DNA of 64,000 bases from Ashinkailepas kermadecensis (Eukaryota > Arthropoda > Thecostraca > Neolepadidae), in NCBI GenBank assembly GCA_034440615.1, contig JAOTOM010002907.1, positions 1 through 64,000 on the forward strand, written 5' to 3'. Below are positions 1 to 64,000 of the stretch, piece by piece. How positions within the stretch are numbered: the stretch's first letter is position 1; each line of letters opens with the position of its first letter. The position numbers and the translations under genes are program-made. The notes beneath the pieces are model-generated. The model saw only the letters and a list, made by a program, of their open reading frames with translations. It was not told the origin of the DNA and searched no databases.

Positions 1-1267
1 TCAAACAAAGGCCGAATGTAAATTTTGTACAAGTTTAAGAGGATTTGCTTTGAAATCTTACTTGCAATAGGATAAAGAGGGCTTAGTGCACAATTGACCT
101 TTTGGATAATCTCGTTTATGTGACTATGGAAACGCAAGTCAGAAGAAAATGTTAAGCCGAGGTGTTTATGATTTTCTAAGTTTGGTATTGGTTGGCTTCC
201 CATTCTGAGATTTAGGGGTTTACTGTTTCTTTTACATGTTTGTTGGATCGTTTTTGCCGCGTTAAATTGTATGCCCCATTTTGTTCCAAATTCGTGTATA
301 ATATCAAGATCTTTTTGAATTGATTGTTGTGCTTCTAGTGAGCCTTGGGTGTGCGAAGAGCAAAGCGACGTGTCACCAGCGAAAAAAAAACTTATTTAAT
401 TTGTAATCATGTCCGCCAAGTCATTTAAATATATTAATGCCAAAAGGGGTCCCAAAACAGAACCCTGTGGGCAGCCCGCATTTATGGTAATTGGTGATGA
501 TAGGCTGTTTCCTACCCTTACACGCTGTTCTCTATTTTCTAAGTATGATTGTAGCCAATTTAAAGCAGTACCGGTAATCCCACAATGATTTTTGCACTTA
601 AAAATAAGTCCTGCATGCCATATAGTATCAAAATATTTTTGTATATCAAAATATATACATGTAAAGTCAGGATTTCGATCTAAAGATGAATATAGAGTAT
701 GTGTTAAGTAGAGCAACTGTAGTTGGGGCCCATAATAGGGACGGTAACCACTTTGTTTCTCAGAGAGTATATTATTTTCTGTGATGTGTGAATAAATTCG
801 TTTAAAAACGAACTTTTCTATAATTTTGGGCACACACGATAAGCGGCTAATTGGCCTATAATTTGTGGGATCAGAGCATGACCCTTTCTTTTTGAATATG
901 GGCGATACATTAGCTTGTTTCCATTCCTTGGGGAAAACTCGAGTGATAAGGATTTGTTAAATAACTTAGTAAGGGGTTCGTAGATAAGAATAGCAATTAA
1001 TTTAAGCAGCCTGGGAGATATTTAGTCAGGTCCTGTTGTTTTATTTGGATTAAGATGGTTGAGCTGCTGAAGAACTTCATCTTCAGTGACTTGCACTTCT
1101 GCCGAACTTGGAAAGCTATGATTATATTGTGCGTCCATGGAGGGTAGTTGCAAGTTGTTAGGTGATTGAGATTGTTCCGCAAAATGCTCGTTCAAGAGTG
1201 TTGCCTTCTCTACATCATCAATAATTGCACCATTTTGACCATCTAGGGGTGGTATGCTTTGGGACAT
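1..1267 (-). pseudogene. Decayed CR1/Jockey-type LINE reverse transcriptase (runs off left edge)
   Basis: Read on the minus strand, this is the 5' and middle part of a non-LTR retrotransposon ORF2. The linker before the RT domain ends in TTGPD (about 1030). The RT fingers follow in 396-833, with a first catalytic block containing FDIQKYFD and then the CPQGSVLGP block. Just downstream, at about 400, the frame meets a stop codon. The same frame then continues to base 1 as RT palm and thumb sequence. The catalytic FADD block reads FAGD, so one essential Asp is lost. Between about 830 and 1030 the frame is broken by stops and shifts. The copy is dead. The family resembles CR1/Jockey elements common in arthropods; the exact clade would need a phylogeny. 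Confidence 0.85.
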
Positions 1268-2587
1268 TGTGGTACCAATTATCTCCTTTAAAATTTGATG
1301 GTATTTTCGAGGGCTATGTTTGCATTCTCATAGTTTCCTAACCTGGCTCTTAATGTAACTATTTGTTAGTGATTAGTGATCGCTGTCATGTGCTACCTCC
1401 CAGTACATTCTTATATATTTCCTTCAAATATGCATTCTATATGATGTATATTTTAAGGAAATATACTACATATGAATTATGCATATATATGACCATTCTG
1501 AGCTGTATGAATTATGTATGTTGATGACTATTCTGCGCAGATATAGCACACATTTGATACGATTGTAGATAAGTGATCATAGAATAACAATGTTATTCCA
1601 AACTGACCTCAGGTGAAGTAGCAAGGTCAAACTTCTGTCGACAATAATCACTGGCGCACCCAACGGGGTGGCCCGCGTACCTGCTCCCCACATCTTAGGG
1701 TTCGACATATTTGCTTTCGAAACCTGAAACTAAAAATATAGATAAGCCTTTCATAACAGCCCCGCCAACAGCATTATCTTTGGAAGGAACAAAAAAAACG
1801 GAAAAATGCAAACCAATGACTCTTGCTCAACAACAACAACGGAAATTAAGGAGATTTGTCCATGCATTCCCCGACCCCCTCCCCTGTCCCCCCAAAAGAT
1901 GTTGGTACACATCTGACAATATTTATATATTTTATATGGCAAATTAACCGTAGTATTTCACTTGCTAGACAAATGAGGCCCGTGCTTCTCTCAGGATCAA
2001 GTAAAAGGTTTGATTGTGGTAACGGCTGGTGCAGACCTGAAAACCGGATAGGTCCTTATGAGCCCCCTAAACAAAACATGAAAAGCTTCAACATTGCGGA
2101 TCCTATGACAACTCACTTGTCCGAATGCCATCATGTATGGAGACGCTATTTTTGTTCTTGCGTCATAAGTTCTCTCCATGATACATGGTCTTCGCCAACA
2201 TTTATTACGAACTACAGAGGTGACAAATTAGATATTTTGCCCAAGTGTTGGCGACAGGCTTCAGTATTTATCGGAACACCATGCGCCGGAACATCATGCA
2301 CCATTGAACACTATGCGCCGAGGTCTCCTATGCCAAAATATACCGGAGGGTGTTGATTTCTGAACATGTTTAGGGAGAGGGATATGAATACATGAAGGAA
2401 ATGGGTGGTCCAAAATATATCGGGTGCATATCCCATATGGTCGCATGTTTAAATTATTGGGCGGGTGTCAGCCAAGATTGCTGTGGAGGGAAGTTGGCCC
2501 CATTAAAAGCATGCAAATCGACACCCATGGTTTCTAGCACACGCAGGTCCTCAATTTAGTTCTTCGTACTACAATTATTTAAATGAC
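1268..2587. other. Unassigned AT-rich DNA
   Basis: No convincing gene. There is one imperfect stem-loop at 1414-1465, with two 22-bp arms carrying two mismatches around an 8-nt loop. The short open frames at 1711-2356 show no domain and lack coding character. Confidence 0.5.
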
Positions 2588-2936
2588 GCCAACAAATGCC
2601 GCCCCGGTAGCTCAGTTGGTTAGAGCGCTGGCCTGCTCTGGTCTCCCCTGTCCTGGCAACGCGGGGTTCGAGTCGCTCCACGACGCGCTCGCATGGGCTG
2701 GGAGGGTCAGTTGGCAGCTGACCCGATAAGGCCAGGGACGAGCTACTGGACGGCCGTGTCGGTGCATTGACGGCACGTGAAGCTTTCGCTAAAAATTATT
2801 CCGTTGAACTGGAGTTAATGGATCGGGTGGTGGGGCCAGGGTTCACGCAACAAGCGTGAACAACAAGCGCAATAGGACCCTGGTTCATGAAGCCACCCCA
2901 ACAAGAACTCGGATAAAATTAATTAAAATTACAAAA
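2588..2936 (+). mobile_element. tRNA-derived SINE with target-site duplication
   Basis: The head is a tRNA-like pol III promoter. An A box (TAGCTCAGTTGGTTAGAGC) lies at 2608-2626 and a B box (GGTTCGAGTCG) at 2664-2674. The intervening arm is too long and unpaired for a functional tRNA. The body, about 2690-2900, contains a self-complementary stretch around 2838-2890, and the 3' end is A/T-rich. TTAAATGAC occurs immediately before (2579-2587) and after (2937-2945), as expected of a LINE-mobilised target-site duplication. Which LINE drives it is not clear from its tail. Confidence 0.8.
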
Positions 2937-2945
2937 TTAAATGAC

Positions 2946-3313
2946 TGTTCTGCTTGGTATGCTCCACAGATAATAGCAATCATAAACAATAGGGAGATCA
3001 TATTTTGAAACGTGCACAGGTGTGCCGTGCCGTAGTGCCGTATAACACGAGTATTGTGACTCTACACCACAAGGATTGAAAGCAAAGCTGTTGGACATGG
3101 GCTTCCCGATATTTTGGGTACACTGTCACGCCACAGGCAATGTGGCAGTAACTGACGAGATAGCTGGAGACGAGCAGCAACAGTGCTGTCAATCGCCTTT
3201 TGAACGTGTTCAATCCGCGAGTGGGATCTGGACAATTTTGGGAAGGTAAGTTGCCCTCCTGTATGCTGTCACGGCCTTCAGTATATCCGTGGCGGTGCCG
3301 GGTTTAGCACGCC
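2946..3313. other. No feature recognised
   Basis: Unique-looking sequence at the start of a locally GC-rich stretch. No gene, RNA or repeat was recognised. Confidence 0.4.
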
Positions 3314-3901
3314 CTAGCGGGGCTGTAATTTACCGGACTGGTGGGTCGTCGCAAGCGGATGCCTCCCGGCTAATGCGACCGACGACAATTTCAGCTTTCC
3401 GCCCAGTGCCGGGGTCGTACGGCGCCGCCACGTCCGCGGCAAATCACCGACACGCACATGGTGGGGTGTCGGGAGGGAGGGAACACCACCCAGCCGCGTG
3501 GTGGCCGCACAGGCAGTCATCTGCAGTCGTGTCCAGCTGTAGTCGGGCGCCGCTGCAACAACAACCCGGGTCATGATCCGTCTTGTTGGCGGCAAGATGA
3601 GACAGGACGTAATGTGAGGAACCGGCGTGCGACTTCCCGCTGCATTAGGTGGGGACGTTTTCGCGGCGGGGAGCCCAGCTGCGGCCCTGCACGAGAAGAC
3701 AATCAGGCTGGCGAGCGGCGTCGCGTCTATAGAGTGCGGCATGTGCGCCATTGTGCAAGTTGAGCCGCAGCCGTCGGAAGAGGGTGCCAGGAATGCGAGG
3801 AACATCAACTCCACGAGTGTGACCAGCACACACAACTTCCGAACGGTGATTGCGGGCGCCGAAGCAGTTCCAATGGCAAAAGCGTGACGTCCAGAAGTCA
3901 A
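3314..3901 (-). CDS. Uncharacterised 195-codon open frame, doubtful
   Basis: This is the longest open frame in the window that is not made of tandem repeats, in a locally GC-rich island. The predicted product has a hydrophobic stretch near residues 23-40 (around LCVLVTLVELMFLAFLA), followed by Cys- and Pro-containing sequence. That could pass for a signal peptide or signal anchor, but no family was recognised. Other frames on both strands are also open because GC-rich DNA has few stops, so the frame may be chance. There is no clear promoter, splice site or polyadenylation signal. It is listed only because of the hydrophobic N-terminus. Confidence 0.15.
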   Translation of the reverse strand: MTSGRHAFAIGTASAPAITVRKLCVLVTLVELMFLAFLAPSSDGCGSTCTMAHMPHSIDATPLASLIVFSCRAAAGLPAAKTSPPNAAGSRTPVPHITSCLILPPTRRIMTRVVVAAAPDYSWTRLQMTACAATTRLGGVPSLPTPHHVRVGDLPRTWRRRTTPALGGKLKLSSVALAGRHPLATTHQSGKLQPR

Positions 3902-4559
3902 TTGAGCAACACAATACCCACACTAGATGTGCTAATCGGTGAAAAAGCTCGGCTGTCTAAACATTAAGTTCATTTTCGCAATCGGTCGATTTCGTGACGA
4001 CGCAATTGGATAAATTCTATTAGCGGAATTGCATACACACCGGGCTGAATTTCGCAATATTCACAAACTTCATAGTTTTTTATCACATAAAAAATCAAAA
4101 AAGGTTGTTCACAGACCGGGTTCACAGAAGGGCGGCGAGGTGGACAAGGAGACAGATTCCTCCAAAATGTGCTACTTTTACCATGACACCTCTAACACTT
4201 CATGAAAATAAGCGACCCGAAATGCTGTCTTATCCTCCCATCTGGGCGTTTACCTGCACATATGCCACCATCATCAGTTGAAAATGATCAATATGTTTGG
4301 ACTTCAACGTTTACTTCTACGTTCTAGCATCAATGTGGCATTCTCGTGCTGCAAATTGTGTGCGGATTGCAACGAAAATCACTTCATGTGCATCATGTCA
4401 TCATATATCTTCATACCGTGTCATCGTATGTCGCCGTAGCATTGCATCATATGCCACCATGCCGTCTTATTATGTTTCACATTCATGTCATTACATTCAT
4501 GTCATCATATGCCATCACATGTCATCGCAATCATGTCATAAGATGTCATCATATCATGT
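3902..4559. other. AT-rich DNA grading into degenerate ATGTCATCAT-like repeats
   Basis: The first half shows nothing. From about 4385 the text becomes a loose series of CATCATATG/ATGTCATC words. These look like decayed relatives of the clean 14-bp array that follows. Confidence 0.5.
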
Positions 4560-4905
4560 AATCACATTCATATCATCCAATTCATATCATCCAATTCATA
4601 TCATCCAATTCATATCATCCAATTCATATCATCCAATTCATATCATCCAATTCATATCATCCAATTCATATCATCCAATTCATATCATCCAATTCATATC
4701 ATCCAATTCATATCATCCACTTCATATCATCCAATTCATATCATCCAATTCATATCATCCAATTCATATCATCCAATTCATATCATCCAATTCATATCAT
4801 CCAATTCATATCATCCAATTCATATCATCCAATTCATATAATCCAATTCATATAATCCAATTCATATCATCCAATTCATATCATCCAATTCATATCATCA
4901 CATTC
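4560..4905. repeat. 14-bp minisatellite, about 24 copies
   Basis: The unit is CATATCATCCAATT, repeated head to tail with only three or four single-base variants (for example CCACTT and TATAATCC). The open frame across it, with 14-residue periodicity, is a by-product of the repeat and not a gene. Confidence 0.97.
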
Positions 4906-5849
4906 ATGTCATCAGGTAACCGTACGTTGTCCCCGGCTCACACTTTTAGGTAGGCATTTCTGCATACTACATGGGCTGGGGTGCTTCCCCTTCCCTCCTT
5001 CACCTCTAGTCTCACAGTTGATTTAGCAGTTGCCGCCTTTCCTCCTCCCCTCCTCTTCGCCCTTCCCGTTCCCGCGGCACTGATGAGCTCGTCGTTTATT
5101 CGAAGACAAGAGGAATTTTCTGAAGTATTTAGGGCTCAGGAGGAAAATTTCCATATCCATTATGCTATACATTATTCCTCAACAACCTTCAATGTGTGGT
5201 TGATGCATGCGATTACCATCATGTCGCGGAAGCACGCGCACCTCTCAACAACGTGCAGTGTCTTCGCCCCAATGGCATTCTTAGCGGGAGTAAACATCGT
5301 CAAGCTCATTTTGTGCGCCACCGGGCTCGCTGCTCCATCAGCGTGCAAATTCCGACGCGGAAGGACAGTCCGCATGGTAATTCATCGTCGGCCATATAAC
5401 CCTGCCGCGTGACACACAAGCTCTCAGCAAGAGCGATAGCACATCATTCGTGTTTCGCGGGCCGTCCGCCAGGGTCGTGCGCATCGCGGCCGCCGGACTC
5501 TGTTGACTGTCCTGACGAGCGGCGATCCTTCAGCGTGACCGGCCGTATATACTGGCGGCGTAATTTCGGCTGGCTCGCCAACGAGCTGCCAGGCACCAGC
5601 GGCGCACGGCCAGCTTTTTGTCGGCTGGCGACGAGGCGATACCGGGGTGCGTGCGGCAATCAGTAGACCACGCGATAGTTCGGATACGGTTTTTGGGCGG
5701 TGATGGGCACTGACTGTGGTAGATTGTTTACTGCCAGCACGTGCTCGTTTAGTGCGAATTTCCCCACACAGTCGATGTTGGTAAAGTAACCAAGGGGCGC
5801 GACGCCTCCTTACAAATAAGCAAATAAAGAAGTTTATAGATGACCATCA
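4906..5849. other. No feature recognised
   Basis: Mixed-composition sequence. The open frames at 4981-5412 and 5409-5666 lack domains and splice context. The last 70 bases end in A-rich text resembling a retroposon tail. Confidence 0.4.
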
Positions 5850-6367
<518 letters not shown>

Positions 6368-6495
6368 ACTCTGGTGTTTTCCTGGAGACAATATGCTACA
6401 TGCCAGACGAGTGGCCGCTGATCTTCAGCTCCTTCGTCTTCTTCATCGTCCCGATGACCAGTCTCCTCTTCGTCTACCTCTGCATAGGGATCCAG
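6368..6495 (+). CDS. Neuropeptide GPCR exon (extracellular loop 2 and TM5), pyrokinin/CAPA receptor-like
   Basis: Internal exon with a TTTTTCAG acceptor and an ideal CAG|GTGAGC donor. It starts with two bases of a split codon and ends on a codon boundary, giving 42 full codons. The first ~14 residues are extracellular loop 2, with a Cys (ETICYMPDEW) at the place where class A receptors form the disulfide to TM3. The rest is a hydrophobic TM5 with the conserved Pro (FFIVP) and a C-terminal YLCIGIQ, matching the TM5 end of PRXamide-type receptors (pyrokinin, CAPA, neuromedin U). Such receptors are Gq-coupled plasma-membrane proteins for amidated neuropeptides. The reading is strengthened by a second exon at 32681 that continues in phase with the matching intracellular loop. 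The exact ligand subtype cannot be told from this fragment. Confidence 0.87.
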
Positions 6496-7063
6496 GTGAG
6501 CACGCCTTGGCCGCTGTTCACCGCACACACGCACCCTGCACCCACCAACCGTCAGGCGACTCATCTGGTGTGCTGCATCACATCGCCGCTGGCATATTGG
6601 CACCGACATCGACATCGGCATCGGAATCAGTATTCGGTATTCTGTAAAATGTTCAGGTAATATTAATATGCTTGTACGTCCTCGATGGCAGAACAAAAGC
6701 TTGAGCATATGATTTGACACTGATTCTTAGCAGTTCGTGTCTGTTGTATTTCTGCCGTCAGTACATACTGAGAGTCTACCATCATACGTTTCAATCGCTT
6801 GATCCTTTGTCCATCTGGTCTTCGTCCAACAGGGCTCTTAATTAAGCAAAGCACCTCCACTTCGACTTGAGTGTTGCAGACATCAGTGTTGTGAGTATCG
6901 TACCTGAACTGGAATTGAACATGGGAAATAATTATCCCCTGCACGCATTATCCCCTGCACGCAGCTACGTGATGCACCTCCCCTCCTCTCCCCTGGATAT
7001 TTTTCAAGTATGTTTTCCGAAAAGCTCAGTGTTTCCATGACCAATGGGGCATCCTTTGAAGAT
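6496..7063. other. No feature recognised
   Basis: Proximal intron sequence. No gene, RNA or repeat was recognised. Confidence 0.4.
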
Positions 7064-7214
7064 TTGGTTGGTTGGTTGGTTGGTTGGTTGGTTGGTTGGT
7101 TGGTTGGTTGGTTGGTTGGTTGGTTGGTTGGTTGGTTGGTTGGTTGGTTGGTTGGTTGGTTGGTTGGTTGGTTGGTTGGTTGGTTGGTTGGTTGGTTGGT
7201 TGGTTGGTTGGTTG
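7064..7214. repeat. (TTGG)n tetranucleotide microsatellite, ~37 copies
   Basis: Perfect TTGG repeats without interruption. The WLVG and QPTN open frames across it on the two strands are artefacts of the 4-bp unit. Confidence 0.98.
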
Positions 7215-7549
7215 AATTCCCATAACATGTAAGGCCACCGTGCTATGACATCATCCGATCCACATCCACCGAAGGTGTGGCTCATCACCCACCAAAGGAA
7301 ATTATCTACTCACAAAACGGACGTGTCATTTCCAAGCACATTTCAACTATTGTCGTGAGAGGAGATGCAAGTGCTAAGATATTTTGTGCTTTGTGTTAAG
7401 TGCTTCGATATGTTGAAAAGCAACTTGTCTCCATGACCTACTCGGGTAATCTAGTCTGCGACCAACAAGATGGGATCTCGAATAACGTATTGAGACAGAG
7501 TGGCGTAATATTGAAGATTGGGTAGTACTGCACTTAGCCTTGTCAATAA

Positions 7550-7650
7550 TATTGCTAGTAGAACTCCTGAATTTACGCTCATTAGAACATAAATTTATAT
7601 GTCTGATTTATAATGAGCCCACGGTCAGGAGTTCTACCAACAAGAGCTTC
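7550..7650. repeat. Inverted repeat (fold-back) with 13-bp arms
   Basis: GTAGAACTCCTGA near 7557 is mirrored by TCAGGAGTTCTAC near 7634. An inner pair, GCTCATTA/TAATGAGC, lies within the same fold. It could be the footprint of a small palindromic element. Confidence 0.7.
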
Positions 7651-7747
7651 ATAATAGCCATGCCCGACGACAATTCAGGATACCATACGGTTCTCGGGCT
7701 GCAACAGGTCAGAACTCCGTCAGAATATGAACGGAATAGATTGGAAT

Positions 7748-7809
7748 ATCTGGTGGCAACTCGTGTCTATTCCACCTGTTGGTGCACTAGACACGGGTTG
7801 CCACCAGAT
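7748..7809. repeat. Hairpin, 22-bp arms with one mismatch
   Basis: The arms are 7748-7769 and 7788-7809, around an 18-nt loop. The right arm contains GCCACCAG, the same word that is tandemly amplified 50 bp downstream. Confidence 0.85.
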
Positions 7810-7860
7810 CTGTACTCGCACCAAGCTATTATTCCCGAGCGCTGGACGAACCCTGCGCGC

Positions 7861-7950
7861 GGCCACCAGCGGCCACCAGCGACCACCAGCGGCCACCAGC
7901 GGCCACCAGCGACCACCAGCGGCCACCAGCGGCCACCAGCGGCCACCAGC
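7861..7950. repeat. 10-bp minisatellite (GGCCACCAGC), 9 units
   Basis: The units follow the order GG, GG, GA for two rounds and then GG for three, giving a partial 30-bp higher-order period. Confidence 0.95.
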
Positions 7951-8013
7951 GGCTGCGTGACTGCCGTCCGGGAGCGAGTGCCGCTCAGCTGTGGCGGACT
8001 GACGTCGCGCCAG

Positions 8014-8230
8014 ATTCGGCTGAGATTGGACCGCGATTGGGCTAAGATTGGGCCGCGATTGGGCTGCAATTAGGCCGCGATTGGGCTGGGATTAGGCCGG
8101 GATTGGGCCTGAATTGTGCTGCGATTGGGCTGCTATTGGGCCGCGATTGGGCCGCGATTGGGCCGCGATTGGGCCGGGATTGGGCCGGGATTGGGCCGAA
8201 ATTGGGCCGGAATTGGGCCGGGATTGAGCA
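8014..8230. repeat. 11-bp minisatellite (ATTGGGCCGCG-like), ~20 units
   Basis: Head-to-tail 11-bp units with variation at the CCGCG part. The open frames across it show 11-residue periodicity and are not genes. Confidence 0.93.
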
Positions 8231-8284
8231 GGGCGATCGAACGCCTGACACGGCGGCTTCTCCGCCACGCTGACGGCCTGCTCA

Positions 8285-8360
8285 GCCACCGTCCTTCGCT
8301 CCCTCCGCCTCCGCCCCTCCGCCGCCCCCTCCGCCCCCTCCGCCGCCTCCGCCGCCATTG
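8285..8360. repeat. CCTCCGCC-rich polypyrimidine-like tract
   Basis: A run of CCG, CCT and CCC triplets and short variants. The complementary strand is G-rich, with closely spaced GG/GGG runs, so it may form G-quadruplexes. Confidence 0.8.
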
Positions 8361-8419
8361 TCTGCCAGTCCCTGCCGAGCTGTGGCTCTGGTCAGCAGAC
8401 AAGACCTTCGCCACCCTTG

Positions 8420-9205
8420 GCTTCCAGGTGGGTCCAACCACAGGGTCGCAGGAGCAATTCGCAAGTTGGAGGGACAAGACCGTGGCTGTTTCCCATCCGT
8501 TCCCACCCAGTTTCGCATTCGTCGACAACAACAACAACAACACAAATTATCCGAGTTGGGCCACCTTGGTCCAGGATCCCAATCCTTACTTTTTACTTCC
8601 TGTTCCTAAGATACCAATTTCCAATTCGGTGGCTCAAAAGCCCAGCCCGTGCCCTCAGCCCGTTCTTATATCTCTGTCTGACTCGGACGTAAACAATGAT
8701 GATACCCCCTCAACCTTCCCATCGTAGAGACAAAAACAGCATTTCTACTCGGTCATAAAATGGTAGATTATTACACGGGCCCGATACTTGGGAGCCTTTA
8801 GGAGCTGGTGTTGCTGCCATGCCAGTGGCTATTACTGATGCTGAACTATTATGGAGAAAGCATTTAATCCAGCAGAGCTAGTAGCCAAAGCCGAAAAGAA
8901 GGTCATCGTTCCAGGCTTCCAGCAGTGGAATGGAGAAACATAGGAATCATGCTTGCTGATTTGTGATACACAGTCCTAATGAATAGCCTGTCAGGCTGAG
9001 CAAAGCTTAAAGAGCAAGTCAAACAGATTTGTGGGCCCACCAGAATCACGGCGGGCCGTGGTGGCATTGGCGACAACGGAGACAAATCGCTATGATGAGC
9101 TCATTATTTATTGCTTCCTCAACAGCGCCCCAGCTATCACTTCCCAGTTTTGCAGGCGAGTTTCCAACCCCAGGTACCCCGGCAGCGGCGACACTCCTGC
9201 CAGCA
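8420..9205. repeat. Copy of an unnamed dispersed repeat (also near 45.64 and 45.87 kb)
   Basis: The segment from about 8426, with the word AGGTGGGTCCAACC and the following ~60 bases, is clearly related to 45642-45710. The segment at 9160-9205, with CCCAGG, CCGGCAGCGGCGAC and CTCC words, matches 45880-45925. The interior also contains an ACAACAACAACAAC run (8525-8542). No protein is recognisable. Confidence 0.55.
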
Positions 9206-9215
9206 GCTCCACTTG

Positions 9216-11307
9216 TGTCGAACGCCATGTCCATGATATGAGCAACGCATTCGCATTCGCATTCAGCATCCTATTCGCACACTCTCCAATTTCGTTCATT
9301 TTTTGTCAGGATATGATCTTTGTCGCTTGCAAAAGTAAGGCAAACAACAATTATTCAGTAGGACGAGCAGTTCGATCTCCAGGGGTCAGGACAGGTAATT
9401 CTGGTCAAAAACGGGGTACCGCATAAAATTCAAAGTGTTTCACTTAGCCAAATAATTATAACGCCTAAATGTCCGCTGTCCATCAAAGATGCAGCACGTC
9501 GAATTACGTGACGTTCAATGTCACAGTTTGACCTCAGGTCACCAAAGTCGGTTTTACTCATGCACTATATCTATTTACGGGGTACCGAATAAAATAAAAT
9601 AAAACTCCGATGGTGATACATTGGAAATGACTGATTTTAGCGAGTGATAGTCTACATAGCACATACATAGAGCACATCGATCAAAATGACCCATTATGGT
9701 CACCGATTCATCACCGTTCGCAAAAAAGTTCAAAAATAGCAAATATACCAAATTCTTGTGTACTCGATAATTTCCGCAAAATTTTATCCGATAATCCGAT
9801 AAATGTATTTAGGAAATTGTTCTTCGGTACCCCGTGATATCCACATAGGGTGTAATATTAAAGTTTTCGTTAACCTGTGGTCAAATGGTGACCTCGAGTG
9901 ACCAGTTGACTTGGTGTGCTGCATGCTACCGTAATAGCGGTGGCACAAGCGTTTGAATCATTCCAATAAGTGAACTATCCGACAAGTTATGCGGTACCCC
10001 AGATTTGACCTCGCTGACCTTTTCGCCTCTAAAGGCGAAATGGTCCGTCGTAGCACAACACATATTTCGTGGTGCATATACATGCCTGCGAAGGTTGTGT
10101 CAAATTTTCACACGAATCGGAGGATATTGGTGAATGCGTCTCTGAACGCGTTCCTGAATGGGATGCTAGTGCTACCTGATGAAATGCGTCATCGATGGAG
10201 GTCAGGTCACGCAGTGTGTTGCTTCTTGTATTGATAGTGCATGCATCAGCGTTGAGATAGTCTACATTAAATGCTTCGTTTGGCCCACATACGGTACCGC
10301 AGTGACTACTTTAATTTTATGAATTTCATCAAACCTGACCTGAGGTCAAACGCTGGCCTTGAAGGTCACATACTTGGATGTGCTTCTTCCTTGCTCGGTG
10401 GGCGATTATTAGACGCTAATATCCATCGGACAAATGTATTCAGGAAGATGTTATTCGGTACCCCGTGATTTCCCCATAGGATGTAATGTTAAAGTCTTCG
10501 TTAAATGGGGTCAATTGGTGACCTTGAAGGTGACATGCCTGGATGTGCTGCTTTCTTGCCTGATGGGAGATTATTTGGCGCAAATGTCCATTTAAGGAAT
10601 GCATTTAGGAAGGCATTATTCGGTACACCGTAGATGGTAACAGTGCAAGGTCAAAACAATATTTTGTGGCATAGGTCAAACTATGACATTGTACGTCATA
10701 CGCTTCAGTGTACTGCATCCATGAGCCATTCCCAATGCCTGGATGTTATTTCGTGGTGCCAAGTAAAATTTTACGGAAATTATCGGGTACACAAGAATTT
10801 GGTATATTTGCTTATCTTTTTTGCAAACGGTGATGAATCGGTGCCCATGACGGGTCATTTTGTTCGATGTGCTCTATGTACGTGCTATGTAGACTATCTG
10901 CTGCAAAATCAGGTATATCCAATGTGTCACCATGATTTAATTCGGTACCCCGTAAATAGATATAGTGCATGAGTAAAACCAACTTTGGTGACCTGAGGTC
11001 AAACTGTGACATTGAAGGTCACGTAATTCGATGTGCTGCATCAATAATGAACAGCAAACATCTAGGCGTTGGAATCATTCGGCTAAGTGAAACACTTTGA
11101 ATTTTATACGGTACCCGTTTTTTACCCGAACGACCTTTCTTGACCTGTGGACATCGAACTGCTCGTCCTACTGAATAATTGTTGCTAGCCTAACTTTTGC
11201 AAGTGACAAAGATCATATCCTGAGAAATGAGCGAATTCGGTGAGTACTCGAATAGGATGCTGATTGCGAATGTGAACTCGTTGCTAATATCACGGACATT
11301 CGAACGC
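9216..11307. mobile_element. 2.1-kb foldback element / palindromic satellite block
   Basis: The left arm (about 9216-9795) and right arm (about 10765-11307) are long, imperfect reverse complements, with many runs of 20 or more identical bases. One example is the block around TGCACTATATCTATTTACGG at 9560 and its complement at 10950. The ~970-bp centre carries direct copies of the same material. The word TTCGGTACCCCGT or a near match recurs at about 9413, 9578, 9826, 9990, 10290, 10455, 10620, 10940 and 11108, mostly about 165 bp apart. The whole therefore looks like ~165-bp monomers arranged in two opposing orientations between unique outer arms. No transposase frame is present. Confidence 0.85.
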
Positions 11308-12429
11308 CGCCGTGCCGCCCCGACTCCGTTCGCCGCAGCCTGGCGGGGGGGGGGCTGGTGCGGATCCGCCGCTCGGCCCGCCTTCTGTTCGGACTTGTTT
11401 GCACTGCCGGAAAGCGAGATCGATCCGCCCACGACCGCGATACGTTCTCGGACGAACTTTTTGTGACGTCAGCCACGTTTTTGCGTTGCGTCGGCTGCCC
11501 GGCCCGCCGGAGATAGTTGTGCGTCTTGGCCAGTGCACTGGCGACAATGTGCCGCTCGGGCGCCGACTCACTGCGTGCCGGACGTCCGACCACCACGGCC
11601 TCCTGTCCGGGAGGCTCGTCCGGCTACCGCGGATACCCGCCTCTGCTTCGTATCTACCAATCAGACTGCACTGGCGTGTCTTCCATGCCCGTCTACCGTC
11701 AGCCATCAGTCGACGGCGCTTCTCGCCCGGTACTGATTCGGCAGTTTTTCAGGTCGCATCAATATTTCCGATGAATTAGCACGAATTCGGTCGATTTTAT
11801 GGCATAATTGCGATCCCTCCAACAGTTCATTCTGGCATTCATTCTAGTGCGTCTTAGGACACTTTTTGAAAGGTTTTTAGTTCAACTGAGTGTTTTACAC
11901 GTTTCATCTACGGAAACCTTCTTGTGGGCCTAGCCAGCCCTTCGTACCAAAACGGCAGCTGCCGAATTTCCCGAACATTCCGGAGAATCAGAGCTGCATT
12001 ATCACGGAAATTTTCAGTGTTGAGCTTCAAAGTAGTTTTGTCTCTGCTGATGACGTCACTGGGCCGCCAGTGTCCAGCCGCAGCAGGCGTGACGTATCCT
12101 GCAACGGGCGACCGACGACCGTGTACACTCGGCGTTCTTTGACCTTCATGTTTATACGCCGCAAGTATCAGTATCTTCACTCACGAATTATACGTGGGCG
12201 CGAACGATCAAAACTGGTCGAAGCGCCCTAAAACCCGAATAATTAACTACACTCACGAATTATGTACAATCGGCATTTTCACCTCCCTGTTCATGCGCCG
12301 CAAATATTTATATCTTCACTCACGGATAAGCGAACCCGCAAACTGAGTCTCACCCAATGACGTAACTATAGCGCTATTGAAGTGCATGGTTAGTCGATTA
12401 TTTTACCTTCCACATGTGGCGTTGGTATC
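11308..12429. other. GC-rich then mixed sequence, no gene recognised
   Basis: 11310-11760 is GC-rich with overlapping open frames on both strands and no domain. 12150-12330 holds two imperfect ~130-bp copies sharing CGCCGCAAGTAT and CACTCACGAATTAT words. Confidence 0.4.
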
Positions 12430-13600
12430 AAGGACACAACAGCTGCGTCGCTGCCACATTAAAATCAAATTCATTAGCAACCACCCGGCACAGCGCTGCT
12501 TTACGCCTGCCAGATACGACAAGAGCCGATTTGGGCGCAAGCTTCCACCATATAGTATTCAAATTGCCACGGCTCTCCCAGATCTTAACCTCACAATGCT
12601 AATAAATCGACCGCCTACTTGGCCATTCTGGACACTCAGCCAACCAAAGCTCGAGTACTTGCTCTCGGAAAAGATATGGACTATCACATCGGCGGAAATT
12701 CTTGGTATGTCCCACAAATTCGCCAATGACAACAATCACAAAACACTTGTCGTATTCACGGACGGGTCGAAACACGAGGTTAAGGTAAGCATCGGTATCA
12801 CTGGACCAGGAATTAAGCTTGCCAAGCGTCTACCGGATTAATTATGTATCTACTCCGCTAAAGCACTGGCCATTATGGCCGATATCTCCATTCTTATGAG
12901 GCGTAAAGCTAGAAACGTAGTAATTTGCTCAGATTTCAAATCCGTCCTTCAGTCAATTGGCAACACTCACGACTGTCCACATCCAGTCATTGACAGAAAT
13001 AATCCAACAAATCGTGGCCCATGGCATAAACATTAACTTTTCCTTTCTCTGGATACCGGGCCACGCCAACATCCCATAGGTAACGAAGAAGCAGATCGGC
13101 TCGCAAAGAAATCCTTAGCATTGAACACTTACCCCAGTATGGAGTATCCGGTACACGATTGCAAAGCACTCCCCAACGCCACATACGTCAGCATCACCAG
13201 AACACATGGACATAGCACAACTCTACACAACACAAATCCAACCACACCCACATCAAACCAACGGTAGGTACATCTAAAACATCAAATCAATCTCACCATC
13301 AAAAGGAAGTCATCCTCACTAGACTTAGAACTGGTTGCATTAAACTAACTTAGCCTCAACAAGAGGGTGACCAATATACAACAACTCGCTGCGACACCTG
13401 CAGCACCACATTAAGCATAGGCCACATCATGCTAGACTGTAGTAGCTTCAACGCTCAAAGCAACCACTTAAGGCCTTCTGCCAAAAAAGGGCATCACCCT
13501 TTCACTTCCAACGCTTCTGGGTGACAAGCGCCCAGAACTCCTTCAATTGCTGTTTGTATATTTGTACGCCACAAAATTAGAAGGAGCACTGTAGACACCA
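12430..13600 (+). pseudogene. I-type LINE ORF2 C-terminus with RNase H domain, decayed
   Basis: At about 12755 the frame reads VVFTDGSK, the first Asp block of a retrotransposon RNase H. It continues through YSAKALAI (12850), VVICSDFKSVLQS (12920) and GNEEADRLAKKSL (about 13080). The family normally has Glu in the AEL/AI block; here the residue is Lys, so catalysis is lost. The post-RNase H zinc-binding tail (CDTCSTTL, then IGHIMLDC) is at about 13385-13440, and the frame ends near 13590 at ATKLEGAL. Stops and shifts interrupt it at several points. The domain order matches that of the I-type LINE at 54559-60431, but the two are diverged. Confidence 0.85.
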
Positions 13601-13930
13601 CACCAACAACACTCGCTTCAGCACGCAATAAATGCCTCCGATACACTCATAGGAAACGCGTAAATAGCCATCCACGAATGGCATCGGACGTACATGAGCC
13701 GATTTGTTTTCCAATTAGAAATAAATGGTTATCTAGCGGTGCCGTCGGACGTAGATGAGCCGATTTGCTTTAAAAAAAAACAGCGTAAAACGACTACCCA
13801 AAGGAGCCATGGGACGTAGATAAACCGCAGCCTTGCAACTCATAGCGTAAAACGGCTACATAGAAGTACAACTGACGCAGATGAGCCGAATTGCCAAACA
13901 TCGTACTAACCCCACTAGCAACCCTGCATG
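13601..13930 (+). repeat. 3' untranslated end of the LINE relic with four GACGTAGATGAGCCGA repeats
   Basis: Copies at about 13687, 13748, 13813 and 13873, spaced near 60 bp. Each is accompanied by GCGTAAAACGNCTAC-like text. Tandem 3' repeats are known in several LINE families, and this may be part of the element's RNA recognition end. Confidence 0.65.
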
Positions 13931-15649
13931 ACATGCTTAGGCTAACCCTTTACTAACAACTAACACGCGGCGACAAGCGCGATAGGCGGTGTGGACAATT
14001 ACCTCCTTGTCCGCACGGTAAAAACCCCTCTGTGTTCGTGGACAAGAGTAAGCTAATGCCTGCACCCTGGAAAAATCAACTTTCTCATCACTCTCAAAAT
14101 CACCGTCCACACCCCAGCTACAACTTATCTTACGGAGAGGTAAAATAAAACTAAAACCATTCAGACATCCAGGAGATGGTCTCCACCCAGCCCCCGCCTT
14201 CAGCACCTAAAACGTCACACGCACTATGACGTAGAACTCACTTAGCGTAAATGTGCACTTGCATTTGCTTTGCTTGCAAAACACACTCGCTTTAAACGCG
14301 GCGTAAATGACCTTTATGGTCCGACACGCCTCTAAAATCCCTCCCCCCGCGTTGGGAACAGTTTGTAAACGCGGAACTTTTTAATGCTGCTGTAAGGGCG
14401 CCTTAGCTGCGTTACAGGCAACATCAGGGCAAGCAGACCAACCTCGCCGAACCGATTGGTGAATCGATTCCAACGTATGTGCACACCAATCCTTCAGATG
14501 TAACTTGTCTGGAAATGTTCTTTAATGTTCAATGCCTCATATACGACGAGATATACGACGAGATGTGCGGGAGATATACGACGAGTACACAACATCGACA
14601 TGGCCGAATCGATCGGTGTGAGTGTTGGAGTCATCACCCCAGCCAGCTACAACACCGGAGGGCACAGCACTTTGGACTGCCGACCCGGCAGATATCAAGC
14701 TCCACGGTGACGTCATCGGGTGACGTCACGGATTTGCAGGTCCGCTTGTCTATGAGCGAAAATCCTGATACTGGCGACGGAAGAGCAGGACGTACAACGC
14801 AAGCCGAACTGAGGCAGTCGCCAGTGGACGGCCCGAGCGTGCGCTGAACATGCTGCTGGCTGGGCTGTGTTGGTCTGGAGATACCACCGACATGAACACA
14901 ACTGCGGCTAGCTGCCCTGCAGTGACACTTGTGATGGCAAAGGCTGTACCATCTCCGTGCACCTATGATTCTCCTAAATATTTCAACCATTCGGCAGCCG
15001 CAGTCATGGTACGGACACACTCAGTAGGCTTGCAATTCATGAAACGAGTTTCAGATACACCAATAACTGTTCGAAGTCGGCTCCAGAAACGACCAAAATA
15101 AGCATTAAATGGACTCGAGTTGTAGAAAGTCGTACGTCATGCAATTCACTTAATCACATTCATGAAGTGTCACCAAGAATCTAGAAATAAACCACAAAAT
15201 AATCCACAAATTTCACAAGCTTCGTACTACTACTGCACGCACTCTGCAGATTCCAAGCAACGTACACGGCACGCACGAACATTCGGACAAGCTCCAAGTA
15301 TGTTCTAGAGTTGCATCGTTGAACGTCATCTACCGTGCTACACGTCACCCGTAGATGGAGACTCAGGGGGCTGGGGGGGGGGTGAGGTGTGTCAGTTGTC
15401 GACTACTTTCTCGAAGCAAATTTCGCATCAAGCATATAAGGTATGCTAAATATTCTGGACTCAAAAGGCATTATGAACCCATCCCGGAACCTTAGGGAAT
15501 ACCTCACCCAGTGCGGCTTACATTATATTGGGATTGAAATATGTGTCCCATGAAATGCTATTGTCGGTACTACATGCATGATGAATGTCAATGAGTGAAA
15601 GTTGGCGGCCAGTTCTTTGCGAACGAATGCAGCAGCATGAAATACGATC
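13931..15649. other. No gene recognised
   Basis: Mixed sequence with a short poly-G run at 15370. The minor open frames at 14479-14847 and 13937-14206 show no known domain. Confidence 0.4.
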
Positions 15650-16424
15650 AACGACAGGCCAATGTGTAGGTGTCAACGACAGACCAATGTGTGGGTGTCA
15701 ACGACAGGCCAATGTGTAGGGGTCAATGACAGGCCAATGTGTGGGTGTCAACGACCGGCCAATGTGTAGGTGTCAACGACAGGCCAATGTGTAGGTGTTA
15801 ACGACAGGCCAATGTGTAGGTGTCAACGACAGGCCAATGTGTAGGTGTCAACGACAGGCCAATGTGTGGGTGTCAACGACAGACCAATGTGTAGGTGTTA
15901 ACGACAGGCCAATGTGTAGGTGTCAACGACAGGCCAATGTGTCGGTGTCAACTACAGGCCAATTGTGGGTGTCAACGACAGGCCAATGTGTGGGTGTCAA
16001 CGACAGGCCAGTGTGTGGGTGTCAACGACAGGCCAATACGTAGGTGTCAACGACAGGCCAATGTGTAGGTGTCAACGACAGGCCAATGTGTAGGTGTCAA
16101 CGACAGGCCAATGTGTAGGTGTCAACGACAGGCCAATGTGTGGGTGTCAACGACAGGCCAATGTGTAGGTGTCAACGACAGGCCAATGTGTAGGTGTCAA
16201 CGACAGGCCAATGTGTAGGTGTCAACGACAGGCCAATGTGTGGGTGTCAACGACAGGCCAATGTGTAGGTGTCAACGACAGGCCAATGTGTGGGTGTCAA
16301 CGACAGGCCAATGTGTAGGTGTTAACGACAGGCCAATGTGTAGGTGTCAACGACAGGCCAATGTGTAGGTGTCAACGACAGGCCAATGTGTAGGTGTCAA
16401 CGACAGGCCAATGTGTGGGTGTCA
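15650..16424. repeat. 25-bp minisatellite, ~31 copies
   Basis: Units contain CAACGACAGGCCAATGTGT and end GGGTGT or AGGTGT. The G/A alternation and occasional AACG/AATG variants are scattered through the array, and one unit has lost a base (15958). Confidence 0.97.
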
Positions 16425-18464
16425 ATGAGGGTATCCGTGTGACTTTTGTTTCTCCTTTCTATTCTATCTTTTCAGTTGCGTTGCAGGCTTTCAACGCCAG
16501 CACGGGTCACGGCTGTTCACGCTGATGTATTCTGAAGGAGCGAGTTCGTCGTTAGCGGTCGCTCGTTCTGGTGGCCCCGTGTCCGCCTTTGTCTGCCATA
16601 GCAATGCATGTCACGAGAACACACTGCACTGAGCCGAGCAATGGTCGGGCTGATGTTGGTGGCGGACGGCACCGCAGCACTGAGGGGCACTCGGTGGTCC
16701 GAAACGTCACGGGGTACCTCAGCACTGTGGGTCACTCGGTAGTCCAAAACTTCACGGGATAACGGCACACTGCGAAGCACTCGGTGGTTGAAAACTGGTG
16801 ACAGTTTTCACAGAAGCACTGGTGACAGTTTGTCCCATAAGCAATCATTCAGGGCGTTCGACCGCGCCAAGTGCACATTAAATGAGCTAAGTAGTGTTGA
16901 GCAGCATGATGGCAAAAACGAAGGTGTCCTTCCCAATATTGATTCGGTCTCGCTCCGACCCCAAAGCCTCAGGGTCACTACATTGTTTGGTGTGTATGCT
17001 GCTGCACAATCAGACTCGAACCTATGGTGATGGAGGTTATCAGCCGGCTATCGCTGGCGGCTGGCAATGAAGTCATGAATATGTGAAAGGCTTTAAATGG
17101 TGCTACTTAACCCTATTTTCGTGTGTGAATCGGGTTATTTACTTCTACCTTCAGAAACCAGCCTCAGGTGTTTCGTTCGCCATTTCCAGGTTTCTTTGAG
17201 CAGCCACACGAAACATGGCAAGTTTTCCGATCTGTCTTTTTCACGTCTTGTGCCAAACATTGAAGAAAAAGTTTGCCCAGAGGCGGACCTAGGGCAAGTT
17301 TTTGGAAGGCACCTGGAAAACATTTTAGCATAATTGGATAGGTGGAAAGCAATGCTGATGTTACCAAATTTGCATCGATGTGAGAAGTTTCCGACCGCAT
17401 TACATGGTGATGGGTATCCGGTTTATCCATGTTGTGTGATATTATAACAACATAATACAGAAAAGTGACATAGGCGTTCCCGGGAGAAGAAATCAGGGGA
17501 GGCTAAGTATAAGTTGTATTTGCTGGATGTTGGATTGATGCAAAGCCGTTGTTTTACTTGTCAGATTCACTCGACAAACAAACATTGTCATAATTTGCCC
17601 AGAAGAGGATGCAAAGCAGGGCTTTTTCTCTACCTTCTGTGCTACGACACATGTTGGGCGCTATGCGCAACACAGATCTAAGCGAGCTTACATGAAGATG
17701 TTAATTTTTTCATGTTACTGGGGAAGACCATCTGATTCACCAGAGTGATGGTATAGGCATATAATACATCTACGTGATAGAGACAGTCGCAGGGGAGCGG
17801 CCTGCTGTGGAGAGCGTGGGATGACAATTTGTCCTATTAATATTCACATGTATTTCGCTGTAATCCATACTGCCGCTATATGCATTTCATCAGGTCATTT
17901 ATCTAAAACAAAATTATATTTGTGCAAGTTAGCCGGTGACGTATTGAGAACGGGATTTCAGGGTGGCACTGTGGCCCATGTTCGGCTCTTGTATCACCTC
18001 AGATCACAGTGCAGGTTCGCAAAGACCGTCAGTTGTTCTGTCGAACTATCGCATTGTGTGCGTGGGAGGACGGGGTGGGGGTGGTGGTGAATCCGACCTG
18101 CCTGCCGCCGTGTTGGCGATTTCGGCTGCTGCTGTGAGTTCTGAGCACCAATTTTTGCCTTCCACTTTGTTCCGTTCGTTCACCGGACCCGATGAGCTTT
18201 GCTCGCTCACTTGACCCGATGTGCTCTACTCGTTCACCTGACCCGACGTGCTCTACTCGCACGCGCCTCGATGAGCCTATTTGTGCTCGGCTGGTGCATT
18301 CTGAGGTAGTTGTTCCAGGTGATTAGTTGGCATCGTAAACCCTCTGGTCACTCTTAGTCTGCCAGTCGGACGGTCGTATGCGTGCTTGCCGTTACGGCTG
18401 CTTAACTATTAATGTGCCAGGTCACATAGCGTCTCCAACCTCTTACGCCGATTGGTCGCTGGTC
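16425..18464. other. Unassigned, with small local repeats
   Basis: 16665-16795 has three ~45-bp copies around GCACTCGGTGGT. 18186-18270 has three ~27-bp copies around GACCCGATGTGCTCTACTCG. No gene was recognised. Confidence 0.5.
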
Positions 18465-19130
18465 GCCTCAGTGTGCGGGCGCCAGTGTGTGGGCGCCAGT
18501 GTGAGAGTGCCAGTGTGAGGGCGCCAGTGTGAGGGCGCCAGTGTGCGGCGCCAACGTGTGGGCGCCAATGTAGACGCCAATGTGAGGCGTCAATGTGTGG
18601 GCGCCAGTGTGTGGGCGCCAGTAAGTGGACGCCAGTGTGGGGGCGCCAGTGTGTGGGCGCCAGTGTGCCAGTATGTGGGCGCCAGTGTGTGGGCGCCAGT
18701 GTTTGGGTGCCAGTGTGTGGGCGCCAGTGTGGGCGCCAGTATGTGGCGTCACTGTGCGGCGCCAGTGTGTAGGCGCCAGTGTGTGGGCGCCAGTGTGAGG
18801 GTGCCAGTGTGAGGGCGCCAGTGTGTGGGCGCCAGTGTGCGGCGCCAGTATGTGGCGTCAATGTGTGGGCGCCAGTGTGTGGGCACCAGTATGTGGGCGC
18901 CAGTGTGTGGGCGCCAGTGTGTGGGCGCCAGTGTGTGGGCGCCAGTGTGTGGGCACCAGTATGTGGGCGCCAGTGTGTGGGCGCCAATGTGTGGGCGCCA
19001 GTGTGTGGCGCCAGTGTTTGGGTGCCAGTGTGTGGGCGCCAGTGTGGGCGCCAGTATGTGGCGCCACTGTGCGGCGCCAGTGTGTAGGTGCCAGTGCGCG
19101 GCGCCAGTGTGAGGAGTCAGTGTATGGGCG
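18465..19130. repeat. 14-bp minisatellite (GTGTGGGCGCCAGT), ~47 copies
   Basis: Each unit carries the palindrome GGCGCC. Shortened units such as GTGCGGCGCCA shift the frame. Long open frames on both strands follow from the repeat and are not genes. Confidence 0.97.
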
Positions 19131-19142
19131 CCAGTGTTTGAT

Positions 19143-19186
19143 CGCCTGTTTGTGGGCGCCCACACACTGGCGCCCACAAACAGGCG
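19143..19186. repeat. Perfect hairpin closing the 14-bp array
   Basis: 18-bp arms (19143-19160 and 19169-19186) around CACACACT. The arms include array-derived GGGCGCC, so the array's last unit appears to be duplicated in inverted orientation. Confidence 0.9.
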
Positions 19187-20957
19187 TTGTGGGCGCCAGT
19201 GTGCGGCGCCGCCACGCACTGGCGGTGTTCTTCCGGTTGAGGGTAGCGGTAGGGGTGGCTCCCCTCGCTACATCCCTTCCAAATGAGACAGAGCTCATGA
19301 ATGCCAACGCGTATTTGTGCCACGAGGTCAATCGTATTCGATGCATGCAGTTTCGGTCGACCAGTGCATTCCCCAGGGCATTTCCAAAACACTTTCGGGT
19401 ATCGGAGGTTTTATTTGGGCTGATAACCAACTCTGTTTTCAATGCGTGAGGGCAAACTAAGCAGAATAATGCAGCACGAGTCCTTAGAAATGTATCGCAA
19501 TATTATTGAACACGTCATGGCCAACAGGTGAGGTAAAGTGAAACACTCACAATTTTCACCACTTGTGGCGTATACGTACAGTGGTCAAAATATTTCAGCT
19601 GATAGAGGTGGCAAAGTAAAACTAGAGGTTTAATGACGCAAGTTTGCTCCAGGATAATTTTTGGGATAAAAATTGCTGCAAAGATTGCTCAGAGCAAAGT
19701 CTTCGATTGACCTTGAAGAGCTCACCTGTGGAGGTCACTATGGTCTATAATCGTGCCAACATGCACGAAGCATATTTTCTTGATTACGAGGTGCATTAAA
19801 ACAGCCAAAGACAAGGACTTGGGCAAACATGTCATATGCATGCCTTCATAATTGACACCGCAGCTCGGTGACTTGGCATGGTGGTATCTTTTTACCCGGA
19901 GGCTCGCAAATAATGCATCATTTGTTGGGCGCGGTGACGACGCACGGACCAGCATTTTCCAGTGATCGAAGAAAAATGATTGGAGAGGAATAAATACCCA
20001 CAGATGATGACGGCTACGGTAAATAAATACCCACAGATAATGTCGGTTGTGCTCGGATAAGCTCGCCCTCTCGGCTTACGCACTCTCCTTCAGCTTCTAC
20101 TGACGATTCATCTATGACATTCCGTTCTTAGGAATCCTTCAGTGAAAATCTATCTGACAAGTCCTTGGGGGTAGAGTATTCACGCTACGGAGCTCACCGG
20201 GCTCATCCACTGTTTAGGCCGGTCAGCTATCTGTCACTGGACACAATGATTTCCCTCGTGTGTGGAGGGTAATGACGTCATCAGCAGCAGAAGTTGGCTC
20301 GTAGTACGAACATTCTATTTCCTGGATTCCAGACCGGATATTTTCGGAACGCAGGATAATTTGGATTATTGGTGCAGAGTGAAGGGCCTTGACCAGTTCC
20401 ATTTCTTTTGCGCCGTGCTGAGCAAAGGAGTAGTCGCTGTATTTTCCTCATCATCACAGTTAAATTACCTACTAGTAAGTGGTGGCATACGCTTCCTTCC
20501 CTGTGATATTCTGACGCACAATTCTTTCCTCGCAAAAGTGCATATTTTGTGAAACAAGACCGATGATAATAGATATCAACGGGTTTGCCTTGCTTTGCCT
20601 GACAAGCAAGTCACCTGGTGCAAATGGTTAGCCAAATAGAAGTCAGCGGCTCGTCTCGCTAGCTCCAAAAAACAGAGTACTTATCTATGGCATTCGCTTG
20701 TGCTTCCGTGTTTGAGCACAGCGAACCGTAGCGGTGTTAGGTGGGGCGGCTGTCGATGCATCAGGCGAACGCCTCCGCCCGTGGGCATTATTGCCCTCCA
20801 CCAGGTCAAAACTGCAATTAGCGGATACGGCGGACAAGATGGCCGCCGCAACGGCGCGTTTTTGCTAACGAACTGGAGTTGTTTACACCCGGCGCCGGTC
20901 AGCTGACTGCTGTGGCCAGCCTCTCGGCTGCATACACCGACGGGCAGCAGGATATTC
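19187..20957. other. No gene recognised
   Basis: Mostly AT-balanced unique-looking sequence. Two copies of AATAAATACCCACAGAT at 19989 and 20022 form a ~33-bp duplication. No domain in any frame. Confidence 0.4.
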
Positions 20958-21930
20958 ACCATGAGAGACGCCGCCGACCCGCCGCACCCTGGGCTTGTCT
21001 TTACCGTGAGAGACGCCGCCGACACGCCGCACCCTGGGCTTGTCTTCACCATGAGAGACGCCGCCGACCCGCCGCCGACCCGCCGCATCCTGGGCTTGTC
21101 TTCACCATGAGAGACGCCGCCGACACGCCGCACCCTGGGCTTGTCTTCACCATGAGAGACGCCGCCGACCCGCCGCACCCTGGGCTTGTCTTTACCGTGA
21201 GAGACGCCGCCGACACGCCGCACCCTGGGCTTGTCTTCACCATGAGAGACGCCGCAGACACGCCGCATCCTGGGCTTGTCTTCACCATGAGAGACGCCGC
21301 AGACACGCCGCATCCTGGGCTTGTCTTCACCATGAGAGACGCCGCCGACACGCCGCACCCTGGGCTTGTCTTCACCATGAGAGACGCCGCCGACCCGCCG
21401 CACCCTGGGCTTGTCTTTACCGTGAGAGACGCCGCCGACACGCCGCACCCTGGGCTTGTCTTCACCATGAGAGACGCCGCCGACACGCCGCACCCTGGGC
21501 TTGTCTTCACCATGAGAGACGCCGCCGACACGCCGCACCCTGGGCTTGTCTTCACCATGTGAGACGCCGCCGACACGCCGCACCCTGGGCTTGTCTTCAC
21601 CATGAGAGACGCCGCCGACACGCCGCACCCTGGGCTTGTCTTCACCATGAGAGACGCCGCCGACACGCCGCACCCTGGGCTTGTCTTCACCGTGAGAGAC
21701 GCCGCCGACCCGCCGCACCCTGGGCTTGTCTTCACCATGAGAGACGCCGCCGACACGCCGCACCCTGGGCTTGTCTTCACCATGTGAGACGCCGCCGACA
21801 CGCCGCACCCTGGGCTTGTCTTCACCATGAGAGACGCCGCCGACACGCCGCACCCTGGGCTTGTCTTCACCATGAGAGACGCCGCCGACACGCCGCACCC
21901 TGGGCTTGTCTTCACCATGAGAGACGCCGC
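20958..21930. repeat. 45-bp minisatellite, ~21 copies
   Basis: Units read GAGAGACGCCGCCGACACGC, then CGCACCCTGGGCTTGTCTTC and ACCAT. Variants are ACACG/ACCCG, GCCGAC/GCAGAC and ACCATG/ACCGTG, and some units have TGAGAGA changed to TGTGAGA. Because 45 is divisible by three and the unit has no stop on either strand, open frames of up to 542 codons cross it; these are not genes. Confidence 0.97.
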
Positions 21931-22189
21931 CTATGACTGCAGCCACCGGCACGCTGCACCCTGAGTCTGTCTCGCATGCCAGCAACTTGGCTAATGCAAA
22001 TTGCGCATTGTATATTCGCCCTCCCCACCTGACGTCCCAGTCGTCTGACCCGACGCTTTGCTCCTTCCCCTGGGGGCTCGCTCGCTGGGTGGCTGGTGAC
22101 CACTCCCCCTCCCCCGGATGGACGAATCGCTTGCCGATTGTCTTGCCTCTGTGAACTTTCTGACCACCGTCAAGAATACAGTTCGAATA

Positions 22190-22285
22190 AAGGTCTCCAA
22201 CTATTTGCCAACACTCCAATACCCGAACAGTCCAACACTCCAACACCCCAACAGTCCAACACTCCAACACTCCAAGCAGAACACC
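22190..22285. repeat. Short CCAACACTC/CCAACAGT repeats
   Basis: About eight degenerate 8-16-bp units built from AACACTCCAACA and GAACAGTCC words. Confidence 0.85.
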
Positions 22286-22386
22286 TTCAGAAATTACGGC
22301 GACTACCATGGCTGTAGGAACAGTAATGGGGAAGGGGATAGACCACGTCGCTATTTTTCTCTGATTGACACCATGGGCGTTGCATC

Positions 22387-23600
22387 AAAAGAATAGTGTT
22401 CGACAAAAAGTCGAAGGGAAGAAAATCCGAATTGCTTATGCACTTCGGATTGCATGGCTTGGCAAGGCCATCTCAATGCGGGAATGTATTTTCGTTTTCA
22501 GTCAATAGTCATTACCACCAAGTACGCAGCATTGAACCTTTTACACGTTCAACTTCTTGTTGTAGAACCGAGAAGAACGGACTGAAGAAATAGTTTTTTT
22601 TGCCGGACCTTCCTACCTGTGCGGTACGTACTCACCACAGCCGGCTCCGACTTGCACGCACGAACGCTATGGCGGGGCAACACAACAACAAACGTGACGA
22701 CTATGGCGGGGCAACACAACAACAAACGTGACGACTATGGCGGGGCAACACAACAACAGACGTGACGACGTTGTAATCTGTGAGTGCCCCGCGAAGGGAC
22801 GCACGCACTACGCGACTGGGAAGACATCCGAATAGTTTCCTGGTGGAACAGTACCCTTCGGTAGCACCTACCGCCATTCTGTACAGGCGCTGCAGAGGTC
22901 GGTCTCGCAAACTTCGAGGAGACAATCCATGGAAATATCTGAGTTCTAAGTTTCGCTCTGGAAATCTAAGTTTCGCTCCGAAAATCTAAGTTTCGCTACT
23001 GATCCGGGTAGATTTCGTCGTGTGCTGCCAGCGAGGGAACTCCTCCCCGTTGGTTGATGCAGTGCTTGACAACACATCCACGTCGGCGTCGAAAGGTCTC
23101 CGATCGCTTAGGTGTTGTAGCCGTTGTGGATCTTGTCTGTCCCATCGTCTACCGGCCCAAAAGAGCAGCTGTCTGCGAACCCTGTCTGGGACGTCTGTCT
23201 AAAATCGGCACCATGCGATGCGATGCAGTCGATCTCATTGGAGGTCCAATAATGAGCGAGTTGTCTCACGTGTCGTGGCGCTGGGACTCTCAAGTACTTT
23301 CAACTGGAGAAGCGGGTAGCTGGGGCCAAAAAGTTGTATTCACCATTGGATTTGGGCCACTGCAAATTAAAACTGGACCAGCAGTGTTAATTTCAGCATC
23401 CCCGAGAGCACAGTGTTCACGGCGATGGACTGATAGCCGTAATTCAGTATGTTCGCGTCATGTTCGTGTCATGAGTGTCGACTTGTATGATTTTGAAGGG
23501 TTGCCTTGCCTCGATGGTGGCTTGGGCCCCACAAATTTCAGCATTTAATATAGGACCCATCCGGTTGCCCACCCAATCGATTTGAGTTTGTCCATTTCCT
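22387..23600. repeat. Unnamed dispersed repeat family, ~1.2-kb copy with internal tandem blocks
   Basis: The left part (22387-22560) is related to 45520-45600 and 45926-46000, sharing AAAAGTCGAAGG, ATGCGGGAA and AAGTACGCAGCATT-like words in order. The right part (23460-23600) is related to 47020-47150, sharing GTCATGAGT, TTGGCTTAGCCCC-like and AATTTCA words. Between them are three 34-bp units (22667-22768) and three ~19-bp units with CTAAGTTTCGCT (22945-23000). No conserved protein was found. Confidence 0.55.
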
Positions 23601-24329
23601 ACATGTATAAATTCCTCCCAAATACATTTATGGATAGATAGATCAGCATTCTGGGTTCGCTATTAATGTGCCAATAATGCCACTAAACAGTGCGGTGGAT
23701 ATCTACTCTACAGTGTGGGAAATTAACAACTGATGAGAAACGATTTTACTGATTGCAAGCTCATGGCGCAAGTCATAGTGTCTACGCTTGTTTAGAAGCC
23801 TATGGCATGCACGATTGTCTTACAGGTACTCGTGCATGTAAAAACATCAGTGTATATGCATTCCGTGAGGAGTTTAGGTGTATATTGATGATACATGCTG
23901 TTCTTGCAGTAAACCGGTACATTCTCCTTGGAACGACTTGCGTTATGCTACCTTTTTATCGTGTGTTCGAGTATCTACTTAGCATATACTTTGCAAACGC
24001 CTTACACAATAAACCAGTCAATTATCGCGATTGGTGTGCATTAAAAATAGTATGTAACTTCATGGCAGTCAATGCCCAAGTGGAATAAATGTAGAGGCAG
24101 ACAGATTACGCGGCAACCAGTTTCTGCCCGCAGCGTCCGTGCTGTGCTTTTAGCAGACACTAATTGACACACGCCGGTCTGCTCATTTAATGTCGGCAGC
24201 TCCACCGCCTGAATTATGTGCTGGCTGGGATGAGTTATGACCGGCTTTATGTGGTGATCACCTGCGGCCGCATTAGTCAGGAATGGGCCCTCACTGTGCT
24301 GCACAGGCAGATCCAGGAATTGTCATAGG
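23601..24329. other. No feature recognised
   Basis: AT-rich sequence, no gene or repeat identified. Confidence 0.4.
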
Positions 24330-24980
24330 AGAATGGGGGGAATTGTCATTCGTCTGAAGGGGCACTCTATTTCCTCGGAGGGGCGCTTTACGCTGAAAAT
24401 CCTTTGAACGGAAGGGGGGGTGTATTCGAGCACACCGACTGAATGGACGCCTTGTCCTTGCAGGAGGGTGCCTATTCCTTCCAAGGAGGCGTTTTAGGCT
24501 GAACAATCCGTTGAGCGGGGGAGGGGCGGTGCACTGGAGTCCTTCCGGCCTTTCCAGATGGGCGTCTGTCCGGCGTCCGTCGTCTGACCCGCCAGACAGT
24601 CTGCCCTGGCCACCACCGCCGGTTACGACGCCGTCTGCGGCGGCGAAGGCAGGACAGCTGTGGAATTGTCTGGGAAGTTGCGGACCGCTTCGGCTCGTGT
24701 GGTTTGGCTGAGCATCCATTATATCCGGTCGGAGATGAACGAATGCTGTGGGATATAGAAGGCATTGGCAGCGTGATATGGTGAGATGAACGATAACAAT
24801 CCCTCACCGACAGGCGGGGGGTGGATGTGAGGGGTGATGGGGTGGATGCCACCTTCTGACGGCTAAGTCGCTGCCGGTGGACAACTCCTCACCGACAGGC
24901 GGTGGGTGGGTGTGAGATGGGGGGTTGGGGGTGGATGTCACCCTCTGACGGCTCAGTCACCGTCAGTGGACAACAGCGCC
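24330..24980. repeat. Local duplications in GC-rich DNA
   Basis: Two imperfect ~120-bp copies share GGAGGNGCNTTNNGCTGAA and a G-rich end (24350-24420 and 24460-24530). Two ~88-bp copies share CACCGACAGGCGG and CTGACGGCTNAGTC (24808-24880 and 24890-24970). Confidence 0.7.
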
Positions 24981-25629
24981 GGGCAGCGCGCCGCCGGTTA
25001 GCACAGCAAAGCATGCATGCTGTTGGGGTCTGTTGGTCGAAGTGGACCAATTCATATCGGATCACCGAATTGAAACTTTATATTTGGAGGCATGCTTGGT
25101 GCATTTTGGCCGGAATCGGAGCCTGTATCAGTTTGGTTGCAGTTAATATGTTCCGATGGTTCTTACTTGATTTGCTCTTGTTCTCGTACCAGGCTGTGCC
25201 CTCCATGTATTCCTGAAGTCAAAGGATGGCATTGACCTGACTAACCTTACGTGAACGTTTCGCAACTGAATGATCATTCGGGAATGTGCATGTCGGAATG
25301 CGATTTCAGCGGCCATTTTTACTTTTCATGACACAGTTTCATTCATGAGCATATAAAGTGGTGACGATAACATGCACTAGATCACGTGGGGCGAAGTCAC
25401 GTCAACTTTTTTTTTCAGTAGAAACATAAAGACAAATAAAGTGTTTTCTCTCTTTTTAAGCTCACCATAAGATTTTGGCATGCATATCAGTGAGGTCACT
25501 AATTGCCATGATCTTAGTAAATCTGTGCTGGCCATTGGTGATCCTTGTCACCCAAGGAGCATAATCGGGGATTTGACACTCCTTGCACTCAAAAGCAATA
25601 CGTTTCATTGTTTGCTACCAGCATAACCA
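24981..25629. other. No gene recognised
   Basis: One short open frame (to 25216) has a hydrophobic tail but no recognisable family and no splice context. Confidence 0.4.
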
Positions 25630-25795
25630 GGTTCTATGAAGACTGCGCAAAGAACTAAAGCTCAATTATTCGCGTGGGTGGTGACATGACCCAAAGAACT
25701 AAAGCTCAATTATTCGCGTGGGTGGTGACATGACCCAATTATCGCTTGGTGACAGCCCAATTATTCGCGTGGGTGGTGACATGACCCAACGCCAC
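25630..25795. repeat. ~45-bp repeat, three copies
   Basis: Copies of CAATTATTCGCGTGGGTGGT with GACATGACCCAA. The first two are preceded by AAGAACTAAAGCT, and the third is truncated. Confidence 0.9.
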
Positions 25796-26235
25796 AGGTT
25801 CCGTTCAGTCAGATCATGTTAGCATATATAGTGAGGAGTACGGAAGAAAATATTTCAAGCTGAAAACGACGTGAAATGTAGGAAAATTCGTCCCCAGTTT
25901 ATATTTGGTACAATGTTTGGCTCACGGTAAGCGAATTACCTCGACTTTCCAAAGGAAAAATGTATGGAATTGATATTGCTACCCACTATGCATCCTGAAA
26001 ATTTCACACAAACTTCAAAATTTCACAGTACGTTCCATAAACGTTGCGTCGATGCAAGCCTTTCTGGAGGTATTTGGTGCTTTCGAAGCACTTTCCCTGA
26101 TCTGGACCACTGTGACCCAAGGTGGCCTGGGATGAACACTGTTACATGTGGTGTAGGAAGGCTGCGAGACAAGGTACTGCCAATTTCGGTGCGCTGTGTT
26201 GCTCTGAAAAATAAACTGTACATGTCTGAGCCATA

Positions 26236-26490
26236 CATGCACCGAGCGTGCCATCCACCTAGCGTGCCATCCACTGAGCGTGCCATCCACCTAGCGTGCC
26301 ATCCACCGAGCGTGCCATCCACCTAGCGTGCCATCCACCGATCGTGCCATCTACCGAGCGTGCCATCCACTGAGCGTGCCATCTACCTAGCGTGCCATCC
26401 ACCTAGCGTGCCATCCACTGAGCGTGCCATCTACCGAGCGTGTCGTCCACCGAGCGTGCCATCCACCGAGCGTGTCATCCACTGAGCGCG
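26236..26490. repeat. 16-bp minisatellite, ~16 copies
   Basis: The unit is CGAGCGTGCCATCCAC, with CTAG/CTGAG/CGAT variants at its start. Confidence 0.95.
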
Positions 26491-26929
26491 TCGAGTGGAA
26501 ATTGATTCGTCCGTGCGGCCCAATCACCACCCGTGGTATTGCAGGCCGGGCCCGCTGGCTCGCGACCGTCTGTTATCAGCTGGCTGCTGAGAGATGCGGG
26601 CCGGTCCGAGCTCGTTTCTCAGCCCATAAGGTGGCGGGGTGGGGTGGGGGTGGGGGCGTTCCGTTAAGAGTGGGGGTGGGGGCAGCTCTAACCCACAGCA
26701 ATGAAGCCAGCCGCTCGTAGTGGCGTGACATCGCAGTCGCGGCCGCCAGTAGTTGAGTGATCACGCCTCGCGCGCTGTCGACTCTGGCGGCGGCACATGG
26801 GCCGCACTGGCGGCCATTGTGGCGCCACGCACCCTCCGCCAGCTGCCGTCGACAATAACGCCGCCGCACAATAGGCCACCCACCCGCCCACGTCCGCTGA
26901 AGACCCTGCTGCCTGGCCGGTGGCCTCTG
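26491..26929. other. GC-rich sequence, no gene recognised
   Basis: It contains G-rich stretches at 26632-26690 (several GGGG and GTGGGG words), a possible G-quadruplex region. Confidence 0.4.
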
Positions 26930-27660
26930 TCTGACCGGTGACCTGCTGTCTGACCAGTGACATCTGCCTGGTGCCCGTTGGCCTCTGCCTGGTGCCCGGT
27001 GACCTCTGCATGGTGCCCGGTGACCTGCTGCATGGTGCCTGGTGACCTGCTGCATGGTGCCCGGTGACCTGCTGCCTGACCAGTGACATCTGCCTGGTGC
27101 CCGGTGGCCTCTGTCTGGTGCCCGGTGACCTCTGCATGGTGCCCGGTGACCTGCTGCCTGACCAGTGACATCGGCCTGGTGCCCGGTGGCCTCTGCCTGG
27201 TGCCCGGTGACCTCTGCATGGTGCCCGATGACCTGCTGCATGGTGCCCGGTGACCTGCTGCCTGACGCCCGGTGACCTGCTGCCTGACCAGTGACATCTG
27301 CCTGGCGCCCGGTGGCCTCTGCCTGGTGCCCGGTGACCTCTGCATGGTGCCCGGTGACCTGCTGCCTGACCAGTGACATCTGCCTGGTGCCCGGTGGCCT
27401 CTGCTGGTGCCCGGTGACCTCTGCATGGTGCCCGGTGACCTGTTGCCTGACCAGTGACCTCTGCCTGGTGCCCGGTGGCCTCTGTCTGGTGCCCGGTGAC
27501 CTCTGCATGGTGCCCGGTGACCTCTGCATGGTGCCCGGTGACCTGCTGCCTGACCGGTGACCTCTGCTTGGTGCCCAGTGACCTCTGCCTGGTACCCGGT
27601 GAACTGCTGCCTGATCTGTGACCTGCCACCTGACCTGTGACCTCTGCCTGGCCGGTGATC
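26930..27660. repeat. 21-bp minisatellite with higher-order structure
   Basis: Units such as CTCTGCATGGTGCCCGGTGAC alternate with CTGCCTGACCAGTGACAT-type units. Together they form blocks of four or five units (roughly 84-105 bp) repeated several times. Long minus-strand frames (up to 397 codons) are repeat artefacts. Confidence 0.93.
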
Positions 27661-27756
27661 ACCGCCTGGTGCTCGGTGACCTCGGTCTGGTGCCCGGTGA
27701 CCTCTTCCGGCCGTGCAGAGACCACGCGACCTGTACCCGATCACACTGGCCGGCGT

Positions 27757-27840
27757 GTCCTGCGTCAGATCACAGCTGTCCTGCGTCAGATCGCAGCTGT
27801 TCTGCGTCAGATCGCAGCTGTTCTGCGTCAGATCACAATT
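27757..27840. repeat. 21-bp repeat (TCCTGCGTCAGATCACAGCTG), 4 copies
   Basis: Same unit length as the adjoining array but a different sequence. Each copy contains CAGCTG or a one-base variant. Confidence 0.93.
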
Positions 27841-29539
27841 ACGGCACGACCGGGGGACCACCCGCGCAAGCGCATTGGCATCGGTTGATATTGATGCAGG
27901 CCGGCGGCGACAGCCGTGAGAAAACACAAACATAAACCGGCTGGCGGCTGTCAATATTCCGGCCAGACTTCAGTCGAGTGTAATTGGCTCGGTCGTCGTC
28001 GCCGTCGTGGTGAGCGGCCGGCGGATCGGCCAGCCTCTCAACCCTGACAGCGCGGCTGCGTCGGACGAGCTCCGCAACAGGAAGGCGGCCTCGCCTCGCC
28101 TCGCCTCGCCGAAAATCCGACGGACGGGTAGCCGACGCGGCGAATCTGCGGCCGCCTGTCGACGTCGGCTCGACGGGCCGCCGTCGGAGCCGCAGATAGC
28201 GAGTCCAGGACGGACCGGTCGACGGCAGGCTAAGCCCCGACGACGTATCAAATTGGCCGCGGCACTCGAGTGCCGGACAGAACGGCTGCCACGTGTGCAG
28301 AGGAAGGCTCGTTTTCCGGCCGCCGGTCCGTCCCGGAACAAGTGGTGCTTCACGTCCCGACTAATGCCGGTGGGAGGAGCGACAATCACTCCGGGTGAGC
28401 CCATTCCACCAGCCGCGGACCCTTGTCTGGTGTTCTCCGCCGCTTTTGGCTTCTGGCTGTTGTCTGCGTAGTAACCTACTTCCCGACGGTGAAGATATGC
28501 TGGGGAACAAGGAGATTGGTTCTGTTCCGGAGTGGTCACCCCGGTCAGCCTCGATGGATGCATTTATCAGGGGTGTCACTTTGCATACGATAGGGGCTAC
28601 TGGCCCCGAATCAATAATTTAACCCCCAATCATTACTTGGCCCCCTCAATCATTGACCCCCCACACACACACACACACACAATCAGGCTGAAGCCTATTG
28701 ATTTGAGTATGGATGAAACATTGGACCTTTGGGCGTACACTAGATGCATATGGTTTTCACGGCAGCTTTAGACATCAAAAAGGTCATTTCCCCCCCCCGC
28801 AGCCAATTTCACAAAGTGATGCCCATGGTTCTCATCCTGGTATACACCGGCGTCCATGGTGTACAGTATTAATTCGTATTAGCTTGTGAGTGCCCGAGGA
28901 AAACCTGCGGATTTTGCGACAGCAGACGAACCGTCGGAAATGGAACAATCCTATATCGCTTTCATTGCACCACCAAATGGGTACACTATATGGGCACGAG
29001 CATGCCCCTGGAACCCAGAGATGGATTCTGGGACTGGATTATAAATTCGGGTCCTTGGTTCCAACCATTCCTGGGTCCCAGTTGGCAATTTGTTGAACGA
29101 TACACTGGCATCTAGCGTCTCGTTCTTATTTTGTGCTAGGTGTTAGCGGTACAATCATGGATCCAGGAAATACCCTCAATTTTTAATAGACCCTGCAAGA
29201 TCGCATGTGGTTTTCCGTGCTTTTTTCCTGTGACATTCAGAAGTACAGTATGGAGTTCATGTCACAAAAAGTTTCTCAAATCATAATAAATTAGCTCGCA
29301 TTGCACTCCTAGAATGCAGTTATGTGTTGAGTAGGCCAGTATGCAATATATATATGTTTCACGCCCTTCATTTATATATATATTTATATAAGTAGCTGGG
29401 AATAAGGTGTCATCTTACACCAATCGAATCACGTATTGTACCACCCTCATTTGTGTTCACATTCCTTTTATAATCGAAGTTTCTGTGCTTTAAATTGTAA
29501 TTCCTGCTTGCAACTATTTGGTCGGTTATTTGAGTTGTC
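27841..29539. other. GC-rich then AT-rich intron sequence, no gene recognised
   Basis: 27960-28450 is GC-rich, with a four-fold CCTCG run near 28090. 28663-28682 is a short CA run. 29346-29390 is AT-rich. Open frames lack domains. Confidence 0.4.
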
Positions 29540-29935
29540 GGGCGCATGAGCCAGGTTTGAGCATTTAGCGCCCGTAGCTAGCAACATGCAACCGACTCAA
29601 TATGTACATGGCTTCTTCAATGTCCACTGATTCCTAATTACATAAACCCAAGTCACATGTCCGCTACACGCACGACAAAAACCTCTACCATACTACCCTA
29701 CAGGACAGATGACGGCAAACTTTCCATCAGAGATATAGTTCAAGAATGTATGAGGCTGCATGAGGCGCGAATCATCTCCTAACATTTTAATAAGTTTGAG
29801 TGCGGACCAACGACCCCAAAAATGCTGTCTCCGTTGCCCTGTAAGGCGGGGACATAAAAGCAAGGCATGCGGCACTGCAAGCGGACCGTTACAGCATCGT
29901 CACAGACCGGGTTCGGTTCCTTCATTCTTACCGCT
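29540..29935 (-). pseudogene. LINE ORF2 C-terminal fragment with 3' UTR, minus strand
   Basis: On the minus strand the frame reads LLLCPRLTGQRRQHFWG and then MLGDD and FLNYISD. This is the post-RNase H tail found at the end of I-type LINE ORF2s, with His/Cys zinc-binding spacing and a QRRxHF motif. The 3' flank at about 29540-29570 contains a GGGCGCA...TAGCGCCC fold. The same fold occurs next to the related fragment at 43560-44127, so both come from one family. Confidence 0.7.
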
Positions 29936-30430
29936 GGTATAATACACACATAATTAAACCGTAAATTTTTGTGGTATTCCAGCCCTGACCGATTTCTTAG
30001 CTTCACGTGTGACATACCATTTCACTTTTCACGTATCCTCACATGTGAAGTGTGTTGATTTACACTCAGTGTGTATAAGTGACCATGGCATGCTTCGGCA
30101 TATGTGTATTCCGCCCCAAAGCAGTAATTGGTCTTGATTTGGCGAAAGTTGGCCTCACATCATGCATGCGTGCCAAAGTTGCATGTGTGCACCGCCTGTT
30201 CCATAAGCAAGAGCATAGCTCACGTGCTCGATCTTCTGACGGTACAGGAGACTAGAGAAGTACCTGGTGACATGGCATGATCTTGCTTGACCAAAAGCTA
30301 AACAAACTAGAATGACAATGCTTGTGTTTCTCCTGCATACGCAACACACTGATCAAAATCATATAATAATAATTAATAAAGTCATAGCATTTGATATTTA
30401 ATTAATCACCCCGATAAGGAGAAAACTTAC
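29936..30430. other. No feature recognised
   Basis: AT-rich. It ends at the donor of the minus-strand exon. Confidence 0.4.
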
Positions 30431-30527
30431 CTCGTGGCATAGTGACAATTTCAATGGCGTCCAGGTCAACCGAATTGATCCTCCCAACAATATGTGGTGG
30501 GTCGTCGACGAACGTTCGGAACGGTGC
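30431..30527 (-). CDS. Internal exon of an unidentified gene, minus strand
   Basis: Read on the minus strand, a pyrimidine-rich acceptor (CTCTCTCCACAG) is followed by 97 nt of open frame and a consensus donor (CGAG|GTAAGT). The 32 complete codons give a compact, charged sequence including VDDPPHIVGRINSVDLDAIE and IVTMPR. It has the balanced composition of a real globular protein and no low complexity. The exon ends one base into a codon. No family was recognised, and no partner exon was found on this strand. It sits inside the 26-kb intron of the plus-strand receptor gene, so it would be a nested, opposite-strand gene unless the assembly is misjoined. The repeat array immediately upstream repeats its acceptor and first ~12 bases. 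Confidence 0.65.
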
Positions 30528-31460
30528 CTGTGGAGAGAGAAGAGCCCTCGTCAGACGACCTGACGAGACACGTCCCAGTGTTACGGTCGTACCTCTGCTT
30601 GCCGTTCGGAACAATACCTATGGGAATGAAGCCCTCGTCAGACGAGCTAACGAGACACGTTGCATGTCGGTCGTTCGGGACGGTACCTGTTGAGAGGAAA
30701 GCACTCGTCAGACGACCTGACGAGACACATCCCAATAGCACGGCCGTACCGCTGCCGGCCGTTCGGAACAGTACCTGTGGGGAGGAGAGTCCCTCGTCAG
30801 ACGACCTGACGAGACACGTCCCAATAGTACGGCTGTACCGCTGCCGACCGTTCGGAACAATACCTGTGGGGAGGAGAGTCCCTCGTCAGACGACGCGAAT
30901 CCAATAGTACGGCTGTACCACTGCCGACCATTCGGAACAGTACCTGTGGGGAGGAGAGTCCCTCGTCAGACGACCTGACGAGACACGTCCCAGTGTTGCG
31001 GCTGTACCTCTGCTGGCCGTTCGAAACAATACCTGTGGGGAGGAGAGTCCTCGTCAGACGACCTGGCGAGACACGTCCCAGTGCTGCGGCTGTACCTCTG
31101 CTGGCCGTTCGGAACAATACCTGCGGGGAGGAGAGTCCTCGTCAGACGACCTGGCGAGACACGTCCCGTGCTGCGCTGTACCTTTAGTCGTTCGAACAGT
31201 ACCTGTGGGGAGGAGAGTCCTCGTCAGACGACCTGGCGAGACACGTCCCAGTGCTGCGGCTGTACCTCTGCTGGCCGTTCGGAACAATACCTGTGGGGAG
31301 GAGAGTCCTCGTCAGACGACCTGGCGAGACACGTCCCAGTGCTGCGGCTGTACCTCTGCTAGTCGTTCGGAACAATACCTGTGGGGAGGAGAGTCCTCGT
31401 CAGACGACCTGGCGAGACACGTCCCAGTGCTGCAGCTGTACCGCTGCTGGCCGTTCTCGG
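30528..31460. repeat. ~87-bp tandem array copying an intron-exon boundary, ~10-11 copies
   Basis: Each unit, read on the minus strand, carries TCTCCTCCCCACAG followed by a TTCCGAACGG-like start. This is the same boundary as the acceptor of the exon at 30431-30527. Copies of the TTCGGAAC word (or one-base variants) lie near 30605, 30671, 30760, 30847, 30928, 31017, 31105, 31189, 31276 and 31363, with a last truncated copy at 31450. The rest of each unit is intronic (TCGTCAGACGACCTGACGAG...). Confidence 0.92.
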
Positions 31461-31689
31461 GCTCGCGGACGGTGGTGGGTTGCTGAACAGTGGGCACCAG
31501 TGGCTACCTTCACAATCCTCAGACAGCTAGTCCCAGGTGTGGAGTTGGCACATGCAGTAATTGCTCGTCCACGACGGGCACTTCGGAGCGGTGTGCTCGA
31601 CTATAACTAATATCCAGTGATAAATTGTTCGGGGAATATGGTAGAATATACCACTTTCCGAGGACTGAATAGACATCCCTTACGAATAA

Positions 31690-31764
31690 TACTCGACATT
31701 GTGTTTTTTGATAAGTGTTTATAAAGTATTCATGTCTGATTTCTAACAGTATTTCATTTACAAG
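31690..31764 (-). repeat. Segment shared with 54366-54420
   Basis: The reverse complement of this interval is related (roughly 70% by eye over ~55 bp) to the plus strand at 54366-54420. The relation also holds when translated, with shared NEILLE and FINT words. Confidence 0.45.
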
Positions 31765-31767
31765 CAT

Positions 31768-31803
31768 AATAGTGAGCATAATCATGAGATTATGCTCACT
31801 ATT
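31768..31803. repeat. Perfect hairpin, 16-bp arms
   Basis: The arms AATAGTGAGCATAATC and GATTATGCTCACTATT lie around the loop ATGA. Confidence 0.95.
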
Positions 31804-32171
31804 ACTGACCATGATACACGGACATTTTCAGCAAAATTCCATGGAAGGGGATTGCCTATGGTGTGATCTGCCATACATAATCATTTTATACCATAGACAC
31901 TTTCATCATTATTGTTAACATGGCTATCTCTAATTAGGCATCTCAAAGCAAAAGAAAAGTATGCATGTAAGCACGCAATTGGATGACAATTGAGTGTCAA
32001 ACACGCAAAAGGTATTTTAAGCAGCATCGCCTCCATGACAGCTATATGTCCTATGCAGTCGATGCACCTTTAAACTACAATACAGTGCTTCTATGTTTGG
32101 GACGTCCTACTGTGCTCGGTTCGACATCTCACAACTAACAAAAAACAACATTTTTTAAACAATGCTAATGT
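31804..32171. other. No feature recognised
   Basis: AT-rich intron sequence. Confidence 0.4.
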
Positions 32172-32396
32172 CAGTTTCGGACCCCGGAACATGTGGAATG
32201 GTGTCTGCCGGTGCCGTCAGAAGGAAAAAGGTATTCGGTGGTGACACTCCGTGACGGTAAAACCTTGCCGGATATGGCGACAACGCCCGCCCCCGGACCC
32301 GAGTCTGTCCCGGCCGGATCAGCCGCGTTTGTGATCAGCTTTGACCCGAACTCGTCACGCTGCCAGCTGGCTGGGATCAAAAAGGAGCTGAATGAC
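32172..32396 (+). CDS. Possible short coding segment, unidentified
   Basis: An open frame with coding-like composition runs from a possible acceptor (AATGTCAG at 32167-32174) to a TGA at 32396. It contains KRYSVVTLRDGKTLPD, a Pro-rich linker and SAAFVISFD. No family was recognised. It could be an exon, an exonised relic or chance. It lies about 280 bp upstream of the receptor's second exon but is not in a position the receptor protein needs. Confidence 0.25.
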
Positions 32397-32680
32397 TGAA
32401 GGCCATCTCCTACTTGCCAGGACCAGTTGGCGGTAGGAGGAATCTTCACCGCATTCCCTAGTAACAGGATACTCTTTTTCTTCAGACACAGCTATCAATG
32501 TTTCAATTCACAATGTCGTGACGACATGTATCGCAAAGCTAGCGAACAGCAAGCGGTGCACACACTAGCCGATGTTCTCTATCGGGCTCCACCGGCGGAG
32601 ACTGAGCAGCAGCCCAATGCGCACCGGTGTGTGACGACGGTGACGTCACCGACGCTGATGTGTGACGTCACGTGTTGCAG
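32397..32680. other. Intron end before the second receptor exon
   Basis: It contains two TGACGTCA-type palindromes (about 32641 and 32664) close to the acceptor GTGTTGCAG. The polypyrimidine tract is weak. Confidence 0.5.
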
Positions 32681-32780
32681 ATCCGACGGGCGTCGACGAT
32701 AGGCCACCACCTGGAAGGCAGCGTGTCGGGCGGAGAGGCGCGCCAGCGGGGCAACCGCAAGGCCATCCTGCGCATGCTCG
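32681..32780 (+). CDS. Neuropeptide GPCR exon (third intracellular loop to start of TM6), pyrokinin/CAPA receptor-like
   Basis: 100-nt internal exon with GTTGCAG acceptor and CTCG|GTACGT donor. It begins on a codon boundary, matching the phase-0 end of the exon at 6495, and ends one base into a codon. Its 33 codons start IRRAST and continue through GSVSGGEARQ to NRKAILRML. This is the basic third intracellular loop typical of pyrokinin, CAPA and neuromedin-U receptors, where a G-S-V-x-G-E-x-R-Q-like stretch is followed by R-K-x-I-x-R-M-L at the base of TM6. This loop contacts the G protein. TM6, with its C-W-x-P motif, should follow in the next exon, but none was found in the remaining 31 kb. 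Confidence 0.87.
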
Positions 32781-32849
32781 GTACGTACTGCACCAGTCGG
32801 CCATGAGCGACATCTCCACCACTCACGAGAGCCTGGTGTGATGCCCGTG

Positions 32850-33003
32850 TGACGGCCGTGTTACGGTGTGACCACAGACAGCTGGTGCAGACGTGTTCCT
32901 GGTGTGACGTCTATGTGGCGGTGTGACCACAGACAGCTGGTGCAGACGTGCTCCTGGTGTGACGTCTATGTGGTGGTGTGACCACAGACAGATGGTGTAG
33001 ATT
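32850..33003. repeat. ~56-bp repeat, three copies, just inside the next intron
   Basis: Copies of GGTGTGACCACAGACAG followed by TGGTGCAGACGTG and a GTGTGACGTCTATGTGG segment. The last copy is truncated. Confidence 0.9.
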
Positions 33004-33112
33004 TGGAGTTACGCTCCGAGCACAATGAAACTGCGGACATTGGGGTGAAAAGGATCACATATCCTTGAAAATATCAGGACGTTTATAATTATAACTATAT
33101 TATTAGGCGAGG

Positions 33113-33620
33113 CAGGGCGGTGAACTTTACGTCAGTCGACGGATAATCAACTGCAATATCACCCGATGCAATGCATTTTTGTAAGGCAACGGGCAACGGG
33201 AGAAAACTGGTTAGATGTTTGCCACCGAATTTTGGATAATGGCTCTTTTCATCATCTTCGGCAGTAAAGTGGCGGCCCAAAAATCTTGAGCAGGATGGTG
33301 AAATTTACATCAATCGAAAGATAATTAAATACATTATCAACTCATGCCATGGTTTTTAATAGGGCAACGAAATGCTCGAAAACTAGTCTGATGTTCACCG
33401 CTGGAACATGGGACAATGCTGGGTTCATTTTCAGCAGTAATATGACGGTCCAGAACTTGAGTAAATGAGGGTGAAACATACCTAAAATAACAGGCAGTGG
33501 TATGCACTACTTTCTGCAACAGGTTTTTTCCAGCAAGGCTTTGGATTGCGCAGTTTTTTCCTAAATGTATGTATGTTAGCATCTTAGTTTTCGCTTCGTC
33601 TGATGCGTGGCGCCAGTTTC
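33113..33620. repeat. Diverged ~180-bp tandem repeat, two and a half units
   Basis: The unit starts near TGAACTTTACGTCAGTCGA (33120), TGAAATTTACATCAATCGA (33298) and TGAAACATACCTAAAATAA (33471). Shared downstream words are AGGGCAACGAAATG/AAGGCAACGGGC and TCAGCAGTAAT/TCGGCAGTAAA. Divergence is high, so this looks like an old satellite trace. Confidence 0.7.
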
Positions 33621-35209
33621 GCTGACCAGTCACATGCCCGCGTTTGGCGCGTAACGGAACGCAAAACATCCGGATGCTGCATGGTTATACATGGAGGTGA
33701 ATTGTCTTTGAAAATGACAACAATTGCATCGTGGCTTGTTGTCTGTCTCTTTGCCTGACGTGGTAACTGTTGGCGCCGTAAACTGCATGGCCGTTCTGGC
33801 AGATTGCATAGCTGAAGCACTGCAAAGCGTTCAAGCGTTGAGAGTGCTCCTTTAACGACAGAAAAATGAGCTTGAATTCAAGCCGATTTTTCGGTGGTTT
33901 TCGGGTTGGGCGTTAACACCCGACCCGACCCGGTGGCGGCACATTTCCCGTGCTGATCGCTTCACAAGAAGGCATCCGAGGAAAATAAAATACCTGGTAG
34001 AATGTGGCTCGAATTGATAACATTTGCTGCGAGTTGTTCACGCCACGGCTGGCGCAATGCGTTCGTCCCGGGTGATGTCTCCCTGCACCACGGACACTTT
34101 CCAAACTTTAGCACGCTCAATTAATGCGATAAGTGATGACACAAGGCGACCGTATCTCCACAGCCCGGGGCTACACCAGCATAACGCCGATGTACTTCAT
34201 TAGATATGCGAATGTCAAGGCGCACGCAGCCACCACCCAGTGACCTCGGCACTCATAGCGTTCCGTGAACGTCACCGTACGTCCGGCATGTGCATTGTCG
34301 GGGGTTCTTTGGTGTTGTGGTCAGAGCACAAAGACCGGAATGAATGAGAGAGCTCATGTGAAATTAGCTCACATGCTTTGGAAAATATTCCGGCTACAAT
34401 TTATTTGATAAACATACCATGTGGTCTAAATGTGTGCTGCTAAATTAATGCTATCGATATGTCAATTTGTTTCTTTGCATGTTTGCTAAACTTGATTCAT
34501 CTCAAAACTTCGGCAGGAATTGTCAAGGATTTTTACTACTTGTCTTATCCGTACTTCAGGTACATTGATTGCAATACAAAATGTTAAAACTATTTTTTCG
34601 GAAATAGTTTTAATCGGAAGCCTCATTTCAGTTCCGCAATTCGGAGCTGTGTTTCCTCACCAGCCATTATCTCATCTCATCAAAGGAGCCCATCCAGATT
34701 CAAAGGACCCACACTTTTCTCTCGGACAAATACCAACGACGTTCCTAGATCCAGACTCGGGTGAATGGTATAAATGCATTGGCGGGTCTAGGACACACTG
34801 AAACCATTTCTACCCTAACAAGTCCGATTTTGATGCAATATTTTATTAAATAGACAGCTTTCCATCCAAGTTCGATTTTTTGCTGAATAGAACAGCATTG
34901 CTGAAGCCTCACTCCAACTTAGCTTAAAACGAGCTTCTGCATATGCTCGGTTATCAATGATTCCTCATGTTCCAGAGGCATAGTAGGAACTCCAATAACA
35001 GTGCACTAAGCAAGTATCGGTCGATATTATAAGCAGTACCAAGGTCCGAAACTGACGCGGAACAGTGTCCAAAACTGACAGTAGCGCGATCAGTAAAAAA
35101 TAACAAAATAAAAAAACGGAAGAGCAAATGGATTATGTTCTACTCTACTGCGTCTCCCCTTCTCTGCATGTTTATCTCAGTTATGTTCACTCGACTGTGG
35201 ACGCACATG
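33621..35209. other. No gene recognised; one perfect hairpin
   Basis: At 34584-34613, 12-bp arms (TTAAAACTATTT and its complement) surround TTTCGG. An open frame at 34520-34801 has no known domain. Otherwise nothing is seen. Confidence 0.45.
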
Positions 35210-35213
35210 TATG

Positions 35214-35412
35214 TCGGGGAGTGGCGCAGCCAGGACTTTCCTCAGTGGGGCTCGACCCAAAACAAATGTAAAGAAAAGACGAAGGTTCCGGCATGCGAAG
35301 CGCGCCGAAAATTTAGGGTTTTCCGTGGTGAAAATGCCAAAATTTATCGTTCGATCTAGTGTATTTTGGATGCTGAGAGTGTTGGGGGGGCCTTGGCTGC
35401 GTCCCTGGTGGC
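35214..35412. mobile_element. Small element with imperfect terminal inverted repeats
   Basis: It starts GGAGTGGCGCAGCCAGGA and ends GGCCTTGGCTGCGTCCCTGG, which are imperfect reverse complements of each other, with poly-G at the right end (35383-35389). Elements beginning this way are common non-autonomous repeats in many animal genomes; the superfamily is not assigned here. Confidence 0.5.
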
Positions 35413-36300
35413 GGGCTTCCAGATATGTTCACAATCTCAGCCATTAGCACACTCGATGCCGGTGAGACTCGCGGCCAAGAGTGCTTTTCCGCACGGTAGC
35501 GGCGCAGCGAGGTGGGCGCACGCAGAACGATCGGGCCCGGAATGGTCGTGTCGCGGCCAATTAGGTGGCTGTAAGAGCGGCGGGCCGGCTGGAGGGGGGG
35601 GGGGGTGCGTGGGGGCGACACAATCTGCCCTCTGATCGATCACGGCCCGCCTGAATGGGCACGCTCGCCGCCGAGAGAGTGGGTGTGTCGGCCGCCGGCC
35701 AGATGGATGCGTTGGAAGCCACTGTCGGCTAGGCTGGGGAGGCGACACTGGGGAGGGGGGGGCGCATTGGCCGCCATTCGATGGTGAGTGCTGCCACACC
35801 CATGCACGGGGTCCCGGACTGAGCCGCAGAGCTAAAAGCCGCCCACTTGCCTGGAGCGTCGGACACAGATAGCCTCTCCTTCCAGCCGAGAAAATATGCG
35901 AAAGGCGACAAAATACGACATGTACTGCGCCTCGTATTGGCAAATGGAGCACTCGGGCGGCGAGGGAGAGAGGTTCTGAATCCCCACCCTAGATAAATCT
36001 AACGTTAAGCCTATGGCAAACCCAACACATCCTGCACAAAGCGCAATGCATGAGGCACCGGACGAAATCAGGCGAACCGTCCAACAACTTCGATCTTCTG
36101 TGTGATTCATGGGTGCTCTTGGGACAAATGAACTCGACCAAAGTCTTGTGAAGTTCTTCGAGAGGATATCACATTTGAGTTTTGTTCTTGAACGTTTTCC
36201 ACCTGCGCAGACTCGGGACAGTGCCGGATGGGGAGGGAGTGGAGAAGGGGAGGACAGAGTCGGAGAAGTTGCGGTGCAGAGTTGGAGGGGGATTAGGAGG
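35413..36300. other. GC-rich sequence with poly-G runs, no gene recognised
   Basis: G runs at 35597-35608 and 35755-35761, possible G-quadruplexes. Open frames on both strands lack domains. Confidence 0.4.
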
Positions 36301-36304
36301 AGCC

Positions 36305-36530
36305 GGGGGTAATCAGCGAGCCGTATCCAGCTTGTCAGAGGTCAGAACCGGAGGTAGTCAGCGAGCAGTGTCCAGTTTGTCAGAGGTCAGAGCCGGGGGT
36401 AGTCAGCGAGCAGTGTCCAGTTTGTCAGAGGTCAGAGCCGGGGGTAGTCAGCGAGCTGTGTCCAGTTTGTCAGACGTCAGAGCCGGGGGTAGTCAGCGAA
36501 CAGTGTCTAGCTTGTCAGACGTCAGAGCTG
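36305..36530. repeat. 45-bp minisatellite, 5 copies
   Basis: Units contain GTAGTCAGCGAGCAGTGTCC and AGTTTGTCAGAGGTCAGAGC. The unit length equals that of the array at 20.96 kb, but the sequence is unrelated. Confidence 0.93.
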
Positions 36531-36539
36531 GAGTACGAC

Positions 36540-36645
36540 CACCGATAAGTACCATCCATAAGTACCGATAGTACATGCAGTATATAAGTATATAATAGTA
36601 AGCAGTATAGTAAGTAAGTGTAGTACATAAGTACACCGATGAGTA
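36540..36645. repeat. Degenerate AGTAC/TATAAGTA repeats
   Basis: Irregular short units with AAGTAC, TAGTA and ATAAGTA words. No fixed period. Confidence 0.7.
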
Positions 36646-36844
36646 CAGCGATGCATGTCAATTCACGCCATACCACAAACAATTCGCAGTTTATTTTTCA
36701 TCTGTTTATACCAGTAGACTTTTCGACATATTGATACGATATATGGAAAAAATGTACTTTTAGAAATGCTTGAAACCTGAGGCGGAGGGTCACATAAGGC
36801 CTGGACTATGAAAATATACCTGGATGGAGAAGGGGAAATCTTAG

Positions 36845-36890
36845 TGTCACACACGCACACGCACACACACACGCACACACAAACACATAC
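36845..36890. repeat. (CA)n microsatellite with CG interruptions
   Basis: CACACACGCACACG-type run. Confidence 0.9.
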
Positions 36891-37679
36891 TTAGAGGAAA
36901 TACTTGCCATGTTTACCTTGCTGACAAATCGATATCGCGGGCTGAGCAGAGGAAAGAACCGTTCGGAGGCGGGGCTGGTCATAACTCTGATGCTGACGAA
37001 CTGCTGATGTGGGGAGTCCCTGCATTGAATGTATTTATCAAAAGGATGGGCAATTTTTTAGGCTGGATAATCTTGTTTTTGAATTCTAGTTGGTGGTGGA
37101 TGGGGTCAGATTTGTGTTAAGTGGGTGTGCACTGTGCAGGGCCCTTTGAGCGAGCATGGATGGAGTTTGAAGATTATTGGTGGGGCACTCGATCCATGCG
37201 TGTGTTACACGTGATAAAGTGAATAGGACTGGATAGGTAAGTTAGATAGGTATTGATGGGTGTGTGGGATGTTGGATGGTTTCTTCGGAATTTGGGGTGT
37301 GGTATTGGCTGAGGTGATGAGTGTCTTTTTGTCCAGGCTTATAATATAAAAAATATAAAAATAAATATAATAAAAAATATCTTCCCTTTATAGACTTAAC
37401 CTTACTGGATGGGTCATTGTCGCTCTAATTAAGTCACACTTTAAGGCTGTATGACGTCAATTCTATTGTACAAGGTTATCCACAGTTTCTTCACACATAT
37501 CTGCACTGTCTTATCTTGAATTTCAGAAGTAGTCTAACGTGAAACGTAACCAGCATGAACAGGAGCAGAAGAGAGCGCTCCTCCCGATCAACGTACATGA
37601 GCTCGAACGCAGATCCTAAGGAGCAACTTCCCAATGATCCGAAAACAACATCAACAGCGCACTTATCCTAGCCAACATC
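36891..37679. other. No feature recognised
   Basis: AT-rich. 37340-37382 is a poor AATATAAAAA tract. Confidence 0.4.
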
Positions 37680-38200
37680 ACACTTGTCATGGTCAACAAC
37701 ACACTTATCCAGGCCAACAACACACTTATGCTGGCCAACACACACACTTGTCCTGGCCAACAACACACCTATCCTGGCCAGCAACACACCTATCCTGGCC
37801 AGCAACGCACCTATCCTGGCCAGCATCACACTTATCCTGGCCAACATCACATCTATCCTGGCCAACATCACACTTATCCTGGCCACCATCAAACTTATCA
37901 TGGCTAACAGCACACTTATCCTGGCCAACAGCATACCTCTCCTGGCCAACAACACACTTATCCTGGCCAACAACACACCTATCCTGCAGGTCAGCAACAC
38001 ACTTATCCTGGCCAACAACATACTTATCCTGGCCATCAACACACTTATCCTGGCCAACATCACACTTGTCCTGGCCAATATCACACCTATCCCGGCCAAC
38101 AGCACACCTACCCTGACCAACACACCTACCCTGGCCAACAACACACCAATCCTAGCAAACAACACACCTATCCTGGCCAACAACACGCCTATCCTAGTCC
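37680..38200. repeat. 21-bp minisatellite, ~25 copies
   Basis: Units are AACACACTTATCCTGGCCA plus AC, with ACACCT/CATCAC/GGTCAG variants and a few frame-shifting indels. The long open frames across it are artefacts. Confidence 0.96.
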
Positions 38201-38349
38201 AAAGGAAATTGATACCACCGAACCGCGTCTCTCGTGACGCAAATGGGGGCAATGGTCACCACCCGGCTGCAGGAAGCCACACGCTCGCTGCACACAGATC
38301 TTCCCGTTCAGACCGTGGCACAAATGAACCTGGAACTGCCTGCATATCT

Positions 38350-38493
38350 ACTGTTGGCGTGGACTGGACAGTGGACTATGTGTCGACCTTGTGTTGAATG
38401 CATAGCTGAGTCAGCATGTCTGGAAGGCAGTTGCAGGTCCCAATAGTCGTTTATTCTGCACCCGCCGCCGGTGGTACTAAGCACAGCTTCTCC
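38350..38493. repeat. Left member of a ~140-bp direct repeat pair
   Basis: Related to 42305-42446. Shared words in order are GTGGACTGG, GACCTTGTG, TGTCTGGAAGGCAGTTGCA, GTTTATTCTG and CCCGCCGCCGGTG. The minus strand carries AATAAA within AGAATAAACG in both copies, consistent with a polyadenylated minus-strand transcript end. Confidence 0.85.
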
Positions 38494-38995
38494 AGCCTTC
38501 CATTCCGTCGCGGCCAGGTCGAACCACGCAAAATACACCGGTGATTCAGGAAGCTCCTCTGGCTTTAACCAGAGGTTCTTCGGCGATCTCCAGCGATCCG
38601 GCAACCAAGGAAGTTCCCCTAACTTGGGCCGGCGTCCATCCAACCATCATGCCATCTGGGTCGGTCGAGGCGATTCCTCCTGATTCGGCGGGAGGTCCGC
38701 CCACGAGGCCGCATTCAGACCATCGGAGGTGATCTTAAACTGTGCCGGCTGCTGGGCGGAGGAATGAGACCTCATTAACGAGGAGAATCTGGCCGAGAGA
38801 TCCTGACTGGGAGGGAAGAATAGCCGCGGCAGCACAATTAGAATGCAATGCTCTGACAGCCGATAGAGACATGGACGGCGAATATGGACATCTAGTTTCC
38901 CATCTATCCCTGGGGGTCAGGCAGCCCGTCGTCCCTCGCGGGACGGCAGATCGACCAATGACCAACGACCCACGGTGACAGATCACCGTGACCGG
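38494..38995. other. No gene recognised
   Basis: Sequence between the left direct repeat and the foldback element. No domain identified. Confidence 0.4.
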
Positions 38996-38999
38996 TGCC

Positions 39000-39600
39000 G
39001 GCGGCGTATCATATTTTCAAATATTCACAACTTCCAACGGTAATAATTTCCAAATTGGAAGTTAACTTACAGAAAGTAGACGCAAACTTCAAAACAGCCC
39101 GGATAGGAGGCGTTCATGTTTTCCAAAGTTCATAGTTTCCAATTTTGAAGTTAGCTTCCAAATTGGAAGTTAAATTCCAAACCTTGGGCGTTAGCTTCCA
39201 ACTTGGAAGTTAATGTCCAAATATTGGACGTGAACTTCCAAAGCAGCCCGGATAGGAACCTAACCTAACCTAACCTAACTTAGCCCAACTTAACCTAGCC
39301 TAACCTAGCCTTACCTTTCGACTTTTAAATTTCACTTCCAATTTTTGCAAGTTAACTTCAATTTTTTGGAAGATATGTTCTATTTGGAAGATAACTTCCA
39401 TGTTTTGGAACTTAACTTCAAATTTGGAAGCTAACTTCCAAATTGGAAATGGTGAACTTTGGGAAAATATGAAAGCCTCCTATCTGGGCTGTATTGAAAG
39501 CTAGCTTTAATTTCTTTTAAGTTAGCTCCAAATTAGGAAATTATGAACGTTGGAAGTTGTGAACTACAGAAAATATGAAGGCCCCCTCCGGCGTCAGATA
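39000..39600. mobile_element. Foldback element with ~190-bp inverted arms
   Basis: The left arm (39000-39190) and right arm (about 39405-39600) are imperfect reverse complements. They share ATTCACAACTTCCAACG (complement near 39555), CAGCCCGGATAGGAGGCGTT (complement near 39475) and TTCCAAATTGGAAGTTA-type words. The spacer is rich in TTCCAA/TTGGAA palindromes. No open frame. Confidence 0.8.
39255..39316. repeat. Short (CCTAA)n run, telomere-like
   Basis: About five perfect CCTAA units (complement TTAGG, the arthropod telomere unit), then degenerate CTTAAC/CTAGCC variants. They lie in the centre of the foldback element. Confidence 0.75.
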
Positions 39601-39899
39601 TGGATCGATCAGGACGGCGCAGGGCACAATATCGTTCCCACCAAAGGCTATTTTGGACTAACGGTTCGGATCTCATGGAGGGACTTCGGCAGCCTAACTC
39701 CACCAGGGGTTCTTTCTGGACGCTCGCGATGTTGAGATCGCCTACTAATACCGGCTTCCTTCACATTCACCGACCGACGACCACGAGGTAACACCTCGGG
39801 CGGGACAGGAACCCATTCACTTGCACCCTTTCACGATGAATGCATGAGGTGCGGGGTGCCCTGAAGGAACTGGGTCTCCAACCGTCTCGGGCCCTGATG
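39601..39899. other. Probable upstream part of the R2-like relic
   Basis: Coding-like but badly broken. No domain could be fixed before about 39900. Confidence 0.35.
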
Positions 39900-41945
39900 G
39901 ACTCACGGTGAAAACCATCATCACCGAATGGGGGCCGGAGGTCGTTCGGTCGAAACTGAGCACCTCCCTCGAACAAAGTTCCAAAGACTCGAGGTCAATA
40001 CGACGCTCATCCCAAAAAGGCTGAAGGTCAGGGATGCGAATGACTTCTGACCCATTACCTCGGATCAGTGATGCTACGGCTCTACCGCAGGCTGCTGGAC
40101 CATAGGCTTCGGATTGACATCCATGTCGATCCGAGGCAGAAGGCGTTCACGGCTGTTGACGGTTGCTCTGAGCACCTGTTCGTCATCAGCGAATCCCTGT
40201 GATTATGTACGTCCAAAAGGAAGGAACTGAGCCTGTCCTTCTTGGACGTCGCCAAGACGCTGGATGAGGTGCCCCACCATTCCAATTTGAGAGCGTTGGG
40301 ACGGTTTGGTTGTGGACACACGTTCACTGATGTCGTGCACAATTTGTACTCAGTTACCACGACCATCAGAAGTGACGAAGGCGGAACATTGCCAATCCCC
40401 ATAAACCGCGGAGTCAAGTAGAGATTCCCCACGTCCCCAATGATGTTCAACACGATTGAACATAGGGCAGGGTCACCTGCTTCGACTGAGCGGTAGGGAT
40501 AAACCTGGGTGTAATGCCCTGACCATCGCAGGCGATCTTGTGTTGGCCTCAGGCACCAGACACGAGATGCGCCGGCTTCTGGATACCAGTGAAATTCTTC
40601 TCTGAAAGGAGCATGTGGGTCAAAGCGGCCAAGTCACACGTTATCCGACGGGCGGCGGCTCTTGGTACAATCGCCTTTAAAAGCATTGAATGGTCATCCT
40701 TCCAATTCAACGCGCCTATTGCCAACAGAAACGTCGAGGAGATGGTTAATTACCTGGGTTTGGAGCTTTCTTCTCCTGGCTGTTCAAAAGCTCGAGGGCA
40801 GAAGCTCCTCATTGATCTAAGAGTGATACGACTGGCTGCGCTCAAGCCAGCACAAAGGCGCACACTTTAGCGAGCGCATGTCCTGCCGGGTCACCTGCAT
40901 GCCCTGCATCTGGCAAAAATTACTGACCAGACGCTAAGACACCTAGACCGCGAACTCCGTAGTGTGGTCCGGAGCATTCTCCACCTCCCTTCTGGCACGC
41001 CCACGGCGTTTTCAACATGAGGTCTAGAGACGGCGGTCTACGGATTCCCTCGGTCCGCAAGACCGTGGGGGGTGATGAGGACTCAGCGGCTGGTGAAGCT
41101 CACGTTGAGCTCGGACCCATTAGTCAGATCACTAGCCGTCGAGTTGCGGACCGTCGGCTCCGAGATGATCTACAGTTGCGACAATCTGCGCCTGTGGGAT
41201 TACTCGCCCAAAGGACTCAATATACATAAGCTGAGAGTCTTGCGAGCAAAGGCAACCCAATATCGGCGAATCCCCGTGGGGCGCAGTTTTGATGCCACAG
41301 CCTCGCGGTGGCGGCACCGATGGCTGAGCAATCCAGTCAGCCTCTCTGGCCAGTAGTACATCCACCTGGCCAAGACCGTCCCAGAGAATCGCCCTGTCCT
41401 GACTTGAGCCTAAGTCGCTGACGCGACCAGCCTCTGAGGCCGGGTCGCAGGTGTGGTGCCCATGCAGAAATACAGGCGCACGTCCTGAACTGGCATCGCA
41501 AATTGGGGAGTGCTTACATTGATCGCCACAATGGCGAAGTTGGCACTGCTCCGTCCATCGGGAACCCACTGTCGAAGTACGTGGCGAAACCTTCCGTCCT
41601 GCCATCGTACTGGTGAAGGAAGGGCGGAGGTCGGTGACTGTGGAGGACTTTTCCTGTCTCCTACGACTTGAATGTTGAAGTCTCCTGCGCAGCAGCCGAA
41701 AAGACAAGATTCGCAAACATGGTAGTGATGACTTCCTCCGGGCAGTTAAAGCAAAGCATCAGGTCGCGGAAGCGCCTTCGGAGGCCATCGTCATCGGCAG
41801 CCGCGGCTTGGCTCTGCGCGAGACCTTCGTGCGACATCTCAAGTCCCTCGGGATCTGCCTGAAGCGCCATCTCGACGGCCTCCAGGAGGGGATCTCGAGG
41901 GGAACGGCGCTCGCATGGTCGGCATTTGTCACAGGAAGACGCTGA
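39900..41945 (+). pseudogene. R2/NeSL-like LINE ORF, heavily decayed
   Basis: Read across several frames, the order of motifs is that of an R2-like RT. It has IPKRLKVRDANDF (about 40010), DPRQKAFTAVDGCSEHLF (40130), a catalytic-A region FLDVAKTLDEVPHH (40240), and NRGVK (40410). The FADD block is not recoverable. The thumb (MWVKAAKSHVIRRA at 40610, VNYLGLELS at 40745, SKARGQKLL at 40788) is followed by a C-terminal domain with DYSPKGLNIHKLRVLRAKA (41200-41260) and a tail starting KIRKHGSDDFLRAVKAKHQ (41705) that runs to about 41940. Dozens of stops and shifts show that it is old. R2-like elements use a restriction-like endonuclease; its motif could not be confirmed here. Confidence 0.72.
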
Positions 41946-42304
41946 CTCAGCAGCAAGACCATCCCAGCGAGTGAGCGGCTCCGCAACTCCCGCAAGGGGT
42001 GCAGTTCTGCCGGAAGCAAAAGCCATGGCCATCAGCGGCGGACAGGCGCGGCAGACGACTACCATCAGGTTGTTATTGTCCGTGTCTGTCGTATGGCAAG
42101 CAAAGGAGTTGTAGTTGTGAATTGTCTTGTTGGTCGTTTGGCGCTATTCGTTCAATCCCGCAGTTGCGGGCTGGGGACCGCCCTGATCAAACATCCCGTG
42201 ATACCACCGGGGCCGCCTCTTGCACCTTCCCAGACGACCAGGGGAGCCACCGTGCAAAAGATATCAGGCTGGAAAATAAATAAAAACTGCCAGAAGGCCT
42301 GCTG

Positions 42305-42446
42305 CTGGCATGGACTGGTCGTGGATTGTGTGTGGACCTTGTGCTGAATTGAATGTATAGCTGATACAGGATGTCTGGAAGGCAGTTGCACGTCCCAATG
42401 GACGTTTATTCTGAGCCCGCCGCCGGTGCCACTAAGCACAGCTTCT
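42305..42446. repeat. Right member of a ~140-bp direct repeat pair
   Basis: See 38350-38493. The two copies lie about 3.95 kb apart in the same orientation and bracket the foldback element and the R2-like relic. Sequence after the copies is unrelated. Confidence 0.85.
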
Positions 42447-43182
42447 CCAAAGCTCGCTTAGTTCACAAATCGCAGAATCATGGAGCCATTGAGCCATTTG
42501 TGTAATAGTAGTATTTATCTTCTGTTCTGCAGATTAATGTTATGCATGAAAGACGGTTGACGCGTATATGCTTAGGGTCGCGCGAACTGGGAGGGGGAGG
42601 TGACAGCTACCTGTCCAACCAAGGCTGGAGATCTCTCACCAAGCCTGGATCCAGGTCCTTATTTGCTTCACATATTTTCAGATTGAACAGGGAAAATGAC
42701 AAATCATCATAAGCAAGGTACCAAGCCAGGGTGGCCCGTACCCTTCGACCCACCCGGGATGTCCAGCCATGCACCCAACTGTCAAGCTGGGAGCAAGCTC
42801 GAAACTGCACGGGGGTAGTTCATGTGCTTTTAGGAGATTGTGGTGCGGTGGTTGGCTCGTCTGACTCGTATCGGAATGCACGGCGTACAAGATTCGTTCA
42901 AAATGCCGTTTTTCATGTTTGCAAACAGAGTAAAAGCCATATGTATCAAGAACAGCATTTACTTGTGAAGAGCATTGCTCTACTCATTCAACTATGATCC
43001 AGTGTAATTGTAAACAGCTACTGCTGGCATGGTTATATTTGCAGTGTGGTTAATCATATAAGTAACTATATACCACATATTCCATGCCAACTGAACCGGT
43101 AGGGAAATAATTCAACACCCCACCACGTCAGATGTTGCTTATATTTTGCCAAATTCAAGGCTCCGAACACCATTCTGAGACT
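42447..43182. other. No feature recognised
   Basis: Mixed sequence without recognisable gene or repeat. Confidence 0.4.
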
Positions 43183-43224
43183 TTTCAGTCTCTCTGACCA
43201 TCGTGATGGTCAGAGAGACTGAAA
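43183..43224. repeat. Perfect hairpin, 20-bp arms with a 2-nt loop
   Basis: Arm 43183-43202 (TTTCAGTCTCTCTGACCATC) and its exact complement at 43205-43224 surround GT. It is nearly a perfect palindrome of 42 bp. Confidence 0.97.
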
Positions 43225-43559
43225 TGCAGGACAAACCGATGTATCTGTTTGTCATTCATCGGCATACCACGAACGGATATTCTTAAACTGCTACATCTTT
43301 GGAATGGAGAATGATTTCTGAGATCCGAAAATGGTTACGGGGTGCCGAGATACAATGCTTGGACTTAAATGTAACGATACATTTTCTACGTTTTCCGAAA
43401 ATTATTCTTGCCCGAAATATTTTATAAAATTCCGATTTTTGACAAACACTCCTCTCTCGATGTTCTATAAACATCGATTTTCCAGGTCTATGCTCTCGAT
43501 TTTACCCTAGTGTCATTGGTAAATCGAGTGAGACTTCAACTCGAACAGTGACCAGTTAG
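43225..43559. other. No feature recognised
   Basis: AT-rich sequence. Confidence 0.4.
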
Positions 43560-44127
43560 TTATTTGTGCTTTAGGGCGCATCGACTGCATTGGTCATTTA
43601 GCGCCCATAACTCAGTCAATTAGACATAGAGGCCCGTACACGTCAGATCAAGCAACAGGTTATAGGTGGCGATGCCACATCTGTTCTAGGGTAAAACTAG
43701 CCACATATGCAGCAGCACGTTAGTAACCGGCGTAAATCACGGATAATTTAAGTTCTAAGAGGAATTTAAAAAGTTGTCCCGAGTGAACAACGTCCGACTC
43801 ATCTCCTAATACGTCCCGAAGCGAGACAGAGGAACGTCCAAAGTGACGTCTCCGTTCGTGGGCAAGCCGCGGACATGATACTAGAACGTGTCGAACAGTG
43901 ACCAAAAGCCCGTCAATACCGGCTGTGCGGCGCGGCGGGGCTGGGCGGTCGGGAGGCCCACGTCGGAGAGACGGCTCGCCTCCTAAAGCTTCCCATTCGG
44001 CGAACGGTCCGGTCCGGGGAAAGGTCTGAATTCGGTTTTGCGCACTCAAACGTTGAACAATTATGCGTGCTCGACTCACTTTAGCTTGATGAAATAATGC
44101 CATATAGTCTCGTATACTTTCTCTCAC
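43560..44127 (-). pseudogene. LINE ORF2 C-terminal fragment with 3' UTR, minus strand
   Basis: The minus-strand frame at 43720-44127 (135 codons, intact over this stretch) contains TVRHVLVSCPRLAHERRRHF, followed by LRDVLGDES and LFKFLLEL. This is the zinc-binding tail and C-terminus typical of I-type LINE ORF2s. The 3' flank at about 43575-43610 has GGGCGCA...TAGCGCCC, as in the fragment at 29540-29935. It is 5' truncated, as LINE copies often are, and better preserved than the 29.5-kb copy. Confidence 0.75.
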
Positions 44128-45351
44128 GTCTATTTTCCAATTGGGAAAGTCTTCACCGTCTTGTATGGTGAGCTACCCGCGATGTTGTAGACAGCTACAC
44201 TCGTCGGGTTTCTCGGCCTGAACGAGTGGTAGCTCCTTGTACATTTCATCGTTTTGGCAGCTGGCCAGAAGCGCTTAGTGGGAGTGGTGGCTGTTCTGGT
44301 TGATTTCTTTTCATGTAATGAAAGTGAACTCGGTTCCTGGGGGAAAGATGCACCAAATAATTATGAACGAGAATCGCAACTATGTTTCAGAATGAGAGAT
44401 AGCAGATGGTCTCAATAATTGTGATATTCCACATAGAATAAACTGCATTGCTAATCAACTTGTTTCCTCTTCTAAATTTCCTCTTTCGATAATGGAAAGA
44501 GGAAGGTACTTACAACAGTTGGCCCACCCTGGCATGGGCACTTATGGCAAGGATGCAACTTTCCAACCTTTGCAGGACCTGCTAACCACCGCGCGCCGAC
44601 GTTCTTATGTTTAGCATGTAATTATGGAGTTGACTGGGAATACTGGGGTGACAATTAATTTGTCCCCACCCAAACTTTCAGCTCTGGCTGGTGAGAACGT
44701 TTATCACAGTAACTTTGCAAGCAGATACACCAATTTTCAAAGACTTGTCCATTGTCGAATTGTCCATAACAGCCACTGTACGTGGAGGGCATGTATCGTG
44801 AAATAAATAAATAAGTAAATAAATAAGAACACCTGTAGTTGAGTTTGTCGAGCCTGCTTCAGGCACACACTGAGTAATGTCGCAGACCGCTTGACCTTAG
44901 TGCTGCCACGTGTTTCTGTGCACCAGGAAGCTTTTTCAAGTATACCCAAGTCTAAGGAAATGGACATTACTCGGCAATAATGGCATCATAATGACGTAAC
45001 CTGGAACGCCCAGGAGCCTAGTATGACTGTGTGATGTCATTATGACAGGGCTGGAGCTAACCGGAAGCTTGGTATCCTGTCACACACCGTACATACACTA
45101 GGTATTCATTTGAAAGGACTGATATGTTTCAGTTCGCCAGCGGTATTATTGGTATTATTGTAAAAAGAAGGAGATGGTTAGCCCTCCCCAGCCGATGTTG
45201 GGTTTCGGCAGGATCTTTATTCTCGGCTGCTCGCCTTGCTCTAGATTGCTGGGTTGCCAAGTCAGCCTACTTTGAGCTCCAGTCGTCCGACGCATGCCTC
45301 ACAGGCCATAGACCCTTTTGGTAGTCGCAGTTGGTGGATGTGTCGGCCACT
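44128..45351. other. Unassigned; retroposon-like A-rich tail at 44800
   Basis: 44801-44829 reads AAATAAATAAATAAGTAAATAAATAA, split by a G, which resembles the 3' tail of a short retroposon; its body upstream was not recognised. The rest shows nothing. Confidence 0.4.
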
Positions 45352-45432
45352 TGAGCTTATGATCATATGATGATATGATCATATGATGATATGATCATAT
45401 GATGATATGATCATATGATGATATGATCATCT
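45352..45432. repeat. 16-bp self-complementary tandem repeat
   Basis: The unit GATCATATGATGATAT is repeated about 4.5 times. Successive units can pair within a strand (ATGATCAT, ATCATATGAT). Confidence 0.95.
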
Positions 45433-45509
45433 CTCAAGTCTCCCGCCATGACGGCCAACCCTTGCAGGTTTCTCAGGGAGAGTCAGTGCTACATAGCTGA
45501 AGTTTCTCC

Positions 45510-46010
45510 GGACTGATGCCCAGCCGAAAAGTCGAAGGACAGAACTCGAAATGCTTATGAATGTCACATTTCTTGGCTTGACAACATAGCGTTAGGTTGC
45601 TTTAGTCATTGGCCTGACTCCAAGGGCGTTACCATCATCAATTTCTAGGTGGGTCCAACCCCGGGAGCTTAGGGACAATTCCCAAGCTAGAGGCGTGACA
45701 ACCTGGTCGTCTACGTGTAACCGGTCTTCTGGGCTTAGGGGCGCATCGACTACGGAGGTCAGTCAGCTAACCTGTCTTCCAACAACTAGCAAACCCTGAG
45801 AACACTCGTGATTGCCATGACGCGTCTTGCATGCCTACAAAAGGCACTACAAGCGCGCACAAACCCAAATCCAGGTGGAGTCAGGACCCCAGGGACCCCA
45901 GGGACTCCGGCGGTGGCGACGCTCATGCGTGCATCCCAATGCGAGAAGGTGCTTAATTTTCAGTTCGCAGTGACCAACACGAAGTATGCAGCATTCGACT
46001 TTTCGCACAA
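45510..46010. repeat. Second copy of the unnamed dispersed repeat
   Basis: Blocks are shared in order with 22387-22560 and with 8426-8490 and 9160-9205 (see those entries). This places the three loci in one family or in a set of overlapping families. Confidence 0.55.
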
Positions 46011-47019
46011 TCAGTCCTTTTTGGCGCCAGGTGAATCAAAAAGAGCATTCCTTTCAATTATAAAAAAAACAAATCCCTTTACCACGTAAGAGCGTAGAAA
46101 ATGTATAGTTGTGTGTCAGGGTTGTAGCTAGGGACCGCAGAGTCGGGTATTGCTTGTTTGTTCGCGCTGTCAGCCGATGGCGCATGTTTAGAAAACTAAT
46201 CGTCGGATTGGTGCTTATGACACCTGAAGCGACCATTCGCGACACTTCGCGGTATAGGCTACTGCTCTCTGGGACTTCTATACGCTGTGGGGGTGGATTG
46301 AGGAAGTCGAAATAGGTCAGTTCATGAATATCGCATTTTTGATCAAAGTAGCATCATGTCATATATACGCAGTGCAATTTCCTCTTGACGTCTGGCATCT
46401 TGTGAAATTAGCAAAAGGGGCAGATGTGGATGAACGATGAAAACAAAAGGGGACGTGGTATGGATTTCGTCTCCGACAGAAGTCTGAGAAAGGCATCTTC
46501 AGAGCTCCAGGTGTTGATGCAAACATGTCTGTAAATATAAAATGATTTTGAGACGAAGACGGAGAACTTATCGAAGTTAAATATGTCCAGGTTTTTCGAG
46601 GCTTGAAAAAAATTGCATATGGCCCCGTGCGTGCAGCCTGTAACAGGCCAAACGTACCTCACCCGCATGCCAATAGCAACTGGTGGTAAACCCTCAATGT
46701 CACCGAAAAACACATGCTGCCTGCATTCTCGGTATTGAAAAGCGCCTACAACGGCACTTGCACACATCTCTCCATCGTCAAGACAATGATGCCCCAATGT
46801 TCTCGGAAACCACCACTTACCTAAACTATACACCAGAACTTCAGCTAATGGAGTGTTTCCCGTACAAATATGACTGGTCGGGTGCATATAGGCGCCAGCG
46901 ATGACAGCAGCGGCGCATGTGCCCAGAGTGCGCCTTCTGCATTTGTCCTGAAACTAACTGTTATGCAAGTGGCTAGAAAATATTAGTGGAGTTGAAGTGT
47001 TCCCGGATTCCAGTTGTAG
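46011..47019. other. No gene assigned; one 159-codon minus-strand frame
   Basis: The frame at 46408-46887 (minus) is open and not repetitive, but has no recognisable domain, no splice sites and ordinary AT content. It is judged probably chance. Confidence 0.35.
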
Positions 47020-47150
47020 TCATGAGTATCGATTTCTCTATTGTTGAGGGAACCCGAGCCCCCAGTGTTGGCTTAGCCCCAAATAATTTCAACTTTTAAC
47101 ACGGAACCAAATTGAGGAGGGGGCTCAAATCGGTTTGGATTCGCCCATCA
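47020..47150. repeat. Fragment of the unnamed dispersed repeat
   Basis: Related to 23460-23600 through GTCATGAGT, GTTGGCTTAGCCCC and AATTTCAACTTTTAA-type words. Confidence 0.5.
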
Positions 47151-47699
47151 CTCCCATGCGTTGGATCCCACCAATAATTCGCATAAATAAACACCCTTGC
47201 TTACAGTGGAGCGCATATGTATTTCGATATATGGGACTGTCAAACCATCCACAGATATTGAGTCCTTAGCCACGCCACACATCTGCTGAAGCATAGCATA
47301 ACCAATGGCAAAGTACCCAAGAACGAAATCAACTGCAATCTGTCGTATATAGCCTTCTCGTATCACATGATACCGAATATATCAATGCGCGACATGACAG
47401 ACAGGAGCGATAACAATAGCAGACCATTCCTCCCCAGAGTCTTTCCTGGAGCCGGCCATGGCAAGACTGAGACGTATTTCTACTCTTAGAGCGCATGAAA
47501 ATATAGGAAAGCTTGTCAAGTTCCAAAGCCTGCAGAAATGGCACGCGAACAACATCCATCGGGCGGAAGTGCGCCGACAAACGTGCTTCATCGCGCCGAA
47601 GTAGTACTAACCTTATCTGCGGAGTACTTCGGGCGCCCTTGTCAAAACTAACAGGGATGAGCGAAAAGTCACCACCTCAGGGAGCGAAGTCGGTCTGGC
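47151..47699. other. No feature recognised
   Basis: Unique-looking flank of the 9-bp array. Confidence 0.4.
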
Positions 47700-49612
47700 G
47701 GTCGTGTGTCGTGTGTCGTCTGTCGTGTCTGTCGTGTGTGTCGTGTGTGTCGTGTGTGTCGTGTGTGTCGTGTGTGTCGTGTGTGCCGTGTGTGTCTTGT
47801 GTGTGTCGTGTGTCGTCTGTCGTGTCTGTCGTGTCGTGTCGTGTGTGTCGTGTGTGTCGTGTGTGTCGTGTGTGTCGTGTGTGCCGTGTGTCGTGTGTCG
47901 TGTGTGTCGTGTGTGTCGTGTGTCGTGTGTGTCGTGTGTGTCGTGTGTGTCGTGTGTGTCGTGTGTGTGTGTCGTGTGTGTCGTGTGTGTCGTGTGTCGT
48001 GTGTGTCGTGTGTGTGTCGTGTGTGTCGTGTGTGTCGTGTGTCGTGTGGGTCGTGTGTGTCGTGTGTGTCGTGTGTGTCGTGTGTGTCGTGTGTCGTGTG
48101 GGTCGTGTGTCGTGTGTGTCGTGTGTCGTGTGTGTGTGTCGTGTGTGTCGTGTTGTCGTGTCTGTCGTGTGTGTCGTGTGTGTCGTGTCGTGTGTCGTGT
48201 GTCGTGTGTCGTGTGTGTCGTGTGTGTCGTGTGTGTCGTGTGTGTGTCGTGTGTCGTGTGTGTCGTGTGTGTCGTGTGTGTCGTGTGTGTGTGTGTCGTG
48301 TGTGTCGTGTGTGTCGTGTGTGTCGTGTGTGTCGTGTGTGTCGTGTGGGTCGTGTGTGTCGTGTGTGTCGTGTGTGTCGTGTGTGTCGTGTGTGTCGTGT
48401 GTGCCGTGTGTGTCGTGTGTGTCGTGTGTCGTCTGTCGTGTCTGTCGTGTCTGTCGTGTGTCGTCTGTCGTGTGGGTCGTGTGTGTCGTGTGTGTCGTGT
48501 GTGTCGTGTGTGTCGTGTGTGTCGTGTGTGTCGTGTGTGTCGTGTGTGTCGTGTGTGTCGTGTGTGTCGTGTGTGTCGTGTGTGTCGTGTGTGTCGTGTG
48601 TGTCGTGTGTGTCGTGTGTGTGTCGTGTGTGTCGTGTGTGTCGTGTGTGTCGTCGTGTGTGTCGTGTGTGTGTCGTGTGTGTCGTGTGTCGTGTGTGTCG
48701 TGTGTGTCGTGTGTGTCGTGTGTGTCGTGTGTGTCGTGTGTGTCGTGTGTGTGTGTCGTGTCGTGTGTCGTGTGTCGTGTGTGTCGTGTGTGTCGGTGTG
48801 TCGTGTGTGTCATTATTGTGTGTCGTGTGTGTCGTGTGTGTCGTGTGTGTCGTGTGTCGTGTGTCGTGTGTGTCGTGTGTGTCGTGTGTGTCGTGTGTCC
48901 GTGTGTGTCGTGTGTGTCGTGTGTGTCGTGTGTGTCGTGTGTGTGTCGTGTGTGTCGTGTGTGTCGTGTGTCGTCGTGTGTGTCGTGTGTGTCGTGTGTG
49001 TCGTGTGTCGTGTGTGTCGTGTGTGTCGTGTGTGTGTCGTGTGTGTCGTGTGTGTCGTGTGTGTCGTGTGTGTCGTGTGTGTCGTGTGTGTCGTGTGTGT
49101 CGTGTGTGTCGTGTGTGTCGTGTGTGTCGTGTGTGTCGTGTGTGTCGTGTGTGTCGTGTGTGTCGTGTGTGTCGTGTGTGTCGTGTGTGCCGTGTGTGCC
49201 GTGTGTGCCGTGTGTGTCGTGTGTGTCGTGTGTGTCGTGTGTGTCGTGTGTGTCGTGTGTGTCGTGTGTGTCGTGTGTGTCGTGTGTGTCGTGTGTGTCG
49301 TGTGTCGTGTGTGTCGTGTGTGTCGTGTGTGTCGTGTGTGTCGTGTGTCGTGTGTGTCGTGTGTGTCGTGTGTGTCGTGTGTGTCGTGTGTGTCTGTGTG
49401 TGTCGTTGTGTGTCGTGTGTGTCGTGTGTGTCGTGTGTGTCGTGTGTGTCGTGTGTGTCGTGTGTCGTGTGTCGTGTGTGTCGTGTGTGTCATGTGTGTG
49501 TGTGTCGTGTGTGTCGTGTGTGTCGTGTGTGCCTGTGTGTCGTGTGTGTCGTGTGTGTGTGTGTCTGTGCCGTGTGTGTCGTGTGTGTCGTGTGTCGTGT
49601 GTCGTGTGTCGT
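47700..49612. repeat. 9-bp GT-rich array (TCGTGTGTG), ~1.9 kb
   Basis: About 200 units of 9 bp, with interspersed 7- and 11-bp variants (TCGTGTG, TCGTGTGTGTG). The plus strand is almost free of A. Since no frame on either strand contains a stop, open frames of over 700 codons cross it; none is a gene. Confidence 0.98.
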
Positions 49613-50989
49613 GCTGCAGTTCGGTGGAGCAGCCCGTAGCTGGGTAGCCCGCTCCGAGTTTGATCAGAAGGCGCACAGCATTCACCGTTCCAGATGTGTG
49701 AGGGTGTTTTTGTTGGGGAACTCCGAGCAGGCTCGGCGTGCTTTGTTCGTGGGCATTTGCACAATGGGGAATGCACAATGGGGAATGCATAATGCGCGCG
49801 CATTTGCTGACGATATTGAAAGCATTCAAACATTTCTCTCATACTTGATTTCAATTAAAATTATTGGTTGAGGCTAAAGCTACTCAGAAACGAAGGTGGA
49901 ACATACAAAATATAACGTGGAAGATACGACAGATACTGACAATGCAGAAGATCAGTGTCCCAAAGTTTCCCTCATAATGTGAAAAGTGACGCAGAGCAAG
50001 AATTGATGTTTCGCTGTCGCCCCCGAATTTCATCTGTAATTTTCCACTCATTATCCACTCCAGTTTCACTTTCAGTTTAAGTTCGGGATGCCAATGTGCT
50101 GCAACTGAATAAGCCCAGCGCCTCTAGTTTTCAAGTATTTGGAACTAGAAATTGGCATGCAACGCAAGGCAACGCACGCCGGGTATTTTTTAAGTCCTCA
50201 CAGCAACCAGAAATTGAAAACTTTCATACCATTCATTGCAATTGATGGTGCTTCGAAGCCCGTACATAATTTCATCCTCCTGGCTCCACATAAATCATCC
50301 CTCGCCGTTGCCCTGTTATCCTCTCTGTGCAAGCACATCCATACCTCGGTGCGGACATAGGTGTGTTTGACATCCTCGCCGTTTGGACATTATCGCGCCG
50401 AAAAATTTGGCCATCAGCAGGACGACCAAATACAATATTAGCCCGATCACGTTCTTTGAGTTTATCGCATATTTCGCTCCCAATTTCAAGGGAGTGGAAG
50501 ATTCGGATTTGCAAAACCTATCTTCCAAAACTACTTCCTCTTCCTGGCGCTCCACGCGCGGAGTGCGCGCGTTGCGTGGAACCACTGGGCGAGGACTGTC
50601 CAACGTGTTTGTTTTCCCATAACTCAGGTAGCGGAGCCAACGGCAAACTATCAGCAGCGTTATCAGCATAGGCTTTGGCCAGGAACCTACTCACATGAAG
50701 AGGTGTATTTCGCATTTGTACCTATCAGATACAGCGCATGCCTAATATTTATATTATATATTTGTACCTATCGGGTACAGCGGTTCGCTATTTCAGCGAA
50801 TGCGCTGAAATGAACTTTCGACGCATTTTTATTGTCAGACTTACGTCACTCCTCTCAGGGGCCAATCAGAGAGCAGGCAAGGATGGTCGTCCTAATCCAT
50901 ACTGAGGGCATCCAGTGGTGGCCCATTGATTCAAAATTGTATGGGCTTTCAATTAACCCGACCGGTTTCAGAGATATTTTTGCGCCTCA
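49613..50989. other. Unassigned, with small local repeats
   Basis: 49763-49790 has two CACAATGGGGAATG units. 50710-50780 has two ATTTGTACCTATC..GTACAGCG-like units. A hairpin ATTTCAGCG/CGCTGAAAT lies near 50790. No gene recognised. Confidence 0.45.
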
Positions 50990-51115
50990 CCCTAAGGTTT
51001 TTCCGTGATAGCACGACGATTCGGCAGACGATTACAAAGCACTCTTACAACGCCATATTCGCCAACATCACCGGAACACATGGCACAACACAACTCAACA
51101 CAACGCAAATCAAAG
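50990..51115 (+). pseudogene. Fragment of an I-type LINE (post-RNase H region)
   Basis: The segment with GATTACAAAGCACTC, AACGCCATA and AACATCACCGGAACACATGG is a close relative of 13155-13230 in the LINE relic at 12.4-13.9 kb. It is too short to type further. Confidence 0.6.
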
Positions 51116-51883
51116 TTCACGGAAACAAATTCATGGAAAACTGGAAAAATGAAAGTAATATTTATGAACTTAATGCTTTTTTCAAGATGGCACAAGAAAG
51201 TGGCCGAAATCCAGAGACAAATTGGTATTTGGGTGTACCCTAGGTTGATCGACCCAGGGTTCAGTCCCCCAACTGATCTTGCGATCCTACACCCCTGTGC
51301 TAAAAGTATGTTATGAATTGATCATTGTAACACTACTTCCACCTTCCACTCTTGCACCTTGTTTTCAAGGACAATGTTCCACATCGACACCAGGGCATAA
51401 AATGAGCATTGAACACTGCAGAAGATGTTTAGGTGTTCCGACTAATTGCGTACATCGTTCACTTCAGAATGTCCAAAACAGCGACACAGAATAGAATACG
51501 TCCACATAGTCCAAGCTCTTCGGATGGAGCTTCCTATCTCCTTGAAGGGGCGATCCCCTCCCCTGTGCTCAGACGATCCCCTGGGTCATCATCTTCGGCA
51601 TTCCTAGGATTTCCAGTGGTTTATTTGAAGCACCCTGAACTGAAGCACCAATTTCACCCAGATGGCTGATGTGATTTCCTGGCCGCAGATCAACCAGAAC
51701 GGTTTAACGTCGGTCCGTGGCGCCAGGCGGCCGTATTGGCGGGCGTGGCTTGCATCAACCGTCAAAGTCCCCTGCTTAATGACGAACCGCAGTGCTGCCC
51801 AACTGGTGAATGGTGGTGGACGTGTGGCCGGGTCCGTGGCGCGGCAGCAACTGAGGTCGGCGTGGCTGGTGACATGACGACTG
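51116..51883. other. No feature recognised
   Basis: Mixed composition, no domain or repeat identified. Confidence 0.4.
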
Positions 51884-52131
51884 GCGTCAGCACTGAGTCG
51901 GGCCGGTCACGCGCCTCCCCCCCCCCCCTCCCGCCCGCGAGCCACGTCCAGTGGCGTTAGTATTCAGTCTGGCCGGTCACGCACCCCCAGCCCGCGAGCC
52001 ACGCCCACTGACGTCAGCATTGAGTGTGGCCGGTCAAGCGCCTCCCCCCGCGAGCCACGCCCACTGGCGTCAGCATTGAGTGTGGCCGGTCACGCACCCC
52101 CAGTCCGCGAGCCACGCCCACTGACGTCAGT
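51884..52131. repeat. ~58-bp repeat with CRE-like palindrome, four copies
   Basis: Copies contain GGCCGGTCACGC, a C-run of variable length (up to 13 C at 51919), CGCGAGCCACGCCCAC and TGACGTCAG or TGGCGTCAG. Confidence 0.9.
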
Positions 52132-52134
52132 TGT

Positions 52135-52137
<3 letters not shown>

Positions 52138-52190
<53 letters not shown>
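52138..52190. repeat. (AT)n microsatellite
   Basis: About 26 perfect AT dinucleotides. Confidence 0.97.
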
Positions 52191-52192
<2 letters not shown>

Positions 52193-52563
52193 ATGATTCG
52201 CCTCACACATAGCTGCTACTACAGGTCGTGCCATTGCACTTGGGGTGACCCGGTTGATATTGTTACAATATGATGATGTACATAATCATGTACAATATGA
52301 TGATGTACAATATTATCTGATTTCGCCGTTCATTTGGTACTGTGCTTGTTGCTGATTGCAACATAAAGAAAGGAAGAAATGAATGGCATGCATGTAGATA
52401 TCCATCATTAGACTGAGAGAAACCGGAGAGCGACGAAATATATGACTGAGATTCCTCTGCAGCCGACCATGTTAACATTAAGAGTGACGATATGTTACGT
52501 CATTCATTATCGATACCACTGCTGAGTGCAGCTCAGTCTTGTGTAGATGAAGTCATTCATCAG
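52191..52563. other. No gene recognised
   Basis: It contains short repeated words AATATGATGATGTAC and ATAATCATGTAC at 52267-52310. Confidence 0.4.
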
Positions 52564-52565
52564 TA

Positions 52566-53333
52566 GTCGGTTTTACAGCGGAAATTTGCTGCGAGGTCAC
52601 GTGGTCTCAGGAACAAGATAGAGGGAGAAGACCCGGCATAGTGATCTGCATAAATTAAAAGCGACCACCAAATCTAATTCTCAAATCAGTTTGAATAACG
52701 AAATAGGGTTTAGTATTGACGCTGCTGAAATAAGTAGAATTAAACTTACGAATATCAGCAAATTGCAATACGCTTTCTAATTTACGTCGAGACTGCACTC
52801 AGCTCTACGGTATCTGGCAGCCGACGGATGACTGCCAGATGACAAATTGGCGCTGTGGTTAAATTAGCGAGGGATGCGGTTATAAGCCAACTTCCTGAGC
52901 AACAGTAGAGAAAATGATAACAAAAGTACACTTAATCGATGTCAACCAAGTTTATAGATCCATACCTGATACTGCAGTCATGCTCACGCCGCAGAACTGA
53001 TAAATATTCACAACACACCCCACGAGTAGGACGCTCGTGCACCGACTGATTTGTTGCCTGCCGCGTACTGGGATATAGGTTTTGGAATATAAAATGGTTT
53101 AAGGAAAATTATACTAAACCAATCAATCTAAAATCGTTTTATTCTCGCCACCAAGAAACAAGTTTTGTCAATGAAAAAGCTGAGAAAATTGAGTGAAATC
53201 AATTCTTGTTAATAATAAATGTTCTTCGATGTACTTTTTAGTTCATGTCTGGAATGTTTAGTTGAAGCAAGGAATGACTTGGAAGGATGAAAAGCGACTA
53301 GACGGGAGAGCAAATTGCCGCTGTAAAACCGAC
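52566..53333. mobile_element. 768-bp MITE with 25-bp terminal inverted repeats and TA target duplication
   Basis: The left end GTCGGTTTTACAGCGG (then AAATTTGCT) is matched at the right end by its complement with one mismatch over 25 bp. TA flanks both ends (52564-52565 and 53334-53335), as in Tc1/mariner-type insertions. The interior has no transposase frame, so it is non-autonomous. Confidence 0.82.
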
Positions 53334-53335
53334 TA

Positions 53336-54429
53336 GTATCAGTAGATGGCGGTGAACTTCGGTAGATGCTTGTAGTTTTTGATAGATTGTGGTAACTGCT
53401 GATATTTTGGAGTCGAGTTCAGATTCTGTCATGCGTCAGGATTGTCGTTTGTTTACTCAATTCCTTGTCAGCTATTTGTTATGATTCAAAGGGATTACAA
53501 AGTGGTGTAGTGGTATGTATTAGCATACAAGCTTTCCAGATTATTTTGCTAAATTATGCAAACAAGCTACATTTCCACCTGTATATATCCGTAGTTATGA
53601 GTTATGCAAACACGTTTGTGTCCCAGATCTGGATATCTTTAGCAAGCAGCACAAATAAATGGTACCATTTCACACATTCAGGTTCAGAAAGTGTTGTGAA
53701 TGACTTCTTGCAGTGTTAAAATAATGCGTTTTTTTGTTAGGAGCGAGATGTTGAAGAGAGTAGAGTGGATGTCAAAATTAGCCATGAATATGGTGTTTTT
53801 TTTCATACGTTTTATGTCCTTGAAGCTCAATTTTGAGCCCGTAATGCACTTACAAGTGAACTTATATAACCTACCGGATTTATAGATTCCTAAGCTAATA
53901 ATAACAATACAAATATTTATGCTGCAAACTAGTAATGTAAAACTAGCAATATAAAACAGGTAAGTAACTTATTTACCTGGAATTGTGCTACGAGACGTCC
54001 GGGTAACTCAATCCGTAACGATGAGCACAAGCATGATACCTCTTATAGTGTCCGTTCACTTCCGATCACACCAACACGATCTCAATGCCACTCCTGCATT
54101 GGCATCTTCACTTAGTCTTCTATATCAACGTGAGGAAAACTCAGCTTAGTGCGACTCCGGGCAACGCTCGATTGTCACCGCTCGCCCGACACTCGGCGCG
54201 GCCGGCCCAGTCCAGTGCCGCACCCCTTTAGCTCAGCTGATTTGCAAATTACACGTCAGCTCTCGCGTTGCCGCCACCTACAGGTGACAGTACAATGCCT
54301 GGTGCCCAACTGTGCCAATAGGTGGCAGTGCACACGCACGGGGTTCGTAGCGCACGATACTACACTTCTTAACGAGATTCTGCTGGAAATGAGGGGTGAA
54401 AACTTCATAAACACATGTCAAGTACTATC
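53336..54429. other. No gene recognised
   Basis: AT-rich. Short open frames at 53465-53885 lack domains. 54366-54420 is related to the reverse complement of 31700-31760. Confidence 0.4.
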
Positions 54430-54558
54430 CAGTATCCAGGGTGGCCAAGTACTATCTGTGACTCAGCAGGAGAAGAACTTAGGTGTTATTTTGAACACAA
54501 AATTGGGAGCATCAGAACAGACAAAGAAAACCAGGAAGAAGGCACTAAGAATGCTTGG
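54430..54558 (+). pseudogene. Left half of a CR1-like LINE split by a later insertion
   Basis: The frame reads QEKNLGVILNTKL and then KKTRKKALRMLG. This is the region after the RT palm in CR1-type elements, where DLGV(I/L) is followed by a Lys/Arg-rich ANRMLG-like segment. The next expected residues (INRNVSYKSEE) are not here but at 60443 onward, after the inserted element. Confidence 0.75.
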
Positions 54559-54985
54559 GCCTCAGTTGCCGGTTGACTCTCGCGCCATTAAGTCGTTGCT
54601 CTGGGACGTGGACCAGCTATCGTGCTACGTGGATCGTGCTACCAGCTATCGTGGACGTATCTCGCAAGACCAGCCTGCCATCAACTCAACATCTTCACTT
54701 CCGACTTCTTGCTACTCTTCACCACCAACTTCTAGACCACTCTACACCTTCACCTCGTCTATAAGTTGGTCCAGAGCCCGCTGATCACTCCGCTACTTTC
54801 TTACTGCTTGTTATTGCAGTTTTTCTATTTTTCATTTTCGTGGGGCGACACCCGTCGCTCTTTTCTCATTTATTTTCTAGTGGGGTGACACCCGTCACCC
54901 CACCCGTTTTCGTCGTCATCGTATTTTCGCTCCTTTTGTTCTGCGTGTTTATTTAGATTTCGTTTGGTAGGGTTTTTTCCCCGTG
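54559..54985 (+). promoter_or_regulatory. 5' UTR / internal promoter region of the I-type LINE
   Basis: It contains two similar blocks, GGGGCGACACCCGTCGCTC (about 54842) and GGGGTGACACCCGTCACCC (about 54882), separated by T-rich text. LINE 5' ends usually carry the internal promoter. No defined element could be read beyond these repeats. Confidence 0.4.
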
Positions 54986-56552
54986 ATGGGGAAAAAGAGG
55001 AAGAAAGGCACTGACCCCAGCTCGCCACAGGACTCTGATTCGGAATTTCCTCCTCTGACCATACCCAACGACCATCGCACGAACACGGACTTGGCCTCTG
55101 ATGTTCCCTCACTGAATTCGACCATTGATGACCCGCGCCGGACAATTGCCCGTGATGACGCCATGGAAGCCCTTTGCGCCTCGCCGAACCTTGCTCGTCC
55201 CAAGACCACGACCTCGCCTCGCAATCCAGACCAGACCATCACTCTTCACGCCGCTGACCCACGCTCGAACCAGACCACGCCCTCCCAACCTGAACCCATC
55301 CAGCCCATTGAACCCTACTTCGACAGTGCTGGCTCTTACATCGTAGTCAAGCCTGTCGAGGAATCCGTTTCCTTCCGCCGTATCAACGTTTTCTGGCAGA
55401 CTAAACAACTCCTTACCATCTGCTCCCTAGCCAATCACGACATTGAAGCCCCTGCCAACGGAACCTTGGTCATTAAAACCCAATCCCGAGCCCAAACCAA
55501 AGCCCTCCTCCACACCACCACATTTTGTGGAAAATCCGTCACCATCACTCTCCATTCCAACCGCAACACCACCAAGGGCACCGTCTTCGTGCCGTAGCTC
55601 CGCTTCATGACTGAAGCGGACATCCAGACGGAGCTCAGGCCGGAGGGGGTGACCCACGTCCACCGCATTACCTCATTTAAAGACGGCCAGAAACGCGATA
55701 CAAGCCTCCTTGTCCTTACCTTCAACACTACAACTCTTCCCAAGACCCTCCTCGCCGCCTACATCCGATTCCAAGTCCGCGTATTTATTCCAAATCCTCT
55801 CCGCTGTTTTAATTGCCAGCGCTTCGGCCATGGCAGTAAGACGTGTCGCCAAACCGCCAGATGCCCTAAGTGCGGAGAACCACCACATCCAGATTTCACC
55901 TGCTCCAAGCCTGCCCACTGCCTCAGTTGTAACACTTCCGATCACCTCACCACTTCCAATCAATGCCCAATTTGGCGCAAAGAGAAGGAAGTGTGCGCCG
56001 CCAAGGCCACGACCGGGGTGTCATACCCCCAGGCACGAAGATCTGTGGAAGCCACCTCCCCTCGACCAAAACTTACGCCCAGGCGGCCACCGTTGCTCCC
56101 CCACACGTCGCGTCAGCACTACTTCTGCCTCGATGCAAACAGACATGATTCCCGGTTTAGCTCCTCTAAAAAAACTTACTCCACTGACCACACCGACACA
56201 AACCACCCTGGCTCAAACTACACAGACCCTTCCAACCAAACAGACTACAACGAATTCCACCAGGAATGCCAGACCCCGCAGCCATTCGGCTGCCGGGGAA
56301 ATACGCTCCACTTCCTTGGGCCGCCGATCGAGCCCGGTGCACAAAGTACCGACCGGCAACCACATGACCCAACCGACTCCCAGCCGGCGGGCGTCCCCCG
56401 CGGCAGTGGCCGACCGGCGTGACCCTGCCAATGTCAGTGGTCGACCGGACGGCTCGAGCGGGTCAACCACCGCCGGCCGCACACAACACACACACCCACC
56501 TGAACTGCACTCCTGGCGAACACATGCAACGAAAGGTGCAGACAAACACTAA
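54986..56552 (+). pseudogene. I-type LINE ORF1 (gag-like, CCHC zinc knuckles), interrupted
   Basis: The ATG at 54986 opens with a basic N-terminus (MGKKRKKG), followed by a Ser/Asp/Pro-rich region. The central part (about 55325-55790) resembles an RNA-binding gag-like domain of LINE ORF1s. Three zinc knuckles follow: CFNCQRFGHGSKTC (from 55804), CPKCGEPPHPDFTC (from 55864) and CLSCNTSDHLTTSNQC (from 55918). Such proteins bind the element RNA and form the ribonucleoprotein. Lesions: a TAG at 55595-55597 in the otherwise continuous frame, and apparent frame changes near 56055 and 56110, because the expected continuation (SYPQARR, KTYAQA, SMQTD) appears in three different frames. Confidence 0.8.
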
Positions 56553-56566
56553 CACTTTTCTTCCCG

Positions 56567-57288
56567 ATGTCCACATTATTACAATGGAATTGCCGCAGTC
56601 TGATCTCCAAATTGGCCGAAATGAAAGCTTTTTCAGTATTCTCACACCTATTCTCATAGCACTCCAAGAAACATGGCTTTTACCTACAGACACATATAAC
56701 TTCAATCTTTCTAATTACTCACTGTACCGTCACGACGAGGTCCGCGGATCACATCGCAGTGGCGGTACAGCACTTTACATAAACAATGATTTCACACATA
56801 CACAAATTACACTTAATACACAATTACAAGCAGTAGCTTGTACATTGCGTTTACATGGCAGAAATATAGATGTGTGCTCCATCTATATTCCACCACACAC
56901 CGACAACACAAATATTTTGACACATTTAGAAAGCCTTATAGCACATTTCAAGAACCCTTTCATACTACTCGGAGACTTTAACGCACATAGTCCAGCCTGG
57001 GATCAAACACATACACATAGAGACACTCGAGGACACATCATTGAACAATTTCTAGACCGACATAATTTAGTATTACTTAACACAGGAGAAGCAACATTCT
57101 TTCACCTTGACCATAATATAGAAACAGCTATTGATTTATCAATATGCTCTCCGACCCCGGCCAACGATTTCGATTGGACCATTGATACCGACATTCATGA
57201 CAGCGACCATTACCCCATAAAATTGATACCCACTTTTTCAACTGCGACCGATACCACACCCAGTTTCATCCCACGCTGGAAAATTTAG
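56567..57288 (+). pseudogene. I-type LINE ORF2, endonuclease part (interrupted)
   Basis: The likely start ATG at 56567 gives the typical N-terminus with LQWNCRSLISKLAEM. A one-base frame change near 56625-56630 then moves the sequence into the frame used by the rest of ORF2. The APE-type endonuclease shows its catalytic landmarks: Glu in LQETW (56668), GGTALYI (about 56764), Asp in LLGDFNAHSPAWD (56974) and the SDH triad in HDSDHYP (57202-57210). This enzyme nicks target DNA to prime reverse transcription. The frame stops at TAG 57286-57288 and resumes without shift, so a single nonsense change separates it from the RT part. Confidence 0.85.
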
Positions 57289-60078
57289 AAAGCTGATTGG
57301 ACAAAATTTCAGGAACTATCACAAACTCAATACAACCCCAACATTTCTCCCGTCGAAAACATCAAATTAGTTACAAATATACTTTGTGAAGCAGCATCTA
57401 CTACAATTCCACTCACCAAACCTTTTACAAAAATAATTCCAGTTCCATGGTGGTGTCCGGAAGTAGCACAGGGCATCGCAATTAGAAAAAGAGCATTTCG
57501 AAAATATCTCAGACATCCCGATTCACACAATTTACTTAATCGAAACCGTGAACGAGCCCGAACCCGCCACATCATACGCGATGCTAGGCGGCGTTCATGG
57601 TCATCATATTTACAGCAACTCATCTCTCAAACACCTTTAAGCAAAATCTGGCAGTTAATCCGCCGATTATCAGGACGCACTCCATTTAAATCACTCCCGG
57701 CACTCAAAATTCAAAACACCACAATTACAGACCCACAAACAATAGTAAATACAATAGCGGACACCATGGCTCACAATAGCTCTGACAACAACTACAGACC
57801 GAAATTTCTCCAAAAAGCACAACACACATTTCACACCGATTTGGCACAATTCGATTCGGACAACACTGAAACATACAATATCCCGTTTCAAGTTTCAGAA
57901 CTAGATACTGCAATTTCCTCAGCCGGTAATACTTCAGTAGGTCCCGACAATTTACATTATTCCTTTTTTAGACATTTATCCGACGACACAAAACATTGCA
58001 TCTTACAAACATTTAATGCATTATGGTCTAGCCATACTTTCGTCGAAACCTGGAAGGAAGCCCTTATCATCCCTATTCCAAAACCCGGCAAAAACCACAG
58101 CAACCCCAACAATTTCCGACCCATCGCTCTCACTAGTTGTCTAGGAAAACTTTTAGAACGTATGATTGTAAAAAGACTGACCTGGTACTTAGAAACAAAT
58201 CATCTGTTATCTCCAATTCAATGCGGTTTTCGTCATGGCCACAGTACAATAGATCATCTCATTCGATTAGAAACTGACATACGCCTTGGTTATAAAAAAA
58301 AACATGAACACACCATTGCAGTATTTTTAGACGTTAGTAAAGCGTATGATATGGTATATAAACCGGCATTAATTTCCAAACTTCTTCACTTCGGCGTCAA
58401 AGGAAATTTAGCTCATTATTTGATAGGATTTTTGTCCGGTTCCCGTCATTTTCATCTCCGGTGCAGGTCAGCGATTTCCGATCCACGTTTTCTACAGAAC
58501 GGATTACCACAGGGGAGTTGTATTTTACCAGTATTATTCAACATCATCATTAATTATATTTTCGATAACATGCCTGCCAATCTATCATACTCGCTGTTTG
58601 CGGACGATAGTGCGATTTGGTGTTCCGGCAAAAATTATGAACATTGTTTAATTAGATTACAAAACGCACTTGACCGAGTACACGATTGGTCCCTAAAGTA
58701 TGGCTTCCTTTTTTCGGCCCCAAAATCTGCAACAGTGATATTTAGCAAGTCAACACCCTGCCCGAACCCAGACACAGCGCTTCACCTTGGTAACAACAAC
58801 ATACCTTTTGTAAATTCATTTAAATTTCTAGGCATTATTTCTGATCGTAGGCTATCCATGTATAAACACATCAAACACGTTCAGACCAAATGTTTTCACC
58901 AACTCAATTTATTTCGCTGTATTACTTCTTCCTCATTCGGAGCCGATCGTCATACGCTTTTACATCTCTACAAATCCTTAGTTCTTCCCATCATAGAATA
59001 TGGGTCGCTAGTCTACGCCAGTGCCAGTACCTCCGCTTTGAAACTTTTGGACACCATACAAAATAAATTCATCCATTTAGCACTCGGTGCAATGACCACA
59101 TCTCCCGTTACTTCTTTACAAATCGAATCAGGAATTCCGCCATTAGGTCTCCGAAGAATTGAACAAACACTCAGATATGCCGCAAAAATTCAATTTCGAG
59201 AACACCACCCCACACACGCATCTTTACAAATTCTCCCAAATCTAAACCACGAATATTTAGGTCCTGCCGAAAAGCGAACCGGGCTTACCATAGCTTCGCG
59301 CATTAAAACATTTTCTACACAACTCCAATACAACATTCCACATATTACAGCTCTTTCTTCACCAACTACACCACCGTGGCAGATGGCCGAGAGACATATT
59401 TTCTATCTCACCACCACTCTAAAATCACAGCTTTGTCCAGAATACGTCAAACAAAAATTCCACCAGTTTCGCTCTCGTTATCGCCATGTTCCTTTTGTTT
59501 TCACCGACGGATCTAAAGACGAAAATTACACAGGAAACGCCATTGTTGCAGGTACACACACAAAACAACATCGCTTGCCAAACGGGACATCCATTTTCAT
59601 CGCCGAATTGCACGCCATTCTCACTGCCCTTCGCTATGTCCGCAACCGTTCAATTTGTCACCCCATGCGCCATGTCGTCATTTGTTCCGACTCAAAATCT
59701 GTTCTTCAATCTCTTTCTTCACTTTCCTTTTCGCACCATTGCCATATTTCAATTTACGACACACTTGAAACACTTCATCTGATGGGCACGAAGGTCCGTT
59801 TCCTGTGGGTGCCCAGTCACTGTGGCATCCCAGGAAACAAGAAAGCAGATCATTTCGTCAAACAATCATTACAAATACCACACATCACAGAAATCCCACC
59901 ACATTTTGACGTCATCAAATCAACAATAAGACATAACATTCGACATTTTTGGAACCACCAATGGACTGAAACCACAAACTACACACAATTACGTCTCATC
60001 AAACCTGTCATCGAAAACTGGACCACATCATATCTAAAAACAGACAAGAAGAAAAAGTTATATCACGGCTCCGCATAG
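57289..60078 (+). pseudogene. I-type LINE ORF2, reverse transcriptase and RNase H part
   Basis: The frame is open from after the stop at 57288 to 60078; the longest Met-initiated stretch begins at 57766 and has 770 codons. With that Met as residue 1, the RT catalytic residues are present: Asp189 and Asp195 in VFLDVSKAYD, GLPQGS near residue 246, and FADD with Asp280-Asp281. RNase H follows with Asp581 (FTDGSK), Glu614 (AELHAI), Asp642 (CSDSKS), His685 (PSHCG) and Asp695 (KKAD), a complete active site. The I-clade domain order (RT, then RNase H, then zinc-binding tail) is clear. A one-base frame change in the A-run near 60060 shunts the end of the protein into a premature stop at 60076-60078. 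Confidence 0.92.
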
Positions 60079-60340
60079 GTCACACTTTTCTCACCCATCG
60101 ATATATTTACACTGCTTCACCACGACCTTCATGCCAATCATGAAACACTCATCTTACCGTTTCACATATTCTCCTACACTGTCAAAAATACCATGAACAT
60201 CGAAAAACACTTACCAACTACTGCCGTACACACAACACCCCGTTTTCTTTGCCCACACTATTAGGAGATACACACCCTTTTCTCATCAATCTCTTTTTCA
60301 TTCTTCTCCGAAAAACCAACTTACTTCAGGACTTGTAAAT
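60060..60340 (+). pseudogene. I-type LINE ORF2 C-terminal tail, out of frame
   Basis: In the frame next to the RT/RNase H frame, the sequence continues as ISRLRIGHTFLTHRY, then a CxxC-like SCQS position where the second Cys codon has become TGA, then HLTVSHILLHC and LLGD. It ends at TAA 60338-60340. This is the zinc-binding tail shared by I-type ORF2s. Confidence 0.8.
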
Positions 60341-60431
60341 TGACTTTTAGAACATAATATTTTCATCCATTCTACTCACGGCACGAAATGGCATGAGCAG
60401 GCCGAAGTGCCCAACCCAACAAAACGGAAAC

Positions 60432-60974
60432 GAATGCTTTGGACAATAAATAGGAATGTATCATACAAAAGTGAGGAAGTCATTAGGAAGCTTTACTGTG
60501 CATACCAGGCCACATTTGGAATACTGTGTCCAAGCTTGGTCCTCTAGTTATGAAAAAGATTGTTGGCTTTTAGAGAGAGTACAAAAGAGGGCAACACAAA
60601 TGGTTAATGGTATAGGCAACCTGGCATATGAGGAAAGATTGAAGAAATTGAATATGTTTTCACTTAGATATAGAAGGCTGAGAGGAGATCTCATCGAGGT
60701 CTTTAAATTTGTTCATGGTCAGGAACAGGGATATCTCAGGGAAATGTTTGAATTTAACAGAAATGATGCAATTAGAGGTCATCAATTCAAAATTAAAGTT
60801 AATCACAGCAGGACAAGGTTAAGACAGTCTTTCTTCACCAACAGGGTAGTAGAACACTGGAACCAGCTGCCAGAAACCATTGTCAGTAGCAACACACTGA
60901 ACATCTTTAAAAACAGCATAGACAATCATTATAAGAATAGGGGGCTTGTTTTTCTGTATTCCAGGGAGGGTTGA
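60432..60974 (+). pseudogene. Right half of the split CR1-like LINE ORF2
   Basis: It begins RMLWTINRNVSYKSEEVIRK, the continuation of the fragment ending at 54558. A frame change near 60508 leads into RPHLEYCVQAW, LLERVQKRATQMV, YEERLKKLNM, YRRLRGDLIEVFK and FFTNRVVEHWNQLPE, the conserved C-terminus of CR1-type RTs. The frame ends at TGA 60972-60974. Apart from the split and one frame change it is well preserved. Confidence 0.85.
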
Positions 60975-61085
60975 TCGACGGATTTGGTGGGCAACTGGTT
61001 CAGTGTCCAGAGTGCAACCAAGAAGGGCCCTTGTGGCTCATAGTTGCACCGATCTTTTATGTATTTATGTCTTTATGTCAAGAGT
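60975..61085 (+). repeat. 3' UTR and microsatellite end of the CR1-like LINE
   Basis: It includes GGGCCCTTGTGGCTC and ends in TTTATGTATTTATGTC and TTTATGTC. Short 3' microsatellites instead of poly-A are characteristic of CR1-type elements. Confidence 0.6.
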
Positions 61086-61945
61086 CATGATTGTCGATGC
61101 TTTTTCGGAGAGGATGTCAATTGAGTGTTCAATAAGTGGTACATTCCACCCTATTTCAAGACGAATTAATCACTGGCTTATTGTGTTGGTCGATTGCAGT
61201 TGAAGCAGTAGGTGCAGGTAATAAATGAAATGGCATGTTTCCGACTGATCGCTTGGACCACTTCCGGTTGTGCAGCCCACCAGATGCGCCTAGAACCAAG
61301 ATAGATGCCTCTAGCGAACAGATCGTTGGCTACTTTCAGTTCGGTTTCACGCCCGCTTAGTTCATATCAATTTGGTGAGGATACTACCAACCGGAGGAGA
61401 TATTGAATGTACAAATCTAGAAGCAAAATGACCTGTATTTATAACAGACACTTCCAGAGCAGTTCCAGGAGGTTATAGTTCGGGGGTTCCAGGAGGTTGT
61501 AGGAGGCCACACACTTCCGGGGGTTACAGTTAAATTGCACAATTCGATAAATACCGGATGTTGGCCTGAACAACGGAGAAGGTCGAAACGAACTTCATTT
61601 GTCCATATCCAATATTTGAATTCGGCATAATATTAATGCTTATAGATTGAGGTCGAGCACCGTTGAAGTTTATTTCAGTGTTACAATAAACTCACCTGGA
61701 AAACACATCACCCTTGTTTAGCATGAGTGCGGTGGGGTGGTGCATTGTCGATAATTCCGCGTACTTCTGTTGAACAGAAAACAACAATGGCGCAACAATG
61801 GAACACAAATGGCAGCCAGTGGCACAAATTTGTCCAGGACCCATTCCCTAGATCAACCCAAGATACCTGTATTATAGGTCAACCATCGCCCATCAAAAGC
61901 GCTCGGGTGTGATTCTCGGTGCTGATGCCAACTGTCGCTGAACTG
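61086..61945. other. No gene recognised
   Basis: 61440-61545 has three TTCCAGGAGGTT-like copies. 61081-61110 faintly resembles the unnamed dispersed repeat (AGTCATGATTGTCGATG). Nothing else. Confidence 0.4.
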
Positions 61946-63368
61946 GCGGCTCTGTCCACGTTGATGGCTGGAGTGAGGCAATGATCTGTACAGTGCACGT
62001 GATATTGTCCACGTTGATGGCTGGAGTGAGGTAATGATCTGTACAGTGCACGTGATATTGTCCACGTTGATGGCTGGAGTGAGGCAATGATCTGTACAGT
62101 GCACGTGATATTCGTGTGGTGCCTGCTGGGGTAATGATCTGTACAGTGCACGTTGATGGCTGGAGTGAGGTAATGATCTGTACAGTGCACGTGATATTCG
62201 TAATGATCTGTACAGTGCACGTGATATTCGTGTGGTGCCCGCTGGGGTAATGATCTGTACAGTGCACGTGATATTCGTGTGGTGCCCGCTGGGGTAACGA
62301 TCTGTACAGTGCACGTGATATTCGTGTGGTGCCCGCTGGGGTAATGATCTGTACAGTGCACGTGATATTCGTGTGGTGCCTGCTGGGGTAATGATCTGTA
62401 CAGTGCACGTGATATTCGTAATGATCTGTACAGTGCACGTGATATTCGTGTGGTGCCCGCTGGGGTAATGATCTGTACAGTGCACGTGATATTCGTGTGG
62501 TGCCTGCTGGGGTAATGATCTGTACAGTGCACGTGGTATTCGTGTGGTGCCCGCTGGGGTAATGATCTGTACAGTGCACGTGATATTCGTGTGGTGCATG
62601 CTGGGGTAATGATCTGTACAGTGCACGTGGTATTCGTGTGGTGCCCGCTGGGGTAATGATCTGTACAGTGCACGTGATATTCGTGTGGTGCCCGCTGGGG
62701 TAATGATCTGTACAGTGCACGTGATATTCGTGTGGTGCCCGCTGGGGTAATGATCTGTACAGTGCACGTGATATTCGTGTGGTGCCTGCTGGGGTAATGA
62801 TCTGTACAGTGCACGTGATATTCGTAATGATCTGTACAGTGCACGTGATATTCGTGTGGTGCCCGCTGGGGTAATGATCTGTACAGTGCACGTGGTATTC
62901 GTGTGGTGCCCGCTGGGATAATGATCTGTACAGTGCACGTGATATTCGTGTGGTGCCTGCTGGGGTAATGATCTGTACAGTGCACGTGGTATTCGTGTGG
63001 TGCCCGCTGGGGTAATGATCTGTACAGTGCACGTGATATTCGTGTGGTGCCTGCTGGGGTAATGATCTGTACAGTGCACGTGATATTCGTGTGGTGCCCG
63101 CTGGGGTAATGATCTGTACAGTGCACGTGATATTCGTGTGGTGCCCGCTGGGGTAATGATCTGTACAGTGCACGTGATATTCGTGTGGTGCCTGCTGGGG
63201 TAATGATCTGTACAGTGCACGTGATATTCGTAATGATCTGTACAGTGCACGTGATATTCGTGTGGTGCCCGCTGGGGTAATGATCTGTACAGTGCACGTG
63301 ATATTCGTGTGGTGCCTGCTGGGGTAATGATCTGTACAGTGCACGTGGTATTCGTGTGGTGCCTGCTG
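61946..63368. repeat. 47-bp minisatellite with ~406-bp higher-order repeat, ~31 units
   Basis: Every unit ends TGATCTGTACAGTGCACGT. The left four units carry a different first half (GTCCACGTTGATGGCTGG). Later units carry TATTCGTGTGGTGCCCGCTG. Short 30-bp units lacking the GTGGTGCC part end near 62203, 62420, 62826 and 63231. The last two intervals are ~406 bp, that is eight full units plus one short one. Because 47 is not a multiple of three, all three minus-strand frames read the same cyclic peptide (483-527 codons open); these are not genes. Confidence 0.96.
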
Positions 63369-64000
63369 GCCACATACTGTCTTGCTTTAGTCGTAGTGAT
63401 ATGTTGTGATTTTGATACCTTGGTAAAAATTAGCATGATGTAGATTAACCATCTGTGCAGTTTTGCTTAAGATTGGTTTAATAAATCTTGAGATCGGATT
63501 TCAATAGACTTCGCTTGAAGCATTGGATCAGTTCTACCTAAGCTGACCCGCTATTGGTGACTTGCGATGTGAAATATCGGAGTGCATCACGTAGAATACC
63601 TTGATGCATTATAACACGAGTGAGACTATTGATCAACAAGCGGAAGGAGAGGCAAAACAAGTCTCTTCGCCATCCCCAGAGTGAGCAGGATCCAGCGGTG
63701 ATGGTGAAGAGCATTACACCCTATGCCAGGATATGTCCCGCACTGCAGTGGCAGGCTCGCTGGAGCAAAATGATTGGGGCTCAATACCGTCCCCTAGCAT
63801 AAAGTGGGTGTGCTTTTACCATGTCATGATTACGATTTGTATAGCTTCCCGCTGTGTTCTTGGCAAAATGCTGCGTTCGCTCCTGTCCTTGTTGAAGTTT
63901 TGTAATATTCGCATCCGACTTTCCCCCACTTTCTTTCTTTCGCTACGCACTGTGACTGTGGAAATGGTTTCCTCCTCCGTTCAATTATCCGAGTTCGCCA
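63369..64000. other. No feature recognised
   Basis: Unique-looking sequence to the end of the window. No gene or repeat identified. Confidence 0.4.

Follow-up and report, generated by a model that had tools for sequence, protein, structure and literature searches.

Two exons of a probable CAPA receptor gene, 26 kb apart, in the barnacle Ashinkailepas kermadecensis

Do two short exons lying 26 kb apart on one contig of Ashinkailepas kermadecensis belong to a single receptor gene, and is that gene of the pyrokinin or of the CAPA type? An initial annotation had joined them as parts of a "pyrokinin/CAPA-type" receptor. The window, meaning the whole stretch of DNA that was analyzed, comprises the first 64,000 bases of the contig (C2410:1-64000), and the genome searched amounted to 907.7 Mb in 4,689 contigs. 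In our assessment the two are, with a probability of about 0.93, the fourth and fifth exons of a barnacle gene that encodes a CAPA (periviscerokinin/Cap2b) receptor, paralog B of at least two. The exon numbering is taken from paralog A on contig C4398.

Exon borders, phases and extent of the gene

Exon 4 has a length of 128 bases, with tttttcag directly before it and GTGAGC directly after; the codon at its start is split, two of the bases lying in this exon, and its last codon is complete (...YLCIGIQ). Exon 5 (100 bases, with gtgttgcag before and GTACGT after) starts on a codon boundary at IRRAST and ends in phase 1, one base past ...RKAILRML. Both codon boundaries and the GT-AG borders of both exons had been proposed in the initial annotation, and all were borne out by the border and phase check, with an AG before and a GT after each exon; the phase-1 end of exon 5 was absent from that annotation. 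This end proved useful as a test. A genome search with Pfam 7tm_1 yielded a TM6-TM7 piece at C2410:78885-79070, on the same contig and + strand as the window, and exon 6 at this place opens with two bases that complete the split codon of exon 5 and ends in AAG, followed by GTCAGT. The phases run 1, 0, 1, 0 over exons 4-6, and the joined reading gives 143 residues with no stop. Exons 4 and 5 are also collinear on the Pollicipes pollicipes protein P0004 (residues 184-227 and 225-259, respectively). The claim that the two window exons are adjacent in one gene is upheld by this collinearity, by their matching phase and by the in-phase continuation into the TM6-TM7 exon.

Table 1. Features of the window gene (paralog B) and of paralog A
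Feature	Position	Strand	Basis or remark
3' part of intron 3 (inferred)	1..6367	+	window and contig share their first base; exons 1-3 not recovered
Exon 4: end of extracellular loop 2 and TM5	6368..6495	+	borders, phase, Pollicipes protein match
Intron 4	6496..32680	+	26,185 bases; tandem repeats 5,759 bases (22%; TRF, score at least 50)
Exon 5: intracellular loop 3 to base of TM6	32681..32780	+	borders, phase, Pollicipes protein match
Intron 5, 5' part	32781..64000	+	continues to C2410:78903
Exon 6: TM6, TM7 and start of tail	C2410:78904-79106	+	outside the window, 15 kb beyond
Tail end of window gene	C2410		52% resemblance to Pollicipes tail
Paralog A, TM1, TM2-3 and TM3-4 exons	C4398	-	75, 87 and 84% to Pollicipes protein
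Paralog A, TM5 exon and loop-3 exon	C4398	-	71% and 70% identity to window exons; splice sites by eye
Paralog A, tail exon, further on	C4398		50% identity to tail exon of Amphibalanus P0005

Intron 4 has the 26-kb length first claimed for it, and intron 5 measures 46 kb, whereas Pollicipes introns average 2,077 bp according to an excerpt of PMC8917513. The whole 64-kb window appears to be the inside of one + strand gene, which gives a setting for the repeats and the retrotransposon within its introns. Rfam at gathering scores and ARAGORN returned nothing on the window. TM1-4 had been expected in neighboring upstream sequence and were not found there: the window starts at base 1 of its contig, and a search with the Pollicipes protein recovered no TM1-4 exons of this gene on C2410 or elsewhere in the assembly. 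Contig C1546, which matches 7tm_1 positions 1-142 near its end, was considered as the missing half and rejected, as its frame looks aminergic-type. The expected downstream TM6 exon does exist, but it lies outside the window and reads CFAPHH, not CWxP; a CWxP-based search for TM6 would miss this actual next exon. Within the window, a TM6/TM7 motif scan gave matches, none of which resembled a true exon by eye. Parts of C2410 and C4398 read N, and these stretches may hide exon 6 of gene A, which was not found, and the beginning of gene B's tail.

Exons 4 and 5 together comprise 228 bases, and skipping both would preserve the frame. The start of exon 4 and the end of exon 5 coincide with a segment absent from hymenopteran isoforms X2, as read from proteins of the ants and sawfly Camponotus, Temnothorax and Athalia (P0123 versus P0020, P0120 versus P0021, P0122 alone), with the Temnothorax isoform X2 judged without its matching long isoform. 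Among environmental sequences, the ORFs P0226 (CFAPHH, B-like) and P0227 (CFAPYH, A-like) continue past AFK in the way expected of an exon 6 left unspliced, which is consistent with their having the same exon-6 borders as the barnacle gene.

Homology and placement among PRXamide receptors

The protein search used the 143 residues as query, with the missing half padded with X, and 128 of 205 candidates matched at E <= 1e-5 (120 of the 128 listed). The best match to the joined residues was the "neuropeptides capa receptor-like" protein P0004 of Pollicipes (91-92% identity), with which exons 4, 5 and 6 and the tail end are collinear across species, followed by an Amphibalanus amphitrite protein of the same name (79%). 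Daphnia and insect proteins came next at about 49-64%, mostly CAPA receptors by name, although one Daphnia match carries the name neurotensin receptor. Among the matches listed, those named pyrokinin receptor stood lower, at 37-46%, under most CAPA receptor rows; a few capa-named mollusc rows and one Penaeus row were as low. The best hits did not fall into different receptor families, the outcome that would have spoken against the initial annotation; all three exons align to the same CAPA receptors. In a tblastn search with the Pollicipes protein against 15 chosen sequences (the window and 14 of 34 loci), the E values of 3e-20 for exon 4 and 1.6e-12 for exon 5 place the matches above chance. 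When the animal's own genome was searched, exons 4, 5 and 6 each matched at a single location, in every case on C2410 and with 73-86% identity, and the paralog exons on C4398 reached 58% and 48%.

Taken without exon 6, the two window exons (75 residues) are weak sequence evidence for the family: they score 17.2 bits against Pfam 7tm_1 (E 0.0037), under the curated cut-off of 30.5, and their best PDB match is a serotonin receptor at E 0.11. The three joined exons score 63.8 bits (E 2.3e-17), over the same cut-off. Neurotensin receptor 1 and neuromedin U receptor 2 were among the nearest solved structures (TM5-TM7 matches, E 1.9e-17 and 1.5e-15, respectively); both are class A peptide receptors like the window gene, but vertebrate. 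NPILY in exon 6 is the NPxxY of TM7 and, together with the 7tm_1 match, marks the protein as a class A GPCR. Exon 6 also contains HAQRL, with the QRL motif that an excerpt of PMC7274154 lists, along with ERY at the end of TM3, as a mark of PRXamide receptors; the same excerpt gives a diagnostic TM3 residue, Tyr in CAPA and Asn in pyrokinin receptors. Both ERY and the TM3 Tyr are present in P0004, in Amphibalanus P0125 and in paralog A, the window gene's own TM3 exon not having been recovered, and pyrokinin receptors have Asn at the TM3 position. The assignment of both exons to one PRXamide-type class A receptor is supported by their collinearity on P0004 and their in-phase run into TM6-TM7.

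We built a tree of 37 rows (two of our own and 35 chosen from 222 proteins, with NMUR2 as outgroup), in which the window row fills 28% of the columns. The window gene groups with barnacle proteins (support 100/100), and the barnacle group lies inside the arthropod CAPA/periviscerokinin clade (99/98), whose Daphnia, insect, tick and horseshoe crab members carry CWAP in TM6 where the window gene has CFAP. Nine arthropod rows labeled as pyrokinin receptors form a separate clade (100/99), which also takes in a krill row and a Penaeus row named capa receptor-like at source. Two lophotrochozoan rows fall outside both clades. Of the earlier "pyrokinin/CAPA-type" label, the PRXamide receptor and CAPA parts therefore stand, and the pyrokinin part does not, on the best matches and the tree.

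The CWxP toggle-switch motif is usual but not obligatory in class A GPCRs, and Phe at the TM6 toggle site is not rare among them; for the latter reason we do not claim altered function. As a departure from the usual motif, CFAP in place of CWxP counts against the CAPA receptor assignment. The same Trp-to-Phe replacement is found in P0004 and P0005. We counted TM3 and TM6 residues over 238 aligned proteins, leaving out our own pieces P0001-P0003. Rows with TM3 Tyr and the motif Pro comprised 144 with Trp, three with Phe, which come from two barnacles and from Lingula, a brachiopod, and three with other residues or gaps; those with TM3 Asn and the motif Pro comprised 15 with Trp, eight with Phe, all decapods, and one with Tyr. 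In the remaining rows the column was absent or held other residues, and P0226 and P0227, which are without TM3, have Phe at the TM6 site.

A second gene and the age of the duplication

The window gene is paralog B; paralog A, on C4398, is likewise incomplete in the assembly. Amphibalanus has TM1-4 proteins of both types, P0005 and P0124 being type A and P0125 type B. P0125 covers TM1-4 only and has no overlap with the window gene; the TM1-4 half of P0004 resembles it. Comparing exons 4 and 5 of A and B at 74 codons, with one unpaired codon excluded, gave dN = 0.20 and dS = 1.46, a dN/dS of about 0.14 that is imprecise, with dS near saturation. The split is old, and amino acid changes have been few in comparison with silent substitutions. 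Both types have Phe at the TM6 toggle, and they differ in TM5, in loop 3, in TM6 (His or Tyr after CFAP) and in the tail.

In the TM1-4 tree, paralog A (G000-A) pairs with Amphibalanus type A (98/99), and a pairing of the two Amphibalanus types was rejected (AU p = 0.003), so that the A/B split is older than the parting of A. kermadecensis and Amphibalanus. The 37-row tree recovered type A (98/93) and type B (96/87), with the window gene and Pollicipes together inside B (92/23), and on these sequences the split is likely, if not firmly, older than Pollicipes as well. With TM1-4 alone, Pollicipes did not join Amphibalanus type B in the best tree, and their union was not rejected (0.53 log units, p = 0.31). 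With TM5-7 alone, where Amphibalanus type B is not represented, being known from TM1-4, the window gene and Pollicipes paired weakly (77/63), as did the two A types (56/3); neither a species-private A/B pair (p = 0.079, with 74 residues of paralog A) nor a union of the window gene with Amphibalanus type A (p = 0.073) was rejected. No A-type Pollicipes protein was present among the matches listed in two protein searches.

Gene model, alternatives and implications

Once the 26-kb and 46-kb introns are spliced out, exons 4-6 would encode the C-terminal half of a seven-helix receptor: exon 4 would supply TM5 together with the closing stretch of extracellular loop 2, exon 5 would add loop 3 and lead into TM6, and exon 6 would complete TM6 and carry TM7 and the first part of the tail. 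By analogy with its family, the receptor would bind amidated CAPA peptides extracellularly and would signal via a G protein contacting loop 3. The window gene, with its long introns, is an unexceptional addition to the orthologs of a known receptor.

We weighed three other explanations. The exons on C2410 and C4398 could be alternative 3' parts of one gene, with a single TM1-4 half serving two TM5-7 halves, an arrangement that the phases permit and that would account for the assembly yielding a single close set of TM1-4 exons, on C4398, and a single close TM6-7 exon, on C2410. Against it, the Amphibalanus TM1-4 types are separate proteins whose pairing was rejected (AU p = 0.003), and C4398 has a tail exon of its own, 50% identical to that of P0005; we consider this arrangement very improbable. 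Models in which a single gene would use one of two mutually exclusive TM5-loop-3 cassettes, or would share alternative 3' halves with C4398, were rejected since both TM1-4 types exist in Amphibalanus.

A decaying copy of a receptor would fit the failure to find TM1-4 in the assembly, yet three exons retain intact frames and splice sites, a Pollicipes-like tail end lies on the same contig, dN/dS against paralog A is about 0.14 (dS near saturation) and identity to the Pollicipes protein is 91-92% over 143 columns, so that a pseudogene is more improbable still. We give the lowest credence to a pyrokinin receptor gene. Pyrokinin receptors are related members of the PRXamide superfamily, and decapod receptors of the pyrokinin clade share CFAPH in TM6 with the window gene, but proteins named as pyrokinin receptors rank low among the matches (37-46%), arthropod pyrokinin receptors form their own supported clade, and in TM3 the barnacle orthologs carry Tyr, as CAPA receptors do, rather than Asn.

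The preferred reading, a CAPA receptor gene with a second paralog, leads to the origin of the pair. Titles and the starts of abstracts among the matches listed held no publication on barnacle CAPA receptors, which does not demonstrate that none exists. According to an excerpt of PMC11331182, a whole-genome duplication predates Thoracicalcarea, at over 247 million years, and we infer that paralogs A and B could stem from this barnacle event. Barnacles may, in a scenario that we regard as unlikely, have kept two CAPA receptors from that duplication, perhaps sharing out CAPA signaling (in salt and water balance, for example) and having an altered activation that would parallel the Trp-to-Phe change of decapod pyrokinin-clade receptors; we rate it slightly lower than we otherwise might because the tree tests blur a clean A/B story and the link to the duplication rests on the excerpt of PMC11331182. 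With Phe at the toggle position in both, the two CAPA receptors of barnacles make a modest example in which receptor evolution following duplication could be tested.

A second CAPA receptor gene and related exons

In searches of the Ashinkailepas kermadecensis assembly and the resulting alignments, paralog A emerged as another CAPA receptor gene, with TM1-4, TM5, loop-3 and tail exons of its own; the same searches found no TM6-7 exon for this gene. The Amphibalanus amphitrite receptor P0005 was its grouping partner in the tree. Immediately 5' of exon 4A, its initial part is present twice more as imperfect, incomplete copies (C4398:118157-118064; L028:8157-8064); these are weak matches (E 0.1-0.3), one of them with a possible acceptor, and they resemble the remains of a small tandem duplication.

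Features in the window and on related contigs
Feature	Location	Strand	Basis
Reverse transcriptase fragment	window 396-956	-	Pfam RVT_1, E 6.6e-21
Array of 9-base unit, ~214 copies	window 47721-49613		tandem repeat
Non-LTR retrotransposon, within intron 5	window 54971-60078	+	Pfam domains
Its endonuclease	window 56368-57288	+	Pfam
Its reverse transcriptase with RNase H	window 57289-60078	+	Pfam
CAPA receptor paralog A	C4398 ~170.0-65.4 kb	-	loci L031, L030, L029, L028, L041
Additional TM1 exon, CAPA-like or related PRXamide receptor	C3750:90374-90616 (L034)		51-56% identity to Pollicipes P0004

Repeats in the window

On either strand the 9-base array reads as open frames, the longest of 736 residues; these look like artefacts of the repeat rather than genes. 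Ahead of the retrotransposon endonuclease and reverse transcriptase, a frame at 55598-56422 has a zinc-knuckle appearance and gave no match in Pfam.

TM6 toggle switch and isoforms without the segment of exons 4 and 5

In the protein alignment, exon 6 of the window gene, paralog B (C2410:78904-79106; L010:4904-5106), carries Phe in place of the toggle-switch Trp of TM6 and reads CFAPHH. The same replacement is found in the CAPA receptors of Pollicipes (P0004) and Amphibalanus (P0005), and an identical one in eight decapod rows of pyrokinin-type receptors. As read from the proteins, three annotated Hymenopteran CAPA receptor isoforms (P0123, P0120 and P0122) lack the segment of exons 4 and 5 in frame, an absence that would take out TM5.
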